From the NCBI RefSeq assembly GCF_007954425.1, contig NZ_CP042345.1, positions 868,001-932,000 of the forward strand: DNA of 64,000 nt, read 5' to 3'. Every line of letters begins with the position of its first letter. Position 1 is the first letter of the stretch. The DNA is from Novosphingobium ginsenosidimutans (GTDB lineage: Bacteria > Pseudomonadota > Alphaproteobacteria > Sphingomonadales > Sphingomonadaceae). Position numbers and translations under genes: made by a program. The notes under the pieces were generated by a model, which saw nothing but the letters and a program-made list of their open reading frames with translations, had not been told where the DNA came from and did no database searches. Shown here one piece after another: positions 1 to 64,000 of this stretch.

Positions 1-145
1 AATGATTAAGGGACAATCGTGTTAACCCTGTTTCGGACAAGCCCAGAGCAAGAATTGGCAAAAAGGCCCAAGCAGGGAAAGGTACCTGTCCCAATCTGGA
101 ACCGAATGTAGCTAAAAGTACTAACAGTCAGCTGTTGGACGCAGG
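1..145. other. Window-edge intergenic stretch
   Basis: No coding frame is supportable here. It lies downstream of the ruvB stop codon. I see no convincing terminator or tRNA; the stretch is more AT-rich than its surroundings. What lies beyond the window edge is unknown. Confidence 0.5.
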
Positions 146-1186
146 CTATTTGTCTGTCGGATCAGCGGAATCGAACAGGCCGCCCTGGTTCCCTGCAGGT
201 GGCGCCAGGCCAAGGTGCTGCCAGGCCCGCGCATTGAGGCAACGTCCGCGCGCCGTCCGCGCGACCAGTCCAAGCTGGATCAGATAGGGTTCGATCACAT
301 CCTCGATCGTGTCGCGCGGTTCGGACAAGCCGGCCGCCAGCGTTTCCACGCCGACCGGCCCGCCATTGTAGAATTCGGCAATCATGGTGAGGTAACGCCG
401 GTCCATCGCGTCAAGCCCGAGGTTATCGACCTCCAGCCGGGTCAACGCTGAGTCAGCCTGGCTCTGCGTGATCGCGGCATGACCCTCGACATGGGCAAAG
501 TCGCGCACCCGGCGCAGCAGCCGCCCGGCGATCCGCGGCGTCCCACGCGATCGCCGCGCAATCTCGCGCGCGCCGGCCGGCTCAATGCCGATCCCGAGCA
601 AGCCTGCGCCGCGCGTCACGACCCGCTCCAGCTCCTGTTCGGTATAGAAGTTCAGCCGTACCGGGATCCCGAAACGGTCGCGCAGCGGTGTGGTCAGCAA
701 CCCCTGCCGGGTGGTCGCGCCAACCAGCGTGAAGGGCGGCAGGTCGATCCGCACCGAGCGCGCCGAGGGCCCCTCGCCAATGATCAGATCCAGCGCGCGG
801 TCCTCCATCGCCGGATAAAGCACTTCCTCGACCTGCGGATTGAGCCGGTGAATCTCGTCAATGAAGAGGACGTCGCCCTCTTCCAGGTTGGTCAGCAGCG
901 CCGCCAGATCGCCCGCCTTGGCGATCACTGGGCCGGAGGTCGCGCGGAAACCCACGCCCAGCTCGCGCGCCACGATCTGCGCCAGCGTCGTCTTGCCGAG
1001 GCCGGGCGGGCCGAAGAACAACACATGGTCCATCGCCTCACGCCGTTGCCGCGCAGATTCGATGAACACCCGCAGGTTATCCTTCGCCGCCGCCTGCCCC
1101 ACGAACTCATCAAGTGACTTCGGCCGAAGCGCCGCGTCGGCGTCTTCAACCTGGCGGGTGGAGGAGAGGAGCGGGTTGTCGGTCAT
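146..1186 (-). CDS. ruvB: Holliday junction branch migration helicase RuvB
   Basis: RuvB is the hexameric AAA+ motor that, with RuvA, drives branch migration of Holliday junctions in recombinational repair. The 346-residue product has normal family length. It shows Walker A GPPGLGKT (residues 59-66), Walker B LFIDEIH (107-113), sensor 1 GATTR (156-160), PLRDRFG (167-173) and a C-terminal winged-helix region. It is the last gene of the yebC-ruvC-lipoprotein-ruvA-ruvB series on the minus strand, 73 nt after ruvA. I saw no alphaproteobacterial LexA box (GTTC-N7-GTTC) immediately upstream. Identity is secure. Confidence 0.98.
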
Positions 1187-1259
1187 TGCGACAAGCCTTG
1201 CCGCCCGATGGATAGGGAAACAAGCTCGGGATGACGGCTAAAAGGCGCGGCGGACTTAC

Positions 1260-1859
1260 TCATCCCGCCGCCCTTTTCAACGCAACCCGCACCAGATCGT
1301 TCAGCCCCGCGCCCTCACCGAGTTCCTCCAGCGCCCGCGCCACGGCTTCGGTCGCAACATTGGGTTTGAAGCCAAGGTTCTGAAGTGCCGAGACCGCATC
1401 CTGGCTGGCCGAGCCGCGCGGGGCAGCGGACACTGCAGACCCCGCGACCGAAGGCAGGCCGCCGGCCTTGTCCTTCAGCTCGTTCACGATCCGGCTGGCG
1501 AGCTTGGGCCCCACGCCTTGCGCGCGCGCGACCATCGCCGCATCGCCGCCAGCGCAGGCGCGCTGGAGTTCGTCGACGGTCAGCGCCGACAGCACCGCCA
1601 GTGCCATCTTGGACCCGACACCCTGGATCCCGGTGAGCAAACGAAACCATTCCCGCTCGCCGCCGCTGGCAAAGCCAATCAGGCGCATATCGTTTTCGGA
1701 AACCTGCAGCTCGGTGTGGACCGTTACCCGGTCACCCCTCAGGCCCAGGGCATCGAGCGTGCGGGCACTGCAATGGACAAGGTAGCCCACGCCATTCACG
1801 TCAATCACGGCCCAGTCGGGACCGAAATCGTCAAGCAGGCCGGACAGGCGGGCGATCAT
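1260..1859 (-). CDS. ruvA: Holliday junction DNA-binding protein RuvA
   Basis: RuvA is the tetrameric junction-recognition subunit that loads RuvB. The 199-residue protein has the expected layout: an N-terminal OB-fold (MIARLSGLLDDFGPDWAVID onward), two helix-hairpin-helix motifs (GIQGVGSKMA near residue 80, AQGVGPKLASRIV near 115), an Ala/Gly/Ser linker (about 135-150) and a C-terminal domain III that contacts RuvB. It lies between the small lipoprotein gene and ruvB on the same strand. There is no strong Shine-Dalgarno before the ATG, so translation may depend on upstream coupling. Confidence 0.97.
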   Translation of the reverse strand: MIARLSGLLDDFGPDWAVIDVNGVGYLVHCSARTLDALGLRGDRVTVHTELQVSENDMRLIGFASGGEREWFRLLTGIQGVGSKMALAVLSALTVDELQRACAGGDAAMVARAQGVGPKLASRIVNELKDKAGGLPSVAGSAVSAAPRGSASQDAVSALQNLGFKPNVATEAVARALEELGEGAGLNDLVRVALKRAAG

Positions 1860-1925
1860 GCACGCGGGTTAACCCGCTGCAGCGCACTCGGCAAGCGAAA
1901 GGAACAAGTGGCGAACAGTTATGAA

Positions 1926-2264
1926 CTAGAAGCGCGGGATCGGGATATCCGCCGCAACCCGGCAGGCGAGCGCCGCCGCGCCAACCTGGAACAGCACTTC
2001 GCGATCATCGACCCGGCCGGCGACACGCACCAGGTCACCAAAGGTCAGCGGTCCGTCGCGATCGTAGTAGCGCGCGGCCTTGGTCAGGCGGCTGACCTGG
2101 CTCGTCGAAAGGTGCCCACGCAGGAATTCCGCGGCGCAGCTCGCCTGGTTTTCGCTCAGGCCATAGCGCTGCAAGGCATCGGAGATCTGATAGCGGCTGG
2201 CCGTGCAGCCCGAGAGGGCCAGACCCGTGAGCGCGGCGAAGGCAATGGTTCGGTTGAGAGGCAT
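1926..2264 (-). CDS. Small predicted lipoprotein between ruvC and ruvA
   Basis: Unrecognised protein of 112 residues. The N-terminus has a hydrophobic signal ending in a lipobox, LALSGC, with the lipidated cysteine at position 20, so export and lipidation are predicted. The mature part (about 92 residues, with Asp/Arg-rich stretches and two further cysteines) matches no domain I can name. A good ribosome site (GAGGAG) precedes the ATG by about 8 nt. It is embedded in the ruv gene series with 60-66 nt gaps on either side. It is probably cotranscribed, but nothing indicates a role in recombination. Confidence 0.8.
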   Translation of the reverse strand: MPLNRTIAFAALTGLALSGCTASRYQISDALQRYGLSENQASCAAEFLRGHLSTSQVSRLTKAARYYDRDGPLTFGDLVRVAGRVDDREVLFQVGAAALACRVAADIPIPRF

Positions 2265-2325
2265 CGGGAAGCTCCTCTGGCTGCCAAAGCAGCATGGTGT
2301 GACCCCACGCCTTAACCCCCGATTG

Positions 2326-2796
2326 CTATCCTCGGTTCAGATGCGCATGCGTGATCGCCACGGCCAGCGCATCGGCCGCGTCGGCTCCGGCCAGTTTCAC
2401 CCCCGGCAGCAGCACGCCGAGCATGGCCTGGACCTGCGTCTTTTCCGCCCCGCCGGTTCCGACTATCGCTTTCTTGACCAACCGGGTGGCATATTCCGCC
2501 ACCGGCAGCCCGGCGCGGGCGAGCGCCAGCAGGCAGACGCCGCGCGCCTGGCCCAGCTTGAGCGTAGACTGGGCGTTCTTGTTGACGAACACTTCCTCGA
2601 CCGCAGCACTTTCGGGCCGGTAGTGCAGCAGCACGTCGGTCAGTTCGCGATCAAGCACAACCAGCCGTTCGGCCAGTGGGGCCTTGGGATCTGTCTTCAC
2701 CTGACCATTGGCGATGTGGCTCAACCGGCTGCCGCTTTTCGCAACGATCCCCCAGCCGGTGCAGCTGAGCGAGGGATCGAGGCCGATTATGATCAG
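2326..2796 (-). CDS. ruvC: Holliday junction resolvase RuvC, probable CTG start
   Basis: RuvC is the endonuclease that cuts RuvAB-bound Holliday junctions. The frame carries [14 protein letters not shown] with catalytic Asp7, AAVEEVF for the acidic Glu, and [12 protein letters not shown] for the C-terminal aspartates. A downstream ATG (start 2724) would remove the first catalytic Asp and the opening beta-strand, so it cannot be the real start. The only plausible initiator in frame is CTG at 2796, which overlaps the yebC TGA in the string CTGA and gives 156 residues. No ATG, GTG or TTG exists in this frame between the yebC end and IIGLD. Identity is certain; the start is inferred. Confidence 0.9.
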
Positions 2797-3536
2797 CCCA
2801 ACTTCTCCATCACTGCATCCGGGATCTCGTAGTTGCCCCAGACGGTCTGGACATCGTCATCGTCGTCAAGCACGTCGATCAGCTTGAGCAGGGTTGCCGC
2901 ATCTTCGGCGCTGACTTCGGTCTTGAGATTGGGCTTCCAGGCGAGCTTCACGCCCTCGGCCTCACCCAGCACCTTTTCCAGCTCGCGGGCGACGGGGTGG
3001 AGATTTTCCACCGCCACCCAGATCGCGTGGGCCTCTTCGTCGCTTTCGACATCGTCGGCCCCGGCTTCAAGCGCGGCTTCGAACACCTTGTCGGCATCGC
3101 CGACGCTGCCCGGATACTCGATCAGGCCCAGCCGCTCGAACCCGTGGCTCACCGCGCCTGATGCGCCCAGGTTGCCGCCGTTCTTAGCAAAGGCCGTGCG
3201 GACATTGGTGGCGGTGCGGTTGCGGTTATCCGTCAGCGCCTCGACAATCAGCGCGACGCCGCCCGGGCCATAGCCTTCGTAGCGAATCTCTTCATAGTTC
3301 TCGGCATCGCCGCGGCTGGCCTTGTCGATCGCCCGCTGGATATTGTCCTTGGGCATCGACTGCGCCTTGGCAGCGTTGACTGCGGCGCGCAGGCGCGGGT
3401 TCATGTCCGGATCGGGCATGCCCATCTTGGCCGCAACGGTGATTTCGCGGCTCAGCTTGGAGAACTGCGCGGCGCGCTTCTTATCCTGCGCACCCTTGCG
3501 GTGCATGATATTCTTGAATTTGGAATGGCCTGCCAT
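2793..3536 (-). CDS. yebC: YebC/PmpR family regulatory protein
   Basis: 247-residue member of the YebC/TACO1 family. It begins with the signature [20 protein letters not shown] and contains the acidic C-terminal stretch ([10 protein letters not shown]) typical of the family. Family members have been described as transcriptional regulators and, more recently, as translation factors that relieve ribosome stalling on proline runs (recalled, not shown here). Gene order yebC then ruvC is conserved in many Proteobacteria. Its TGA stop overlaps the proposed ruvC start, suggesting coupling. Confidence 0.96.
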
Positions 3537-3595
3537 GGGATACGCCGTCAGCTAGGGTTTGGAAAACGTGCCGCCCCCTAGCCGACCGGTCGCGA

Positions 3596-3913
3596 TCAGA
3601 CAACCACGGCTGTGCCAGTGGCGCTGACCATCAGCATCGAGCCATTGGCGCCAAGCACCTCGTAATCGAGATCGACCCCGACTACGGCATTGCCGCCCAT
3701 ACCAGCGGCAAACTGCTTCATCTCATCCAGCGCCTGCATCCGGGCACGAGCCAGCACATCTTCATAGGAACCCGAACGCCCGCCGACGATGTCGCGGATG
3801 CTGGCGAACAGGTCGCGAAACATGTTGGCGCCAACGATAACTTCGCCGGTAACGACGCCCAGATACTGCTGGACTGGACGGCCCTCGACCGTGGGGGTGG
3901 TGGTAACGATCAT
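3596..3913 (-). CDS. YbjQ/UPF0145 family protein
   Basis: 105-residue cytoplasmic protein of the YbjQ (UPF0145, putative heavy-metal-binding) family. It shows the opening [20 protein letters not shown], the central [16 protein letters not shown], and the conserved end [19 protein letters not shown]. The fold is a small pentameric alpha/beta protein in known relatives; cellular function is unresolved. A clear AGGAGA ribosome site stands about 8 nt before the ATG. It is separated by 66 nt from the upstream GapR-type gene on the same strand. Confidence 0.9.
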
Positions 3914-3979
3914 GCGGGGCTCTCCTGTTCCCGGTGGTGATGCACCAGAGATAGGTGATGAGGCCCGCCGATCAAGCGC

Positions 3980-4216
3980 TTACCCGAGGCCGAGCGCAGC
4001 CTTGTAAGTATCCAGAATTGCTTCCATCTCGGCGCGGTCATCGGGCTTCATCTTCCGCAGGCGGACGATCTGGCGCATGATCTTGGCGTCATAGCCCACG
4101 GCCTTGGCCTCAGCATAGACATCGCGGATGTCATCGGCGATGCCCTTCTTCTCTTCTTCCAGGCGCTCCACGCGCTCGATCAGCAGGCGCAGGCGGTCGT
4201 CGGTGGTTGCGGCCAT
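3980..4216 (-). CDS. GapR-like DUF2312 nucleoid protein
   Basis: 78-residue basic/acidic helical protein matching the DUF2312 family of alphaproteobacteria, whose Caulobacter member GapR binds AT-rich, overtwisted DNA and influences replication and topology (recalled knowledge). Visible hallmarks are a long amphipathic helix ([19 protein letters not shown]), the segment [20 protein letters not shown], and the terminal [19 protein letters not shown]. No membrane segment or signal is present. It lies 45 nt downstream of the DUF1244 gene. Confidence 0.93.
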
Positions 4217-4261
4217 CTTTGGGGGTAGCTCCGGTAACAGGGTGAATCGGTTGACCGGCTC

Positions 4262-4597
4262 TTAGGGGGCGGGGGCGTTCTTCTTCAAGCTCTCCGCCAT
4301 GGCTTCGAGCTGGTCGGGCGTCGCTTCCCTGTGGAAACGTTCCTTCCATTCGGCCGTCGGCATCCCGTGGATCACTTCGCGCGCGCCTTCCTTGTCGTAA
4401 GGCGCACCGCCATCGCGGATCCAGTCGGCCAGGCAATTGCGGCAGAAACCGGCAAGGACCATCAGGTCGAGGTTCTGGGCATCGCTGCGGTGGCGCAGAT
4501 GCCGTACCAGCCGCCGGAAAGCAGCCGCGGCAACCGCATCGTCGAGCGATTCGAGGGGATCTGCGGGGTTCGCATTCGTATTTTCGGAACAGCTCAT
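4262..4597 (-). CDS. DUF1244 family protein
   Basis: Protein of about 111 residues with the DUF1244 core: FRRLVRHLRHRSDAQNLDLM, then AGFCRNCLADWI, and MPTAEWKERF. The paired cysteines in FCRNC are a family signature; function is unknown. The start is ambiguous. The ATG at 4597 has AAGGG 7 nt upstream and gives near-usual family length, while an ATG at 4633 (12 residues longer) has GGAGA about 12 nt upstream. Reading further upstream would translate the large inverted repeat at 4665-4748 and is not credible. Confidence 0.85.
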   Translation of the reverse strand: MSCSENTNANPADPLESLDDAVAAAAFRRLVRHLRHRSDAQNLDLMVLAGFCRNCLADWIRDGGAPYDKEGAREVIHGMPTAEWKERFHREATPDQLEAMAESLKKNAPAP

Positions 4598-4664
4598 GGG
4601 CATACCCTTGGGTTTTGGTGACGCCTTTGCCATAGGTTGCAGGATTTCTCCACTAACGTGGAGA

Positions 4665-4748
4665 GCATCACCGGCCCACGCCCCCGGCCCAACCGCCCCA
4701 AGGGTACCCTCATCGGGTGGTTGGGCCGGGGGCGTGGGCCGGTGATGC
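4665..4748. repeat. Perfect 30-bp inverted repeat between DUF1244 and pyk
   Basis: The arms at 4665-4694 and 4719-4748 are exact reverse complements over 30 bp (GCATCACCGGCCCACG... and its complement), separated by 24 nt. The loop contains a second perfect palindrome, AGGGTACCCT (4701-4710), and three more G-C pairs plus a wobble could extend the stem. The right arm ends 24 nt before the pyk ATG. Neither side has a T-run, so this is not an ordinary intrinsic terminator. It could be a mobile palindromic unit or a regulatory cruciform/hairpin in the pyk leader. Confidence 0.9.
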
Positions 4749-4771
4749 AATCGCATTTTAAAGGGCACACA

Positions 4772-6229
4772 ATGGCTAAGTTCGATCCGCGCGGGCGCAA
4801 GATCAAGATTCTAGCGACACTGGGGCCTGCCAGCCGCAGCCCTGAAATGATCGAGAAGCTTCTGCTTGCCGGGGCCGACGCCTTCCGCGTCAACATGAGC
4901 CACGGCGATCACGAAACCCACGCCCAGACTATTGCGGCGATCCGCGCGGTCGAAAAGGACCTGCACCGGCCGGTCGCGATCCTGTGCGACCTGCAGGGCC
5001 CCAAGCTGCGCGTCGGCCAGTTCAAGGACGGCAAGGCGGTGATCCGCCATTCGGGGCACTTCACGCTTGATCGCAATCCCGAGCTGGGTGACGAAACCCG
5101 TGTCTGCCTGCCGCATCCCGAACTGTTCGCCGTGCTCAAGAAGGGTCAGCGCCTGCTGATCGACGACGGCAAACTGCGGCTGAAAGTGATCGAGGCAAGC
5201 CAGGATGCAATACTCTGCTCGGCCGAGGTTGGCGGGGTAATCATGGACCGCAAGGGCGTGAACGTGCCCGATGCCGTCGTCCCGGTGCCTGCGCTCACCG
5301 AAAAGGACCGCCGCGATCTGTCTTTCGCGCTGGAACAGGGGGCAGACTGGATCGCCCTGTCCTTCGTCCAGCGGCCCGAGGACGTGGCCGAAGCGCGCAA
5401 GCTGATGGGCGGATCGGCCACCTCGCTGATGGCCAAGATTGAAAAGCCCGCCGCGATTGACCGGCTGGCCGAGATCATCGAGCTGGCCGACGGGATCATG
5501 GTCGCCCGCGGCGACCTGGGGGTTGAGCTCAATCCGGAGGAAGTGCCGCCGATCCAGAAGCGGATCGTCGCCGCGACCCGCCGCTCGGGCAAGCCGGTGG
5601 TCGTTGCCACGCAGATGCTCGAATCGATGATCGAAAGCCCGGCCCCGACCCGCGCGGAAGTCTCGGACGTGGCCAATGCGGTCTATGACGGGGCCGATGC
5701 GGTCATGCTTTCGGCCGAAACTGCCAGCGGCGCCTGGCCGGTCGAAGCAGTAACGATCATGCATCGCATCGCCGGGCAAGTGGAGCGCGATCCCGGCTAT
5801 CGCCAGCAGGTCAGCTTTGCCGATGTTCTGCCCGATCGCACCACGGCCGATGCGCTGGCCCACGCTTGCGCCTCAATCGCGGAATCGCTGCCGATCTCGG
5901 GCGTGATCGTGTTCACCGGTTCGGGCAGCACCGCCCGACGCGTTGCACGTGAGCGCCCGGCCGCGCCGATGCTGGTGCTGACGCCTTCGCAGAAGATCGC
6001 CCGCAAGCTCGCCCTGCTGTGGGGGGCGCACGCCGTGACCACTAAGGACATCGGCAGCTTTGAGGAAATGATCGCCAAGGGTAAGCGCATGGCGCTGCGG
6101 CATGGCTTCGGCACGGCCGGGTCAAAGCTGATCGCGCTGGCGGGTGTGCCCTTCGGCACGCCGGGTTCGACCAACCTGCTCCATGTCGTCACCTTGCAAG
6201 GCGACGAGCTGGACCGGCACAAAGGTTGA
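4772..6229 (+). CDS. pyk: Pyruvate kinase
   Basis: Converts phosphoenolpyruvate and ADP to pyruvate and ATP, the last step of glycolysis/Entner-Doudoroff. The 485-residue protein starts MAKFDPRGRKIKILATLGPA, with FRVNMSHG near residue 40, the substrate loop IEKPAAIDRL around 225, the active-site MVARGDLGVELNPEEVP, the helix PTRAEVSDVANAVYDG and a C-terminal regulatory domain (FTGSGSTARRVARERP). The start is supported by AAAGGG 7 nt upstream; an in-frame upstream start would run through the inverted repeat. Only 9 nt separate its stop from the stop of the convergent acyl-CoA ligase, with no terminator visible between. Confidence 0.97.
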   Translation: MAKFDPRGRKIKILATLGPASRSPEMIEKLLLAGADAFRVNMSHGDHETHAQTIAAIRAVEKDLHRPVAILCDLQGPKLRVGQFKDGKAVIRHSGHFTLDRNPELGDETRVCLPHPELFAVLKKGQRLLIDDGKLRLKVIEASQDAILCSAEVGGVIMDRKGVNVPDAVVPVPALTEKDRRDLSFALEQGADWIALSFVQRPEDVAEARKLMGGSATSLMAKIEKPAAIDRLAEIIELADGIMVARGDLGVELNPEEVPPIQKRIVAATRRSGKPVVVATQMLESMIESPAPTRAEVSDVANAVYDGADAVMLSAETASGAWPVEAVTIMHRIAGQVERDPGYRQQVSFADVLPDRTTADALAHACASIAESLPISGVIVFTGSGSTARRVARERPAAPMLVLTPSQKIARKLALLWGAHAVTTKDIGSFEEMIAKGKRMALRHGFGTAGSKLIALAGVPFGTPGSTNLLHVVTLQGDELDRHKG

Positions 6230-6238
6230 TTTCGGCGG

Positions 6239-7987
6239 CTAGTCGAACAGCGCCTTGAGGTCCTTCTTGAGGATCTTGCCATTGGCGTTGCGCGGCAGGG
6301 TTTCAGTCAAGAACAGGATCCGCACCGGCACCTTGAACGCGGCGAGGCGGGCGCGGACCCAGTCCTGCAGCTCGACCTCGGTCGCGGACTGGCCTGGTGT
6401 CAGGTGCACCACGGCAGCCGGTTCCTCGCCCAGGGTGCGGTGCGGAATGCCGACCACCGCCGCGTCCATCACCGCCGGGTGATCGTAGAGGACGTTCTCG
6501 ACCTCGGACGAGTAGATGTTCTCCCCGCCGCGGATGACGATGTCCTTGGCCCGGTCGGCGATGTAACAGAAGCCTTCCTCGTCGATCCAGGCGAGGTCAC
6601 CGGTCCGCACCCAGCCGTCGATGAAGGTCGCCGCGGTCGCTTCGGGGTTGTTCCAGTAGCCCTTCACGATCATCGGCCCATTGGCATAGAGCTCGCCGAT
6701 CTGGCCGGGAGGCAGCGGGTTGCCTTCCTCATCCAGCACCTTGAGCTGCGCGACCGCGACGGGCGGGCCGCAGCTGGTCGGGCGGTTGAGATAGTCCTCG
6801 GCGGATAGGCCGGTGACGGTCGCAGTGGTCTCGGTCATGCCCCAGCCATTGGCAGGCAACGCGCCGAACACTTCGCGGATCTTGCGGACCAGGTCGGGCG
6901 CCGAAGGCGCGCCGCCATAACCGATCGCTTCAAGCGAGGAGAGATCGTACTTCTCGCGCGCCGGATGCTCCAGCAATTGCCAGGCGATGGTGGGCACGCC
7001 GCCGGTCGAATTGACCTTCTCGCGCTCGATGATCTGGAAGGCCTTTTCCGGCTCCCACTTGTACATGAAGATCATCGTGTGACCGGCCGCGATCGCCCCC
7101 ATCATCGTCGCCGAACAGGCGGTCGCGTGGAACAGCGGGATGACCGTCAGCAGCACCTTGCGCGCCGGGTCAGGCAGAGCTTCGCCCCGTCGCAGCACCT
7201 GCCGCGCGGCGCCATAGGCGCTGGAGAAGATGTTGGTGACGAAGTTGCGGTGCGTCCCCAGTGCGCCCTTGGGATTGCCGGTGGTGCCCGAGGTGTAGAG
7301 GATCGTTGCATCGTCATCGGCAGCAATGACAACATCCGGCAGATCCTGATCGGGCAAGGCACCCCAGTTTGACGAGGCTCCGATCACGCTTTCCAGCGTG
7401 GTCACGCCGGCCGGCAGATCATCGCGGCGCGAAACGATGACATGGGCCAGGTCCGGCAGTTCGGCGCGGTGCGGCAAGACCCGGTCCAGCCGCTCGCCAT
7501 CGCAGACCAGCACCTTGGCGCCCGAGTGGGCCAGGCCATAGGCCAGCTCCGGCCCGGTCCACCAGGCGTTGAGCGGTACACAGATCGCACCGATGGTGAC
7601 CGCTGCGAAGAACGCGACCGGCCATTCAGGCAGATTGCGCATGGCCAGGGCCACCCGGTCGCCCTTCTGCACGCCCAGCGACTGGAGGTGCCGGCCAAAA
7701 GCGGCAACCGCGCGGAACCAGGCTTCGTAAGAAACCCGTTCCTCCTCATAGATCAGGAAGGTCGCATCGCCATGGCTGCGGCCGATCCGGGCCAGCACCG
7801 CCAGGTTCTCCGGTGCATTCTTCCATACACGGGTCGGCACGCCGCGGATATCGATGGTCTCATATTCGAACCGCGCGCCCGGCGCGCAGAGGATCGCCTC
7901 GCACTCCTCCAGGCTGCGCGCCGGCCAGCCGGCCGGAATCCACTCCCTGAAACTGTCGCCAAGATGTTCGCTGCTGACTTCGCCCAT
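6239..7987 (-). CDS. AMP-dependent acyl-CoA synthetase (FadD-like)
   Basis: 582-residue class I adenylate-forming enzyme, expected to activate a carboxylic (probably fatty or aromatic) acid to its acyl-CoA through an acyl-AMP intermediate. Visible motifs are the P-loop YTSGTTGNPKG (231-241), GWGMTET in the middle, WVRTGDLAWIDEEGF with the ADP/ribose Asp, the hinge RAKDIVIRGGENIYS, and the C-terminal catalytic lysine in PRNANGKILKKDL. No signal peptide is present. GGAGG lies 3 nt before the ATG, which is close. The precise substrate cannot be told from sequence. Confidence 0.93.
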   Translation of the reverse strand: MGEVSSEHLGDSFREWIPAGWPARSLEECEAILCAPGARFEYETIDIRGVPTRVWKNAPENLAVLARIGRSHGDATFLIYEEERVSYEAWFRAVAAFGRHLQSLGVQKGDRVALAMRNLPEWPVAFFAAVTIGAICVPLNAWWTGPELAYGLAHSGAKVLVCDGERLDRVLPHRAELPDLAHVIVSRRDDLPAGVTTLESVIGASSNWGALPDQDLPDVVIAADDDATILYTSGTTGNPKGALGTHRNFVTNIFSSAYGAARQVLRRGEALPDPARKVLLTVIPLFHATACSATMMGAIAAGHTMIFMYKWEPEKAFQIIEREKVNSTGGVPTIAWQLLEHPAREKYDLSSLEAIGYGGAPSAPDLVRKIREVFGALPANGWGMTETTATVTGLSAEDYLNRPTSCGPPVAVAQLKVLDEEGNPLPPGQIGELYANGPMIVKGYWNNPEATAATFIDGWVRTGDLAWIDEEGFCYIADRAKDIVIRGGENIYSSEVENVLYDHPAVMDAAVVGIPHRTLGEEPAAVVHLTPGQSATEVELQDWVRARLAAFKVPVRILFLTETLPRNANGKILKKDLKALFD

Positions 7988-8032
7988 GATCCTCCGCGGC
8001 GGTCGCTAGGCCGCCTTGGCGGACAGGCTAGG

Positions 8033-8695
8033 TCAGCCGCGCGCGCCGAACAAGGCGGAACCGACGCGGACGTGCGTTGCACCCAGCATGATCGCGGTTT
8101 CGAAATCGTCGCTCATCCCCATCGAGCGTCCGGCAAGCCCATTGTCGGTCGCCAGCTTGTCGAGCAGGGCGAAGAACGGGGCTGGTTCAATCCCCAGCGG
8201 CGGCACGCACATCAGACCGATCACCGGGATCTGCGCGGTCCGGACCTCATCCAGCAGGGCGGGCAGATCGGCAATCGCGCAGCCGCCCTTCTGCTCTTCG
8301 GCGCCAATATTGACCTGGACGAAGCAGGGCACCTGCCGACCCGCCTTGTCCATCGCCTTGCCGAGTGCGCTGACAAGCGAGGGCCGGTCAAGCGCGTGGA
8401 TACAATCAAACAGCCGCACAGCTTCGTCGGCCTTGTTGGATTGCAACTGGCCGACGAGGTGCAGTGCGATGTCAGGATTAGTGTCGCGCAGTGCCGGCCA
8501 CTTTTCCGCCGCCTCCTGCACGCGGTTCTCGCCAAAGACACGCTGGCCGGCGGCGATCAGTGGGGCAATCCGCTCGGCCGGATGGGTCTTGCTGATCGCC
8601 ACCAGGGTCACCTCGTCGGCCTTGCGCCCCGCGATCTGCGCGGTGCGGGCAATGCGGGCGGTGATGTCGGCGAGCGCGGTGGCTGGATCGGTCAT
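8033..8695 (-). CDS. YggS/PLPBP family pyridoxal-phosphate homeostasis protein
   Basis: 220-residue single-domain (alanine racemase-like barrel) protein that binds PLP without known catalysis and buffers vitamin B6 in the family. The PLP lysine is K36 in LVAISKTHP. Other signatures are FGENRVQEA, HLVGQLQSNKA, CFVQVNIG and the phosphate-binding end SMGMSDDFETAIMLGATHVRVG. It is divergent from the ThiE-like gene, with only 22 nt between the starts, so the promoters must overlap the coding regions or each other. Confidence 0.96.
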   Translation of the reverse strand: MTDPATALADITARIARTAQIAGRKADEVTLVAISKTHPAERIAPLIAAGQRVFGENRVQEAAEKWPALRDTNPDIALHLVGQLQSNKADEAVRLFDCIHALDRPSLVSALGKAMDKAGRQVPCFVQVNIGAEEQKGGCAIADLPALLDEVRTAQIPVIGLMCVPPLGIEPAPFFALLDKLATDNGLAGRSMGMSDDFETAIMLGATHVRVGSALFGARG

Positions 8696-8717
8696 GGCGC
8701 GGTGCTATAGCGATGCC

Positions 8718-9227
8718 GTGCCGCGAAAGAAGCCCCTCCCCGAAATCTGGCTGCTGAGCGATGCGCGCAACGATGCCGTGCTGGAACGCGCGCTGAAGCG
8801 GCTGCCACGTGGCAGCGGGTTCGTGTTCCGACACTACCACCTGCCTGAAGAGCAGCGGCGCAGGCGTTGGAACACGCTCGCTCGCCTGGCCCGGTCACGC
8901 GGGGTCAGCGCGGTGCTGTCCGGCAGCCCGGCCATGGCGCGACGCTGGGGTGCGGACGGATCCTATGGGGTGCACCCCGGTGCCACTCTGGCGGCGGCGC
9001 ACTCCCTGCACGAACTGGGCCGCGCCCACCGGGCAGAGGCGGTGCTGCTCTCGCCGGTCTTTCCAACCCGCTCGCATCCCGGCGGAAAGGCGCTGGGGCC
9101 GCTGCGCTTCCGGCTGCTGGCACACCGCTCGCCCGTGCCGGTCATTGCACTCGGCGGGATGAATGCGGGCCGCGCGCGGCGGCTCAAATGGCCGCGCTGG
9201 GCCGGGATCGACGCCTTTTTGCGCTGA
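8718..9227 (+). CDS. Thiamine-phosphate synthase-like (ThiE/TenI) protein
   Basis: 169 residues with a ThiE/TenI-type TIM-barrel character: IWLLSDARND at the N-terminus, GVHPGATLAAAHSL, the signature LLSPVFPTRSHPGG and a phosphate-binding VIALGGMNAGRARR. ThiE joins the pyrimidine and thiazole halves of thiamine; TenI is a related isomerase. The protein is shorter than typical ThiE (about 210) and the PPi-binding segment is not obvious, so the exact reaction is uncertain. A GTG at 8718 is the proposed start; extension upstream would run antisense through yggS. Confidence 0.82.
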   Translation: MPRKKPLPEIWLLSDARNDAVLERALKRLPRGSGFVFRHYHLPEEQRRRRWNTLARLARSRGVSAVLSGSPAMARRWGADGSYGVHPGATLAAAHSLHELGRAHRAEAVLLSPVFPTRSHPGGKALGPLRFRLLAHRSPVPVIALGGMNAGRARRLKWPRWAGIDAFLR

Positions 9228-9254
9228 AGCGAATCGTTAGATTCCCAAGGATTC

Positions 9255-9284
9255 TTGACGCGGAGTCACCGGCAGGCGCATTAT
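9255..9284 (+). promoter_or_regulatory. Candidate sigma-70 type promoter for ftsK
   Basis: TTGACG (9255-9260) and CATTAT (9279-9284) are separated by 18 nt, placing a start about 20 nt before the chosen ftsK ATG at 9310. A short inverted repeat GAATC-GTTA-GATTC lies just upstream. The -10 would overlap the alternative upstream ATG at 9283, which favours 9310. This is pattern matching only. Confidence 0.4.
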
Positions 9285-9309
9285 GCGCGCCGAACGAAGG
9301 GAAGCATCC

Positions 9310-11658
9310 ATGGCAACACGGGCAGTCAGCGCGGGAACCCGCGGCGCGCAGGTCAACTGGCGCGCTACCCTGCGCCGCGCCGCGCGCCGCGCCGCCGAGA
9401 TCGGCGGAGCCGGCTTGCTGCTGGCGGGGATGGTCTTCCTGGCGCTCGCCTTGATCAGCTACCACCAGACCGATCCGTCGGCCTCGACCGCTGCCGGAGG
9501 TCCGCCGGCTAACTGGATGGGCACGCCCGGTGCCTGGATTGCCGAACGTGCCCTGTTCCTGTTTGGACCCGTCTCGGTCCTGTTCCTGCCGTTGCTCTAT
9601 GTCGGCGCGCGCAAACTATGGCGCTTGGTCGAAGAGGAAGACGGTGACCTGCCCCACGCCAACCATGCCTGGTGGCGGCCGATCGGGGTGCTGCTGTTCG
9701 CCATGGCCCTGCTTGGCACGGTCATGACGCTGGTTTTCACCGGCCCGGGCGGCTCGCTCCCAGCCGGGATGGGTGGAATCAGCGGCCTGTTGGGCGCCCG
9801 CGTGATCGATGCCTTGGCGGGTCTGCTGCCCGAAGCCAGCCGCTTCTGGGCGATCCTGGGCGCGGGGCTTGCCTGCCTCGCCGGCGGATCGATTCTCGCG
9901 GCACGGGTGTTCGCGATCGACTGGGGCAGCCTGCTGACCCTGCCTGCCTTCCTGCGCCGCGACCGGTCGATCGACACCGACCGCGTGATCAGTGTCAAAC
10001 CCCTGGCCAAGCCTGCCGCGGACCAGCGCCCGGCCCCGCTCACCGCCAGCGAACCGCGCAAGCCGCCGGTCATCTCTGATCCGACCCGCCCAGCCAAGCC
10101 CGCCCAGCTGGCGACTTCGGGCAAGCAGGGTGACCTGTTCGACAGCTACGAGCTGCCGTCGCTAGAACTGCTCAATGATCCGCCGCCGCATTCGAAGCAA
10201 AAGATCGACAAGCTGGCGCTTGAGCGCAACGCCCGGCTGCTCGAAACCGTGCTCGACGATTTCAACGTCAAGGGTGAGATCACCGCAGTCCGCACCGGTC
10301 CGGTCGTCACCATGTACGAACTGGAACCGGCCCCGGGGATCAAGGCCAGCCGCGTGATCGGCCTGGCCGACGACATCGCCCGCAACATGAGCGCGATCTC
10401 GGCCCGCGTCTCTTCGATCCCAGGCCGCACGGTAATGGGCATCGAACTGCCCAATGCCGACCGGCAGATGGTCAGCTTCAAGGAAATGGTCGCGAGTGAG
10501 GCCTTCGCGGGATCGAAAGGCATGCTGCCGATCATCCTGGGCAAGGACATCGCCGGGGAGCCAGTCGTGGCGGACCTTGCCACCATGCCGCACCTGCTGG
10601 TCGCGGGGACGACCGGTTCGGGCAAGTCAGTCGGGCTCAACACGATCCTGCTTTCGCTGCTCTACCGGCTGACCCCGGCGCAGTGCCGCCTGATCTTGGT
10701 CGATCCCAAGGTGCTGGAACTGAAGTCCTACGACGACATCCCGCACCTGCTCTCGCCCGTGGTGACCGAGCCGGCCAAGGCCGTTCGCGCGCTCAAGTGG
10801 GCGGTCGAGGAAATGGAACGCCGCTACCGGATGATGAGCGAGATTTCGGTCCGCAACCTTGCCGGTTTCAACGATAAGGTGAAGACCGCGATTGCCAAGG
10901 GCAGGCCGCTTGGTCGCCGCATCCAGATCGGCTTCGATCCGGAAACCGGCGAGGAGCTGTATGAAGAGCACCAGCTCGACTACCCGGTGCTCCCGCAGAT
11001 TGTGGTGATCGTCGACGAACTGGCCGACCTGATGGTTACGGTCGGCAAGGAAGTCGAAGTGCTGATCCAGCGGCTCAGCCAGAAGAGCCGCGCGGCCGGC
11101 ATCCACCTGATCATGGCGACGCAGCGGCCTTCGGTCGACGTCATCACCGGGGTGATCAAGGCCAACCTGCCGACCCGCATCAGCTTTGCCGTGACCAGCC
11201 GGATCGACAGCCGGACCATCCTGGGCGAGCAGGGCGCGGAGCAGCTCCTGGGCAAGGGCGACATGCTCTACAAGCCCAACACCGACCCGATCCGCCGCGT
11301 GCACGGCCCCTTCGTTTCGGACGAGGAAGTGGAACGGCTGGCCGATTTCTGGCGCAGCCAGGGCAAGCCGGAATATGTCGATTCGGTCACCGAGGAGCCG
11401 GAGGACGGCGGCTTCGGCTTCGACGATCTTGACGTTACGGCCTCTGACAGCCCCGAAGAGCGCAAGTACCGCCAGGCCTGCCAGATCGTGTTCGAAAGTC
11501 AGAAGGCTTCAGCCTCTTGGCTGCAGCGCCAGCTTGGCGTGGGCTATAACACGGCCGCCAAGTGGGTCGAGCGGATGGAGGCCGACGGCTTTGTCGGCCC
11601 CGCCAACCACGTCGGCCGCCGCGACATCTATCGCGACCGTGACGGCAACCCGCTCTGA
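9310..11658 (+). CDS. ftsK: DNA translocase FtsK/SpoIIIE family
   Basis: Septal, membrane-anchored DNA pump that moves chromosome dimers through the closing septum and aligns dif sites. The 782-residue protein has an N-terminal membrane domain with about four hydrophobic segments (first GLLLAGMVFLALALISY), a Pro/Ala linker (about residues 220-290), and the motor domain with Walker A GTTGSGKS (433-440), Walker B VVIVDELADLM and IMATQRPSVDVITG. It ends in a gamma winged-helix domain (ASASWLQRQLGVGYNTAAKW) that reads KOPS-type signals. GGGA 7 nt upstream supports this ATG over the one at 9283. Confidence 0.97.
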   Translation: MATRAVSAGTRGAQVNWRATLRRAARRAAEIGGAGLLLAGMVFLALALISYHQTDPSASTAAGGPPANWMGTPGAWIAERALFLFGPVSVLFLPLLYVGARKLWRLVEEEDGDLPHANHAWWRPIGVLLFAMALLGTVMTLVFTGPGGSLPAGMGGISGLLGARVIDALAGLLPEASRFWAILGAGLACLAGGSILAARVFAIDWGSLLTLPAFLRRDRSIDTDRVISVKPLAKPAADQRPAPLTASEPRKPPVISDPTRPAKPAQLATSGKQGDLFDSYELPSLELLNDPPPHSKQKIDKLALERNARLLETVLDDFNVKGEITAVRTGPVVTMYELEPAPGIKASRVIGLADDIARNMSAISARVSSIPGRTVMGIELPNADRQMVSFKEMVASEAFAGSKGMLPIILGKDIAGEPVVADLATMPHLLVAGTTGSGKSVGLNTILLSLLYRLTPAQCRLILVDPKVLELKSYDDIPHLLSPVVTEPAKAVRALKWAVEEMERRYRMMSEISVRNLAGFNDKVKTAIAKGRPLGRRIQIGFDPETGEELYEEHQLDYPVLPQIVVIVDELADLMVTVGKEVEVLIQRLSQKSRAAGIHLIMATQRPSVDVITGVIKANLPTRISFAVTSRIDSRTILGEQGAEQLLGKGDMLYKPNTDPIRRVHGPFVSDEEVERLADFWRSQGKPEYVDSVTEEPEDGGFGFDDLDVTASDSPEERKYRQACQIVFESQKASASWLQRQLGVGYNTAAKWVERMEADGFVGPANHVGRRDIYRDRDGNPL

Positions 11659-11665
11659 GGCTGGG

Positions 11666-11878
11666 TCAGGCCCGCAGCTCGTACTGGCCGGCCAATGCCT
11701 TGAAATGCAGGCGGGCAAAGCTGCGCGCCGCGCTGACTGTTGCAAACAGGGTATCCTGCATCACGTCGGTGACGAGCGGGTAGCCCTGCGAATTATAGCG
11801 CACGTCGCGCACCGAAAGGCGGACGTTGCCTTCGGCATCGCGGCTAATCAGGAAGGGGCGGATCAGGTCTCTGGACAT
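11666..11878 (-). CDS. Small conserved-looking protein of unknown function
   Basis: 70 residues starting MSRDLIRPFLISRDAEGNVR, probably a compact beta/alpha fold. No motif is recognised. GGGA lies 7 nt before the ATG. The gene overlaps the end of the preceding small gene by 35 nt and its stop is 7 nt from the convergent ftsK stop. Codon use and a well-placed ribosome site support it as real. It belongs to a minus-strand series with the 81-residue protein, IF-1 and the cold-shock gene, so a link to translation or stress is possible but unproven. Confidence 0.7.
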   Translation of the reverse strand: MSRDLIRPFLISRDAEGNVRLSVRDVRYNSQGYPLVTDVMQDTLFATVSAARSFARLHFKALAGQYELRA

Positions 11879-12089
11879 GCGGTGTTCCCTGTGTGAGCAG
11901 CGCCAGCTCGCGGCGTTCGTCTTCACGACGGTCGCGCTCGGTAGCGGTGCGGATGGCACGGTCGGCCATGGCCTGCCAGGCAGCCTGGGCCTTGAGCAGG
12001 ACCTCGCGCTGGTTCTGTAGGGTAGCCGACTGGGCATTGCGGCCGCACTCGGCGGCCTGGTCGAGGTAGAACTGGGTCGAAGCGGACAT
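11844..12089 (-). CDS. Small helical protein of unknown function
   Basis: 81 residues, MSASTQFYLDQAAECGRNAQ onward, predicted mostly helical with a strongly charged RRDRRE-type centre. Its composition suggests one helical hairpin followed by a disordered Pro-rich tail. AAGGAT stands 8 nt before the ATG. It lies 24 nt downstream of the IF-1 gene on the same strand and overlaps the next small gene by 35 nt. I recall short proteins of this style being common in sphingomonads; the role is unknown. Confidence 0.7.
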   Translation of the reverse strand: MSASTQFYLDQAAECGRNAQSATLQNQREVLLKAQAAWQAMADRAIRTATERDRREDERRELALLTQGTPHVQRPDPPLPD

Positions 12090-12113
12090 CGGCTTATCCT
12101 TCGGTGTTGCCCC

Positions 12114-12380
12114 CTAGCGGCGCTGTTGACGCCGCGGCGGTGCCCCGGTGGTGAAGCCCGGGCCGCGATCGCGAAACACGATCCGGCCCTTGCTGAGATC
12201 GTAGGCCGTCATTTCGACCTTGACCCGATCCCCGACGACCGAGCGGATGCGGAATTTACGCATCTTGCCGGAAGTATAGGCAACGATGTGGTGTCCGTTT
12301 TCGAGCAACACACCGAACCGGCCGTCGGGGAGGATATCATCGATCTGGCCGTCGAGGGTCATTAACTCCTCTTTGGCCAT
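12114..12380 (-). CDS. infA: Translation initiation factor IF-1 with a basic C-terminal tail
   Basis: The first 70 residues are a clear S1-like OB-fold IF-1: [20 protein letters not shown], then [19 protein letters not shown], then [22 protein letters not shown]-1 binds the ribosomal A site on the 30S subunit during initiation. This copy runs to 88 residues, about 16 longer than classical IF-1, ending in Gly/Pro then Arg/Gln-rich sequence. It begins 4 nt after the cold-shock gene's stop, so the two are probably one mRNA. It may be a second, cold- or stress-associated paralogue; whether another infA exists lies outside the window. Confidence 0.9.
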
Positions 12381-12384
12381 TCGA

Positions 12385-12591
12385 TCAGGCCGCCGAAAGG
12401 TTCACGGCCGAAGTGCGGCCGCGCTGATCGGTTTCCAGATCGAAATTGATGCGCTGATCCTTGTCGAGGGTCGACATGCCAGCAGCCTGAACGGCAGTGA
12501 TGTGGACAAAGCTGTCCGTGCCGCCGCCATCAGGCGCAATAAAGCCGAAGCCCTTGTCGGTATTGAAGAATTTTACGGTTCCAGTAGTCAT
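12385..12591 (-). CDS. Cold-shock domain protein (CspA family)
   Basis: 68-residue single cold-shock domain, an RNA chaperone/single-stranded nucleic-acid binder. RNP1 KGFGFIAP and RNP2-like SFVHITAV are visible, with the usual start [18 protein letters not shown] lies 7 nt before the ATG. It is followed at 4 nt by the IF-1 gene. The region upstream contains small hairpins compatible with a temperature-sensitive leader. Confidence 0.96.
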
Positions 12592-12967
12592 AATGCGGTC
12601 CTTTCACGAAACCTGCAGGACCCAGGCACAACGTGCACCTGAGGCAATGTGGCGTGTAAGGGGAGTTGGGGCATCGACTGCCGAAAGTCCCGTCGCAGGC
12701 GACGTAGCCCGAACCCTATGCGCTTTCCCGGCGGAAATAGCAAACTTTGCCGCGTCGGGACGCAAATCGGGGGCCGTTTGGGCCGCGGGGGCGTTGGCTT
12801 TCCAGCCGCAGCACCAAGCGATCTGCCGAATCGCCTGAGCCTAGATGATGCAGCACCTGCGCAGTCACCAATTGCACGTGCCGGCGGCCTGAAAGGTGCG
12901 GATCACCGCCGTGCGCATTCCCTCTGAACGCTTGCCATCGCGCGCCGACCCGGCGAAAGGCAGCTCC
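12592..12967. other. Divergent intergenic region between csp and a flavoprotein gene
   Basis: 376 nt without a credible gene; a 92-codon open frame in it is Arg-rich and lacks a family signature. On the minus strand it supplies the csp leader and holds two stem-loops: a perfect CGTCGC-AG-GCGACG (12691-12704) and a GCAC/GTGC hairpin with an outer CAG/CTG (about 12620-12641). On the plus strand it ends in GAAAGG, the ribosome site of the next gene. No promoter is unambiguous. Confidence 0.5.
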
Positions 12968-14578
12968 ATGATCCGCCTGACCGACCTGGCCTTGCCGCTT
13001 GACCATGAAGCCCCCGCGCTGGAAGCGGCGGTGCTGGCCAAGCTTGGCATTGCGCAAGAGGAACTGGTCCGCTTCAGCGTGTTCCGGCGCGGTAACGATG
13101 CCCGCAAGAAGACCGCGATCAAGCTGATCTACACGATCGATGCCGTGGTTCGTGAAGAAGCCAAGGTGCTGGAACGGCACCACGGCGATCCGCATGTGAA
13201 GCTGGCGCCGGACCTGTCCTACAAGTTCCCGGTCATGGCGCCCGAGGGGTGGAGCGGCCCGCGCCCGGTCGTGATTGGCGCTGGCCCCTGCGGGCTGATG
13301 GCGGCGCTGATCCTGGCGGAGATGGGCCTCAAACCGATCATCATCGAACGCGGCAAGGCCGTGCGTGAGCGGACCAAGGACACCTGGGGGCTGTGGCGCC
13401 GGGCTGTTCTGGAAACCGAATCCAATGCCCAGTTCGGCGAAGGCGGGGCGGGCACTTTCTCGGACGGCAAGCTCTATTCGCGGATCAAGGACCCGCGCCA
13501 CCTGGGACGCAAGGTGCTGACCGAATTCGTCAAGGCCGGGGCGCCCGAGGACATCCTGACCGAGGCCCACCCCCACGTCGGCACCTTCCGGCTAGTCACC
13601 ATGGTTATGTCGATCCGCGAGACGATCGAGAAGCTGGGCGGCGAATACCGCTTTGGCACGCGGGTCGAGGATTTCGCGGTCGAGGACGGGCAGCTCAAAG
13701 GCCTGACCCTCTCGACCGGGGAGTTCCTGCCGGCTGAGCATGTCATCCTCGCGGTCGGCCATTCAGCCCGCGACACCTTCTTCAAGCTTCACGAGCGCGG
13801 GGTCTATGTTGAGGCCAAGCCCTTCGCGATTGGCGTGCGGATCGAACACCCGCAAAGCTGGATCGACAAGGCGCGCTTTGGCCCCAATGCCGGCAACCCG
13901 ATCCTTGGGGCAGCGGCCTATGCGATCTCGCACCAGGCCAGCAATGGCCGCGCGGTCTATTCGTTCTGCATGTGCCCAGGCGGCCGCGTGGTCGCGGCGA
14001 CCAGCGAGGAAGGCCGGGTCGTCACCAACGGGATGAGCCAGTACTCGCGCGCCGAGTTCAACGCCAATTCAGGGCTGGTGGTCGACATCAATCCCGAGCG
14101 TGACTTCCCCGGCGATCCACTGGCCGGAGTGCGGCTCCAGCGGCAGCTGGAAGAGCAGGCTTTTGTTGCGGGCGGGTCCAATTACCATGCGCCGGGACAG
14201 CGGGTCGAAGACCTGCTCGCAGGGCGGCCGTCGACCGGGTTCGGCGTGGTTGAGCCGAGCTACAAGCCGGGCGTCAAGCCGACTGATCTGGCCGAAGTCC
14301 TGCCCGATTTCGTGATTACTGCGCTGCGCGAAGCCCTCCCTGTATTTGGCCGGCAAGTACCGGGCTACGACCATCCCGACGCGGTAATGACCGGGGTCGA
14401 AACCCGCACCTCCAGCCCGATCCGGATCCGCCGGGGCGCGGACTTCCAGTCGATCAACACCGTGGGGCTTTACCCGGCTGGCGAAGGCGCGGGCTATGCC
14501 GGGGGCATCCTTTCGGCCGCGGTTGACGGGATCAAGGTGGCCGAGGCGCTGGCGGCCAAGCTGGTCGCCGCGGGTTGA
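12968..14578 (+). CDS. Uncharacterised FAD-dependent dehydrogenase (COG2509-like)
   Basis: 536 residues. An N-terminal alpha/beta domain of about 95 residues (FSVFRRGNDARKK) precedes the dinucleotide-binding motif VVIGAGPCGLMAAL (GAGPCG at 104-109), followed by FGEGGAGTFSDGKLYSR and a C-terminal FAD motif (GLYPAGEGAGYAGGILSAA). This architecture fits the family of uncharacterised FAD-dependent dehydrogenases; the substrate is unknown. GAAAGG 7 nt upstream fixes the start. Its stop overlaps the TTG start of the next flavoprotein gene (TTGA). Confidence 0.88.
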   Translation: MIRLTDLALPLDHEAPALEAAVLAKLGIAQEELVRFSVFRRGNDARKKTAIKLIYTIDAVVREEAKVLERHHGDPHVKLAPDLSYKFPVMAPEGWSGPRPVVIGAGPCGLMAALILAEMGLKPIIIERGKAVRERTKDTWGLWRRAVLETESNAQFGEGGAGTFSDGKLYSRIKDPRHLGRKVLTEFVKAGAPEDILTEAHPHVGTFRLVTMVMSIRETIEKLGGEYRFGTRVEDFAVEDGQLKGLTLSTGEFLPAEHVILAVGHSARDTFFKLHERGVYVEAKPFAIGVRIEHPQSWIDKARFGPNAGNPILGAAAYAISHQASNGRAVYSFCMCPGGRVVAATSEEGRVVTNGMSQYSRAEFNANSGLVVDINPERDFPGDPLAGVRLQRQLEEQAFVAGGSNYHAPGQRVEDLLAGRPSTGFGVVEPSYKPGVKPTDLAEVLPDFVITALREALPVFGRQVPGYDHPDAVMTGVETRTSSPIRIRRGADFQSINTVGLYPAGEGAGYAGGILSAAVDGIKVAEALAAKLVAAG

Positions 14579-15729
14579 GCGAATTCGACGCCATCGTTCT
14601 GGGCGCTGGCGCGGCCGGGCTGTTCTGCGCCGCTACCGCCGGGCAGCGCGGCAAGCGGGTGCTGCTGCTCGATCACAATGATGAAGTTGGCCGCAAGATC
14701 CTGATCTCGGGCGGCGGGCGCTGCAACTTCACGAATGTCCACACCGCGCCCGATCGCTACCTCTCGGCCAACCCGCATTTCGCCAAGTCGGCCCTGGCCC
14801 GCTACACCCCGGCGGACTTCATCAAGCTGGTCGATAGCTATGGCATTGCCTGGCACGAAAAGACGCTGGGGCAACTGTTCTGCGATGGCTCGGCAAGGCA
14901 GATCGTTGCCATGCTGCTGGAGGAGTGCGAGCGCGGCGGTGTCACGGTCCGGCTTGGCAGCGAAACCGGCATGGCCGAGCATCGTGACGGGCAGTTCCAT
15001 GTTGCGGGTGCCAGTGCACCGGCACTGGTGATCGCCACTGGCGGCCCTTCGATCCCCAAGCTAGGCGCAACCACCCTCGCCTATGAGCTGGCCCGCCAGT
15101 TCGGTCTCAAGGTCGTCCAGCCGCGCCCGGCGCTCGTGCCGCTCACGCTGAGCGGCGAGGATGCGCTGTTTACCGAGCTGACGGGCGTCGCGACCGACGT
15201 GGTGGCGCGCTGCGGCAAGGCCGCGTTCCGCGAGGCAGCGCTGTTTACCCATCGCGGCCTCAGCGGTCCGGCCATCCTGCAGGTCAGCTCCTACTGGCAG
15301 CGCGGCGAGGACGTGCGGATCGATTACCTGCCCGACCAACCGCCAGGCTGGTTGCTGGAGGCCAAGCGCAGCCAACCGCGCAGCGCATTGCGCAAGGTTC
15401 TGCCGCTGCCTGAGCGGCTGGCGACGACCCTGGCCTGGCGGCTTGGTGTGGCGGGCGAGCTTGGCAACCAGTCCGATAAGGTGCTGCGCGCGGCCGAAGC
15501 GCAGCTGCATGACTGGCACTTCGCGCCCAACGGCAGCGAGGGCTATGCCAAGGCCGAGGTCACCGCCGGCGGGATAAGCACGGCGGAGCTTTCCAGCCAG
15601 ACCATGGAAGCCAAGATGGTCCCCGGTCTCTACGCCATCGGCGAGGCGGTCGACGTGACCGGCTGGCTCGGCGGCTACAATTTTCAGTGGGCCTGGGCCA
15701 GCGCCCACGCCGCGGGATCGGCGTTTTAG
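14575..15729 (+). CDS. HI0933/YhiN-like flavoprotein, TTG start
   Basis: 384-residue NAD(P)/FAD-dependent oxidoreductase of the HI0933/YhiN (BaiN-like) family. FAD site VLGAGAAGLFCA (10-15 is GAGAAG), then GRKILISGGGRCNFTN (about 40-55), and the C-terminal GLYAIGEAVDVTGWLGGYNFQWAW. The start codon is TTG at 14575, overlapping the previous stop by 4 nt, so translation is likely coupled. The physiological substrate is unknown for most members; some have been linked to bile-acid or tRNA/flavin chemistry, which I would not transfer here. Confidence 0.9.
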   Translation: MSEFDAIVLGAGAAGLFCAATAGQRGKRVLLLDHNDEVGRKILISGGGRCNFTNVHTAPDRYLSANPHFAKSALARYTPADFIKLVDSYGIAWHEKTLGQLFCDGSARQIVAMLLEECERGGVTVRLGSETGMAEHRDGQFHVAGASAPALVIATGGPSIPKLGATTLAYELARQFGLKVVQPRPALVPLTLSGEDALFTELTGVATDVVARCGKAAFREAALFTHRGLSGPAILQVSSYWQRGEDVRIDYLPDQPPGWLLEAKRSQPRSALRKVLPLPERLATTLAWRLGVAGELGNQSDKVLRAAEAQLHDWHFAPNGSEGYAKAEVTAGGISTAELSSQTMEAKMVPGLYAIGEAVDVTGWLGGYNFQWAWASAHAAGSAF

Positions 15730-15808
15730 CAGCTGTCGCTAGCGATAGCAGTTGCGCGCGGCGCGCGGGCGGCTAGCCTGACAGGCGGCGACAGGGAGGT
15801 ACAGCAGG

Positions 15809-16678
15809 ATGGAACAGGCACCGCTCAGCTGGCAGATCGGCGCAGTCAAGGTGACCCGGATCGTCGAGACGATCCTGCCGGTCGAAGCCGGACCCGACAA
15901 TTCCTTTCTGCCCCAGGCGACCGCCGCCGAACTGCGCAAACTGCCCTGGCTCTATCCGCACTTCGTCAGCGCCGAGGACAAGATGCTGCTGTCGATCCAT
16001 GCCCTCTTGGTCGAGGCACCGGGGCTGCGGTTGGTGGTCGATACCTGCATCGGCAACGACAAGCCGCGCGCACTGCTTGGCGGCCGCGGGCTGGCGACAC
16101 CGTTCCTTGAGCGGATGGCCGAGGCTGGCTGGAGCCGCGACAGTGTCGATGCCGTCGTCTGCACGCACCTCCACGTCGATCATGTCGGCTGGAATACGAT
16201 GCGTGAGGGCGATGCCTGGGTGCCGACTTTCCCCAAGGCGCGCTACCTGTTTGGCCGGATCGAGTTCGACCACTGGAACGCCTTCGAGGAAGACAACCAG
16301 CGCCAAATCATGGCCGATTCGATCCAGCCGATCCTCGATGCCGGACTGGCCGAACTGGTTGAGCTCGATCACCGCATTTCGGACGAGGTGCAGCTGATTC
16401 CCACTACCGGCCACACCCCGGGGCACGTCAGCATCGGGATCGAATCCGAAGGGCAGCGCGCGGTCATCACCGGCGATATGACGCACCATCCCTGCCAACT
16501 GGCCCATCCCGACTGGTCCCCGCTGTTCGACAGCGACCCTGGTGCCGCCGCGCAGACCCGGGCGCGGCTGTTCGGCGAATGGGCCGATGCGCAGCTGCTG
16601 GTGATCGGCACCCATTACGCTGGGCCAACCGCCGGCCACGTGCGGCGTGAGGGTGATGTGTTCCGGTTCGAGGTCTAA
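15809..16678 (+). CDS. MBL-fold metallo-hydrolase
   Basis: 289-residue metallo-beta-lactamase-fold enzyme. Metal ligands are visible: HLHVDH (H120, H122, D124, H125), TGHTPGH (H202), ITGDMTHHP (D223) and GTHYAG (H269). The long N-terminus before the HxHxDH resembles the lactonase/alkylsulfatase-like or AHL-lactonase type, so a lactone, phosphotriester or related ester could be the substrate. No signal peptide. A GGGAGG site lies about 13 nt upstream. Isolated gene; specificity cannot be assigned. Confidence 0.85.
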   Translation: MEQAPLSWQIGAVKVTRIVETILPVEAGPDNSFLPQATAAELRKLPWLYPHFVSAEDKMLLSIHALLVEAPGLRLVVDTCIGNDKPRALLGGRGLATPFLERMAEAGWSRDSVDAVVCTHLHVDHVGWNTMREGDAWVPTFPKARYLFGRIEFDHWNAFEEDNQRQIMADSIQPILDAGLAELVELDHRISDEVQLIPTTGHTPGHVSIGIESEGQRAVITGDMTHHPCQLAHPDWSPLFDSDPGAAAQTRARLFGEWADAQLLVIGTHYAGPTAGHVRREGDVFRFEV

Positions 16679-16717
16679 AGAGCGCCGCGCCATCAGCCGG
16701 GTGCTTGCCTCTAACCG

Positions 16718-16731
16718 GTTACATCTGTAAC
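16718..16731. promoter_or_regulatory. Palindrome upstream of alanine dehydrogenase
   Basis: GTTACA-TC-TGTAAC is a perfect 6-bp-arm palindrome lying 23 nt before the ald ATG, the usual place for an operator. No T-run follows, so it is not a terminator. The cognate regulator is unknown; an Lrp/AsnC- or GntR-type site is a guess from ald biology and palindrome size. Confidence 0.4.
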
Positions 16732-16754
16732 GACTTGCGCAAAGGAGAGCCCCC

Positions 16755-17870
16755 ATGCGCGTCGGCACCGTCAAGGAAATCAAGAACCACGAATACCGCG
16801 TCGGCCTGACCCCGGAATCGGTCCGCGAGCTGGTGAGCCATGGTCATGAGGTCTGGGTGGAGAGCGGCGCGGGCCTTGGGATCGGTGCCGAGGATGCGGC
16901 CTATTCCGCCGCTGGCGCGAGCATCAAGCCCGACGCGAAGACCGTGTTCGATGGCTGCGAGATGATCGTGAAGGTCAAGGAACCGCAAGCCGGGGAGCGC
17001 GCCATGCTGCGCGAAGGGCAGATCCTCTACACCTACCTCCACCTTGCGCCCGATCCGGAACAGACCGCCGATCTGGTCAAGTCCGGCGTCACCGCAATCG
17101 CCTATGAAACCGTGACCGGCCCGGGCGGCACCCTTCCGCTGCTGAAACCGATGAGCCAGGTGGCGGGGCGCATGTCGATCCAGGCCGGGGCAACCGCGCT
17201 GCAGAAGGCGCATGGCGGGCGCGGGGTGCTGCTGGGCGGCGTGCCGGGCGTGCTGCCCGGCAAGGTCCTGGTGATCGGAGGTGGCGTGGTCGGCTTCCAC
17301 GCCGCGCAGATGGCCGTAGGGATGGGCGCCGACGTGACCATCCTTGACCGCGATCCCGAAGTGCTCGAGCGGCTCGACAACCATTTCGAAGGCCGCGCCA
17401 AGACCCGTTTTTCTAACCTCGCCGTGGTCCAGCAGATGGTCCAGGAAGCCGAACTGGTGATCGGCGCCGTGCTGGTCCCTGGCGCCGCCGCGCCCAAGCT
17501 GGTCACGCGCGAAATGCTGAAGACGATGAAGCCCGGCGCCGTGCTGGTCGACGTCGCGATTGACCAGGGCGGCTGCTTCGAGACCAGCCACGCCACCACC
17601 CATGCCGATCCGACCTATGTGGTCGATGGCATCGTCCACTACTGCGTCGCCAACATGCCCGGCGCGGTCGCCCGGACCAGCACCTATGCGCTCAACAACG
17701 TGACCCTGCCGCACGCGCTGCGGATCGCCGATTTGGGCTGGCAGGCGGCGTTGAAGGCCAATCCGCACCTCGCCAACGGTCTCAACGTCCATGCCGGCAA
17801 GGTCACCTACGAAGCGGTCGCGACCGAGCTGGGCTATGCCTATACCCCGGTTGCAGACGTGCTGGGCTAA
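16755..17870 (+). CDS. ald: Alanine dehydrogenase
   Basis: NAD-dependent, reversible oxidative deamination of L-alanine to pyruvate, ammonia and NADH. The 371-residue length is typical. Catalytic residues known for the family are present at canonical positions: R15, K75, H96 and D270 (VDVAIDQGG). The nucleotide-binding motif [15 protein letters not shown] lies around 173-187. AAAGGAG is 7-8 nt before the ATG. The stop codon overlaps that of the convergent thioesterase. Confidence 0.98.
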
Positions 17871-18277
17871 GCCTCTTCGCTGAACGGCCGGAACGGCGCG
17901 GTGATCTCATCACGCACCCGCGCCAGTCGGCCGCTGGCCTTGTCTAGCATTGCCCAGGTCGTCCGGGCCGAGACGATCACCTTGCCGTCGGGCCCCCGGA
18001 AATCGACCCGGCGATCAAACCGCGCACCGGTCGGCGGCGCGGGGATGAAGGTTTCCGCCGTCACCGTTTCCCCCAGGCCGACATTGCCGCGATAGTCGAT
18101 CTCGTGCCGGGTCACGACCCAGATATAGGTCGCCTGGTGCTCGGGCGCAGCCACGGCTGACCAGTGCGCCGTGGCGATCTGCTGGATCCAGTCCACCCAC
18201 ACCGCGTTGTTGACATGGCCCAGCTCATCGATGTGCTGCGGCTTGGCCGTAAAGGTCAGGGTGAAGCGGTTGCTCAC
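17867..18277 (-). CDS. Hotdog-fold acyl-CoA thioesterase, GTG start
   Basis: About 136 residues of the 4-hydroxybenzoyl-CoA thioesterase/YbgC-like hotdog family. The signature HIDELGHVNNAVWVDWIQQI carries the active-site Asp/His region. Hydrolyses an acyl-CoA thioester; substrate unknown. The GTG at 18277 overlaps the oligopeptidase stop as GTGA, typical of coupled genes; an ATG 7 codons upstream would overlap it by 25 nt. It converges on ald, with the two stop codons overlapping. Confidence 0.88.
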   Translation of the reverse strand: MSNRFTLTFTAKPQHIDELGHVNNAVWVDWIQQIATAHWSAVAAPEHQATYIWVVTRHEIDYRGNVGLGETVTAETFIPAPPTGARFDRRVDFRGPDGKVIVSARTTWAMLDKASGRLARVRDEITAPFRPFSEEA

Positions 18278-20328
18278 TCCGTCACCCCCAGCTGCCACAG
18301 GATAAAGGCGAACTCCTCGGCGGTTTCCTTCAGGCTCTCGAATCGGCCCGACTTGCCGCCGTGGCCCGCGCCCATGTTGGTCTTGAGCAGCAGCTCGTTG
18401 CCGTCGGTCTTGAGCTCACGCAGCTTCGCAACCCATTTGGCCGGCTCCCAATAGGTCACGCGCGGATCATTGAGGCCGGCTGTAACCAGCAGTGGTGGAT
18501 AGGCCTGGGCCTTGACCTGATCGTAAGGCGAGTAGCTGCGGATCAGCTCGAAGGCTGCCTTGTCTTCGATCGGGTTGCCCCATTCGGGCCATTCCCCTGG
18601 TGTCAGCGGCAGGGTGGGATCGAGCATGGTCGCCAGCACATCGACAAACGGCACGTGGGCCACGACCGCGCCCCACAGCTCAGGATCGGAATTGATCACC
18701 GCCCCCATCAGCTCACCCCCAGCCGAACCGCCGGAAATGCTGATCCTGCCAGCCTGGGTGAAACCGCGTTCGATCAGCCCCTTGGCGACATCGACAAAGT
18801 CGTTGAAAGTGTTGGTCCGCCGCTCCAGCTTGCCGGCCTTGTACCAGGCCCGGCCCAGGTCATCGCCGCCGCGGATATGGGCGATGGCATAGGCAAAGCC
18901 GCGGTCCACTAGGCTTAGCCGCGTGGTCGAAAAGCCCGGGTCAATCGAGATGCCATAGGCACCATAGCCATAGAGATGGAGCGGGCCGCCCGCCGCGCGA
19001 TCCTTGCGATAGACCACCGAGACCGGGATCTTTGTGCCATCACGCGCGTCAATCTCTAGCCGCTCGGTCGCATAGAGTGAAGCGTCATAGCCCGAGGGGA
19101 TTTCCTGGACCTTGAGCGTGGTGAGCTTGCGGCCGGCGACATCGTAATCCAGCACCGAGGCAGGGCTGACCATGCTCTCATAGGACAGCCGCAGCGTGGT
19201 CACCGCCCATTCGGGATTGTCACCCAGGCCGGCCGAGAAGCTCGCCTCGGGGAACGCGATCGGCTCGACCCGTGCCGGATCGTCGTAATAGCGCACCTCG
19301 ATCCGGTCGAGCCCACGGACCCGGCCTTCGGTGACGTAAAAATCGCGGAACAGGTCGAACCCCGTCAGGTAGAAGTGGTCGGTCCCCTCGATCAGCGTGG
19401 TCCATTCGCCCGGCGCGCTGAGCAGGGCAGTCGCGAGACGGAAGTTCTCATGCGTGTCGTTGGCGTGGATGAACAGCGCCTCACCGCGCAGGTCGACATC
19501 GTACTCCACCCCCGTCTGACGCGGCTTAACGAGCAACGGTGTGGCCAGCGGATCGGCCGCCGGGACCAGCCGGACCTCGCTGGTTTCATGGTCCGATGTG
19601 CCGATGATCAACCATTCCTCGTTGGCCGAAAGCGAGCAACCGACGCGGAAACCCTCGTCGTCCTCGTGGTAAAGCTCAACGTCACTTGAGATCGGCTGGC
19701 CCAGCCAGTGCAGCCGGGCATTGTCGGTCCGCCACTGCTCGTTGGCGAGGCTGTAGACCAGGCCCTTGTCCTGGCCGACCCAGATCAGACTGGAGAGCGT
19801 GCCCGGGATCTCGTCGGGCAGGACTTCCCCGGTGGCGATCACTTTGATCCGGGCGGTGAACCGCTCCGAGCCGTTGTCATCAACCGACCAGGCCAGCAGC
19901 TTGCCATCGTTCGATACGGCAATCGCGCCAAGCCGGAAGTATTCATGACCCTCGGCCAGCGCCACCTCGTCAAGGATCAGCTCGTCCGGCCCGCCGGCGA
20001 CCGGCCGGCGCCACCACTTTTTGTATTCAGCCCCTTCCTCAAACTCAATCCAGTAGAGATAATCGCCGTCCTTCTGCGGGACCGACTTGTCAGCCTCCTT
20101 GATCCGCGCCCGCATTTCCTTGAACAGCGCATCGATCCGGCCTTGCTGGCCCGCCATCCGCGCTTCGAACCAGGCGTTCTCGGCCTGCAGGTGGGCCAGG
20201 ACTTCGGCATCCTTGACCTCAGGATAGCCGGGATCGCGCAGCCAGGCATAGTCATCGGTCACGGTAATCCCGTGATGGGTAACGCTGTGGGGCTTCTTGG
20301 CGGCTTTGGGGGGTGTGGTCAGACTCAT
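18274..20328 (-). CDS. ptrB: Oligopeptidase B-type S9 serine peptidase
   Basis: 684-residue prolyl-oligopeptidase family enzyme, cytoplasmic (no signal), cleaving short peptides, in oligopeptidase B after Arg/Lys. The N-terminal beta-propeller begins with HGITVTDDYAWLRDP. The alpha/beta hydrolase triad is visible: Ser535 in GGSAGGE, Asp621 in AGLNDPRV, His656 in GAGHGGKSGR. The YGYGAYG segment near 455 is the oxyanion-region motif. The gene is cotranslated with the downstream thioesterase and diverges from aminopeptidase P with about 38 nt between starts. Confidence 0.94.
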   Translation of the reverse strand: MSLTTPPKAAKKPHSVTHHGITVTDDYAWLRDPGYPEVKDAEVLAHLQAENAWFEARMAGQQGRIDALFKEMRARIKEADKSVPQKDGDYLYWIEFEEGAEYKKWWRRPVAGGPDELILDEVALAEGHEYFRLGAIAVSNDGKLLAWSVDDNGSERFTARIKVIATGEVLPDEIPGTLSSLIWVGQDKGLVYSLANEQWRTDNARLHWLGQPISSDVELYHEDDEGFRVGCSLSANEEWLIIGTSDHETSEVRLVPAADPLATPLLVKPRQTGVEYDVDLRGEALFIHANDTHENFRLATALLSAPGEWTTLIEGTDHFYLTGFDLFRDFYVTEGRVRGLDRIEVRYYDDPARVEPIAFPEASFSAGLGDNPEWAVTTLRLSYESMVSPASVLDYDVAGRKLTTLKVQEIPSGYDASLYATERLEIDARDGTKIPVSVVYRKDRAAGGPLHLYGYGAYGISIDPGFSTTRLSLVDRGFAYAIAHIRGGDDLGRAWYKAGKLERRTNTFNDFVDVAKGLIERGFTQAGRISISGGSAGGELMGAVINSDPELWGAVVAHVPFVDVLATMLDPTLPLTPGEWPEWGNPIEDKAAFELIRSYSPYDQVKAQAYPPLLVTAGLNDPRVTYWEPAKWVAKLRELKTDGNELLLKTNMGAGHGGKSGRFESLKETAEEFAFILWQLGVTE

Positions 20329-20366
20329 TGCTTGGCTCTATGGTGGCAGCAGAAGGACTGCAAGCC

Positions 20367-22172
20367 ATGCTGATGAACACCCATGAAGCCCGTTTGGAAG
20401 CGCTGCGCAAGGAACTGAGGGCACGCGGCCTTGATGGCTTTGTTGTGCCGATTTCCGACGAGCACATGAGCGAATATGTCGGCGGCTATGCCCAGCGGCT
20501 GGCCTGGCTAACCGGGTTCGGCGGTTCGGCCGGCACGGCCGTTGTTTTGGCCGATCGCGCAGCGATCTTCGTCGATGGCCGCTACACGATCCAGGTCCGC
20601 GATCAGGTGGACGAGCGGCTGTTCGAATATCGCTCTGTCCCGGCCGAACCGATCCCGGCCTGGCTGGCTGAACACGCCCCTGCTGGCGCGAAGATCGGGT
20701 TCGATCCGTGGCTGCACGGGAAGCCCTGGGTCGATGCCTGCGTGAAAGCGCTGGCCGACAAGGACGCCAGCATGGTCCCGGTCGAAAGCAACCCGGTCGA
20801 TGCCGTGTGGGCCGATCGCCCAGCGCCTTCGGCTGCCCCGGCGCTGGTCCACCCGACCGAGCTGGCCGGCCAATCGAGCGAGGCCAAGCGTAGCCAGGTC
20901 GCCGAATGGCTCGCCGCCAAGGGTCTTGATGCCGCGGTGATCTCGGCGCTCGACAGCGTGGCCTGGCTGCTCAACATCCGCGGCGCCGATGTGGACCGCA
21001 CGCCAGTCGCGCTGTCCTTCGTGATCGCCCACGCCGATGGCACGGCCGAGCTGTTCATCGCCGAAGACAAGGTTACGCCCGAACTGCGCGCACACCTCGG
21101 CAATGCGGTGACCATCGCGCCGTACAGCGCCTTTGCGGCGGGCCTTGGCAAGCTGGCCGGCAAGAAGGTTGCGGTCGATCCCGAGCGTTCGGTCCACGCC
21201 GTCTATGCCGCGCTGGATGCCGCCGGGGCAAAGGCGGTTGACCTGCTTGACCCGACCATCCTGCCCAAGGCGCAGAAAAACCCGGTCGAGCAGCAGGGCC
21301 AGCGCGCAGCCCAGGCCCGCGACGGCGCCGCGATTGCGCGGTTCCTGCACTGGCTTTCGGTCGAGGCACCCAAGGGCGCGCAGACCGAGCTTTCCGCCGC
21401 CGCTCAGCTGCGCGCCTATCGCGAGGAAACCGGGCTGCTGCGCGACCTGTCGTTTGACACGATCTCCGCCGCCGGGCCGCACGCCGCGATCCCGCATTAC
21501 CGGGTCGACGAGGAATCGAACCTCCCGATCGAACCCAACTCGGTCTACCTGGTCGATTCCGGCGGGCAATATGCCGATGGCACGACCGACATCACCCGCA
21601 CCGTCTGGGTTGGCCCGGGCGAACCGCGCGCCGAGCACAAGGACCGCTTCACCCGCGTGCTCAAGGGCCACATCGCGCTGGACCGCGCGGTCTTCCCCAA
21701 GGGCACGGTCGGCGCGCAGCTTGATACGCTGGCGCGGCAGTTCCTGTGGGCAGCCGGGGTCGACTATGCCCACGGCACCGGCCACGGCGTTGGCAGCTTC
21801 CTCTCGGTCCACGAGGGACCCCAGCGGATTGCCAAGGCCCAGGGCGGGCAGGCCGGGACCGGGCAGGAGCTGCTCCCTGGCATGATCCTTTCGAACGAGC
21901 CGGGCTATTACAAGGGCGGCGATTTCGGCATCCGGATCGAGAACCTCGTGCTGGTCGAACCGCGCGCCATCGACGGGGCCGAGGGGGAGTACTTCGGCTT
22001 CGAGACGCTGACCTTCGCCCCGGTCGACCGGACCTTAGTCGACCAGACCCTGCTGACCCGCGACGAAGTGGCCTGGTGGAACGCCTATCACGCCAAGGTC
22101 GAGGCGATCCTTGCGCCGCAGCTTTCGGGCGAAGCGCTAGGCTGGTTGAAGGCCGCCTGCAGCCCCTTGTAA
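20367..22172 (+). CDS. pepP: Xaa-Pro aminopeptidase (aminopeptidase P, M24)
   Basis: 601-residue M24B metallopeptidase removing N-terminal residues preceding proline. It has three domains, with two N-terminal creatinase-like domains. Metal ligands in the pita-bread domain are D397 and D408 (LVDSGGQYADGTTD), H473 (GTGHGVGSF), E511 (SNEPGYY) and E525 (IRIENLV). Length matches the long form shared with eukaryotic APP1. The start at 20367 has AAGGA about 10 nt upstream; an in-frame ATG at 20313 would overlap the divergent gene. Confidence 0.94.
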   Translation: MLMNTHEARLEALRKELRARGLDGFVVPISDEHMSEYVGGYAQRLAWLTGFGGSAGTAVVLADRAAIFVDGRYTIQVRDQVDERLFEYRSVPAEPIPAWLAEHAPAGAKIGFDPWLHGKPWVDACVKALADKDASMVPVESNPVDAVWADRPAPSAAPALVHPTELAGQSSEAKRSQVAEWLAAKGLDAAVISALDSVAWLLNIRGADVDRTPVALSFVIAHADGTAELFIAEDKVTPELRAHLGNAVTIAPYSAFAAGLGKLAGKKVAVDPERSVHAVYAALDAAGAKAVDLLDPTILPKAQKNPVEQQGQRAAQARDGAAIARFLHWLSVEAPKGAQTELSAAAQLRAYREETGLLRDLSFDTISAAGPHAAIPHYRVDEESNLPIEPNSVYLVDSGGQYADGTTDITRTVWVGPGEPRAEHKDRFTRVLKGHIALDRAVFPKGTVGAQLDTLARQFLWAAGVDYAHGTGHGVGSFLSVHEGPQRIAKAQGGQAGTGQELLPGMILSNEPGYYKGGDFGIRIENLVLVEPRAIDGAEGEYFGFETLTFAPVDRTLVDQTLLTRDEVAWWNAYHAKVEAILAPQLSGEALGWLKAACSPL

Positions 22173-22223
22173 GATAATCATGTTCCTGTATTGTTCTCCA
22201 ATCGAATCGGAGGGAGAATTGCG

Positions 22224-22592
22224 ATGATCGGTTACGTTACCCTGGGCACCAATGACCTGCCCCGCGCCGCCAAGTTCTATGATGCGCTGGCTGCCGAAAT
22301 GAACACGCCGCGAATGATGGAATTCGAAAGCTTCATCGCCTGGGGCATCCCGGATGGCCCCTGCGGGATCGCCGTGACCAAGCCTTATGACGGCCAGGCC
22401 GCAACGGTCGGCAACGGCGTGATGGTGGCGCTCGAGGCGAAGGATAAGGAGCAGGTTGACCGGCTTTATGCCATCGCCATGGCCAATGGCGGGACCGATG
22501 AAGGGGCGCCTGGCCCGCGCGGCGAAGGGTTCTATGCCGGTTACTTCCGTGATCCGGACGGGAACAAGCTCAACGCCTTTGTGATGGGTTGA
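22224..22592 (+). CDS. VOC superfamily (glyoxalase/bleomycin resistance-like) protein
   Basis: 122 residues with a vicinal-oxygen-chelate fold: MIGYVTLGTNDLPRAAKFYD at the start and GFYAGYFRDPDGNKLNAFV at the end. Such proteins include lyases, dioxygenases and drug-binding proteins; no specific activity can be assigned. A strong GGAGGGAGA site precedes the ATG, which excludes the in-frame start 11 codons upstream. It is followed at 6 nt by a cupin gene, probably one operon. Confidence 0.85.
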   Translation: MIGYVTLGTNDLPRAAKFYDALAAEMNTPRMMEFESFIAWGIPDGPCGIAVTKPYDGQAATVGNGVMVALEAKDKEQVDRLYAIAMANGGTDEGAPGPRGEGFYAGYFRDPDGNKLNAFVMG

Positions 22593-22598
22593 GCCGCC

Positions 22599-22994
22599 AT
22601 GGCGGGCTGGTCGCTTGAGCAGCAGCCGATCCATCTCGGGCTCGGCGCAACTGCGGTGCCGCAGCCGCACTTTACCGGCATGGCCTGGTATGAAGACTAT
22701 GTCGCCCGCCACGCTGCCGATGGCGCGGAAGGGCGGCTGGTCTCGCTTTACACTTTCCACGAGTCCTGGGATTCGTGGGAGATGCACCCGGTCGGCGCCG
22801 AAGTGGTGCTGTGCCTGTCAGGCAGCATGACGCTGCATCAGGAGCACCCCGACGGACAGGCGACCAGTGTGACAATCACGGCCGGATCCTATGCGATCAA
22901 CCCGCCCGGCACCTGGCACACTGCTGATATCGAAGGTGAGGCGACGGCTTTGTTCATCACCGCCGGGCTCGGCACCGAGCATCGGCCGCGCTGA
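22599..22994 (+). CDS. Cupin-domain protein
   Basis: 131-residue single cupin. The barrel core is visible as WEMHPVGAEVVLCLSGSMTLH and ITAGSYAINPPGTWHTAD, with histidines at cupin motif positions. Function unknown; related small cupins bind metals or sugars or act as regulators. It starts 6 nt after the VOC gene. Confidence 0.8.
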   Translation: MAGWSLEQQPIHLGLGATAVPQPHFTGMAWYEDYVARHAADGAEGRLVSLYTFHESWDSWEMHPVGAEVVLCLSGSMTLHQEHPDGQATSVTITAGSYAINPPGTWHTADIEGEATALFITAGLGTEHRPR

Positions 22995-23097
22995 ACTTGC
23001 GGATGCGTGAACAGCGCGGCGGCTTTGCGACAATTGGCGACAATTCTCCCGCAATCGGGCATATTGCGGCGACAAGCGAGGGCTATCCGGTGCGAAT

Positions 23098-23148
23098 GAC
23101 GCCGCGCCGGGTGCTGTCTCCCCCTTCTCGCGTTGCCGGCGCGGCGTC
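23098..23148. repeat. 13-bp perfect inverted repeat in the EF-hand gene leader
   Basis: The arms GACGCCGCGCCGG (23098-23110) and CCGGCGCGGCGTC (23136-23148) are perfect complements with a 25-nt C/T-rich loop. They end 27 nt before the EF-hand ATG. No T-run follows on the plus strand. A GC-rich stem of this strength could act as a leader hairpin or protein site. Confidence 0.75.
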
Positions 23149-23175
23149 GCCCCGAGTGGATGGAGTTTTGACCCG

Positions 23176-23757
23176 ATGACCAAGATCAACCGCAATGGCG
23201 CTCTTGTCGCGCTTGCCCTCGCTGCGATCCCGGCCGCACTGCTGGCCCAGCCCACGCCCGAGCCGAAGGCCAACCTGACCAAGGTTGATGCCGAGGCCCG
23301 CGCTGCGGAGATGTTCGCCCGCATGGATGCCAACAAGGACGGCAAGCTGGACGAGGCTGACCGTGCTGCCCGACAGGCCGAGCACTTTGCCCGCCTCGAT
23401 ACCGACAAGGATGGCAAGCTCTCGTCAGCCGAATTTGCCGCCGGTCGCCCCAAGCATGAGGGCATGGCAGGGGGCCCGGATGGCCCGCCACCGATGGGTG
23501 GCAAGATGGGTCGGCGCGGTGGTCATGGCGGCCCCGGCGGGATGGGTATGATGGCCCGCATGGCCGATACCAACAAGGATGGCGCGATCACCCGCGACGA
23601 GTTCATTGCCGCCCAGGGCAAGCATTTCGCGATGATGGATGCCAACAAGGACGGCACTGTCACCGCCGACGAACGTCAGGCCGCCCGCGCCAAGATGCGT
23701 GAACATATGCGGTCGATGCGCGGCGCTGGCGACAAGGCCGGCCACGAAGGGCACTGA
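23176..23757 (+). CDS. Exported EF-hand calcium-binding protein
   Basis: 193 residues with an N-terminal signal peptide (cleavage likely after ALLAQ, about residue 25) and four EF-hand loops: DANKDGKLDEAD, DTDKDGKLSSAE, DTNKDGAITRDE and DANKDGTVTADE. Each has Asp/Asn at the calcium positions. A Gly/Met/Pro-rich linker separates the two pairs. A periplasmic calcium-binding or calcium-buffering role is inferred. It stands 8 nt upstream of the response-regulator gene, so it may be cotranscribed with the two-component system. Confidence 0.9.
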   Translation: MTKINRNGALVALALAAIPAALLAQPTPEPKANLTKVDAEARAAEMFARMDANKDGKLDEADRAARQAEHFARLDTDKDGKLSSAEFAAGRPKHEGMAGGPDGPPPMGGKMGRRGGHGGPGGMGMMARMADTNKDGAITRDEFIAAQGKHFAMMDANKDGTVTADERQAARAKMREHMRSMRGAGDKAGHEGH

Positions 23758-23765
23758 ACCCGCGA

Positions 23766-24497
23766 ATGGATTCAGCGTCCGCCACCCGTCTGCTGCTCGT
23801 CGATGACGAGCCTTCCCTGCGCGAACCCCTGGCCGAGTATCTCTCGCGCCAGGGGTTTGTCGTTACCGAAGCCGCCAGTGCAGCCGAAGCGCGCAGCCGC
23901 CTGCGCGAAGGCCTGCCTGACCTTGTCCTGCTCGATATCATGATGCCGGGTGAAGATGGCCTGTCGCTCTGCCGCCACATTGGCGAAGCGTTGGCGCTCC
24001 CGGTGATCCTGCTGACCGCCAAGGGCGAAGCAACCGACCGGATTGTCGGGCTCGAAATCGGCGCCGACGACTATGTGGTCAAGCCTTTCGAACCGCGCGA
24101 GCTGGTCGCCCGGATTCGCTCGGTCCTGCGCCGCGCGGCACGCGGCGGACCCGCCCCGGCCGAAGACGAACTGTTCGAATTCGAAGGGTGGCTGCTTGAT
24201 CCGCTCAAGCGCCGGTTGACCGCGCCCGACGGCGCGCTGGTCCCGATCTCTTCGGTCGAGTTCCGGCTGCTGCTGGCCTTTCTCGAACATCCCCGCCAGG
24301 TGCTGAACCGCGACCAGCTGCTCGATATGGTACAGGGCCGCGAGGCGCATCTGTTTGACCGCGCGGTTGACAACCAGGTCAGCCGCCTGCGCCGCAAGGT
24401 TGAAACAGACAGCCGCAACCCCACGCTGATCCAGACCGTCTGGGGCGGCGGCTATATGCTCGCGGCCGAGGTGCACCGCGTGGTCGCCCGTTCCTGA
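23766..24497 (+). CDS. OmpR-family response regulator
   Basis: 243 residues. Receiver domain with acidic pocket D13/D14, phospho-acceptor D57 (LVLLDIMMPGEDG), T84 and K106; C-terminal winged-helix DNA-binding domain with LLLAFLEHPRQVLNRDQLL and the recognition region DNQVSRLRRKVE. It controls transcription in response to the following histidine kinase. The kinase ATG overlaps its TGA (TGATG). Gene order EF-hand protein, regulator, kinase suggests an envelope or cation-related signal. Confidence 0.95.
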   Translation: MDSASATRLLLVDDEPSLREPLAEYLSRQGFVVTEAASAAEARSRLREGLPDLVLLDIMMPGEDGLSLCRHIGEALALPVILLTAKGEATDRIVGLEIGADDYVVKPFEPRELVARIRSVLRRAARGGPAPAEDELFEFEGWLLDPLKRRLTAPDGALVPISSVEFRLLLAFLEHPRQVLNRDQLLDMVQGREAHLFDRAVDNQVSRLRRKVETDSRNPTLIQTVWGGGYMLAAEVHRVVARS

Positions 24498-25897
24498 TGC
24501 GTCTCTGGCCGCGCAGCCTGCAGGGGCAACTGTTGCTGGCCGTGGCGGTGGCATTGCTGCTGGGCCAGACAATCAACGGCGTCCTGCTGTACCGTGCCCA
24601 GACCGAACGGCGCGAGGCTGCGCTGATCCACACTGTTGCCTTCCGCCTCTATGGCGCGCTGCGGGATGAAGACGAGGCGGTTCCGCGCCGCTTCCGCCGC
24701 CCGCCGGCCGAGGCGATGCTGCAAGGCCTGCCCGGCACGCGTGAGAGCGCCGCCCCGCCGATCCTGCCCACCGACCAGCGCCTGTCCGAGCATGAGGACG
24801 ATCTGCGCGCGCTGATGGCCAACCAGGGGATCGCGCTTGAAGCGGTGCAGATTCTGCGCCGCGATATCGGCATCGATCCGGTGGCCCAGCGCCGGTTGGA
24901 GCGGCGGCTGCGCCGCGGCGGTGAAGGGCGCTTGCCCGAAACCGTTATCGTTGCGGCCGTGCGCCGCGAGGCAGCCGGCCCTTGGGCGGTCGCCCGCGTC
25001 CTGGTGCCGCCGCCCCCGGCTCGCCCGCTGCTTGGCCTGGTGATCCAGACGCTGGTGATTTACGCCCTGCTGGTCGGCGCAATCGCGCTGATCCTGCAGC
25101 GGCTGACCCGGCCGTTGAAAGCCCTGACCCGGCGGGTCGATCACTTTGCCGCAACCCGCGATGCCAGCGATCCGATGCAGCCGGTCGGGCCGGCCGATGT
25201 CCAGCAGCTGATTACCGCGCACAACGCGCTCGAGGCCCGGATCGCCGCCTTGCTCGACGAGAAGAACGTCATGCTCGGCGCGATCGGCCATGATCTCAAG
25301 ACCCCGCTGGCAGCGCTGCGCGTCCGGATCGAGACGGTCGAGGATGATACCCAGCGCGCGCGTATGGCGGCAACGATCGACGACATTGCCCGCAGCCTCG
25401 ACGATATCCTCTCGCTCGCCCGCGTCGGCCGGCCAGGCGATCCGCTGGAGGTGACCGACCTGACGGCGCTCACTGCCCAGGTGGTCGAGGAGTTCGAGGA
25501 CATGGGCGAAGCCGCCAGCTTTGCCGGGGCCGAGCGGATCACCCTGTCGCTGCGCCCGACTTGGCTGCGCCGCGCGCTCCGCAACTTAGTCAGCAACGCC
25601 CTGCGCCACGGCGGCGGCACAGCGCGCGTCAACCTGAGCCGTCAATCCGCCAGCGTGGCGATTGCAGTCGAGGATGATGGGCCAGGCATCCCGACTGGCG
25701 AGATCGAGCGAATGCTCGAGCCTTTCACTCGCGGCGATCCCTCACGCAATCGCGGCACGGGCGGGGCTGGCCTGGGCCTCACGCTCGCCCGCGCGATTGC
25801 CGAGCAGCATGGCGGCAACCTGACCCTGGCCAACCGTAGCGCGCCCGATGGCAGCGTGGCTGGCCTGACCGCCAGCCTGACCCTGCCGCTTACTTGA
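24497..25897 (+). CDS. Membrane sensor histidine kinase
   Basis: 466 residues. TM1 is near the N-terminus (LLLAVAVALLLGQ), followed by a roughly 145-residue periplasmic sensor with many Arg/Pro, TM2 (LVIQTLVIYALLVGAIALIL), a HAMP-like linker, the H-box IGHDLKTPLAALR with H265, an N-box (LRNLVSNALRHGG), and G-boxes DDGPGIP and GTGGAGLGLTLA. Partner of the OmpR-type regulator with overlapping genes. Its end overlaps the end of the convergent M1 peptidase by 8 nt. The ligand is unknown. Confidence 0.95.
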   Translation: MRLWPRSLQGQLLLAVAVALLLGQTINGVLLYRAQTERREAALIHTVAFRLYGALRDEDEAVPRRFRRPPAEAMLQGLPGTRESAAPPILPTDQRLSEHEDDLRALMANQGIALEAVQILRRDIGIDPVAQRRLERRLRRGGEGRLPETVIVAAVRREAAGPWAVARVLVPPPPARPLLGLVIQTLVIYALLVGAIALILQRLTRPLKALTRRVDHFAATRDASDPMQPVGPADVQQLITAHNALEARIAALLDEKNVMLGAIGHDLKTPLAALRVRIETVEDDTQRARMAATIDDIARSLDDILSLARVGRPGDPLEVTDLTALTAQVVEEFEDMGEAASFAGAERITLSLRPTWLRRALRNLVSNALRHGGGTARVNLSRQSASVAIAVEDDGPGIPTGEIERMLEPFTRGDPSRNRGTGGAGLGLTLARAIAEQHGGNLTLANRSAPDGSVAGLTASLTLPLT

Positions 25898-28541
25898 CCT
25901 TGGCCAGCGCGGCCGAAAGCGCGGCTGCCCGCGCGTCCTTCAGCATGCCGCATGAGCGGACCCGCTCGATCGCGCGTTCCAGGCCCAGCGCTCCGGTCTT
26001 GCCCTGCAGCTTCGGCCGCAGCAGGCTGGCGATCTCTTCGGCACGCGCCACCGAACAATTGCCGGCGACTGACTCCGGCAGGCGCGAGGCAAAGAAAATG
26101 CCGCCGCCGCTGTTGGCCAGACGATCGTAATTGGCTTTGAGCCAATCCCAGCCCAGATCGCGAGTCCCGGCACTTTCCACCACGCCGCGGATCAGCCCCT
26201 GCCGCTCGCTGGTGCGCAGGCGGCTATCCTGGAACTGATCGAGGATCCAGCGCCCGATCTCGGCCTGCCCCGATCCGCCAACCGCGCCCAGCGCGACCGG
26301 CCGGAACACCGGATCGGTTGAGCCAAGCGCCCGATCAGCCAAATCCTTGGCTGCGGCAAGGCCGCCCTCTTCGACCACGACAGCCAGGCCCGGCCCGAAC
26401 CAGGCTCCGTCCAGCGCCTGTCTATCACCCGCCAGATAGGCGCGCGTCGCGGCCAGGAGCTGCGCCCGCAGCGCGGCATCGCCGCCCTTGCGGGCGAGGT
26501 AGCCCACCGCCTGCTGGCGCCGCTGGGTCTCCTCTGGGGGATGGCCCGCATAGGCCCCAGCGCGTGGATCAAAGCCCAGCTGCTTGAGCCGCGGGGCATA
26601 GACCGCGTTGACCAGCCGCTGGAACCCGGCCTTGCCGGCATCATCCAGGAAACCCGCTTCGGCATAGCTCGCCAGTGCGGCGATCCCGGTGCCATTGGCA
26701 TAGCTGTCAGCTTGCAGAGCCAGCCTGCGCGCGGCGCTGATCAGTTGTGCCGGGGTGGCCCGGCCAGCCTTGAAGCTGGCGTCAAGCGAATCCGCCAGGG
26801 CCTGAGCTTCACCGCCCGGCAGGCGATCCGCCACGGCGATCAGCTTGTCCCATTCAGCGGCAGGCAGTTCGAACCGGTAATAGCCGGTGCCGCCGGCATT
26901 GGGCACGAGCGCACCCTTGCCGGAGTAGCTGATCGTCGCCTTGGCTTCGGTCATGAGCTGGCACTGCGGCGCGGCGCCAGTGGTGCGCAGGCACAGCGGA
27001 ATGCCCCAGCGCGTTTCGGGCGGCGTCGCGCCGAGCCGGGCATAGCGGCTCTGGCTGACCTGCCAGCTCTTTCCGGCCCGGGCAAAGGTCAGCAGCGGCA
27101 CGCCCTGCTGATCGGTGAAGCTTTGCATCGCCGGCACGATCCGGGCATCGCCCGAGGCCTCGGCCATGGCCTTGAAGAAATCGGTGCTGGTGGCGTTGCC
27201 ATAGCGGTGGGCCGCCATGTAGCGGCGCACGCCTTCGCGGAACTTGTCATCGCCCATGTAGCCGGCGATCATCGCCACCACGTGGCCGCCCTTGCCATAG
27301 GTGATCGAATCGAACGCCTCGTCGATCTGGGCATTGGTTTCGATTGGCTGGCGGATCGGCCGGCCGGCGACCAGCGCATCGGTGCGCATCGCCTGGAACC
27401 CTTCCTGCACCGCCCCGGCCCGGATGTTGAGCGCCGGGCGCCATTCATCGCCGATGCGGAAACCCATCCAGTTGGCGAAGCTTTCATTGAGCCAGATATC
27501 GTCCCACCAGGCCGGGGTGACGAGATCGCCAAACCACTGATGCGCTAGCTCGTGCGCCACGACCATGCCGAAGGTGCGCTTCTGGCTGGTGGTGGTCTTC
27601 TCATCCATCACGATGATCGCATCGTTGTAGAGGTCCGCCCCGGCATTCTCCATCGCCCCTGGCATGATCGGCGAGGTGATCTGATCGAGCTTCGGATAGG
27701 GGAAAGCGTCGTTGAAATAGGCTTCGAGCAGACGGACGATTTCTTTCGATCCCTCCAGCGCAAAGCTCAGCCGGTCAGCGTTGGGCTTGGGCGAAATGAT
27801 CCGCAGCGGCAGCGGCTTGGCGCGCTGCGGGCTGGGCGGGACTGTGCCTTCGACCACGGCAAAGGGTCCGACCATCGCCGCAACCAGATAGGTCGGCAGC
27901 GGCAGGGTCGGGGCAAAGGTGTGGACGTCCAGCCCGCCTTCGCGCGTGACCCCGGTCTGCGGAGCATTGCTGACTGCGGTCTGCCCCGGCGGGGTACGCA
28001 GCGTGACTGTGAAGGGCGTCTTGAAGCCGGGCTCGTCAAAGCTGGGAAAAACGCCGCGCCCGTCGATCGATTGCAGCTGGGTCCAGGCATACCATTCGTC
28101 TGCCACCTTGACCCGGAACAGGCCGGACGGCGCTGTCTGGAACGGGGCATCATAAGCAAAGCGAAGCGTGATTGGACCGGACGGGACGGCTTCCGCAAAG
28201 GTCAGCCGCCCGACGCCGGTCGGATCGACCTGCTGGGCGGCGGGCTTCAGCACCTGGCCGCCAGCCAAGACCTCCACCGATTGCAGGTTCAGGTCACGCC
28301 AATGCAGGTCAATCGTCCGGCTGGCATCCTTGAGCACGGCGTCGATCTCGGTCTTGCCGGAGAAGCGCTCCTGGCGTGGATCGATCGTCAGGTCGAGCCG
28401 ATAGGCCTGCGGCTGGACCTGCCCGGTCAGCTTGCCAGCCGGGACTGTCGGCGCAGCAGTGGCCGGTGCAACAGTTTCTGCCCAGGCAGGCGCGTGCACA
28501 GCAAGGGCCAGAACGGCCGCAGCGGTAACTTTCCAGTACAT
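25890..28541 (-). CDS. Exported M1-family aminopeptidase
   Basis: About 883 residues with a signal peptide (MYWKVTAAAVLALAVHAPAW, cleavage after AWA). Zinc site HELAH (H330, E331, H334) with the third ligand E353 in NESFAN; the exopeptidase GAMEN motif is in PGAMENAG near residue 295. C-terminal helical ERAP1-like domain. A periplasmic zinc aminopeptidase is inferred. The ATG at 28541 has GGGG 6 nt upstream; ATG 28553 is a less likely alternative, and starts further upstream give a non-secretory N-terminus. Confidence 0.93.
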   Translation of the reverse strand: MYWKVTAAAVLALAVHAPAWAETVAPATAAPTVPAGKLTGQVQPQAYRLDLTIDPRQERFSGKTEIDAVLKDASRTIDLHWRDLNLQSVEVLAGGQVLKPAAQQVDPTGVGRLTFAEAVPSGPITLRFAYDAPFQTAPSGLFRVKVADEWYAWTQLQSIDGRGVFPSFDEPGFKTPFTVTLRTPPGQTAVSNAPQTGVTREGGLDVHTFAPTLPLPTYLVAAMVGPFAVVEGTVPPSPQRAKPLPLRIISPKPNADRLSFALEGSKEIVRLLEAYFNDAFPYPKLDQITSPIMPGAMENAGADLYNDAIIVMDEKTTTSQKRTFGMVVAHELAHQWFGDLVTPAWWDDIWLNESFANWMGFRIGDEWRPALNIRAGAVQEGFQAMRTDALVAGRPIRQPIETNAQIDEAFDSITYGKGGHVVAMIAGYMGDDKFREGVRRYMAAHRYGNATSTDFFKAMAEASGDARIVPAMQSFTDQQGVPLLTFARAGKSWQVSQSRYARLGATPPETRWGIPLCLRTTGAAPQCQLMTEAKATISYSGKGALVPNAGGTGYYRFELPAAEWDKLIAVADRLPGGEAQALADSLDASFKAGRATPAQLISAARRLALQADSYANGTGIAALASYAEAGFLDDAGKAGFQRLVNAVYAPRLKQLGFDPRAGAYAGHPPEETQRRQQAVGYLARKGGDAALRAQLLAATRAYLAGDRQALDGAWFGPGLAVVVEEGGLAAAKDLADRALGSTDPVFRPVALGAVGGSGQAEIGRWILDQFQDSRLRTSERQGLIRGVVESAGTRDLGWDWLKANYDRLANSGGGIFFASRLPESVAGNCSVARAEEIASLLRPKLQGKTGALGLERAIERVRSCGMLKDARAAALSAALAKVK

Positions 28542-28641
28542 CAGGAACCCCATCCGAATGAATTCAAGCGCCGCGCCTGCGCGACCTGCGCACGGAAGGG
28601 GCGCGGTGTTCGACCGGTGGGGTACGCCAATCGACGGAGAG

Positions 28642-30216
<1,575 letters not shown>

Positions 30217-30319
30217 GTCAGGCTCCTGAAAATGTGACTCGATTCAGATAGTGCCCGAATTGCCCTGCGGCGATAGCGTTTTTGCATGGGCGTGCAGTCC
30301 TCGCTAGAAGCGCCAGCGC

Positions 30320-32140
30320 ATGAACGGCCTCTTTATCCTGCTTGACGATGCCCGGCCCAAAGGGGCCAGCCCGGCGCGGCTGTACTGCGATCCGGTTGAG
30401 CTGGTCGTGGCGCGCCGGGTGGAAGACGTTGCCCCAGCGCTCACGCGGATCGAAGCGCTGCGCGCTGCCGGCCACCACCTGGCCGGCTACATGGCCTACG
30501 AGGCGGGTCTCGCATTGGAAGAGCGGCTGGCCCCCCTGGCGGCGGGACGAACAGGGGCGAACGGCCCCTTGGTGTGGTTCGGCGCTTTTGCGGGCTACAC
30601 CGAAATCGCCGCAAGTGACGTTGCGGCCTGGCTTGCCGACCGCGGCGGCATGGGCCCGGCCCGCATTGGGCCGCTTGATCCAGCGCTATCGGCGGGGGCC
30701 TACAGCCGGGTCTTCGCGGAGCTGCAGGATGGAATCGCCGCGGGCGATATCTATCAGGCCAACCTGACTTTCCCGCTGGCGGGCACGTGGCGCGGCGAGC
30801 CGCTGGCGATCTATGCCGCGCTGCGCCCGGCGGCGGGAGCTGGTTATGGCGGGGTGGTCTACGATGGCTCGCACTGGCTGCTGAGCTTCTCGCCCGAGCT
30901 GTTCTTTGCCGAAAAGGACGGCGCGGCCACGGTCAAGCCAATGAAGGGCACGCGTCCCCGCGGGCGCGATGCGGCGCAGGATGAAGCGCTGGCGGCAGAA
31001 CTTTCCAGTTCGATCAAGGACCGGGCCGAAAACCTGATGATTGTCGATCTGCTGCGCAATGACCTTAGCCGCGTGGCCGAGGCAGGCAGCGTGCGGGTCG
31101 ACCGGCCCTTCGCAGTCGAAAGCTACCCGACCGTCCACCAGATGGTCACCACGGTCCGCGCGCGGCTGCAACCCGGCAAGGGCGCCGCCGATATGATCGC
31201 TGCGCTGTTCCCCTGCGGCTCGATCACCGGCGCGCCCAAGATCCGGGCGATGGAACTGATCAACGCGGCCGAACGCGATCCACGCGGGCCCTATTGCGGA
31301 GCGATTGGCCGGATCGACGCGCCGAAGGCCGATGGGACTTCCGATGCGGCGTTCAATGTGGCAATCCGCACCCTGCGGCTGACTCCGGTGGAGAACAACC
31401 AGGGAACGGCCGTGCTAGGGGTGGGATCGGCAATCGTCGCTGATTCCGAGGCTCTGCCCGAATGGCGCGAGAGCCTGGTCAAGGGAGGTTTCGTGCGCAG
31501 TTCCGCTTCGGGTTCAGGGGCCGCCGGATTTGACCTGATCGAGACCATGGCCTTTTCGCCCGAGGGCGGCATACCGCTGCTTGAACTCCACCTCGAACGG
31601 ATCAAGGCCAGCGCGGCCGAACTGGGTTTTGCCTTCGATCGCCATGCCGTGCGCAACGCGATCCAGGCGCTGTGCTTCGAAGCCGACGCGCCGGCGCGGG
31701 TCCGATTGGTGGCAGCACGCAGCGGGGCCTATGCGCTGGAAATCGGCGCCATGCCTGAAGACTTTTCCGAACCGGCGCGGGTAGCGGTGCTGCGCCTGCC
31801 GGTCGATACCGGCGACTGGCGCCTGCGCCACAAGACCAGTGACCGCGAATTCTACGATGCGGGCCTGCGCGCGGCCCGCAATGCGGGGGCGGACGAAGCC
31901 CTGTTGCTGCGCGACGATGGGCTGGTGACTGAAGGCTGCATCACCAATCTGTTTGTCGAGCGCGATGGCCGGTTGCTGACCCCGCCCGCGCACCTCGGCC
32001 TGCTGCCCGGCGTGCTGCGCCGCTCGCTGATCGAGGCGGGCCGCGCGGTTGAGGCTGAGCTGACGCTCGATGACCTTCTGGATGGTTTCCTGATCGGCAA
32101 TGCCGTGCGCGGGCTGATGCCAGCGCGGCTCTTGCCGTGA
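30320..32140 (+). CDS. pabB: Bifunctional aminodeoxychorismate synthase I / lyase (PabBC)
   Basis: 606 residues that fuse PabB (chorismate amination to 4-amino-4-deoxychorismate) with PabC (PLP-dependent lyase to p-aminobenzoate), for folate synthesis. The PabB part (to about 390) has DIYQANLTFPL, RAENLMIVDLLRNDL and GSITGAPKIRAMELI. The PabC part has FDLIETMAF, the lysine-containing LRHKTSDREFYDAG and VTEGCITNLFVE. The C-terminal stop overlaps the GTG start of the aminotransferase (GTGA). The amidotransferase PabA is not in the window. Confidence 0.94.
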   Translation: MNGLFILLDDARPKGASPARLYCDPVELVVARRVEDVAPALTRIEALRAAGHHLAGYMAYEAGLALEERLAPLAAGRTGANGPLVWFGAFAGYTEIAASDVAAWLADRGGMGPARIGPLDPALSAGAYSRVFAELQDGIAAGDIYQANLTFPLAGTWRGEPLAIYAALRPAAGAGYGGVVYDGSHWLLSFSPELFFAEKDGAATVKPMKGTRPRGRDAAQDEALAAELSSSIKDRAENLMIVDLLRNDLSRVAEAGSVRVDRPFAVESYPTVHQMVTTVRARLQPGKGAADMIAALFPCGSITGAPKIRAMELINAAERDPRGPYCGAIGRIDAPKADGTSDAAFNVAIRTLRLTPVENNQGTAVLGVGSAIVADSEALPEWRESLVKGGFVRSSASGSGAAGFDLIETMAFSPEGGIPLLELHLERIKASAAELGFAFDRHAVRNAIQALCFEADAPARVRLVAARSGAYALEIGAMPEDFSEPARVAVLRLPVDTGDWRLRHKTSDREFYDAGLRAARNAGADEALLLRDDGLVTEGCITNLFVERDGRLLTPPAHLGLLPGVLRRSLIEAGRAVEAELTLDDLLDGFLIGNAVRGLMPARLLP

Positions 32141-33300
32141 TCTCCGACGCGCTCGCCCGGATCGCTGCGTCCCAGACCACAGCGATGACCGACCGCGCGG
32201 CCGCGCTGCGCGCCGAAGGCCGCGACATCATCTCGCTTTCGGTCGGTGAGCCGGACTTTGCGATGCCGGCCCACGTCGCCGATGCGGTGCGCGCCGCGCT
32301 CGATGCGGGCGACACGAAGTATACGCCAGTCGCCGGCACCGCCCGCCTGCGTCAAGCTGCTGCGCTGCATTTCCAGCGCGATCTGGGACTGGCGACCACG
32401 CCCGAGCAGGTAATCATCAGCGCCGGAGGCAAGCAGGCGATCTTTCACGCACTGCTGGCAACGCTCAATCCCGGCGACGAAGTGCTGATCCCCGCACCGT
32501 GGTGGGTCAGCTATCCCGAAATCGCCCGTTTTGCCGGGGCCGAGGTGGTGGCGCTCAAAACCACAGCGGCCGGCGGCTTCCGTATCATCGCCGAGCAGCT
32601 CGAAGCTGCGATCACGCCGCAGACCCGGTGGCTGCTGCTCAACAGCCCGGGCAACCCGACCGGCGCTGTCTATTCAGCCGATGAGTTAGCGAAGATCGGC
32701 GCGGTCCTCGACCGCCATCCCCAGGTGTTGGTGATGAGCGACGATATCTACGCCCCGCTGCGCTATGGCTCTGGCACCCACGCCACCCTCGCCGTGGTCT
32801 GCGCGCACCTGGCCGAACGGGTCTTGACCGTCTCGGGCGTTTCCAAGAGCCATGCCATGACCGGCCTGCGCATCGGTGTCGCCACTGGCCCGGCCTGGCT
32901 GATCGAGGCGATGGCGCGGCTGCAATCGCACTCCTCGGGCAATCCGGCCTCGCTCAGCCAAGCGGCAGCCGTTGCTGCCTTCGAGGGACCGCAGGACTTT
33001 CTGGCCGACTGGCGCGAACGCTTTCGCGCGCGCCGCGACCTTTGCGTTGCCGCGCTGAATGCCGTACCGGGCCTCTCGACCCCGGTGCCGGAGGGGGCTT
33101 TCTATTGCATGGTCGATGCCGCGCCCTTGCAGGGGCGCTTTGCTGACGACCAAGCACTCTGCCTCCACCTGCTCGAGCACGGTGTGGCGGTAGTCGCCGC
33201 TTCGGCCTTTGGGGGAGACTTCGGCTTCCGGATCAGCTTCGCGACTGACGAGGATCGATTGACGGAAGCGCTGCGGCGCATTGCAAAGGCGCTGACATGA
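32137..33300 (+). CDS. PLP-dependent class I aminotransferase (aspartate aminotransferase-like)
   Basis: 387 residues, GTG start overlapping the pabBC stop. Fold type I aminotransferase: SVGEPDFAMP, LNSPGNPTGAVYS, SDDIYAPLRYG, and the Schiff-base lysine K237 in SGVSKSHAMTGLRIG. C-terminal FGFRISFATDEDRL carries the carboxylate-binding Arg. Aspartate or a related amino acid is the likely donor. The next gene's ATG overlaps its stop (ATGA). Confidence 0.92.
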   Translation: MISDALARIAASQTTAMTDRAAALRAEGRDIISLSVGEPDFAMPAHVADAVRAALDAGDTKYTPVAGTARLRQAAALHFQRDLGLATTPEQVIISAGGKQAIFHALLATLNPGDEVLIPAPWWVSYPEIARFAGAEVVALKTTAAGGFRIIAEQLEAAITPQTRWLLLNSPGNPTGAVYSADELAKIGAVLDRHPQVLVMSDDIYAPLRYGSGTHATLAVVCAHLAERVLTVSGVSKSHAMTGLRIGVATGPAWLIEAMARLQSHSSGNPASLSQAAAVAAFEGPQDFLADWRERFRARRDLCVAALNAVPGLSTPVPEGAFYCMVDAAPLQGRFADDQALCLHLLEHGVAVVAASAFGGDFGFRISFATDEDRLTEALRRIAKALT

Positions 33301-33959
33301 ACTCCATCCCGGTCTTGTTCGAGGACGGCGAAGCCCTGGTGATCGACAAGCCGGCCGGCCTGCCGATCGAACGCCCGCGCGCCGGCGGCCCTTGTCTTGA
33401 GGATCGCGCGGCCGAATTTCGGCTCGGCTTTGCCCGGTCGCCGGTGCCGGTCCACCGGATCGATACCGACACTTCGGGCTGCCTGCTGCTGGCGCGCAAT
33501 CCCAAGGCGCTGAAGCGCTTCAACGCCGCTTTCGAGGCGCGGCAGGTGGAGAAGGTGTACCTTGGCGTGGTCGCCGGACCGGTCGAAGGCGAAGCGGGCA
33601 CGATCGAGCTGGCGCTGACCAAGATCAGCAGCGCCGAAAAGGGCTGGCGGATGATTCCGGCCAAGAAGGGCAAACAATCGATCACCCACTGGCGCAAGCT
33701 GGCGGAGCGGGACGGCCTGACCCTGGTCGAGTTCCGGCCCGAGACCGGCCGCACCCATCAGATCCGCGTCCATGCTCTGGCCGGCCTGGGCGCCGCGCTG
33801 CTGGGCGATCCGGTCTATGGTGCCGGCCCGGTGCCCGGTGCGCAGCGGACCATGCTTCATGCCGCAGAGCTGACCGTGCCGCGCGAAGGCAAGGCTCCGG
33901 TTCATGCCAGGGCCCCGCTGCCGGCCGATTTCGCCGCGCTTGGCTTCGGCCATGGCTGA
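33297..33959 (+). CDS. RluA-family RNA pseudouridine synthase
   Basis: 220 residues with the RluA-type catalytic motif HRIDTDTSG (Asp56), VIDKPAGLPIERP at the start, and RPETGRTHQIRVH. It lacks an N-terminal S4 domain, so it belongs with short RluA/RluC-like enzymes that modify 23S rRNA or tRNA; the target uridine is not predictable. Overlap with arfB is 8 nt, consistent with an operon. Confidence 0.93.
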   Translation: MNSIPVLFEDGEALVIDKPAGLPIERPRAGGPCLEDRAAEFRLGFARSPVPVHRIDTDTSGCLLLARNPKALKRFNAAFEARQVEKVYLGVVAGPVEGEAGTIELALTKISSAEKGWRMIPAKKGKQSITHWRKLAERDGLTLVEFRPETGRTHQIRVHALAGLGAALLGDPVYGAGPVPGAQRTMLHAAELTVPREGKAPVHARAPLPADFAALGFGHG

Positions 33960-34359
33960 CCTGCTCGACCGGGCCCTGGCGCTGGTCAGCGAGAGCTTCA
34001 TCGCCGCCGCCGGGCCAGGCGGGCAGAATGTCAACAAGGTGGCAACTGCGGTGCAGCTGCGGCTCGATGTTTATGCCCTGCGGCTCGAGCCCGAGGTGTT
34101 CCACCGCTTCAAGCAGCTCGCCGGATCGCGGATGACCGCCAAGGGTGAACTGGTGCTGACAGCGCGGCGCTTTCGCACCCAGGAAGCCAACCGCACCGAC
34201 GCGCGCAAGCGGCTGGCTGAATTGCTGGATGAAGCGCAAAAGCTGCCCGAAAAGCGCGCCAAGAGCCGGCTCAACCGGGTCGGCAAGACCGAGCGCCTGG
34301 CCAGCAAGAAGCGGCGCGGCGCAGTCAAGGTCGGGCGCGGCAAGGTCTCGTTCGACTGA
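33952..34359 (+). CDS. arfB: Alternative ribosome-rescue factor ArfB (YaeJ)
   Basis: 135-residue stop-codon-independent peptidyl-tRNA hydrolase that frees stalled ribosomes. The GGQ motif is at 23-25 (AGPGGQNVNKVATAV). The basic C-terminal tail (EKRAKSRLNRVGKTERLASK onward), which enters the mRNA channel, is complete. The start at 33952 overlaps the pseudouridine-synthase gene by 8 nt. Length fits ArfB and excludes RF1/RF2. Confidence 0.95.
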   Translation: MADLLDRALALVSESFIAAAGPGGQNVNKVATAVQLRLDVYALRLEPEVFHRFKQLAGSRMTAKGELVLTARRFRTQEANRTDARKRLAELLDEAQKLPEKRAKSRLNRVGKTERLASKKRRGAVKVGRGKVSFD

Positions 34360-34563
34360 TTACTTTTTGGGCGGCGCCGGCGTTGCCACCGGCGCAGCTG
34401 TGGCTTCGGCGGGCAGGCGCTGGGCATCCAGCATCTGCGCCGCCTCGTCCAGCGCCTTGGCCTCGCCCACGCTGACCCCGCCGGGGCCAGCGTCATTGTC
34501 GGCCTTGCCGCAGCCGGTCAGGGCGACTGCGGCCAGCGCAGTCAAGAGCGCGGACTGGCGCAA
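34360..34563 (-). CDS. Very short lipoprotein, TTG start
   Basis: 67 residues, with TTG as the only usable start. Hydrophobic signal, lipobox LTGC, then a mature part of about 50 residues ending ATPAPPKK. The gene abuts the convergent arfB stop and begins 3 nt after its upstream neighbour, another small lipoprotein with a similar Pro/Lys end (PPPPAKK), so the two may be diverged duplicates. Function unknown. Confidence 0.6.
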   Translation of the reverse strand: MRQSALLTALAAVALTGCGKADNDAGPGGVSVGEAKALDEAAQMLDAQRLPAEATAAPVATPAPPKK

Positions 34564-34566
34564 AGC

Positions 34567-34860
34567 TTACTTCTTGGCAGGCGGCGGCGGACCGTCACCA
34601 GCGGGAACACCCGTGGCCGGGACGGCAGGCGGCGTGGCGCCCGCGCTGGCCGCATCGCTCGCCGCGTCGGTCGCGGTGCCGGTTTCGGTGGCAGCGGCAT
34701 CAACCGCCGGAGTCGCCGCCGCATCGACGCCGCCGACGGCTTCCTCGGCCGGCATTTCGACATTGTCAGGTGAAGCCGCCTCATTGGCGCTATCACTGCT
34801 GCCGCAGGCGGCAAGCGCGAAGCTGGCGGAAAGGAGGGTGGCGAAAGCGATCTTCTTCAT
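34567..34860 (-). CDS. Small Ala-rich lipoprotein
   Basis: 97 residues: MKKIAFATLLSASFALAACG gives a signal with lipobox (LAAC), followed by a low-complexity Ala/Thr/Asp/Glu/Pro region ending PPPPAKK. The mature region looks disordered and may span or line the envelope. Start supported by the Lys-Lys signal and a GAGAGA-like site. It diverges from the ArsR-methyltransferase operon, sharing a 157-nt control region with it. Confidence 0.7.
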   Translation of the reverse strand: MKKIAFATLLSASFALAACGSSDSANEAASPDNVEMPAEEAVGGVDAAATPAVDAAATETGTATDAASDAASAGATPPAVPATGVPAGDGPPPPAKK

Positions 34861-34978
34861 GGACAATCTCTCTGCTGCAGCCTGGGGGCAAAGCCCAACG
34901 AACCCGGTATGATTGTAAGCATTCACCAGCCTGCTGCCAACCGCAAGAAGGTTTCGTCGCCCCAGCGCGAATGCGCGG

Positions 34979-35007
34979 TTGATAACATATAAAGATTTCT
35001 TTATATG
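34979..35007 (+). promoter_or_regulatory. Predicted promoter of the ArsR-metF-metH operon, covered by a palindrome
   Basis: TTGATA (34979-34984), a 17-nt spacer and TATATG (35002-35007) resemble a sigma-70 promoter whose start would lie about 5 nt before the ATG at 35018, giving a very short or leaderless mRNA. The 22-bp palindrome at 34986-35007 covers the spacer and the -10, so a bound protein would block RNA polymerase. Confidence 0.5.
34986..35007. promoter_or_regulatory. 22-bp palindromic operator, copy 1 (ArsR-metF-metH)
   Basis: CATATAAAG-ATTT-CTTTATATG is a perfect palindrome; the two central-flank bases also pair, so only a 2-nt spacer is asymmetric. It ends 10 nt before the ATG of the ArsR-methyltransferase gene. 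The same 9-4-9 design recurs at 63188-63209 before metK. I saw no further copy in the window. Size and symmetry suit a dimeric winged-helix regulator. Confidence 0.75.
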
Positions 35008-35017
35008 ATGCGGCAAG

Positions 35018-36004
35018 ATGAAGATCGACCCCACCCTGCGCGCTCTGGCGGACCCAACGCGGCTGCGGATCATGCGGCTGCTCAGCGCTATGGAACTGGC
35101 CGTGGGCGAACTGGCACAAGTGCTCGGCCAAAGCCAGCCACGCGTTTCGCGCCACGTACGGATCCTCTGCGATGCGGGCCTGGCCGAACGCCGCAAGGAA
35201 GGCGCCTGGGTGTTCCTGCGCAGCGCGATTGGCGAAGATCGCGCCCCGCCGCTAGGCGCTGCCGCTGCCCGGCTGCTCGCCGTGGCTGAAGAAGGCGATG
35301 CCGGCTTCGCTGCCCGCTGCGAGGAGGACCGCCGCCACCTGGCCGCGATCCGCGCCGCGCGCGAGACCAGCGCCGCCAGCTACTTTGCCCGCCACGCCGC
35401 CGAATGGGACACGCTGCGTAGCCTGCACAGCCCCGATGGGCCGGTTGAAGCCGCGTTGGGTGCGGCGCTGGGTCATGGCTCGCTTGGCAGCCTGCTCGAT
35501 ATCGGCACCGGCACGGGCCGGATGGCCGAACTGTTCGCGCCGCGCGCCGCGCACGTCACGGGGCTCGACAACAGCCCCGAAATGCTCCGTATCGCCCGCG
35601 CCCGGCTCCAGCACTTGCCGGCCGGTGCCTTTGACCTGGTCCAGGGCGATTTCGCCAAGCTACCTTTCCCCGATCGCAGCTTTGACACCGTGCTGTTCCA
35701 CCAGGTGCTGCACTATGCCCAGGCGCCCGAACTGGTGCTCGCCGAAGCGGCCCGCGTCACACGCCCGAACGGTGTGCTGGCGATCGTCGATTTCGCCGCG
35801 CATGACCGTGAAGAGCTGCGCAGCCTCCATGCCCACGCCCGCCTCGGCTTCACCGACGAGCAGATGCTCGGTCTCTTGAGCGACGCCGGGTTCACCCCGG
35901 CGCCACCGGTTGCCCTGCCCGGCCAGCCGCTCACCGTGAAGATCTGGACCGCGCGCCGTGTGCCGGCGTCTGCCGCCAAACCAACCAAGGCTACCGCATC
36001 ATGA
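35018..36004 (+). CDS. ArsR-type regulator fused to a SAM-dependent methyltransferase domain
   Basis: 328 residues. N-terminal ArsR winged helix (1-90): ALADPTRLRIMRLL, then recognition helix QSQPRVSRHVRIL. No ArsR metal-binding cysteine motif (ELCVCDL type) is present. C-terminal class I methyltransferase (about 120-310): motif I LLDIGTGTGRM (159-169), acidic D184, DLVQGDFAKLPFPDRSFD. Its stop overlaps metF (ATGA). A palindrome lies over its own promoter and before metK. I infer a SAM- or SAH-sensing methionine repressor in which the methyltransferase fold serves as the ligand sensor. An enzymatic activity is not excluded. ArsR-family SAM/SAH regulators (SahR, SamR) are known to me from memory. 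Confidence 0.85.
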   Translation: MKIDPTLRALADPTRLRIMRLLSAMELAVGELAQVLGQSQPRVSRHVRILCDAGLAERRKEGAWVFLRSAIGEDRAPPLGAAAARLLAVAEEGDAGFAARCEEDRRHLAAIRAARETSAASYFARHAAEWDTLRSLHSPDGPVEAALGAALGHGSLGSLLDIGTGTGRMAELFAPRAAHVTGLDNSPEMLRIARARLQHLPAGAFDLVQGDFAKLPFPDRSFDTVLFHQVLHYAQAPELVLAEAARVTRPNGVLAIVDFAAHDREELRSLHAHARLGFTDEQMLGLLSDAGFTPAPPVALPGQPLTVKIWTARRVPASAAKPTKATAS

Positions 36005-36915
36005 ACCAGGCTAGCGAAACCCGCCGCGCCCACGCTTCGCCGCTATTCGCCGGCCTGCCCGGTGATATCGGCGTTTCCTTCGAATTCTTCCCGCCCAAGA
36101 CCGAAAAGATGGAAGAGACGCTGTGGGATTCGGTGCTGACGCTCGCCCCGCTCAGCCCCCGCTTCGTCTCGGTCACCTATGGCGCCGGTGGCACCACGCG
36201 CGAGCGCACCCACAACACCGTTGCCCGGATCGTGCGTGAAACCGGCATTCCGGCCGCCGCGCACCTGACCTGCGTCGAGGCGACCAAGGACGAGATTGCT
36301 GAAGTGGCCGATGCCTATTGGCAGGCCGGGGTACGCCACATCGTCGCGCTGCGCGGCGATCCGCCGGGGGGTGACGCCAAGTTTACCCCGCACCCGCAAG
36401 GCTATGCCAATGCGGTCGAACTGGTGGCAGGCCTGCGCGAGATGCACCCGTTCGAGCTGTCAGTCAGCGCCTATCCCGAAACACATCCCGATGCGGCCAG
36501 CCCGGCAGCCGATCTCGACAACCTCAAGCGCAAGCTCGATGCCGGGGCCAGCCGCGCGATCACGCAGTTCTTCTTCGAACCCGACACCTTCTTCCGCTTC
36601 CAGGATGCCTGCCTGGCCGCCGGGATCGAGGCCGAGATCGTGCCGGGGATCATGCCGGTATCGAACTTTGCCGCGATCCAGCGGATGAGCGGGATGACCG
36701 GTACCGCCGTGCCGGACTGGCTGGGCCACCTGTTCGAAGGGCTGGATGAAAAGCCCGCCGCGCGCCAGCTCGTCGCCGCCACGGTCGCGGCCGAATTCTG
36801 CCGCCGGCTCTATGCGGGCGGCGTGCGCAATTTTCACTTCTACACCCTTAACCGGGCCGAGCTGTCCTACGCGATCTGCCACCTGCTCGGCCTGCGTCCG
36901 GAGCATGCAGCATGA
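36001..36915 (+). CDS. metF: 5,10-methylenetetrahydrofolate reductase
   Basis: 304-residue flavoprotein TIM barrel producing 5-methyltetrahydrofolate for methionine synthase. FEFFPPKTEKMEETLW near residue 25 holds the catalytic Glu; TYGAGGTTRERT, HIVALRGDPPGG and ITQFFFEPDTFFRF are also typical. The ATG overlaps the ArsR-methyltransferase stop, and its own stop overlaps the metH N-terminal half (ATGA), so the three are translationally coupled. Confidence 0.97.
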   Translation: MNQASETRRAHASPLFAGLPGDIGVSFEFFPPKTEKMEETLWDSVLTLAPLSPRFVSVTYGAGGTTRERTHNTVARIVRETGIPAAAHLTCVEATKDEIAEVADAYWQAGVRHIVALRGDPPGGDAKFTPHPQGYANAVELVAGLREMHPFELSVSAYPETHPDAASPAADLDNLKRKLDAGASRAITQFFFEPDTFFRFQDACLAAGIEAEIVPGIMPVSNFAAIQRMSGMTGTAVPDWLGHLFEGLDEKPAARQLVAATVAAEFCRRLYAGGVRNFHFYTLNRAELSYAICHLLGLRPEHAA

Positions 36916-37955
36916 CCCCGCGCGAACAATTCCTGGCCGAAGCCGCCAAGCGCATCCTGATCATTGATGGGGCCTTCGGCACCGAGATCCAGCAGCGCAA
37001 GCTGACCGAGGCCGACTATGCCGGCTCACTCGGCTTGTCGAAGGACCAGAAGGGCAACAACGATATCCTGGCGATCACCCGGCCCGACGTGCCCGAGGCG
37101 ATCCACCGCGCCTATTTTGAAGCCGGGGCCGACATTGCCGAGACCAACACCTTCTCCGCCAACCGGATCAGCCAGGCCGACTATGGCGCGGAAGCACTGG
37201 TGCGCGAGATCAACGTTGAGAGCGCCCGCCTGGCGCGCCGGGTCGCCGACGAATTCGCCGCCGATGGCCGTCCGCGCTTTGTTGCTGGGGCGATTGGCCC
37301 GACCAACAAGACCCTGTCGCTCTCACCCGATGTCAACGATCCGGGCTATCGCGAGATCGACTGGGACGAGCTGGTCGACGTCTACCGCGAACAGGCCGCC
37401 GCGCTGGTTGAAGGCGGAGCGGACTTCATCCTGATCGAGACGGTGTTCGATACCCTCAACGCCAAGGCCGGGATCATGGCGGTGCGCGAGGTTGAGCGCG
37501 AGCTGGGCCGCGAAGTGCCGATCATGCTTTCCATGACGCTGACCGACCTTTCGGGCCGCAACCTCTCGGGCCACACGGTCGAGGCGTTCTGGTATGCCGT
37601 GCGCCATGCCAAGCCCCTGACGATCGGGCTCAACTGCTCGTTCGGCGCCACCCAGCTGCGCCCGCACGTCCGCTCGCTTAGCGCGATCGCCGATGCCGCG
37701 ATCATGGTCTATCCCAACGCCGGCCTGCCCAACGAGCTGGGCCAGTACGACGAGCTGCCCGAAGAGACCGCCGCACTGGTCCGCGAATGGGCCGAGGCTG
37801 GCCAGGTCAACGTGCTGGGCGGCTGCTGCGGCTCCACCCCGGCGCATATCGCAGCGATTGCCAAGGCGGCCAAGGGCCTGCCTTCGCGCAAGATCCCGCA
37901 GCTGGACGCCGCCACCCGCCTTGCCGGCCTTGAACCCTTTGTGATGGCAGCCTGA
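36912..37955 (+). CDS. metH1: Methionine synthase, homocysteine-binding half (MetH-N)
   Basis: 347 residues equal to the N-terminal module of cobalamin-dependent methionine synthase, which binds and activates homocysteine through zinc. [15 protein letters not shown] at the start; zinc cysteines in GLNCSFGA and LGGCCGST. It ends before the pterin domain, which begins in the next gene 4 nt later. The split is clean at a domain boundary and both halves are intact, so this is a functional two-gene enzyme, not a pseudogene. Confidence 0.96.
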
Positions 37956-37959
37956 TCCC

Positions 37960-40584
<2,625 letters not shown>

Positions 40585-40622
40585 CCCTCGACAAGTTAGC
40601 CGCGGAAAGTAGGTTGCTGGCC

Positions 40623-41810
40623 ATGCGCCTGCTGCCCTTGCTTGCCTGCCTGATCCTCGCCGCGCCGCTTCAGGCGCAGGCCCAGCCGCCGGCGACGGTC
40701 GCGGTTCAGTTCGATCGCCAGACGATCCGCCCGGTGCTGGCCGAAGGCCTCGCCGACCGCTCCACCGGGCGTGCGGTAACAGCCGATGATCCCGTGCGGA
40801 TTGCTTCGATTTCCAAGCTGGTCACCACGCTCGGCGTGATGCGGCTAGTCGACCAGGGCAAGCTGGACCTCGATCGCGATGTCTCGGACTATCTCGGCTG
40901 GCCGGTGCGCAATCCGGCCTTTCCGGACCGGCCGATCACCCTCGCCATGCTGCTGTCGCATCGCTCGAGCCTGATCGACGGCGGTGAGCTTTACTTAATC
41001 CCGCTGGGCGTGACGCTGCGAGAGCGGCTGGCGGATCCGCGCGTCTGGGATGCCGAACACGCGCCGGGCAGCGACTGGTTTCACTATACCAACCTCAACT
41101 TTCCGGTCGCCGCCAGCGTGATTGAGAAGGTCACCGGCGAGCGCTTTGACGTGGCCATGAGCCGACTGGTGCTGAAGCCGCTCAAGCTCGATGCCTGCTT
41201 CAACTGGGGCGCAGGGTGCAGCGCCGATGCCTACCGGCGTGCTGTCGTGCTTTACCGCGCCAACGGCGAAGTGGCGCGCGACGATTTGCGCGGGAACCCG
41301 CCCGCTTGTCCGGTATTCCTGGCGGACCGGACAAACTGCGACCTTTCCGGCTACCGGCTCGGCGACAATGGTGCCCTGTTCTCGCCGCAAGGCGGCCTCA
41401 GGATTTCGATGCGCGATCTGGCCAAGATCGGCCAGCTGCTGGCCCGCCAGGGCCAGGGCCTGATCTCCCGCCAGTCCTACGCGCGCATGATGAAGCCGGT
41501 CTGGCAGTTCAATGGCAGCAATGGGCTGGGCGAGGATGGGACCGCCAGCGGCTTTTTCTGCGCCTATGGCCTCGCCGTGCAGCGTCTGGCCGGCAAGCAG
41601 GCCGGGTGCCGGGACGACCCATTCGGCGACGGCGTAGTGCGGTTCGGCCATTCGGGCGATGCCTATGGCCTGAAGAGCGGGCTGTGGTTTGACCCCCGAA
41701 CAGGCAAGGGAATAGCCTTCTTCACCAGCGCAGTGCCGGACAATGCACCGATCGGACGCTCCGCTTTCCTGGCCGTTGAAGAGTCCGTTGTGGAGAGAGC
41801 GGGCTTCTAG
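40623..41810 (+). CDS. Exported serine hydrolase (beta-lactamase/transpeptidase-like)
   Basis: 395 residues with a signal peptide (LLPLLACLILAAPLQAQA). Class C beta-lactamase/DD-peptidase-like fold: SISK in RIASISKLVTT is the nucleophile tetrad, YTN in HYTNLNFP the second motif, and GHSGDAYG the HSG-like third. Four cysteines in the central region may form disulfides. Could be an esterase, peptidase or penicillin-binding-like protein; antibiotic resistance cannot be claimed. In-frame starts upstream overlap metH2 and lack a signal peptide. Confidence 0.85.
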   Translation: MRLLPLLACLILAAPLQAQAQPPATVAVQFDRQTIRPVLAEGLADRSTGRAVTADDPVRIASISKLVTTLGVMRLVDQGKLDLDRDVSDYLGWPVRNPAFPDRPITLAMLLSHRSSLIDGGELYLIPLGVTLRERLADPRVWDAEHAPGSDWFHYTNLNFPVAASVIEKVTGERFDVAMSRLVLKPLKLDACFNWGAGCSADAYRRAVVLYRANGEVARDDLRGNPPACPVFLADRTNCDLSGYRLGDNGALFSPQGGLRISMRDLAKIGQLLARQGQGLISRQSYARMMKPVWQFNGSNGLGEDGTASGFFCAYGLAVQRLAGKQAGCRDDPFGDGVVRFGHSGDAYGLKSGLWFDPRTGKGIAFFTSAVPDNAPIGRSAFLAVEESVVERAGF

Positions 41811-41849
41811 CCCTTCCGCTCCCTGCCCTGCGCGGCTAGGCGCGTCGGA

Positions 41850-43628
41850 GTGACGCGCGACGCCCTTCTTGACCAGCTCCACACCACCTTCGGGTTCAGC
41901 GCCTTTCGCGGGGTGCAGGAACAGGTGCTGGCCCGCGTCATGGCCGGGCAATCGACCCTGGCGATCATGCCAACGGGCGCAGGCAAGTCGCTGACCTACC
42001 AGCTCCCAGCCGTGATGCTCGCGGGGACCTGCGTGGTGGTCTCGCCGCTGATCGCGCTGATGCATGATCAGCTGCGCGCCGCGACCGCCAACGGCATTCG
42101 CGCCGCCACCCTGACCAGCGCCGACATGGACCGGGCCGAGACGATCGAGCGCTTCCGGGCCGGCACGCTTGACTTGCTTTATGTCGCCCCCGAGCGTGCC
42201 AGCCAGCCGCATTTTCGCGAGCTGCTAACCACCGCGCCGCTCAGCCTCTTCGCCATCGACGAGGCGCATTGCGTTTCGGAATGGGGCCACGATTTCCGCC
42301 CGGACTACCGGCTGCTGCGGCCGCTGATGGATGCCTTTCCGGATGTGCCGCGCCTGGCTCTGACCGCCACTGCCGACCGGCACACCCGCGCGGACGTGCT
42401 GACCCAGCTGGGCATTGGTGAGGATGGACTGATCGTCGCCGGGTTTGACCGGCCCAATATCCGCTATGCAATCCGCCACCGCGACAGCCTGCTCCAGCAG
42501 TTGAAGACGCTGCTGGCAGAGCAGCCAGGCCCGGGGATCGTCTATGCGCCCACGCGCAAGAAGGTTGAGGAGTTAGCCGAGAAGCTGAGTGCCGCGACCG
42601 GCCGCCCGGTGCTGCCCTATCACGCCGGGCTCGATCCACAGGTCCGCAGCGCCAACCAGGCGGCCTTCGTCGCCAGCGAAGACATGGTGATGGTTGCCAC
42701 GGTTGCTTTTGGCATGGGGATCGACAAGCCCGACGTGCGCTTTGTCGCCCATGCCGGCATCCCCAAGTCGATTGAGGGCTATTACCAGGAAACCGGCCGT
42801 GCTGGGCGCGATGGCGATCCGGCCGTGGCACTGATGCTGTGGGCGGCGGAAGACTTTGCCCGCGCGCGCCACCGCCTGGCTGAGGTTGAGGAACACCGCC
42901 AGGCGGGTGAGCGTACGCGGCTCGATGCGCTGGCCGCGCTGGTCGAGACCGGGGCCTGCCGCCGCGCCGTGCTGCTGCGCCACTTCGGCGAGGACCCGCC
43001 GCAGACCTGCGGCAACTGCGACAACTGCCTTGATGCGCCCGGCATCGTCGATGTTACCGAACTGGCCCGCAAGCTGCTCTCGGCCGTCTATCGCACCGGC
43101 CAGACCTATGGCTTCGGCCATGTCGAGAAGGTGCTGCTGGGGCAGGAGGACGAGCGGGTAACCGCGCGCGGGCATGACCGGCTGTCGGTCTTCGGGATCG
43201 TTGGCAGCGATGAGGCGCCCTTGCTCAAGCCGCTGATGCGGGCGCTGCAGGCGCGGGGCAGCCTGGTCCCGACCGAGCATGGCGGGCTGGCGCTGGGCGG
43301 CGATGCGCGCGACGTATTGAAGGGTGAGGCCGCTGTCCTGATCGCGCTGCAGCCGCGCCGCGAGCGGTCTGGGCGCAGCGGCCGGCGCGAGCGCGGCGCG
43401 GTCAATCCGGTTGGCAACCCGCTGTTCGAAGCCTTGCGCGAACTGCGCCGCTCACTCGCGGCTGAGGCCGGGGTGCCGCCCTATGTCATCTTCCACGATG
43501 CCACCTTGCGCGAAATGGCCGAGACCCGACCCGCCAACCTTGCCCAGCTGGGCGAAGTCGGCGGCGTCGGGTCCCGGAAATTGGCGGCCTATGGCGAGGC
43601 GTTCCTCGCCACCATTCGCCAGTACTGA
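41850..43628 (+). CDS. recQ: ATP-dependent DNA helicase RecQ
   Basis: 592 residues, GTG start. Superfamily 2 3'-5' helicase: Walker A PTGAGKS (residues 41-47), DEAH (137-140) in IDEAHCVSEWGHDFRPDY, motif VI ETGRAGRDG. Zinc-binding cysteines in ETGACRR and TCGNCDNCLD form the RQC subdomain, and a C-terminal HRDC domain (about residues 525-590) is present. Acts in recombination and fork restart. Confidence 0.96.
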   Translation: MTRDALLDQLHTTFGFSAFRGVQEQVLARVMAGQSTLAIMPTGAGKSLTYQLPAVMLAGTCVVVSPLIALMHDQLRAATANGIRAATLTSADMDRAETIERFRAGTLDLLYVAPERASQPHFRELLTTAPLSLFAIDEAHCVSEWGHDFRPDYRLLRPLMDAFPDVPRLALTATADRHTRADVLTQLGIGEDGLIVAGFDRPNIRYAIRHRDSLLQQLKTLLAEQPGPGIVYAPTRKKVEELAEKLSAATGRPVLPYHAGLDPQVRSANQAAFVASEDMVMVATVAFGMGIDKPDVRFVAHAGIPKSIEGYYQETGRAGRDGDPAVALMLWAAEDFARARHRLAEVEEHRQAGERTRLDALAALVETGACRRAVLLRHFGEDPPQTCGNCDNCLDAPGIVDVTELARKLLSAVYRTGQTYGFGHVEKVLLGQEDERVTARGHDRLSVFGIVGSDEAPLLKPLMRALQARGSLVPTEHGGLALGGDARDVLKGEAAVLIALQPRRERSGRSGRRERGAVNPVGNPLFEALRELRRSLAAEAGVPPYVIFHDATLREMAETRPANLAQLGEVGGVGSRKLAAYGEAFLATIRQY

Positions 43629-44639
43629 TTACGGCCGGATCTCGTCATGCGGCAGCTGCGGCGCGGCATCCTCGCCGTGGCGCGTCGCCCACAGCGAGTA
43701 GAACACGCCCGCCGCGATCAGGCCCGCAGTCACGCCCAGGCTCAGCACCGGCGGGAACTTCTCCCCGCCCATGATGAAGTCCGAGACGAAGATCTTCGAA
43801 CCGATGAAAACCAGCACAGCGGCCAGCGCATACTTCAGGTAGTAGAAGCGGTGGACCATGGCCGACAGCGCGAAATAGAGCGCGCGCAGGCCCAGGATCG
43901 CCATAATGTTGCTGGTATAGACGATGAAGGTATCGGTCGTGATCGCGAAGATCGCCGGCACCGAATCCACCGCAAAGACCAGATCCGCCAGGTTGATCAC
44001 TACCAGCGCGACGAACAGCGGGGTAACCGCGGTCACCAGCTTGCCGGTCTTCTCGTCCGGCACCTTCACGAAGAAGTGCTGGTCATGCAGCTGCGGGGTG
44101 ACGCGCATGTGGGCGGAAATCCAGCGCACCACTGGGTTCTTCGACACGTCGGGATCGTGATCTCCGGCGAAGAACATTTTCACGCCGGTGAAGATCAGGA
44201 AGGCCGCGAAGATATAGAGCACCCAGTAGGCTTCCTGGACCAGCGCAGCACCCGCGGCGATCATCAGACCGCGCAGCACGATCACCGCCAGAATGCCCCA
44301 GAGCAGCGCGCGGTACTGGTACTTGGGCGGGATCGCGAAGAAGGTGAAGATCAGGCTGATCACGAAGACATTGTCGATCGAGAGCGCCTTCTCAATGAAG
44401 TACCCGGTATAGTACTTCATCCCCAGGTCGCCGCCCTTCTCGATCCACACCCAGACGCCAAAGGCCATGGCGATCGCGATGTAGAAGACCGACAGCTTCA
44501 AGGATTCCGCGATGCCCATCTCGCGGTCTTCCTTGTGCAGGATGCCCAGGTCAAAGACGGTCAGCGCGATGACGATGCCGATAAAGGCCAGCCAGAACCA
44601 GACCGGTGTGCCGAGCCAGTCGGCGGTGAGGAATTCCAT
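43629..44639 (-). CDS. TerC-family integral membrane protein
   Basis: 336 residues with seven to nine transmembrane segments and the TerC acidic motifs FDLGILHKED, SIDNVFVISLIF and LVFAVDSVPAIFA, whose aspartates probably coordinate a cation. Relatives include Alx and TerC; several have been tied to manganese export (from memory). The ATG at 44639 has GGGATAAA about 9 nt upstream. A terminator-like hairpin stands just ahead, between this gene and the DUF465 gene. Confidence 0.93.
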   Translation of the reverse strand: MEFLTADWLGTPVWFWLAFIGIVIALTVFDLGILHKEDREMGIAESLKLSVFYIAIAMAFGVWVWIEKGGDLGMKYYTGYFIEKALSIDNVFVISLIFTFFAIPPKYQYRALLWGILAVIVLRGLMIAAGAALVQEAYWVLYIFAAFLIFTGVKMFFAGDHDPDVSKNPVVRWISAHMRVTPQLHDQHFFVKVPDEKTGKLVTAVTPLFVALVVINLADLVFAVDSVPAIFAITTDTFIVYTSNIMAILGLRALYFALSAMVHRFYYLKYALAAVLVFIGSKIFVSDFIMGGEKFPPVLSLGVTAGLIAAGVFYSLWATRHGEDAAPQLPHDEIRP

Positions 44640-44660
44640 CAATCTTTATCCCTGTTCAAA

Positions 44661-44702
44661 ACAAAAGCACGCCGGAACGAGGGTGTTGAGCCCTGTTCCG
44701 GC
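44661..44702 (-). terminator. Intrinsic terminator or attenuator between DUF465 gene and terC
   Basis: Read on the minus strand, GCCGGAAC and GTTCCGGC form an 8-bp stem enclosing AGGG/CCCT, followed by a T-rich GCTTTTGTTTTG. It ends about 20 nt before the terC ATG, leaving no room for a promoter in between, so terC transcription must pass through it or start inside it. An attenuator is therefore possible. Confidence 0.7.
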
Positions 44703-44726
44703 GCTGAGGTGGTGGTCAACTTGCAG

Positions 44727-44900
44727 TTAGGTGGGCCGCGGACGGTGCAGCAGACGCGCCATCCGGTCCTTGATCGCCAGCTTGAGCTTCTTAAGCCGGA
44801 TGATCTCGAACGGATCAGCCAGCCGCCGCCGCTGCGCGAGGCGCAGGGCTTCATCAAGCTTCTGGTGGCGCTCCAAAAGACGGAACACACGATCGGACAT
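44727..44900 (-). CDS. DUF465 (YdcH-like) small protein
   Basis: 57 residues: MSDRVFRLLERHQKLDEALR followed by RLKKLKLAIKDRMARL. This matches the DUF465/YdcH family of short helical-hairpin proteins of unknown function common in Alphaproteobacteria. GGGAG stands 9 nt before the ATG. It is upstream of terC on the same strand and follows a long structured leader. Confidence 0.85.
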   Translation of the reverse strand: MSDRVFRLLERHQKLDEALRLAQRRRLADPFEIIRLKKLKLAIKDRMARLLHRPRPT

Positions 44901-44916
44901 GGCAAAATGCTCCCTA

Positions 44917-45100
44917 ATCGAACGGACTGAAGTTCGATCGGATGAGCCGAGCCTGGAGCCCAGTTTCCTTGGGATGGGGGGACAAGGTGTCCGGACCCTA
45001 GGCATCGGCTTCATCCGATGCGGTCCGACATCACGCTGCGCCCTGGCTGGGAAGGGGGGATGGTGCCAGTGCGCCGCGCCAGAGGGGCCCGGTCCCGCAG
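44917..45100 (-). ncRNA. Candidate structured 5' leader of the DUF465-terC transcript
   Basis: About 185-200 nt leader predicted by the promoter at 45106-45134. Stems: GCGC/GCGC plus CTGGC/GCCAG (45038-45074) with a C-rich loop on this strand; a 13-bp bulged stem GGACC, GCATCGG/CCGATGC, GGTCC (44992-45027); GGACA/TGTCC (44980-44992); and ATCGAAC/GTTCGAT (44917-44938). Arrangement and the later pre-terC hairpin resemble a riboswitch plus expression platform. I do not recognise the class. Confidence 0.45.
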
Positions 45101-45105
45101 GACTG

Positions 45106-45134
45106 TTATTAAGACTGATTCGCTCTTATTTCAA
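45106..45134 (-). promoter_or_regulatory. Candidate promoter for DUF465-terC
   Basis: On the minus strand TTGAAA (45134-45129), a 17-nt spacer and TAATAA (45111-45106) give a plausible sigma-70 promoter with a start near 45100. It predicts a leader of about 200 nt before the DUF465 ATG. Confidence 0.45.
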
Positions 45135-45162
45135 GAGTGATTTTTTGGTGGCGCGGATCTGC

Positions 45163-45190
45163 TTGACGGCTACACGAATCACGATATTAA
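45163..45190 (+). promoter_or_regulatory. Candidate promoter for the SPFH operon
   Basis: TTGACG (45163-45168), a 16-nt spacer and TATTAA (45185-45190) lie about 45 nt upstream of the SPFH gene ATG. The surroundings are AT-rich compared with the window. It is back-to-back with the minus-strand promoter. Confidence 0.45.
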
Positions 45191-45235
45191 TGTGATATCA
45201 GTTTTAATGCTGATCGAATCACAGGGGTCACACTC

Positions 45236-46147
45236 ATGTCCGATGCACACACGCCGATGGCCATCAGCCGCGAAAAGCGCGCCTGGAGCACCAGCGGCTA
45301 TCTGATCTTCATCACCTTCCTCGTCCTGCTCGTCCTCACAATCTGGCGCATCGTCAGCTTCGCCGGCGGCCAGCCAGACGATTCGGAGGTATTCGGCTTT
45401 GTCGTGTCGACCGGGGTGGCGATGGTCCTGCTGATCGTTCTCGCCAGCGGGTTCTACATGATCCAGCCCAACCAGGCCGCGGCAATCACGCTGTTCGGTG
45501 CCTATCGCGGTACCGATCGCAATGAAGGTCTGCGCTGGGTCTGGCCGTGGATGGGCAAGACCAAGATCTCGGTCCGCGCCAACAACCTGGTTTCGGACAA
45601 GATCAAGGTCAACGACCTGCGCGGCAACCCGATCGAGATGGCGGCCCAGGTGGTCTGGCGCGTGGTCGATACCGCCCAGGCGCTTTATGACGTCGATGAT
45701 TACAAGGCCTTCGTCATGGTCCAGATCGAGGCGGCGGTCCGCACAATCGGCTCACGCTATCCCTATGACGATTTCGCCCATGCCGAGATCACCCTGCGCG
45801 GCAACCACGACGAAGTGGGCGTGGAACTGCGCAAGGAACTGATCGCGCGGCTGACCATGGCCGGGATCACGGTTGACGAATGCGGCTTCACGCACCTCGC
45901 CTATGCCCAGGAAATCGCCGGGGCGATGCTGCGCCGCCAGCAGGCCGAAGCCGTGATCGCGGCGCGGACCAAGCTGGTCGAAGGCGCGGTCACCATGGTC
46001 GAAATGGCGCTGCAGCAGCTGAGCGACAAGGGCGTGGTCCAACTGGATGACGAGCGCAAGGCGGCGATGGTGTCCAACCTGATGGTCGTGCTCTGCGGCG
46101 AGCGCGATACCCAGCCGGTGGTCAACACAGGCACGCTGTACCAGTGA
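45236..46147 (+). CDS. SPFH/Band-7 (slipin-like) membrane protein
   Basis: 303 residues with two N-terminal hydrophobic segments (YLIFITFLVLLVLTIW, and VAMVLLIVLASGFYMIQ) followed by an SPFH domain: PNQAAAITLFGAYRGTDRNEG, NNLVSDKIKVNDLRGNPIEM. The C-terminal half is helical (ALQQLSDKGVVQLDDER). Family members organise membrane microdomains and interact with FtsH-like proteases. First gene of a short operon with an Arc-like DNA-binding protein and a small membrane protein. Confidence 0.93.
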   Translation: MSDAHTPMAISREKRAWSTSGYLIFITFLVLLVLTIWRIVSFAGGQPDDSEVFGFVVSTGVAMVLLIVLASGFYMIQPNQAAAITLFGAYRGTDRNEGLRWVWPWMGKTKISVRANNLVSDKIKVNDLRGNPIEMAAQVVWRVVDTAQALYDVDDYKAFVMVQIEAAVRTIGSRYPYDDFAHAEITLRGNHDEVGVELRKELIARLTMAGITVDECGFTHLAYAQEIAGAMLRRQQAEAVIAARTKLVEGAVTMVEMALQQLSDKGVVQLDDERKAAMVSNLMVVLCGERDTQPVVNTGTLYQ

Positions 46148-46155
46148 CCTGAGCC

Positions 46156-46365
46156 ATGGCGCCGCCCGCTAAAAAGGCCTTTCCGCTGCGGCTCGATCCG
46201 GCGCTGTTCACAGCGCTGGAGCGGGCCGCAGCCAGCGACTTCCGCTCGGTCAACGCCGAGATCGAAGTCCTGCTGCGCGAAGCGCTGGGCCGGCGCGGGA
46301 TCAAGGTGGCGCCAAGCGAAGCGCCCCGGCGCGGGCGGCCGCCCAAGGAGAAAAGCGATGAATGA
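46156..46365 (+). CDS. Ribbon-helix-helix (Arc-like) protein
   Basis: 69 residues. AFPLRLDPALFTALERAAASD then SVNAEIEVLLREAL is a typical MetJ/Arc ribbon-helix-helix unit; the tail is a basic RRGRPPKEKS hook (AT-hook-like). It probably binds DNA as a dimer. It sits 8 nt after the SPFH gene and overlaps the next gene by 8 nt. No toxin gene is adjacent, so an antitoxin role has no support; autoregulation of the operon is the simplest idea. Confidence 0.85.
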   Translation: MAPPAKKAFPLRLDPALFTALERAAASDFRSVNAEIEVLLREALGRRGIKVAPSEAPRRGRPPKEKSDE

Positions 46366-46615
46366 ACCCAGGCCCTGGTTTGGACCCAAGCGCTTTGGCT
46401 ATGGCGCAGGCTGGCCGATCGCCTGGCAAGGCTGGGCGCTGCTGGGCGGCTACCTGGCCGTGCTGGCCGTGGTCGGTTGGCTCGATCATCAAAGCGATGG
46501 CCGCGTTCGCACGATCGCCTTTGCCCTGTTCATCGCGGCTACCGCCACCTTCGCCTCGCTGGTCTACCAACGCACCGAAGGTGGCTGGAAGTGGCGCTGG
46601 GGCAAGCGTGATTAG
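46358..46615 (+). CDS. Small two-transmembrane protein of unknown function
   Basis: 85 residues. A hydrophilic, Pro-rich N-terminus (EPRPWFGPKRFGYG) leads into two hydrophobic segments (WALLGGYLAVLAVVGWL and TIAFALFIAATATFASLVY), with a positively charged C-terminus (WKWRWGKRD). No family recognised. Overlap with the RHH gene by 8 nt indicates coupled translation and suggests association with the SPFH protein at the membrane. Confidence 0.75.
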   Translation: MNEPRPWFGPKRFGYGAGWPIAWQGWALLGGYLAVLAVVGWLDHQSDGRVRTIAFALFIAATATFASLVYQRTEGGWKWRWGKRD

Positions 46616-46660
46616 TCGAGCTTTTGCCTGATCTTAACCCGGTGCTGGCATGGCTTGGGG

Positions 46661-47614
46661 ATGGACAAGAACGCCCGCCTGATCCTCGCTTTCTCGGCTC
46701 TAGCCAGCCTGGCCCTGCCAGTCTCGCTCGCCAGCGCGCAGAATTTCACGCCCTATACGGTGGTCGAAACCGGTCAGCGCTTTGCCCGGCTGCAGGAAGC
46801 GGTCCAGGCGATTGGCGGCGGCACGGGCACGATCCGCATTGCCAATGGCCGCCACGCCGATTGCGCGGTGCAGGGGGCAGGTTCGATCACCTACCAGGCC
46901 GAAACCCCTGGGCAGGCGATTTTCGATAGCGTTGCCTGCGAGGGCAAGGGTGTGCTGGTGCTGCGCGGGGACAACGCCCGAGTCGAAGGGCTGGTCTTTG
47001 CCAACATTCGCGTGGCCGATTTCAACGGGGTCGGTATCCGGATCGAACTGGGCAACCTGGAAGTCTCGCAAAGCTGGTTCCGCGATAGCCAGCAGGGCAT
47101 CCTCGGCGGGATCGACACCAGAAGCCGCATCAGCATCGACAAGTCGACCTTCACGCGGCTTGGCACCTGCGAAGGGCCAGGCGGCTGCGCGCACTCAGTC
47201 TATATTGGTGACTATGGCTCGGTCTCAATCACCCGCAGCCGATTCGAACAGGGCCGCGGCGGGCACTATGCCAAGAGCCGCAGCCGCACGATCGAGATCG
47301 TTGGCAACAGCTTCGACGATTCGGGCGGGCGCGGCACCAATTACATGATCGACTTGCCCGGCGGCGCCTCGGGCCGGATCGCCAGCAACTGGTTCGTCCA
47401 GGGGCAGGACAAGGAAAACTGGTCCGCCTTCATCACCGTCGCGCCAGAGGGCAAGCAGTATAGCTCGGCCGGCCTGGTGATCGAAAACAACGACGCGCGC
47501 TTTGCGCCTGGCGTCAGCCGAACGAGCACCTTCGTGGCCAACTGGAGCGACGATCCGGTGCAGATTGGTGCGAACTATCTGGCACCGGGGATCAAGCGAA
47601 GCGACCGCCGCTAA
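46661..47614 (+). CDS. Exported right-handed parallel beta-helix protein
   Basis: About 317 residues with a signal peptide (ILAFSALASLALPVSLASA). The body is built of short repeating beta-strand turns (GVGIRIELGNLEVSQSWF, SRISIDKSTFTRL, GSVSITRSRFEQG, RTIEIVGNSFDD), as in pectate-lyase/NosD-like helices. A polysaccharide-related role is possible but no catalytic set is clear. A TTG two codons earlier is an alternative start. Ends 4 nt into the convergent ribA stop. Confidence 0.83.
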   Translation: MDKNARLILAFSALASLALPVSLASAQNFTPYTVVETGQRFARLQEAVQAIGGGTGTIRIANGRHADCAVQGAGSITYQAETPGQAIFDSVACEGKGVLVLRGDNARVEGLVFANIRVADFNGVGIRIELGNLEVSQSWFRDSQQGILGGIDTRSRISIDKSTFTRLGTCEGPGGCAHSVYIGDYGSVSITRSRFEQGRGGHYAKSRSRTIEIVGNSFDDSGGRGTNYMIDLPGGASGRIASNWFVQGQDKENWSAFITVAPEGKQYSSAGLVIENNDARFAPGVSRTSTFVANWSDDPVQIGANYLAPGIKRSDRR

Positions 47615-48663
47615 AGCAAGTGCCCCGTCCGGTCGCGCTTGGTATCGAGATAGCGGGCGTTGTGCGGGTTGGGCGGCAACTGGTGCGGCACGCGTTCAGC
47701 TACGATCACCCCGGCAGCGGATAGCGCTTCGACCTTGGCCGGGTTGTTGGTCATCAGCCGGATCGGGCCAACGCCGAGCAAGTGCAGCATCCGCGCCGCA
47801 ACCGGGAAGTCGCGGGCTTCCGTGGGTAGGCCGAGGCGGTTGTTGGCATCGACCGTGTCGAAGCCCTGATCCTGCAGCTGATAGGCGCGCAGCTTGTTGA
47901 CCAGGCCAATCCCGCGCCCTTCCTGACGCAGGTAGAGCAGCACGCCCCAGCCGCCACTCTCCGCTTCCTGCGCCATGGCGCGCAGCGCGGCATCGAGCTG
48001 CGGCCCGCAATCGCACTTGAGGCTGCCAAGGATGTCGCCGGTCAGGCATTCCGAGTGGAGCCGGACCAGCGGTGCGCGGTCTGCATTCTGCTGGCCGATC
48101 ACCAGGGCGACATGTTCCCGCAGGTCGTCCGCCGAACGGAAGGCAATGATTTCCGCGTCCTCCGCCGCGGCGACTGGCAGGCGGGCGCGGGTGGCGATGG
48201 CTAAGTGGCGCGGATCAGTGAATTCGGCAAGATCGCCCGAGGAGACCGCCTGGGCCTCGCCTGCCCCATCCGGATCGACCAGGAAGGCCGGCAGGATCCC
48301 GGCCAGCCGCGCCAGCGACAGCGCCGTTTCAGCAGCGCGCGAGTGGTCAAGGTGCTCAGCCAGGAACGGGCCCTTCATTGGCCAGTTGAGGTCTTCGGCC
48401 GGATCGGCCAGCACGCGGGCGGCAGGCAGGGTGAACGGCTCGGCCCCGCGGATCAGCACCGGGGCTTCGGGCACGGCCGCCTCGCGCTGATTGGCGAGCT
48501 TGAGCGTGACGGCGCGCGCTGCCGAAATCAGCAGGCGCGGGGCGGTGACATCGGGGCCAAAGCCGGTCTCGGCCGGCAACAGGCGCAGCACTCCATCGAC
48601 CTCGATCGGCCAACCGTGACGCAAAGCATCAAGCGCCAGGGCAATGCGGCGGGTCGCCCTCAA
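47611..48663 (-). CDS. ribA: GTP cyclohydrolase II with a degenerate RibB-like N-terminal domain, TTG start
   Basis: 350 residues. The C-terminal half is a normal RibA, converting GTP to the riboflavin precursor: zinc cysteines in HSECLTGDILGSLKCDCGPQ, then YLRQEGRGIGLVNKLRAY and LTNNP-like RLMTNNPAKVEAL. The N-terminal 150 residues recall DHBP synthase (ALSLARLAGILPAFLVDPDG, then HLAIATRARLPV) but lack its DDEDRENEGDL catalytic motif. The TTG at 48663 overlaps the xth TGA (TTGA), so the genes are coupled. Earlier starts would overlap xth. Confidence 0.9.
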   Translation of the reverse strand: MRATRRIALALDALRHGWPIEVDGVLRLLPAETGFGPDVTAPRLLISAARAVTLKLANQREAAVPEAPVLIRGAEPFTLPAARVLADPAEDLNWPMKGPFLAEHLDHSRAAETALSLARLAGILPAFLVDPDGAGEAQAVSSGDLAEFTDPRHLAIATRARLPVAAAEDAEIIAFRSADDLREHVALVIGQQNADRAPLVRLHSECLTGDILGSLKCDCGPQLDAALRAMAQEAESGGWGVLLYLRQEGRGIGLVNKLRAYQLQDQGFDTVDANNRLGLPTEARDFPVAARMLHLLGVGPIRLMTNNPAKVEALSAAGVIVAERVPHQLPPNPHNARYLDTKRDRTGHLL

Positions 48664-49451
48664 AGGGCAAACTCCGTGATCAGCGGCACGTGATCGCTTG
48701 GCTGCTCCCAGCGGCGGGTCTCCTCGACGAACCGGTGGCTGACTGACTGGGTGGCCAATTCGGGTGAGGCCCACATGTGGTCAAGCCGGCGGCCGCGATC
48801 CTTTTCCTGCCAATAGGTGCGATAGGACCACCAGGTCCAGTTCCGCTCGGGCGCGGGGATATGCTTGCGGCCAAGGTCAACCCAGCCATGGGCATCGCGG
48901 AAGCGGTAGAGCGCCTCGATCTCGATAGGGGTATGGCTGACGACCTTGAGCAGCGCCTTGTGGTCGTAAACATCGCATTCCAGCGGGGCGATGTTGAAAT
49001 CGCCGACGATCAGCGTTGGCCGATCGAGCTTGTCGGCCCAGCGCGCCATCCGTTCAAGGAAATCGAGCTTCTGGCCGAACTTCACGTTCTGCTCGCGATC
49101 CGGAATGTCGCCGCCGGCCGGAATGTAGACGTTCTCCAGCACCAGGCCTTGCCCCGGGCCGAGCAGCTCGACCCCCACATGCCGGGCTTCGCCGTTATCC
49201 TGCCAGTCATGCCGGCCAAATTCCCGCAGCGGGATGCGGCTAACCGTGGCGACGCCGTGATAGCCCTTCTGCCCGTGAACCACGCGGTGCGTGTAGCCTG
49301 CAGCCTCGAACACCTCGTGCGGGAACAGGTGTTCGGCACACTTGATCTCTTGCAGGCACAGCACGTCCGGCCCCTGCTCGCTCAGGAACCGCACCACCTG
49401 ATCGGCGCGCAGACGGACGGAATTGATGTTCCAGGTGGCAATCGAAACCAT
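48660..49451 (-). CDS. xth: Exodeoxyribonuclease III
   Basis: 263-residue AP endonuclease/3'-5' exonuclease for base-excision repair. Exonuclease-endonuclease-phosphatase fold: IATWNINSVRLR, the metal Glu in DVLCLQEIKC, IVGDFNIAPLECDVYD, WTWWSYR, LDHMWASP and the catalytic C-terminal SDHVPLI. The ATG at 49451 is chosen from family N-termini; a weak AAGG precedes it. ribA follows with a 4-nt overlap. Confidence 0.95.
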   Translation of the reverse strand: MVSIATWNINSVRLRADQVVRFLSEQGPDVLCLQEIKCAEHLFPHEVFEAAGYTHRVVHGQKGYHGVATVSRIPLREFGRHDWQDNGEARHVGVELLGPGQGLVLENVYIPAGGDIPDREQNVKFGQKLDFLERMARWADKLDRPTLIVGDFNIAPLECDVYDHKALLKVVSHTPIEIEALYRFRDAHGWVDLGRKHIPAPERNWTWWSYRTYWQEKDRGRRLDHMWASPELATQSVSHRFVEETRRWEQPSDHVPLITEFAL

Positions 49452-49567
49452 GCCTTGGGCTTTAGGTGTGATGCGACAGGGCGGCAAGGGTAGTACGGAG
49501 AGCTAGTGCATGACCGCCCCCACCCCCAAACCCCCTCCCCTGAAGGGGATTGGGCTTAGGTTAGCCC

Positions 49568-49713
49568 GCGTTGTGGTGCTGGATTGGCTCAAGCCGGAGC
49601 GAGAATGGCGTTGCGCGAGAACCGGCGCGGAGCGACCTTACTGGTCGTGAGCACCGGAAGCGCAGCGCGATGCCGTTCGTAGCCCGGCTTCAGGCAATCC
49701 AGCGCCATAACGC
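49568..49713. repeat. 146-nt imperfect palindromic element
   Basis: The outer 30 nt (49568-49597, GCGTTGTGGTGCTGGATTGG...) match the reverse complement of the right end (GCGTTATGGCGCTGGATTGC...) at 26 of 30 positions. Pairing continues with indels to a centre CGACC-TTACT-GGTCG (49633-49647). It abuts the terminator at 49714. This is the layout of short palindromic repeats dispersed in many Proteobacteria; no transposase is present. Confidence 0.7.
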
Positions 49714-49750
49714 AAAAAACCCTCGGTCCGGGGGCATTGGACCGAGGGTT
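49714..49750 (-). terminator. Intrinsic terminator downstream of lolA
   Basis: On the minus strand AACCCTCGGTCC pairs perfectly (12 bp) with GGACCGAGGGTT across a 9-nt loop and is followed by TTTTTT. It is the strongest terminator in the window. It lies about 190 nt after the lolA stop, closing either a long lolA 3' UTR or a separate small RNA. Confidence 0.85.
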
Positions 49751-49850
49751 CCTTGGTGCGTTCGTCACGCTATGACGGTGCGGCCTACAGGAGACTTGGG
49801 CAACAGGGGGGAAACCCGTCTCAAACCGCGCCGTCGAGAACCGTTCTAGG
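49714..49850 (-). ncRNA. Candidate structured small RNA or lolA 3'-UTR RNA
   Basis: Minus-strand RNA predicted between about 49850 and the terminator. A 10-bp stem (GACGGCGCGG with CCGCACCGTC, one G-U; 49826-49835 with 49774-49783) encloses GAGAC/GTCTC and GGG/CCC, leaving a single-stranded loop containing CCCCCC. C-rich loops of this type are used by alphaproteobacterial regulatory RNAs to pair with ribosome sites (from memory). A distinct promoter was not found. Confidence 0.45.
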
Positions 49851-49940
49851 CCTTTTCGGCTTGCTGGCCCATGAACAATCGACACGAGTCTGTCGCCATT
49901 TGTCGCAGCGACGGCACGTCCCGCGACGGACCGTTGAGTC

Positions 49941-50576
49941 TCATCGACGAACGGGTCCGCGCGGATCGTTGTAGCGGAAGGTGTTGTCCGGCACGGCAAG
50001 GTCATATTGCTGATTCGAGAGCGTTACGATGGTTCGCCGCTTCTGCGAATCAAGCGCCGCCCAGCTCGACAGTTCGAGCCCGCCCGGCGCGCCGGCCTTG
50101 CGAGTAAAGACCAAAGTGATCACCCCATACTCGGGTCGCTTGGCATCGCGCACCTCAACGCTGACAATTCGGTCGCTGCCCGTGGGCATGACCCGGCCGT
50201 ATTTGCCAACATCGCGGCTGGGATCGAGCAGCGCGCCAAGCGGGCTGTTCTTGATCGGCCAGCGCTGGACCTGGCGGACTTCATAATCGATGAAGGTCAG
50301 CGCGCTGCCGTCCGACACGATCAGCATCGGCACACCCTTCTCGTACTGGAAGCGGATCTTGCCCGGACGCTTCAGCGTCAGCACACCCCTGACCTGCTGG
50401 CCGCGGGTGTCGGACTGCACGAAATCGGCCCGCAGGGTGGAAATGGCGCGCAGCGCAGTAACCGCGCTGGCCAGATCAGCCGCATCCTGGGCTACGGCGG
50501 GAGCAGGGGCAGAAACGACAAGCGCCGCCGAAACGGCGGCACCTGCAAGCGATCCGAAGGTCAATCTAGAAGTCAT
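49941..50576 (-). CDS. lolA: Outer-membrane lipoprotein carrier protein LolA
   Basis: 211-residue periplasmic chaperone that carries lipoproteins from LolCDE to LolB. A signal peptide (to about AVAQ, residue 29) precedes the LolA core: ISTLRADFVQSDTRGQQVRG, LKRPGKIRFQYEKG, DYEVRQVQRWPI. Consistent with several predicted lipoproteins in the window. rpmG follows upstream on the same strand. Confidence 0.93.
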   Translation of the reverse strand: MTSRLTFGSLAGAAVSAALVVSAPAPAVAQDAADLASAVTALRAISTLRADFVQSDTRGQQVRGVLTLKRPGKIRFQYEKGVPMLIVSDGSALTFIDYEVRQVQRWPIKNSPLGALLDPSRDVGKYGRVMPTGSDRIVSVEVRDAKRPEYGVITLVFTRKAGAPGGLELSSWAALDSQKRRTIVTLSNQQYDLAVPDNTFRYNDPRGPVRR

Positions 50577-50618
50577 GGCCGCGCTTGTAGCAGCACGGCC
50601 TTGAACCGCCAGTGAACC

Positions 50619-50786
50619 TTACTTGATCTTGGCTTCCTTGAACTCGACATGCTTGCGCACGACCGGGTCATACTTCTTGAACACCATCTTCTCGGTGGTG
50701 TTGCGCGGATTCTTCTTCGTGACGTAGAAGAAGCCGGTATCGGCGGTGGAAACCAGCCGGATCTTGACGGTTGCGGGCTTCGCCAT
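50619..50786 (-). CDS. rpmG: 50S ribosomal protein L33
   Basis: 55-residue protein: [20 protein letters not shown], then [20 protein letters not shown] and the Lys-rich end. It is easily missed because of its size. It lacks the CxxC zinc motifs, so it is the zinc-independent form. Complete start and stop; no frameshift. Its promoter should be in the 126 nt upstream (50787-50912). Confidence 0.96.
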
Positions 50787-50912
50787 GGCGGTGCGTCCTG
50801 TTCTTTCAACGAATCGGCCGCTAGGCCGCTAAAACTGGCAAGGCGGCACATCGCGCGCCGCCCTCAAGGCCCGGCCCATTGCGTCAGCCGCAGCCGAAAG
50901 TCAAGGCTCTGC

Positions 50913-51692
50913 TTAGGGCTTGAACGGCTGCAGCGGCGCCAGCACGCCATAGGTTTCGTTGGCCGGTTCGCGGCCCAGCGGCGGAATGGCAATTTCAGGC
51001 GGATCGAGGCGGGTATCGGGAAGGCGATCGAGGAAGTCGCGAATCAGCGTCAAGCGCCCGCGCTTCTGGTCGTTGAAATCGACGATGGTCCAGGGCGCTT
51101 GCGGGCTGTGTGTGGCGCGCAGCATCGCCTCGCGCGCCCGGGTATAGGCATCATACTTGTCCCGCGAGGCGAGATCGATCGGCGATAGCTTCCAGCGCTT
51201 GAGCGGATCCGCCAGCCGCTCAGCCAGGCGCTGTTCCTGCTGCGCCTGGTCGCAGCCAAGCCAGTATTTGAACAGCAGGATACCATCATCGACCAGCAGC
51301 CGCTCGAACCGGGGCGCAGCCTTGAGAAAGGCCGAGACCTGCGCCGGCTTGGCAAAGCCCATCACCCGTTCGACGCCGGCGCGGTTATACCATGAGCGAT
51401 CGAACAGAACGATCTCACCCGCTGCGGGCAGATGGCTGACATAGCGCTGGAAATACCACTGACCGGCTTCGACTTCGTTGGGTTTCGCCAGGGCCACGAC
51501 CCGGCACTGGCGCGGATTGAGATGAGCCGATAGCGCCTTGATCGCGCCGCCCTTACCGGCCGTGTCGCGCCCTTCGAACAGCACGACAATCCGCGCGCCC
51601 GTCGCCGCGACCCAGCGCGACATGGCCACCAGCTCCTCGGCCAGCGGCTCCAGTTGCTCTTCATAGTCTTTGCGCTTCAGCTTCTTGGCCAT
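50913..51692 (-). CDS. ppk2: Polyphosphate kinase 2
   Basis: 259-residue PPK2 that transfers phosphate between polyphosphate and nucleoside di/monophosphates. Walker A GRDTAGKGGAI (41-51), lid RWKLSPIDLASRDKYD, and Walker B LFDRSWYNRAGVERVMGF from 96. One PPK2 domain, so class I or III type; ADP versus GDP preference cannot be read. ATG at 51692 with GGGGAC upstream; an earlier in-frame start overlaps the divergent gene. Confidence 0.93.
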   Translation of the reverse strand: MAKKLKRKDYEEQLEPLAEELVAMSRWVAATGARIVVLFEGRDTAGKGGAIKALSAHLNPRQCRVVALAKPNEVEAGQWYFQRYVSHLPAAGEIVLFDRSWYNRAGVERVMGFAKPAQVSAFLKAAPRFERLLVDDGILLFKYWLGCDQAQQEQRLAERLADPLKRWKLSPIDLASRDKYDAYTRAREAMLRATHSPQAPWTIVDFNDQKRGRLTLIRDFLDRLPDTRLDPPEIAIPPLGREPANETYGVLAPLQPFKP

Positions 51693-51778
51693 GGCGAGTC
51701 CCCGTTTCGGCAAGGCTGCGCCACAATCGGTTCCTGCGCAATCACTTGCTGCAATGGACTGGAACACGGCCTGCCAAG

Positions 51779-52756
51779 ATGATACAAGTTTCAACCGAAA
51801 CCATGTTGACGCACGCCACCCCACCCGAAACCGACTTTACCCGGCTGCCCGATCCGGGGCCGGATGTGTTCACCGCGCCGCTGCAGCGCCCGGCCGAAGT
51901 TGGCGAGGACTGGCTTGAGCCGGCCCAGCGCCAATACAGCGCCGAAGAGCACAGGATCTGGGACGATCTCTATGCTCGGCAGATGCAGGTTCTGCCCGGC
52001 CGCGCGGCCAGCGCCTTCCTGGCCGGGCTGGAGCGGCTTGACCTGGGGCGTGGCGGCGTGCCGGACTTTGCGCGGCTGTCAGAGGAACTGAGCGGCCTGA
52101 CTGGCTGGTCGGTGGTGCCCGTGCCAATGCTGATCCCGGACCATGTGTTCTTCTGGCACCTGGCAAACCGCCGCTTCCCGGCCGGCAACTTCATCCGCAC
52201 GCGCGAGACCTTTGACTATATCCAGGAACCGGACGTGTTCCACGATGTCTTCGGTCACGTGCCGATGCTGACCGATCCGACTTTTGCGGACTACATGCAG
52301 GAATATGGTCGCGCCGGGTGGAAGGCGATGCGCTACAACCGGCTCAAGGCGCTAGGCGCGCTCTATTGGTATACGGTCGAGTTCGGCCTGATCCTGGAAG
52401 GGCCGGAAGAAGCCGACGGCCTGCGGGCCTATGGTGCTGGGATCCTCTCCGGCCCGACGGAGACGGTCTTCTCGATCGAGGCACAGAGCCCCAACCGAAT
52501 CATGCTCAACGTCGACCGGGTGATGCGCACCGATTATGTGATCGACGATCTGCAGCCGACCTATTTCGTGATCGAGAACTTCGGCGAGCTCTATCACGAC
52601 ACCGTCGACCGCGACTTTGACCGGCTTTACCGGGCGCTCGGCCCCGGCTTCACTTATGCCAACTCCGCCGTGATAGACGTGGACGACGTACTCCACCGCG
52701 GCACGCAGGAATATGCCCTGCGGGGTGGGCGAGGGAGTGGCGCCAAGCCGGTCTGA
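51779..52756 (+). CDS. phhA: Phenylalanine 4-monooxygenase
   Basis: About 325 residues, converting phenylalanine to tyrosine with tetrahydropterin and iron. The 2-His-1-carboxylate ligands are H155 and H160 (FHDVFGHVPML) and E201 (YWYTVEFGL). ETVFSIEAQSPNRI follows. It lacks the regulatory ACT domain, as bacterial enzymes do. Start uncertain: ATG 51779 or 51803, neither with a strong ribosome site. The pterin recycling gene phhB is not nearby. Confidence 0.93.
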   Translation: MIQVSTETMLTHATPPETDFTRLPDPGPDVFTAPLQRPAEVGEDWLEPAQRQYSAEEHRIWDDLYARQMQVLPGRAASAFLAGLERLDLGRGGVPDFARLSEELSGLTGWSVVPVPMLIPDHVFFWHLANRRFPAGNFIRTRETFDYIQEPDVFHDVFGHVPMLTDPTFADYMQEYGRAGWKAMRYNRLKALGALYWYTVEFGLILEGPEEADGLRAYGAGILSGPTETVFSIEAQSPNRIMLNVDRVMRTDYVIDDLQPTYFVIENFGELYHDTVDRDFDRLYRALGPGFTYANSAVIDVDDVLHRGTQEYALRGGRGSGAKPV

Positions 52757-52759
52757 CGC

Positions 52760-55087
52760 CTAGTCGTGCTTCCGTTCGCGGGTGGATTGGACCATCCCCG
52801 GCGCGAGGAAGCCGATCTGGGTCGAGGTTACCTCGGCAGCGCGCTTCTTCAACTCGCCTTTCATCTTGAGGTATTCGGTCTCCATCTCGGCTGAAACGGT
52901 GGCGCGCGAATCGGCCAGGGCCTCGCGGAAGTCGGCTCCGTTCACCTCGGCGGCGTCCGCCCCGGCGCGGCGGATCGCGTTGAGGCCAGCGCGGCGCACC
53001 ACGTCTTCCAGGTCCGCTCCGGTGAAGCGCTCGGCCTCCCGCGCAATCGCGCCCAGATCGACATCGCTGGCCATCGGCATCTTCCCGGTATGGATCTTGA
53101 GGATATGCTCGCGGCCTTTGGCATCAGGCGTACCGACATAGACCAGCTCGTCCAGCCGGCCCGGTCGCAGCAGCGCCGGATCAACCAGTCCCGGCCGGTT
53201 GGTTGCGCCGATCAGCACGACCGAGGCAAGCTCTTCCATTCCGTCCATTTCGGCCAGCATGGTGTTGACCACCCGCGCGGTGACCTGCGGCTCGTTGCCG
53301 CTGGTGCCGCGCGCCGGAACCAGGCTGTCGATCTCGTCGATGAAGATCACGCAGGGCGCGACCTGGCGGGCGCGGGCGAACAGGCGCGACAATTGCTGCT
53401 CGCTTTCGCCGTACCATTTGGAGAGCAAGTCCGAGCTCTTGACCGAGATGAAGTTCGCCTCACTTTCCTTGGCGACGGCCTTGGCCAGCAGGGTCTTGCC
53501 GGTGCCGGGCGGGCCATAGAGCAGGAAGCCCTTGGCCGGGCGGATGCCCAGTCGGCGGAACGCCTCGGGATGCTTGAGCGGTAGCTCGATCCCTTCCTTC
53601 AGCTTTTCCTGCGCCTCGTCCGCGCCGCCGATATCGGCCCAGCCGATGTTCGGCACCTGGACCATCACTTCGCGCATCGCCGAGGGCTGGACGCGCTTCA
53701 GTGCCGCGAGGAAGTCGTCGCGGGTAACAACCAGCTTCTCCAGCACTTCAGGCGGGATGGTCTGCGCCTCTAGGTCAAGCTGCGGCATGATGCGCCGCAC
53801 CGCCTCGATTGCGGCTTCGCGGGCCAGCGCGGCGATGTCGGCACCGACAAAACCGTGGGTGGTGCGGGCCAGTTCGTCGAGATCGACCCCGTCACCCAGC
53901 GGCATACCCCGGGTGTGGATGCCCAGCACCTCGCGGCGGCCGCTTTCATCGGGCACGCCAATCACGATCTCGCGGTCGAAGCGGCCCGGGCGGCGCAGCG
54001 CCTCATCGAGCGCATCGGGCCGGTTGGTCGCCGCGATCACGACGATGTGGGAGCGGGCGTGGAGCCCGTCCATCAGCGTCAGCAGCTGGGCAACCAGCCG
54101 CTTTTCCGCCTCGCCGGGGGACTGCGAACGCTTGGGCGCGATCGAATCGATCTCGTCGATGAAGACGATCGAGGGCGAGGACTTGGCCGCTTCCTCGAAC
54201 ACCTCGCGCAACCGCCGCTCGCTCTCGCCATAGGCGCTGCCCATGATCTCGGGGCCGTTGATGGTGAAGAAGCTGGCTTCGCTCTCGTTCGCGACGGCGC
54301 GGGCCAGGCGCGTCTTACCGGTTCCCGGCGGACCGTGAAGCAGCACGCCCTTGGGCGGATCGACTCCCAGGCGCGTGAACAGTTCGGGATAGCGGAGCGG
54401 CAGTTCGACCATTTCGCGCAATTGCTGGATCGTATCGCCCATGCCGCCGACGTCGTCATAATTGACCTCGCCGCGGCTGCCGCGCGCTTCTTCATACTCC
54501 TCGCGCAGTTCGACCTCGGTGTTCTCGTCGATGTGGACGATGCCCTTGGGGCTGGTCGAGACGACGGTCAGACGGATCTGGGTGAGGGCGAAGGCTGGGG
54601 CATTCAGCATCCGCGCAACCTGCGGCGGCATATCGCGCACCGGGGTCTGACCGGTCGTGGCAACCAGATCGCCTGCCACCAGTGGCCGGCCGAAGAAGTT
54701 GCGCTTCAGCGCCTGACCCGGACCCTGCAGGCGCATGTCCTGCTGTGCCGGGGCAAACACCACCCGCGTTGCCGGACGGCTTTCGGCCCGATCGACCTGG
54801 ACGTGATCGCCCGAACCGACCCCGGCATTGGCGCGCTGCAAGCCATCAAGCCTGATGACTTCCAGCCCTTCGTCCTCCGCATAGGCCAGGACCGCGCGCG
54901 CCGCCGTCGAGCGCTTACCCTCGATCGAGACGATGTCGCCTTCGGTAATGCCAAGCCGGCCCATGGTCGCCTTGGGGAGCCGGGCGATGCCCTGCCCGCT
55001 TTCTTCCTGGCGAGCGGCCGCCACCTGCAGCCGCACGGCGCGGGTGCCGGCGTCAGCCGTGACGCTTGCTGGATCCTTGTCGGCCAT
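52760..55087 (-). CDS. Cdc48/VCP-like double AAA ATPase
   Basis: 775 residues. N-domain (about 15-195) with a double-psi barrel plus four-strand part (IARLPKATMGRLGITEGDIV), D1 AAA with GPPGTGKT (252-259) and IVFIDEID (307-314), D2 AAA with GPPGTGKT (525-532) and CVIFIDEIDS (579-588). Sequence matches the archaeal VAT/Cdc48 type rather than FtsH or ClpB. Likely a protein unfoldase. The C-terminus ends in TREREKHD-type charged residues, not the HbYX proteasome-docking tail. Bacterial copies exist but are sporadic. Confidence 0.93.
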   Translation of the reverse strand: MADKDPASVTADAGTRAVRLQVAAARQEESGQGIARLPKATMGRLGITEGDIVSIEGKRSTAARAVLAYAEDEGLEVIRLDGLQRANAGVGSGDHVQVDRAESRPATRVVFAPAQQDMRLQGPGQALKRNFFGRPLVAGDLVATTGQTPVRDMPPQVARMLNAPAFALTQIRLTVVSTSPKGIVHIDENTEVELREEYEEARGSRGEVNYDDVGGMGDTIQQLREMVELPLRYPELFTRLGVDPPKGVLLHGPPGTGKTRLARAVANESEASFFTINGPEIMGSAYGESERRLREVFEEAAKSSPSIVFIDEIDSIAPKRSQSPGEAEKRLVAQLLTLMDGLHARSHIVVIAATNRPDALDEALRRPGRFDREIVIGVPDESGRREVLGIHTRGMPLGDGVDLDELARTTHGFVGADIAALAREAAIEAVRRIMPQLDLEAQTIPPEVLEKLVVTRDDFLAALKRVQPSAMREVMVQVPNIGWADIGGADEAQEKLKEGIELPLKHPEAFRRLGIRPAKGFLLYGPPGTGKTLLAKAVAKESEANFISVKSSDLLSKWYGESEQQLSRLFARARQVAPCVIFIDEIDSLVPARGTSGNEPQVTARVVNTMLAEMDGMEELASVVLIGATNRPGLVDPALLRPGRLDELVYVGTPDAKGREHILKIHTGKMPMASDVDLGAIAREAERFTGADLEDVVRRAGLNAIRRAGADAAEVNGADFREALADSRATVSAEMETEYLKMKGELKKRAAEVTSTQIGFLAPGMVQSTRERKHD

Positions 55088-55200
55088 GGTCCCATCCTGG
55101 TTGCGGCCCCAACAGGCCGGACAAGGGCTAAGCTAGGAACTCGAAACCGGAATGCAAAGGGTACGGTTCCGAGCCGATGTTCGAGCCGGCCAGACTGGAC

Positions 55201-55234
55201 AAAAAGAGAGGCCCGGTCGTTGCCGACCGGGCCT
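55201..55234 (-). terminator. Intrinsic terminator downstream of usp
   Basis: AGGCCCGGTC and GACCGGGCCT form a perfect 10-bp stem with a 6-nt loop; on the minus strand it is followed by CTCTCTTTTTG. On the plus strand the tail is only TTTGGAAGTTTT. It closes a transcript coming from the usp side and separates it from the AAA ATPase gene. Confidence 0.8.
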
Positions 55235-55340
55235 TTGGAAGTTTTGGGAGAGGATGCCTGAAAGGCAGGTTCTAAATGGTGCAGTGCCGCATTTTGTGCA
55301 AGTGCGAAAAGGGCACTGCACGTTGCGTAATTTGCAACAC
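55201..55340 (-). ncRNA. Candidate small RNA or usp 3'-UTR RNA
   Basis: Between the usp stop and the terminator, stem-loops follow one another on the minus strand: GTTGC/GCAAC (55322-55338), a perfect GTGCAGTGCC/GGCACTGCAC stem (55279-55321) with inner TTTT/AAAA pairing, and TGCCT/AGGCA (55255-55267). The region is less GC-rich than coding neighbours. No clear promoter, so a processed 3'-UTR RNA is equally possible. Confidence 0.4.
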
Positions 55341-55450
55341 ACGTTCAGTTAGCAGCAAGCGCCCGGAATTGCTTGCAGTTCAGCACACCCTGGCACAAGT
55401 GATGGGTTGCAGCTGGCCGGCAGACTGGGCTTTAATGCTGCGCCGCACCA

Positions 55451-56236
55451 TTAATGGGTGATCAGCAAGGGCGGCGCCGTCAACTCATCGAGGAAGAACC
55501 GCGTTACGCCGCCGAACAGGAATTCGCGCAGGCGGCTGTGGCTGTAAGCCCCCATCACTACCAGTTGCGCCTCGATGCGCTGTACTTCGCTGGCGAGCGT
55601 CTCTTCCACCGAATTGCCGCAGACCAGTTCCGTAAGTTCGGCCTTGATCCCATGCCGCGCAAGATAGCGCAGCGCGTCAGTCGGCGGGAGGCCCTGCGGC
55701 TTTTCAACTGCAACGGTCAGCACGCGCACATCGCTCGCTCCGGCCAGTAGCGGTACGGCAGCCTTCAGGGCACGAGCTGCTTCGGTTCCGCCATCCAGGG
55801 CAATGCAAACCCGATCAAGCGGCAGCTTCAGCGAAACGTCGTCGGGCAGGGCCAGGACCGGGCAGGAGGCATTGAGCGCCAGGTCTCCCGCCAGGCCACT
55901 GCTGCGCGATACTACCACCAGGTCTGCCAGCTCGCTGCAACGGGCCAAGGCATCAATCTGCGGCAACTCGGACTGGGCAACATCGAAAGGCACATCGTCG
56001 CGCGCCAGCCGGTCGCCAAAGGCTGCAGCCAAGGCATCGTCCTCCTTCAATGCGGTCTCTAGCGCCTCCCGGGCCAGGATCGCGCCGCCGTAGGGATCTA
56101 CCGTCACATATTTGTCGACCGGCGTATCGACCAGCACCGTGACATGCCCATCGTGGGCCCGGGCAAGGTCCATCGCGGTATCCAGCCGCGCGCCCATCCC
56201 GGCATCGCGGCCACCTTGAACAAGAATTGAGCGCAT
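55451..56236 (-). CDS. Tandem-domain universal stress protein
   Basis: 261 residues with two Usp domains: an N-terminal one (MRSILVQGGRDAGMG, then DLVVVSRSSG) and a C-terminal one (RVCIALDGGTEAARAL, ending with VVMGAYSHSRLREFLFGGVT). The second carries the GxxxxxG ATP-type loop. Such proteins accumulate in stationary phase or stress. A strong GGAGAGGGG site precedes the ATG. Longer starts upstream run antisense to the HAD gene. Confidence 0.9.
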   Translation of the reverse strand: MRSILVQGGRDAGMGARLDTAMDLARAHDGHVTVLVDTPVDKYVTVDPYGGAILAREALETALKEDDALAAAFGDRLARDDVPFDVAQSELPQIDALARCSELADLVVVSRSSGLAGDLALNASCPVLALPDDVSLKLPLDRVCIALDGGTEAARALKAAVPLLAGASDVRVLTVAVEKPQGLPPTDALRYLARHGIKAELTELVCGNSVEETLASEVQRIEAQLVVMGAYSHSRLREFLFGGVTRFFLDELTAPPLLITH

Positions 56237-56372
56237 AACCCCTCTCCTTTCATGCGCAGAGGTTACGCCTCGCGCGGGGGAGCGTCCATGATCCCGGTCA
56301 AATCGCGATACTTGCGCCGCGCGCCCGGTTCGGCCACTGCGAAGCGGTCCGAGGATGAGGGAAAGTGCGAAA

Positions 56373-57029
56373 ATGGCAGGCAGTTTCGAAGCCGTGATCT
56401 TTGATTTTGGCGGCGTGATCACCGCCAGCCCGTTCGAAGCCTTCAACCGGCTTGAATCGGAACGCGGCCTGCCGCGCGATTTCGTCCGCACCGTCAACGC
56501 CGTCAATCCGGACAGCAACGCCTGGGCCCTGTTCGAGCGCGCCGCGATCAGCGCGGCCGAGTTCAATGAGAAGTTCGCCGCCGAAGCCAAGGCGGCCGGG
56601 CATGAGCTGGACGGGGCCTCGGTCCTGGCGGTCCTCTCTGGCTCGATCCGCCCGGCGATGGTCACCGCGCTCGACCGGCTGAAGGACGCCGGTTACCGTC
56701 TGGCCTGCATCACCAACAACGTTCCGACCGGTCACGGTGCCGGCATGGCCCGCAGCGGCGACCGTTCCGATGCCTACGAGCAGGTCTTTGCCCGGTTCGA
56801 ACACGTGATCGAAAGCTCCAAGGCCGGGGTGCGCAAGCCCGATCCGCGGATCTACCAGATGATGTGCGAGCACCTGGGACTGGGTCCGGAAGTCTGCGTC
56901 TACCTCGATGACCTGGGGATCAACTGCAAGCCGGCGGCGCAGCTCGGCATGGCCGCGATCAAGGTTGTCAGCGGCGAACAAGCCCTGGCCGATCTCAGCG
57001 CGCTGCTGGGGCTGGACCTGGTCGGCTGA
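56373..57029 (+). CDS. HAD-superfamily hydrolase (epoxide-hydrolase N-domain-like)
   Basis: 218 residues. Motif [10 protein letters not shown] with nucleophile Asp11, motif II ITNN (LACITNNVP), motif III Lys in [14 protein letters not shown], motif [10 protein letters not shown]. Subfamily IA with a helical cap; resembles the phosphatase domain of soluble epoxide hydrolases or acyl-CoA dehydrogenase-associated HADs. Substrate unknown. ATG 56373 has GGGA upstream; an ATG six codons earlier is possible. Confidence 0.87.
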
Positions 57030-57126
57030 CCGGTGCATTCCACGCAACCGTAACGGCGCGGCTTGCAATTGCGCCAGTCGCCCATTGGCCGTAGCGGCAA
57101 CGCGCTTTTTCCAGCGGGGAGCGGGA

Positions 57127-57833
<707 letters not shown>

Positions 57834-57834
<1 letters not shown>

Positions 57835-58493
57835 TGACCAAGCATGATGGATTGGCTCAGGGTTGGAGCCGCGACCAGATGGCCGCCCGCGCCGCGCAGG
57901 AGCTGCGCGACGGTTTCTATGTGAACCTTGGCATCGGCATCCCGACGCTGGTGGCGAACCATGTGCCCGCCGGGATCACGGTGACACTACAATCGGAAAA
58001 CGGGATGCTGGGCATCGGCCCCTTCCCGACCGACGACGAGGTTGACGCCGACCTGATCAACGCCGGCAAGCAGACGATCAGCGAGCTGCCGCATTCGGCC
58101 TATTTCGATAGCGCCCAGTCCTTCGCGATGATCCGCGGCGGCAAGATCGACCTGACCGTGCTGGGCGGAATGGAGGTCTCCCAGCAGGGTGACATCGCCA
58201 ATTGGATGGTGCCCGGTAAGATGATCAAAGGCATGGGCGGGGCGATGGACCTGGTCGCCGGGGTCAAGAAGATCATCGTCGTGATGGAACACTGCGCCAA
58301 GGATGGCAGCCCCAAATTCATCCCCGAATGCACCCTGCCGCTGACTGGCCGCAACGTGGTGGACATGGTCATTACCGACCTGTGCGTCTTCCAGCGGCCG
58401 GATCACCAGTCACCGTTCAAGCTGATCGAACTGGCCCCGGGCGTGACGGCCGAGGAAGTAGCGGCCAAGACGACCGCGCATTACGAGCCTTAA
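57834..58493 (+). CDS. scoB: 3-oxoacid CoA-transferase subunit B
   Basis: 219 residues. [15 protein letters not shown] and the active-site Glu in [12 protein letters not shown] are the family II signature; [20 protein letters not shown] and [14 protein letters not shown] follow. Forms an A2B2 complex with scoA. Its stop codon lies inside an 18-bp palindrome (58489-58506) preceding the nitronate monooxygenase gene. Confidence 0.95.
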
Positions 58494-58506
58494 TCGTTCG
58501 ATTAAG
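58489..58506. promoter_or_regulatory. Palindrome overlapping the scoB stop
   Basis: CTTAATCG-TT-CGATTAAG is a perfect 8-bp-arm palindrome, low in GC for this genome. It sits 58 nt upstream of the nitronate monooxygenase ATG. Form and position suit a TetR/MarR-type operator. No regulator gene is adjacent. Confidence 0.4.
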
Positions 58507-58564
58507 CAGGTATTGCGAGGGACCGTCCGGCGCGTAATGATCGCTCCCGACGAGGGAGAGAATC

Positions 58565-59698
58565 ATGAACAATGCCGTCTGCCGCCTCACCGGGTGCGAA
58601 TTTCCGCTGTTTGCCTTTAGCCACTGCCGTGATGTGGTAGTGGCAGTCAGCAAGGCTGGCGGGTTCGGTGTGCTGGGCGCGACCCGCTTCACGCCCGAAC
58701 AGCTTGAGGAAGAGCTGGCCTGGATCGATGCGCATATCGATGGCGCACCCTATGGCGTGGACGTGCTGGTGCCCGAGATCGTCGATCCGCGCGTGGCCGA
58801 ATTCCAGGATAATGAGCAGCGTGCCGCCGCCATTTCCGAACAGCATCGGCAGTTTACGGTGGAACTACTTGGCCAGTACGGAGTTGATGTCTCTCCGCAG
58901 GAAGTGGTCCGTTACGAGGGCCGCGCCGGGATCACCCCAGAGAACGGCTATGCCCAGATGGAAGTCGCCTTCCGCCACCCGATCAAGCTGATTGCCAATG
59001 CGCTGGGCATCGCCCCGCCGAAGATGATCGAGGAAGGCAAGAAGCGCGGCGTGCCCGTGGCGGCACTCGTCGGCGCCAAGGAGCACGCACTGCGTCAGGC
59101 CGCTGCAGGGGTGGATATCATCGTTGCCCAGGGCACCGAAGCCGGCGGCCATTGCGGCGAGGTTTCGACCCTGGTGTTGATCCCCGAAGTGGTCCGCGCG
59201 CTGAAGGGTGCCGGCTATGACATCCCCGTGTTGGCGGCTGGCGGGATCATGACCGGCGCACAAATGGCCGGGATGATGGCGGCCGGCGCGCAGGGCGCCT
59301 GGACCGGCTCGGTCTGGCTGGCGACGACCGAGAGCGAGACCAGCGAGGCCTTCCGCGACAAGATGGTCGCCGCGCGCAGCCGCGATACCGTGCGCAGCCG
59401 CAGCCGCACCGGCAAACCCGCCCGCCAGCTCAAGACTGCCTGGCACGAAGCCTGGGACGCTCCCGATGGACCTGGCCCGCTGCCGATGCCGCTGATGGGC
59501 ATGGTTTCCGAACCGGCTTTCCAGCGGATCGAGAAGTCGGTGGTCAACGGCAACGAGGCGGCGCGCGATCTGGTCAGCTACTTCGTCGGCCAGGGCGTGG
59601 GTCTGATCGACCAGATCCGCAGCGCCAAGGGCGTGGTCCAGGACTTCCGCGAGGAGTTCGTCGAGGCGATCGGCGAGCTCAACGGCATGCTGGGGTAG
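58565..59698 (+). CDS. Nitronate monooxygenase / FMN-dependent 2-nitropropane dioxygenase-like
   Basis: 377-residue FMN TIM-barrel oxidoreductase. GGFGVLGATRFTPEQLEEEL early, then VAQGTEAGGHCGE, VLAAGGIMTGAQM and GAQGAWTGSVWL are the FMN-binding and phosphate-binding segments. Could detoxify nitronates or act as an NADH:quinone or enoyl-type oxidoreductase. The ferritin-like gene starts immediately after its stop. Confidence 0.9.
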   Translation: MNNAVCRLTGCEFPLFAFSHCRDVVVAVSKAGGFGVLGATRFTPEQLEEELAWIDAHIDGAPYGVDVLVPEIVDPRVAEFQDNEQRAAAISEQHRQFTVELLGQYGVDVSPQEVVRYEGRAGITPENGYAQMEVAFRHPIKLIANALGIAPPKMIEEGKKRGVPVAALVGAKEHALRQAAAGVDIIVAQGTEAGGHCGEVSTLVLIPEVVRALKGAGYDIPVLAAGGIMTGAQMAGMMAAGAQGAWTGSVWLATTESETSEAFRDKMVAARSRDTVRSRSRTGKPARQLKTAWHEAWDAPDGPGPLPMPLMGMVSEPAFQRIEKSVVNGNEAARDLVSYFVGQGVGLIDQIRSAKGVVQDFREEFVEAIGELNGMLG

Positions 59699-60409
59699 AT
59701 GGGCCTGCGCCAGACCTTTCGGGAGCGCTATCTCGACGTCCTGGCGTCGATCTACCTCTATAACGAGCATCGCGGCTACACCTCGCTAGACCGCGTGCTC
59801 GAGGCGGTGCGTGAACGGTGCCCGGAGGAGCCTGCGTTCCAGGCCGAAATCGCCAAGCACCGTGCCGACGAGCGCGCGCATTACCTGATGTTCCGCCGCT
59901 GGTTCGAGCGGCAGGGGCGGATGCCCCTGGAGGTCGATTCTGGCGTCGGCCACATCGACCGGTTTATCCAATGGATCTTCCGCTGCGGAATCGAGGACCT
60001 CGACACCCACCGCATCGTGACCCAGCCGCAGGAGTTTGAACGCCTGTGCCGGGTCATCATGCTGACCGAACAACGCGGATTTCGGCAGGTCGAAGTCATC
60101 CTGAAGAACCGGTTGATCATGTCGGACCCGGTGATGAAGAAGATCTTTGAGATCGTGCACCGCGACGAGCCCGACCATTTCCTGCCCTATCAGCACTGGC
60201 TCGAACGCCAGAGCCGCGCCACCGCCCGCTGGAACGAACGGATGGCTGACTGGTGCATCCACAAGGTGCTGATGCTCTACAAGCTGCCGGCGCTGTTTCT
60301 CGACACCGGCCGGGCGCGGATGGTGCGCTGGCCGGATGAAGGGGAGACTTCGGCCGCTCCATCGCCCTCGCTGGAACGAGCTGCCCTACTGCCGTCACCC
60401 CGGACTTGA
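59699..60409 (+). CDS. Ferritin-like di-iron-type protein with a repeat-derived C-terminus
   Basis: 236 residues. Helical bundle with candidate metal ligands: E23-H24 (NEHRG), DERAHYLMFRRWFER, TEQRGFRQ and HRDEPDHFLPY. A four-helix ferritin-like fold is plausible; substrate or role unknown. It starts directly at the end of the monooxygenase gene, suggesting cotranscription. The last codons and stop fall in the palindromic element at 60392-60484, so the natural C-terminus may have been replaced by insertion. Confidence 0.78.
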   Translation: MGLRQTFRERYLDVLASIYLYNEHRGYTSLDRVLEAVRERCPEEPAFQAEIAKHRADERAHYLMFRRWFERQGRMPLEVDSGVGHIDRFIQWIFRCGIEDLDTHRIVTQPQEFERLCRVIMLTEQRGFRQVEVILKNRLIMSDPVMKKIFEIVHRDEPDHFLPYQHWLERQSRATARWNERMADWCIHKVLMLYKLPALFLDTGRARMVRWPDEGETSAAPSPSLERAALLPSPRT

Positions 60410-60484
60410 TCCGGGGTCGAGCTTCCTTCGAAGCCCAGCGCTTCCCCAAATAGCGGGTCCCCGGGTCAAGCCTGGGATGACGGG
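60392..60484. repeat. 93-nt palindromic repeat element
   Basis: Left end CCGTCACCCCGGACTTGATC... matches the reverse complement of the right end (CCGTCATCCCAGGCTTGACC...) at about 22 of 27 positions, with a spacer of about 35-40 nt. The wording is typical of palindromic repeats that are frequent in alphaproteobacterial genomes. It lies across the ferritin-like stop codon and before the GST gene. Confidence 0.75.
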
Positions 60485-60522
60485 GTTGTGTGGTGTGCGG
60501 CGTGCGGGTTAGGTAGCGACGC

Positions 60523-61206
60523 ATGAGCTACACCCTGATCACCGCCAACCGGAACTATTCCAGCTGGAGCCTGCGCCCCTGGCTGCTGATGAAGGCGCTG
60601 GATATTCCCTTCGCTGATCGGTTCGAACCCTTCACCAAGCCCGACAATTACGAGGATTTCCGTCAGTTCTCCCCCACCGGGCAGGTGCCGCTGCTGATCG
60701 ATGGCGAACGCAAGGTGCCGGATTCGCTCGGCATCACGCTCTACCTCGCGGATCGGCATGAGGGCGTTTGGCCGAGCGATCCCGAGGCGCGGATCTATGC
60801 CATGGGCGCCGTCTGCGAGATGCACGGCGGCTTTGGCCACCTGCGCAATGATTGCACCATGAACGTCGGCGTGCGGGTCACGCCCAAGCCGATGAGCGAA
60901 GGGCTGAAGCGCAATGTCACGCGCGTGCGCGAGATCTTCGAGCAGGGGCTGGAACGGTTCGGCGGGCCGTGGCTGGCAGGCACGGAATTCACCGCCGTGG
61001 ACGCCTTCTTCGCCCCGGTCGCCTACCGCATCCGCACTTACGGGCTGAATGTTGGCAAGGGGCAGGCCTGGGTCGATCATGTCCTGGCCCATCCGGCCAT
61101 GCTCGATTGGGAAGCCCAGGCCCTGGCCGAACACTGGCGCGAGGAAATGCACGAGGCGGAGCTTGCCGCCGCCGGGGTGATTACGGCCGACTATCGCCGG
61201 GGCTGA
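60523..61206 (+). CDS. Glutathione S-transferase family protein
   Basis: 227 residues. N-terminal thioredoxin-like domain (LITANRNYSSWSLRPWLLMK) with the cis-Pro segment GQVPLLIDGERKVPDSLGI and a helical C-terminal domain (FGGPWLAGTEFTAVDAFF). Catalytic Ser or Tyr class is uncertain. Its 3' end overlaps the convergent alpha/beta hydrolase by 26 nt. Confidence 0.92.
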   Translation: MSYTLITANRNYSSWSLRPWLLMKALDIPFADRFEPFTKPDNYEDFRQFSPTGQVPLLIDGERKVPDSLGITLYLADRHEGVWPSDPEARIYAMGAVCEMHGGFGHLRNDCTMNVGVRVTPKPMSEGLKRNVTRVREIFEQGLERFGGPWLAGTEFTAVDAFFAPVAYRIRTYGLNVGKGQAWVDHVLAHPAMLDWEAQALAEHWREEMHEAELAAAGVITADYRRG

Positions 61207-61951
61207 ACTGGCCGAGGTACCACTGCAGCGCGGAGTAGTGCGACAGGCCGGGCAGCAGCTCGAGCTGCGCCCCTGCCGGCAGCCGCGCCGCCAGTGCGCG
61301 GGCCATTGGCGGTGGCACCCAATTGTCCTGATCCCCCTGCCAGATCGTGACGGGCCGGGTCACCTGATCGAGCGCGCGCCCCCAGTCGCTCACATAGTCG
61401 GCGATCTCGGCGCGATAGGCCGAACCGCCGGCCGCGAAGGTCTGGCGCAGGATCGCAGCAAGCAGGGCGCGGAATGCCGGATCGCGGGCCAGCGCGGCGT
61501 CGCCGCCGCGGGTATCGGCCAGCAGCGCCTTGACCAGCAGCGCCGGGGCCAGCCGGGCAGCCAGCGCCTGAACCCGGCACACCAGCGCGAAGAGCCCGGG
61601 CCGATCGCGGGCCGTGCCAAACAGCGCGCCGCCGGCCATATCGGGCAGGAATTCCCCCAACGATAACGGCGCGGCCGGTGCAATCAGGTCGATCCGCGCA
61701 ACCTGTTCGCCCAGCAGCGGAGCGAGCCGCAGGGCAGCCGCACCGCCCAGCGAGAAGCCGACCAGATCGACCGGATCATTGCCGGCCCATTGGGCGATCT
61801 GCCGCGCCAGGGCGGCCCAGCCATCTGCATTGGCGTTGCGATTGGGCGCTAGGACCAGGTCGGCATCAAGCCACGCGCTGTGTGGTCCCGCCAGCGACAA
61901 TTCCGCTGCCGAGCCGGGCAGCCCGTGGAGATAGACGGTGCGACGGGTCAT
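61181..61951 (-). CDS. Alpha/beta hydrolase
   Basis: 256 residues. Nucleophile elbow GFSLGG (near residue 67), an N-terminal YLHGLPGSAAEL oxyanion loop, acid in WQGDQDNWVPP, and His in LPGLSHYS. Substrate unknown; general esterase/lipase-like. The ORF end overlaps the GST gene. It is 21 nt downstream of metK on the same strand. Confidence 0.85.
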   Translation of the reverse strand: MTRRTVYLHGLPGSAAELSLAGPHSAWLDADLVLAPNRNANADGWAALARQIAQWAGNDPVDLVGFSLGGAAALRLAPLLGEQVARIDLIAPAAPLSLGEFLPDMAGGALFGTARDRPGLFALVCRVQALAARLAPALLVKALLADTRGGDAALARDPAFRALLAAILRQTFAAGGSAYRAEIADYVSDWGRALDQVTRPVTIWQGDQDNWVPPPMARALAARLPAGAQLELLPGLSHYSALQWYLGQFSPGDSRP

Positions 61952-61972
61952 CGCCCGCGCCCCTGCTTAGGC

Positions 61973-63178
61973 TCAGCCCAGCGCGGCCTTGAGGTCGTCA
62001 ACCAGGTCGGTGCGCTCCCACGGGAAGAAGTCACCCTCAGCCTTGCGGCCGAAGTGGCCATAGGCGGCGGTCGGCTTGTAGATCGGCTTGTTGAGGCCAA
62101 GGTGGGTGCGGATCGCGCGCGGGGTCAGGCCGCCCAGCTTGGGCAGGCCAAGGATCGCAGCTTCGATCTTGTCGTCGCCAACCGTCCCGGTCTCATGCGT
62201 ATCGACGTAGAGCGAGAGCGGTTTCGACACACCGATCGCATAGGCCAACTGGATCGTGCAGCGCGTGGCAAGGCCCGCGGCAACAACGTTCTTGGCGAGG
62301 TAGCGGCTGATATAGGCGGCCGAACGGTCAACCTTGGTCGGGTCCTTGCCCGAGAAGGCGCCGCCGCCGTGCGGGGCCGCGCCGCCATAGGTGTCGACGA
62401 TGATCTTGCGGCCAGTCAGACCGGCATCGCCATCGGGGCCGCCGATCTCAAAGCTGCCGGTCGGGTTGATGAAGTATTCAGTCTCGCGCAGCAGTACCGG
62501 CGGGATGACTTCGGCGACGACGCGCTTCACATAGGCGTGGAGTTCGGCTTCCTTTTCGCCCTCGTCATAGCCGGGGGCGTGCTGGGTGCTGACCACCACG
62601 GCGGTGGCGGCAACCGGCAGGCTGCCTTCATAGCGCAGCGTGACCTGGCTCTTAGCATCGGGTTCCAGAAACGGGGCCGCGCCCGAGTGGCGATCGGCAG
62701 CCATCTTTTCCAGGATCTTGTGGCTGTAATAAAGCGTCGCCGGCATCAGATCGGGGGTTTCGTCGGTCGCGTAGCCGAACATGATGCCCTGGTCGCCGGC
62801 GCCTTCGTCCTTGTTGGCATTGGCATCCACGCCCTGGGCGATGTGCGCCGACTGGCCGTGCAGGCGGTTGATGAATTCGAACCGCTCCCAGTGGAAGCCG
62901 GACTGGGCGTAGCCGATGTCCTTGACGGTCTTGCGAACAGTCGCCTCGATCTCTTCCTTAGCGCCGGGGGCCCATTCGCCGTCCTCGTAAACGCCCTTGC
63001 AGCGGATTTCGCCGGCCAGGACCACCAGCTGGGTGGTGGTCAGCGTTTCGCAGGCGATGCGCGCTTCGGGGTCCTTCGACAGGAACAGGTCGACGATCGA
63101 ATCCGAGATTTGGTCAGCCACCTTGTCCGGGTGACCTTCGGAAACGCTTTCGGAAGTGAACAGGTAATCGGTGCGCAT
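61973..63178 (-). CDS. metK: S-adenosylmethionine synthetase
   Basis: 401 residues converting methionine and ATP to [23 protein letters not shown] holds H16, D18 and K19 of the ATP/metal site; [28 protein letters not shown] with the phosphate-binding loop, and a complete C-terminus follow. ATG at 63178 (GAGGA 5 nt upstream); a GTG just before it is unlikely. A palindrome identical in design to that of the ArsR-metF-metH promoter lies 9 nt upstream of the ATG. Confidence 0.97.
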
Positions 63179-63187
63179 CACGTCCTC

Positions 63188-63209
63188 GATATAAAGGATT
63201 CTTTATATC
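63188..63209. promoter_or_regulatory. 22-bp palindromic operator, copy 2 (metK)
   Basis: GATATAAAG-GATT-CTTTATATC: arms are 9-bp perfect complements and the spacer is 4 nt, as in copy 1 at 34986-35007, with the same ATATAAAG core. On the minus strand it stands 9 nt before the metK ATG, just after the lnt stop. A protein bound here would block a metK promoter or initiation. Confidence 0.75.
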
Positions 63210-63215
63210 CTTCCT

Positions 63216-64000
63216 CTAGCCGTTGCGGCGGCGACTGGCAACCATTCCTGCGGCAAGAAGAGCTATCGCCCAGAGAAGCGGCAAAACATTGCCCAAGCGT
63301 GAAAACAGCGTCGGCGCGAGCGCTGGCGGGATCTGTCCATCAAGCCGCCCCGGCACCAGCCGCGGCACGTGCTGGCGAACCACGCCGTGACCATCGATTA
63401 CCGCGGAGATCCCAGTGGTGGTGGAGCGCAGCACCGGCAGCCCCTCTTCGATCGCGCGCAGGCGCGCCTGGGCAAGGTGCTGCGGCGGGCCCCAGGCACC
63501 GAACCAGCCGTCGTTTGAGGGGTTGAACAGAAAGTCCGGACGGCGATCCGGATCGACCACCTGGCCAGAAAAGATGATCTCATAGCAGATCTGCACGCCA
63601 GCCTTGCCGAAGCGCCCGAGGTCCAGCGTTCGCGGCCCCGGTCCGGGCCAGAAGTCGATCCCGCCCGGCACGAGCCGCTCCACGCCCAGCGGTTCAAGCA
63701 GCCAGCGCAGCGCGAGATATTCACCGTAAGGAACAAGATGAGCTTTTGCGTAGGACCCGCGGATCGTGCCGCTGCCATCCAGTGCGGTGACGGAATTGCG
63801 CGCCCCGATCGCGCGGTCGCGGTCAATTTCTAGATCGACGGTGCCAGTCAGCAGCAGGGCTTCTGGACCGATTGCCATTCCCAGGCGCCGCCGCGCAAGG
63901 GCAGGATCGGCTCCGTAGGTATCGAGGTAATACCGCTCCGGATAACCATCGCGCAGATAGTCCGGCACGCCGCTCTCCGGCCAAAGGACGAGCCGCTCAC
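63216..64000 (-). CDS. lnt: Apolipoprotein N-acyltransferase, 3' part (cut by window edge)
   Basis: C-terminal about 260 residues of Lnt, which adds the third acyl chain to lipoproteins at the inner membrane. The nitrilase-type catalytic set is visible: Glu in LVLWPESGVPDYL (upstream of any internal start), Lys in SYAKAHLVPYGEYL, Cys in VQICYEIIF. A last transmembrane segment (LGNVLPLLWAIALLAAGMVA) precedes the end. The frame is open to position 64000; the N-terminal membrane part lies outside. Confidence 0.93.
   Translation of the reverse strand, partial: ERLVLWPESGVPDYLRDGYPERYYLDTYGADPALARRRLGMAIGPEALLLTGTVDLEIDRDRAIGARNSVTALDGSGTIRGSYAKAHLVPYGEYLALRWLLEPLGVERLVPGGIDFWPGPGPRTLDLGRFGKAGVQICYEIIFSGQVVDPDRRPDFLFNPSNDGWFGAWGPPQHLAQARLRAIEEGLPVLRSTTTGISAVIDGHGVVRQHVPRLVPGRLDGQIPPALAPTLFSRLGNVLPLLWAIALLAAGMVASRRRNG

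Follow-up and report, generated by a model that had tools for sequence, protein, structure and literature searches.

Known regulators of the SAM cycle

SahR is a regulator of the ArsR family that responds to SAH and has a 20-bp palindromic operator (Leyn 2014, PMC4239095). Its core targets in that study are sahR, ahcY, metH, metH2, metF and metK, and all 7 Sphingomonadales genomes covered there yielded a reconstructed regulon (Table 1). A related regulator, SamR, has a 24-bp motif, was confined in that study to the Xanthomonadales, and has targets in methionine and SAM synthesis that include metK, as do those of SahR. The authors suggested SAM as its ligand on the grounds that metK was the sole SAM-cycle gene to turn up in the SamR regulons (Leyn et al., PMC4239095). 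In the rhizobium Ensifer aridi LMR001, sahR was most highly expressed in the strain deleted for it. The size given for the gene is 1023 (interpreted as bp), which fits a fusion protein; this SahR differs from the one discussed below in being rhizobial and in having bhmT among its targets (PMC8877191).

The stretch of DNA analyzed here (the window) comprises 64,000 nucleotides of the genome of Novosphingobium ginsenosidimutans. Two palindromes within it are most probably (about 0.94) operators of SahR, an SAH-responsive repressor of the ArsR family, which would serve sahR-metF-metH, metK and ahcY. The locus resembles the described SahR regulon in the ArsR family of its regulator, its predicted autoregulated operon, its metF, metH, metK and ahcY targets and its range in the Sphingomonadales, and its 20-bp palindromic core is like the published operator in length and symmetry (PMC4239095). 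The two metH genes found here may correspond to the published metH/metH2 pair, and comparison with the published regulon revealed no departure from it. The system is most likely an ordinary and well-conserved SahR regulon. Identity with SamR was considered and rejected, as the core is 20 bp (22 bp with the outer pair) vs. the 24-bp SamR motif, and ahcY is among the targets (PMC4239095).

Predicted operators in the window and in the genome

The predicted SahR operator 1, a 22-bp palindrome at 34986–35007 (CATATAAAG-ATTT-CTTTATATG; core 34987–35006, 20 bp), heads sahR-metF-metH, and the predicted operator 2, likewise a 22-bp palindrome, at 63188–63209 (GATATAAAG-GATT-CTTTATATC; core 63189–63208), heads metK; both are annotated as strandless features. 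Their arms are complementary at 9 of 9 bp in each case and they share the 20-bp core ATATAAAG-N4-CTTTATAT. Operator 1 ends 10 nt before the ATG of sahR at 35018, and operator 2 lies 9 nt from the metK ATG at 63178, or 6 nt if the in-frame GTG at 63181 is the start.

A scan of the window allowing up to 3 mismatches returned these two sites as the sole matches, and 100 dinucleotide shuffles of the window gave none at this threshold. Exactly three matches were found in the 3.12-Mb genome at up to 3 mismatches, each with 0 mismatches, while the reversed pattern gave no match in the same genome; a first-order Markov model estimated from the window predicts 2e-6 perfect copies per genome and 0.19 at up to 3 mismatches. 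The third copy lies outside the window and precedes ahcY (SAH hydrolase), so that the genome's sites head sahR-metF-metH (split), metK and ahcY and, at up to 3 mismatches, nothing else. The first-pass annotation had reported the same 22-bp palindrome at both positions, 9–10 nt from the start codons, and had held its chance recurrence to be improbable; the coordinates proved correct, both copies are perfect, the measured distances agree, and the shuffles and the Markov expectation bear out the third point. It had also called for a whole-genome scan, in which copies at random places would have spoken against it; because the third of the three perfect copies fronts ahcY, placement is not random. 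That annotation was made unaware of the described SahR regulon and had missed ahcY as its third member.

Genes downstream of the predicted operators and the probable SahR protein

All four genes behind operator 1 are on the forward strand. The first, sahR (35018–36004), encodes 328 aa and its stop is overlapped by 4 nt by the start of metF (36001–36915), encoding 5,10-methylenetetrahydrofolate reductase. Methionine synthase is here divided between two genes, of which metH part 1 (36912–37955) specifies the homocysteine-binding S-methyltransferase module (matching residues 10–354 of the 1234-residue MetH model) and metH part 2 (37960–40584) the pterin- and B12-binding and activation domains (matching model residues 354–1230). 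On the reverse strand, metK (61973–63178) encodes S-adenosylmethionine synthetase.

The sahR product has an ArsR-type HTH (HTH_5, residues 12–57, E 3.6e-13) fused to a class I methyltransferase domain (Methyltransf_11, residues 160–256, E 1e-27), and a C-terminal methyltransferase-like sensor domain is part of the definition of SahR. In an alignment of 124 SahR rows (103 distinct, the window's protein included), the stretch QSQPRVSRH (residues 38–46), taken for the recognition helix, is invariant apart from a single row that differs at V43. The SAM-pocket loop of the methyltransferase fold, LD-GTGTGR (residues 160–161 and 163–168), is identical in all 124. Metal sensors of the ArsR/SmtB type carry a metal-binding cysteine pair or cluster, other types of metal site also being known; SahR has only two cysteines, 51 and 101, and no CxC, and a metal sensor of the cysteine type was rejected. 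The analysis argues against reading the sahR product as an ArsR metalloregulator. The broad NCBIfam model NF033788 labels the SahR HTH "metalloregulator".

A methyltransferase-fold sensor domain could accommodate SAM as well as SAH, and metK is a target here as it is in the SamR regulons (PMC4239095). The same operators and regulator could therefore be imagined to work with SAM as the relevant ligand, acting as co-repressor in the way suggested for SamR of Xanthomonadales. We consider this unlikely, given that ahcY is among the targets here, while the suggestion of SAM for SamR rested on the absence of such genes, and that the nearest named relatives are Sphingomonadales, where SahR and not SamR was reconstructed (PMC4239095). 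SAH remains the preferred ligand; DNA binding by this SahR, its response to SAH and repression are all inferred by analogy with the described family.

Sites and regulator in related genomes

The 80 nearest of 351 sahR loci found, mostly from Novosphingobium and other Sphingomonadales with a few carrying only broader labels, all have their best site (up to 3 mismatches) in front of sahR, with 75 perfect and 78 at no more than one mismatch. Three sets of 30 loci were also compiled from the closest relatives, which are mutually non-independent, the sahR and metK sets including the window's own locus. At up to 2 mismatches the site was present in 29 of 30 sahR loci (28 perfect), 29 of 30 metK loci (2 perfect) and 30 of 30 ahcY loci (28 perfect); at the last two genes, conservation extends to both arms. 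The sole metK locus without a site belongs to G019, a genome without SahR. When 23 genomes from the other families of the Sphingomonadales were each represented by their one best site, it preceded sahR in 13, metK in 4 and ahcY in 4 (21 of 23).

Additional sites were followed in 11 same-genus genomes chosen for having more than 3 motif matches. Eight of these have a second operator at a distance of exactly 30 bp from that of sahR; over the 80 sahR loci, a second site at exactly -30 was seen in 4 (up to 4 mismatches). The other extra sites comprised two perfect ones, at a metE-like gene in G002 and on a short contig of G023 (C103) also carrying an ahcY-like piece, and four with 2 mismatches (two in G003 and one each in G028 and G032), which were taken as chance. 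Matches with 2 mismatches do arise by chance in AT-richer genomes, the reversed control matching at this level in 2 of 37 genus genomes and 14 of 24 from other families; at 1 mismatch it matched in 11 of 196 order-wide genomes.

The motif and a SahR orthologue occur together in 59 of the 61 genomes searched for them, and the remaining 2 lack both. When 196 genomes were sampled across the order, with the motif threshold set at 1 mismatch and up to 11 SahR candidates scored per genome, there were 171 with both, 12 with SahR only, 5 with the motif only and 8 with neither (Fisher p 2.6e-6, relatedness ignored). The five motif-only genomes are all 66–77% complete. When the 12 SahR-only genomes were rescanned at up to 3 mismatches, 7 had a weaker site (2–3 mismatches) no farther than about 75 nt from sahR; G186 and G205 had no site, G064 and G193 had one only elsewhere, and G147 was not placed. 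Repeating the SahR search with all candidates scored, using a query that finds SahR in 59 of the 61 genomes, gave no hit at E ≤1e-20 in any of 14 genomes (the 12 order-wide genomes lacking SahR that fell outside the 61-genome search, plus G019 and G060).

These data also bear on whether some other transcription factor binds the palindrome, the ArsR fusion being merely a neighboring gene. Gene adjacency alone is no proof, and some genomes carry the motif or SahR singly at the thresholds used; however, the two co-vary in the 61 genomes, the operon of the regulator itself is preceded by a site in every one of the 80 loci, and an ArsR-family regulator with the same target set has been described (PMC4239095), making this a very improbable explanation. 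The first-pass annotation had proposed a single regulator for the two sites, most likely the ArsR-type protein of the first gene. The comparative evidence supports this proposal, and the scan of related sphingomonads that the annotation suggested finds sites at the same genes. The sites, their genome-wide specificity, the protein domains, the gene content and the co-occurrence are established at the level of sequence.

Putative promoter geometry

An automatic promoter scan proposed the pair ATAACA/TATGAT at sahR and returned nothing sigma-70-like at either metK or ahcY; the geometry was therefore based on columns conserved in relatives. The putative -35 hexamer of sahR is TTGATA (34979–34984, forward strand), and a TTG stands 5–9 nt ahead of the core in 79 of the 80 sahR loci from relatives. 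In the second set of 30 loci, the window's own included, 24 have it at precisely -8. A putative -10 hexamer, TATATG (35002–35007, forward strand), was placed by spacing, 17 bp after TTGATA and in the right arm of operator 1. At the level of sequence, this geometry is conserved at sahR, where the operator likely fills the spacer and the -10; such overlap with the likely promoter fits repression. The sahR mRNA is accordingly predicted to be nearly leaderless. The metK operator likely lies just downstream of the -10, for which the basis is that 19 of 29 loci have a CTAG no more than 30 nt upstream, vs. a mean of 0.14 of 29 per control window (a looser CTAG-like count, 29 of 29, used a permissive pattern and was not relied on), and that of ahcY likely just upstream of the -35.

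A riboswitch at the window sites was rejected, as the sole Rfam matches in the window were suhB and terC, both far from the two sites. No SAM_alpha or SAH riboswitch was matched elsewhere in the genome among 150 scored first-look candidates, control genomes likewise giving none, and no Rfam match for a replacing riboswitch was found at metK or ahcY (L131, L220, L221) in the 2 of 61 genomes lacking SahR. That the AT-rich palindromes are -10 sequences or RNA hairpins alike by chance, for which the right arm at sahR probably doubling as a -10 could be cited, is already refuted by the genome-wide distribution, with 3 of 3 perfect copies at one pathway against the 2e-6 expected, and is further opposed by the retention of both arms at metK and ahcY, where the likely -10 is elsewhere, and by the lack of an Rfam match at either window site.

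Proposed mechanism and extent of the regulon

A SahR dimer would bind the shared core at the promoters of its own operon, metK and ahcY, and at low SAH the bound protein would block RNA polymerase. As methylation reactions raise SAH, the latter would bind the methyltransferase-like sensor domain and SahR would release the DNA, allowing the whole SAM cycle to be expressed. AhcY would then cleave SAH, MetF and MetH would remethylate homocysteine and MetK would regenerate SAM.

Two relatives have a further operator in front of metE or a metE-like gene with an adjacent cobalamin riboswitch, and one relative has such an operator in front of an adenosine deaminase gene. It is conceivable, at somewhat less than even odds, that the Sphingomonadales SahR regulon extends in single lineages to these genes. 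At the riboswitch-linked metE or metE-like gene this would form a two-input gate, with SAH acting at initiation and B12 in the leader. Removal of adenosine by adenosine deaminase would exert a pull on the AhcY reaction, which is reversible.

No new kind of system is opened by these findings. They provide a clean example, with three sites, of a regulon already described, in which co-occurrence ties the motif to SahR in the Sphingomonadales, and the relatives with metE and a B12 riboswitch or with adenosine deaminase offer small, testable extensions of it.

Identification of a Probable SahR System

Both palindromes proposed in the first-pass annotation were recovered at exactly the positions claimed, and both are perfect: CATATAAAG-ATTT-CTTTATATG at 34986–35007, before sahR, and GATATAAAG-GATT-CTTTATATC at 63188–63209, before metK (61973–63178, minus strand). 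Their proposed spacing of 9–10 nt from the start codon also held, with 10 nt to the ATG of sahR at 35018 and 9 nt to that of metK at 63178; from an alternative in-frame GTG of metK at 63181 it would be 6 nt. No other match occurs in the window (65.6% GC) at up to three mismatches, and 100 shuffles of the window gave none at this threshold. Instead of the random copies that would have spoken against this proposal, a scan of the genome (3,118,872 bases) at up to three mismatches returned exactly three matches, each with zero mismatches; under a first-order Markov model based on the window, 2e-6 perfect matches per genome and 0.19 at up to three mismatches would be expected. The third copy (genome G000, contig C1, 2338044–2338063) lies 97 nt upstream of the likely GTG start of a gene that, named from its sequence, is ahcY, encoding S-adenosylhomocysteine (SAH) hydrolase.

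The sahR product (35018–36004, plus strand) carries an ArsR-type helix-turn-helix (HTH_5, residues 12–57) and, fused to it, a methyltransferase domain of class I (residues 160–256). Downstream of sahR come metF, a gene for the homocysteine-binding module of MetH and one for the remainder of MetH; the genes overlap by 4 nt at each of the first two junctions, and a 4-nt gap separates the last pair. Methionine synthase is carried by two adjoining genes (36912–40584), divided between its homocysteine and pterin modules. The generic label of "metalloregulator" is probably misleading for SahR, as the protein has just two cysteines and no CxC motif. The likely recognition helix and SAM-pocket loop show little or no variation across 124 aligned SahR rows (103 distinct). 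Elsewhere in the window, Rfam matches over the gathering score were found for a suhB/mmgR small RNA (55195–55273, minus strand) and a terC cis-regulatory RNA (45016–45100, minus strand).

Leyn et al. (2014; PMC4239095) described SahR as a regulator of the ArsR family that responds to SAH and has a palindromic site of 20 bp, and a 2016 survey recorded its regulons in 62 genomes (PMC5343134). The window locus agrees with the described SahR on every feature that could be tested, and the palindromes of sahR, metK, and ahcY most likely belong to this already known system. Of 196 papers matching SahR together with Novosphingobium and Sphingomonadales, the ten listed do not contain SahR.

Co-occurrence of SahR and Its Site

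The near-relative set consisted of 61 genomes (37 of the genus, 24 of other families), the window's own among them, with thresholds of two mismatches for the site and an E-value of up to 1e-20 for SahR. The site was found in 59 of the 61 and a SahR relative also in 59, the same two genomes, G019 (92% complete) and G060 (85% complete), being without either. Both retain metK and ahcY, the latter at least in part; the two genes adjoin each other in G019, and an Rfam scan of these loci in both genomes found no element. The reversed motif, used as a control, matched in 2/37 genus genomes but in 14/24 of those from other families, so that lone two-mismatch matches there carry little weight. At one mismatch or fewer the site was present in 23 of these 24 and absent from G060, which leaves the split unchanged.

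Order-wide (196 genomes; site at up to one mismatch, SahR E-value up to 1e-30), 171 genomes had both, 12 SahR only, five the motif only and eight neither (Fisher p 2.6e-6, relatedness ignored), with the reversed control matching in 11 of the 196. The five motif-only genomes are 66–77% complete. Restricting the set to a completeness of 90% or more and a contamination of no more than 5% left 173 genomes, with counts of 157, 11, 0, and 5, respectively (Fisher p 3.6e-6, relatedness ignored; three of the five double absences fall in one genus). This search scored up to 11 candidates per genome; when every candidate was scored in 14 genomes judged to be without SahR, it was found in 0/14, confirming the absences.

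Seven of the 12 SahR-only genomes (G074, G189, G190, G195, G197, G200, G209) have a two- or three-mismatch site no farther than about 75 nt from the sahR start. At up to three mismatches, G064 and G193 have a weak site only at a distance from sahR, G147 has three, unplaced relative to sahR, and G186 and G205 have none. Five near-complete genomes of the same family (G063, G066, G136, G164, G199) have neither SahR nor a site at up to two mismatches. The site is absent from four of them even at three mismatches, while G164 has two such sites, where the reversed control gives one.

Position and Strength of the Operators

Among named relatives, the organism of the window stands nearest to Novosphingobium and to unnamed Sphingomonadaceae. 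Among the best 80 of 351 sahR loci of relatives, all 80 have an upstream site at up to three mismatches (75 perfect, 78 at up to one). Sets of 30 loci were also drawn from the 61 genomes as best protein matches, all of the same genus and including the window's own. In these, a site at up to two mismatches precedes sahR in 29/30 (28 perfect; the remaining locus has three mismatches) and metK in 29/30 (two perfect, 27 at up to one), and ahcY has the site in 30/30 (28 perfect). The sole metK without it belongs to G019, which has no SahR. When the single best site was taken from each of 23 other-family genomes, 13 lay upstream of sahR, four of metK and four of ahcY; of the two left, one precedes metE (locus L018) and one a gene for adenosine deaminase (L014).

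Within the genus, metK operators (L113–L142) are nearly always one step short of perfect, with the left arm ACATAAAG; perfect palindromes occur at 2/29 metK loci vs. 28/30 at both sahR and ahcY. The metK sites are possibly tuned for weaker binding. Upstream of sahR, two SahR-type sites occur at a distance of exactly 30 bp, or roughly three turns of the helix, in 8 of 11 same-genus genomes chosen for having more than three sites (G003, G009, G011, G014, G015, G018, G027, G028), a spacing which suggests cooperative binding.

In 79 of 80 sahR loci a TTG precedes the core by 5–9 nt, and in the window a TTGATA is followed after 17 bp by TATATG. The sahR operator would thus occupy the promoter spacer and −10 element, with transcription predicted to start a few nucleotides before the ATG. 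At ahcY, TTG immediately follows the core in 19/30 loci, which would place the operator next to a likely −35 element, and TAG or TAAG occurs 23 nt further in 17/30. At metK, 19/29 loci have a CTAG no more than 30 nt before the core (control mean 0.14), which would place the operator near the transcription start. An automatic promoter scan did not recover the proposed sahR, metK, and ahcY promoters. Judged from sequence, operator placement at all three genes would suit a repressor. By analogy with the described family, SAH would be the ligand that releases SahR, and the presence of ahcY among the targets favours SAH over SAM in this role.

Possible Additional Regulon Members in Single Relatives

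At L018:1501–1756 (G046), a perfect SahR-type operator is followed 27–28 nt on by a cobalamin riboswitch and then metE; the same arrangement, with the same spacing, precedes a metE-like methionine synthase gene at L215:1501–1781 (G002). Both metE and metE2 are among the SahR targets of other taxa (PMC4239095). In one genome (G048), a perfect operator (L222:406–425, the L014 site) precedes an adenosine deaminase gene that is truncated by the contig end, with about 9 nt between the site and the gene's start; neither PMC4239095 nor PMC5343134 uses the term "adenosine deaminase" in its main text. Operator and riboswitch together would represent two inputs on B12-independent methionine synthesis, and an adenosine deaminase under a SahR-type operator would clear the adenosine produced by AhcY.
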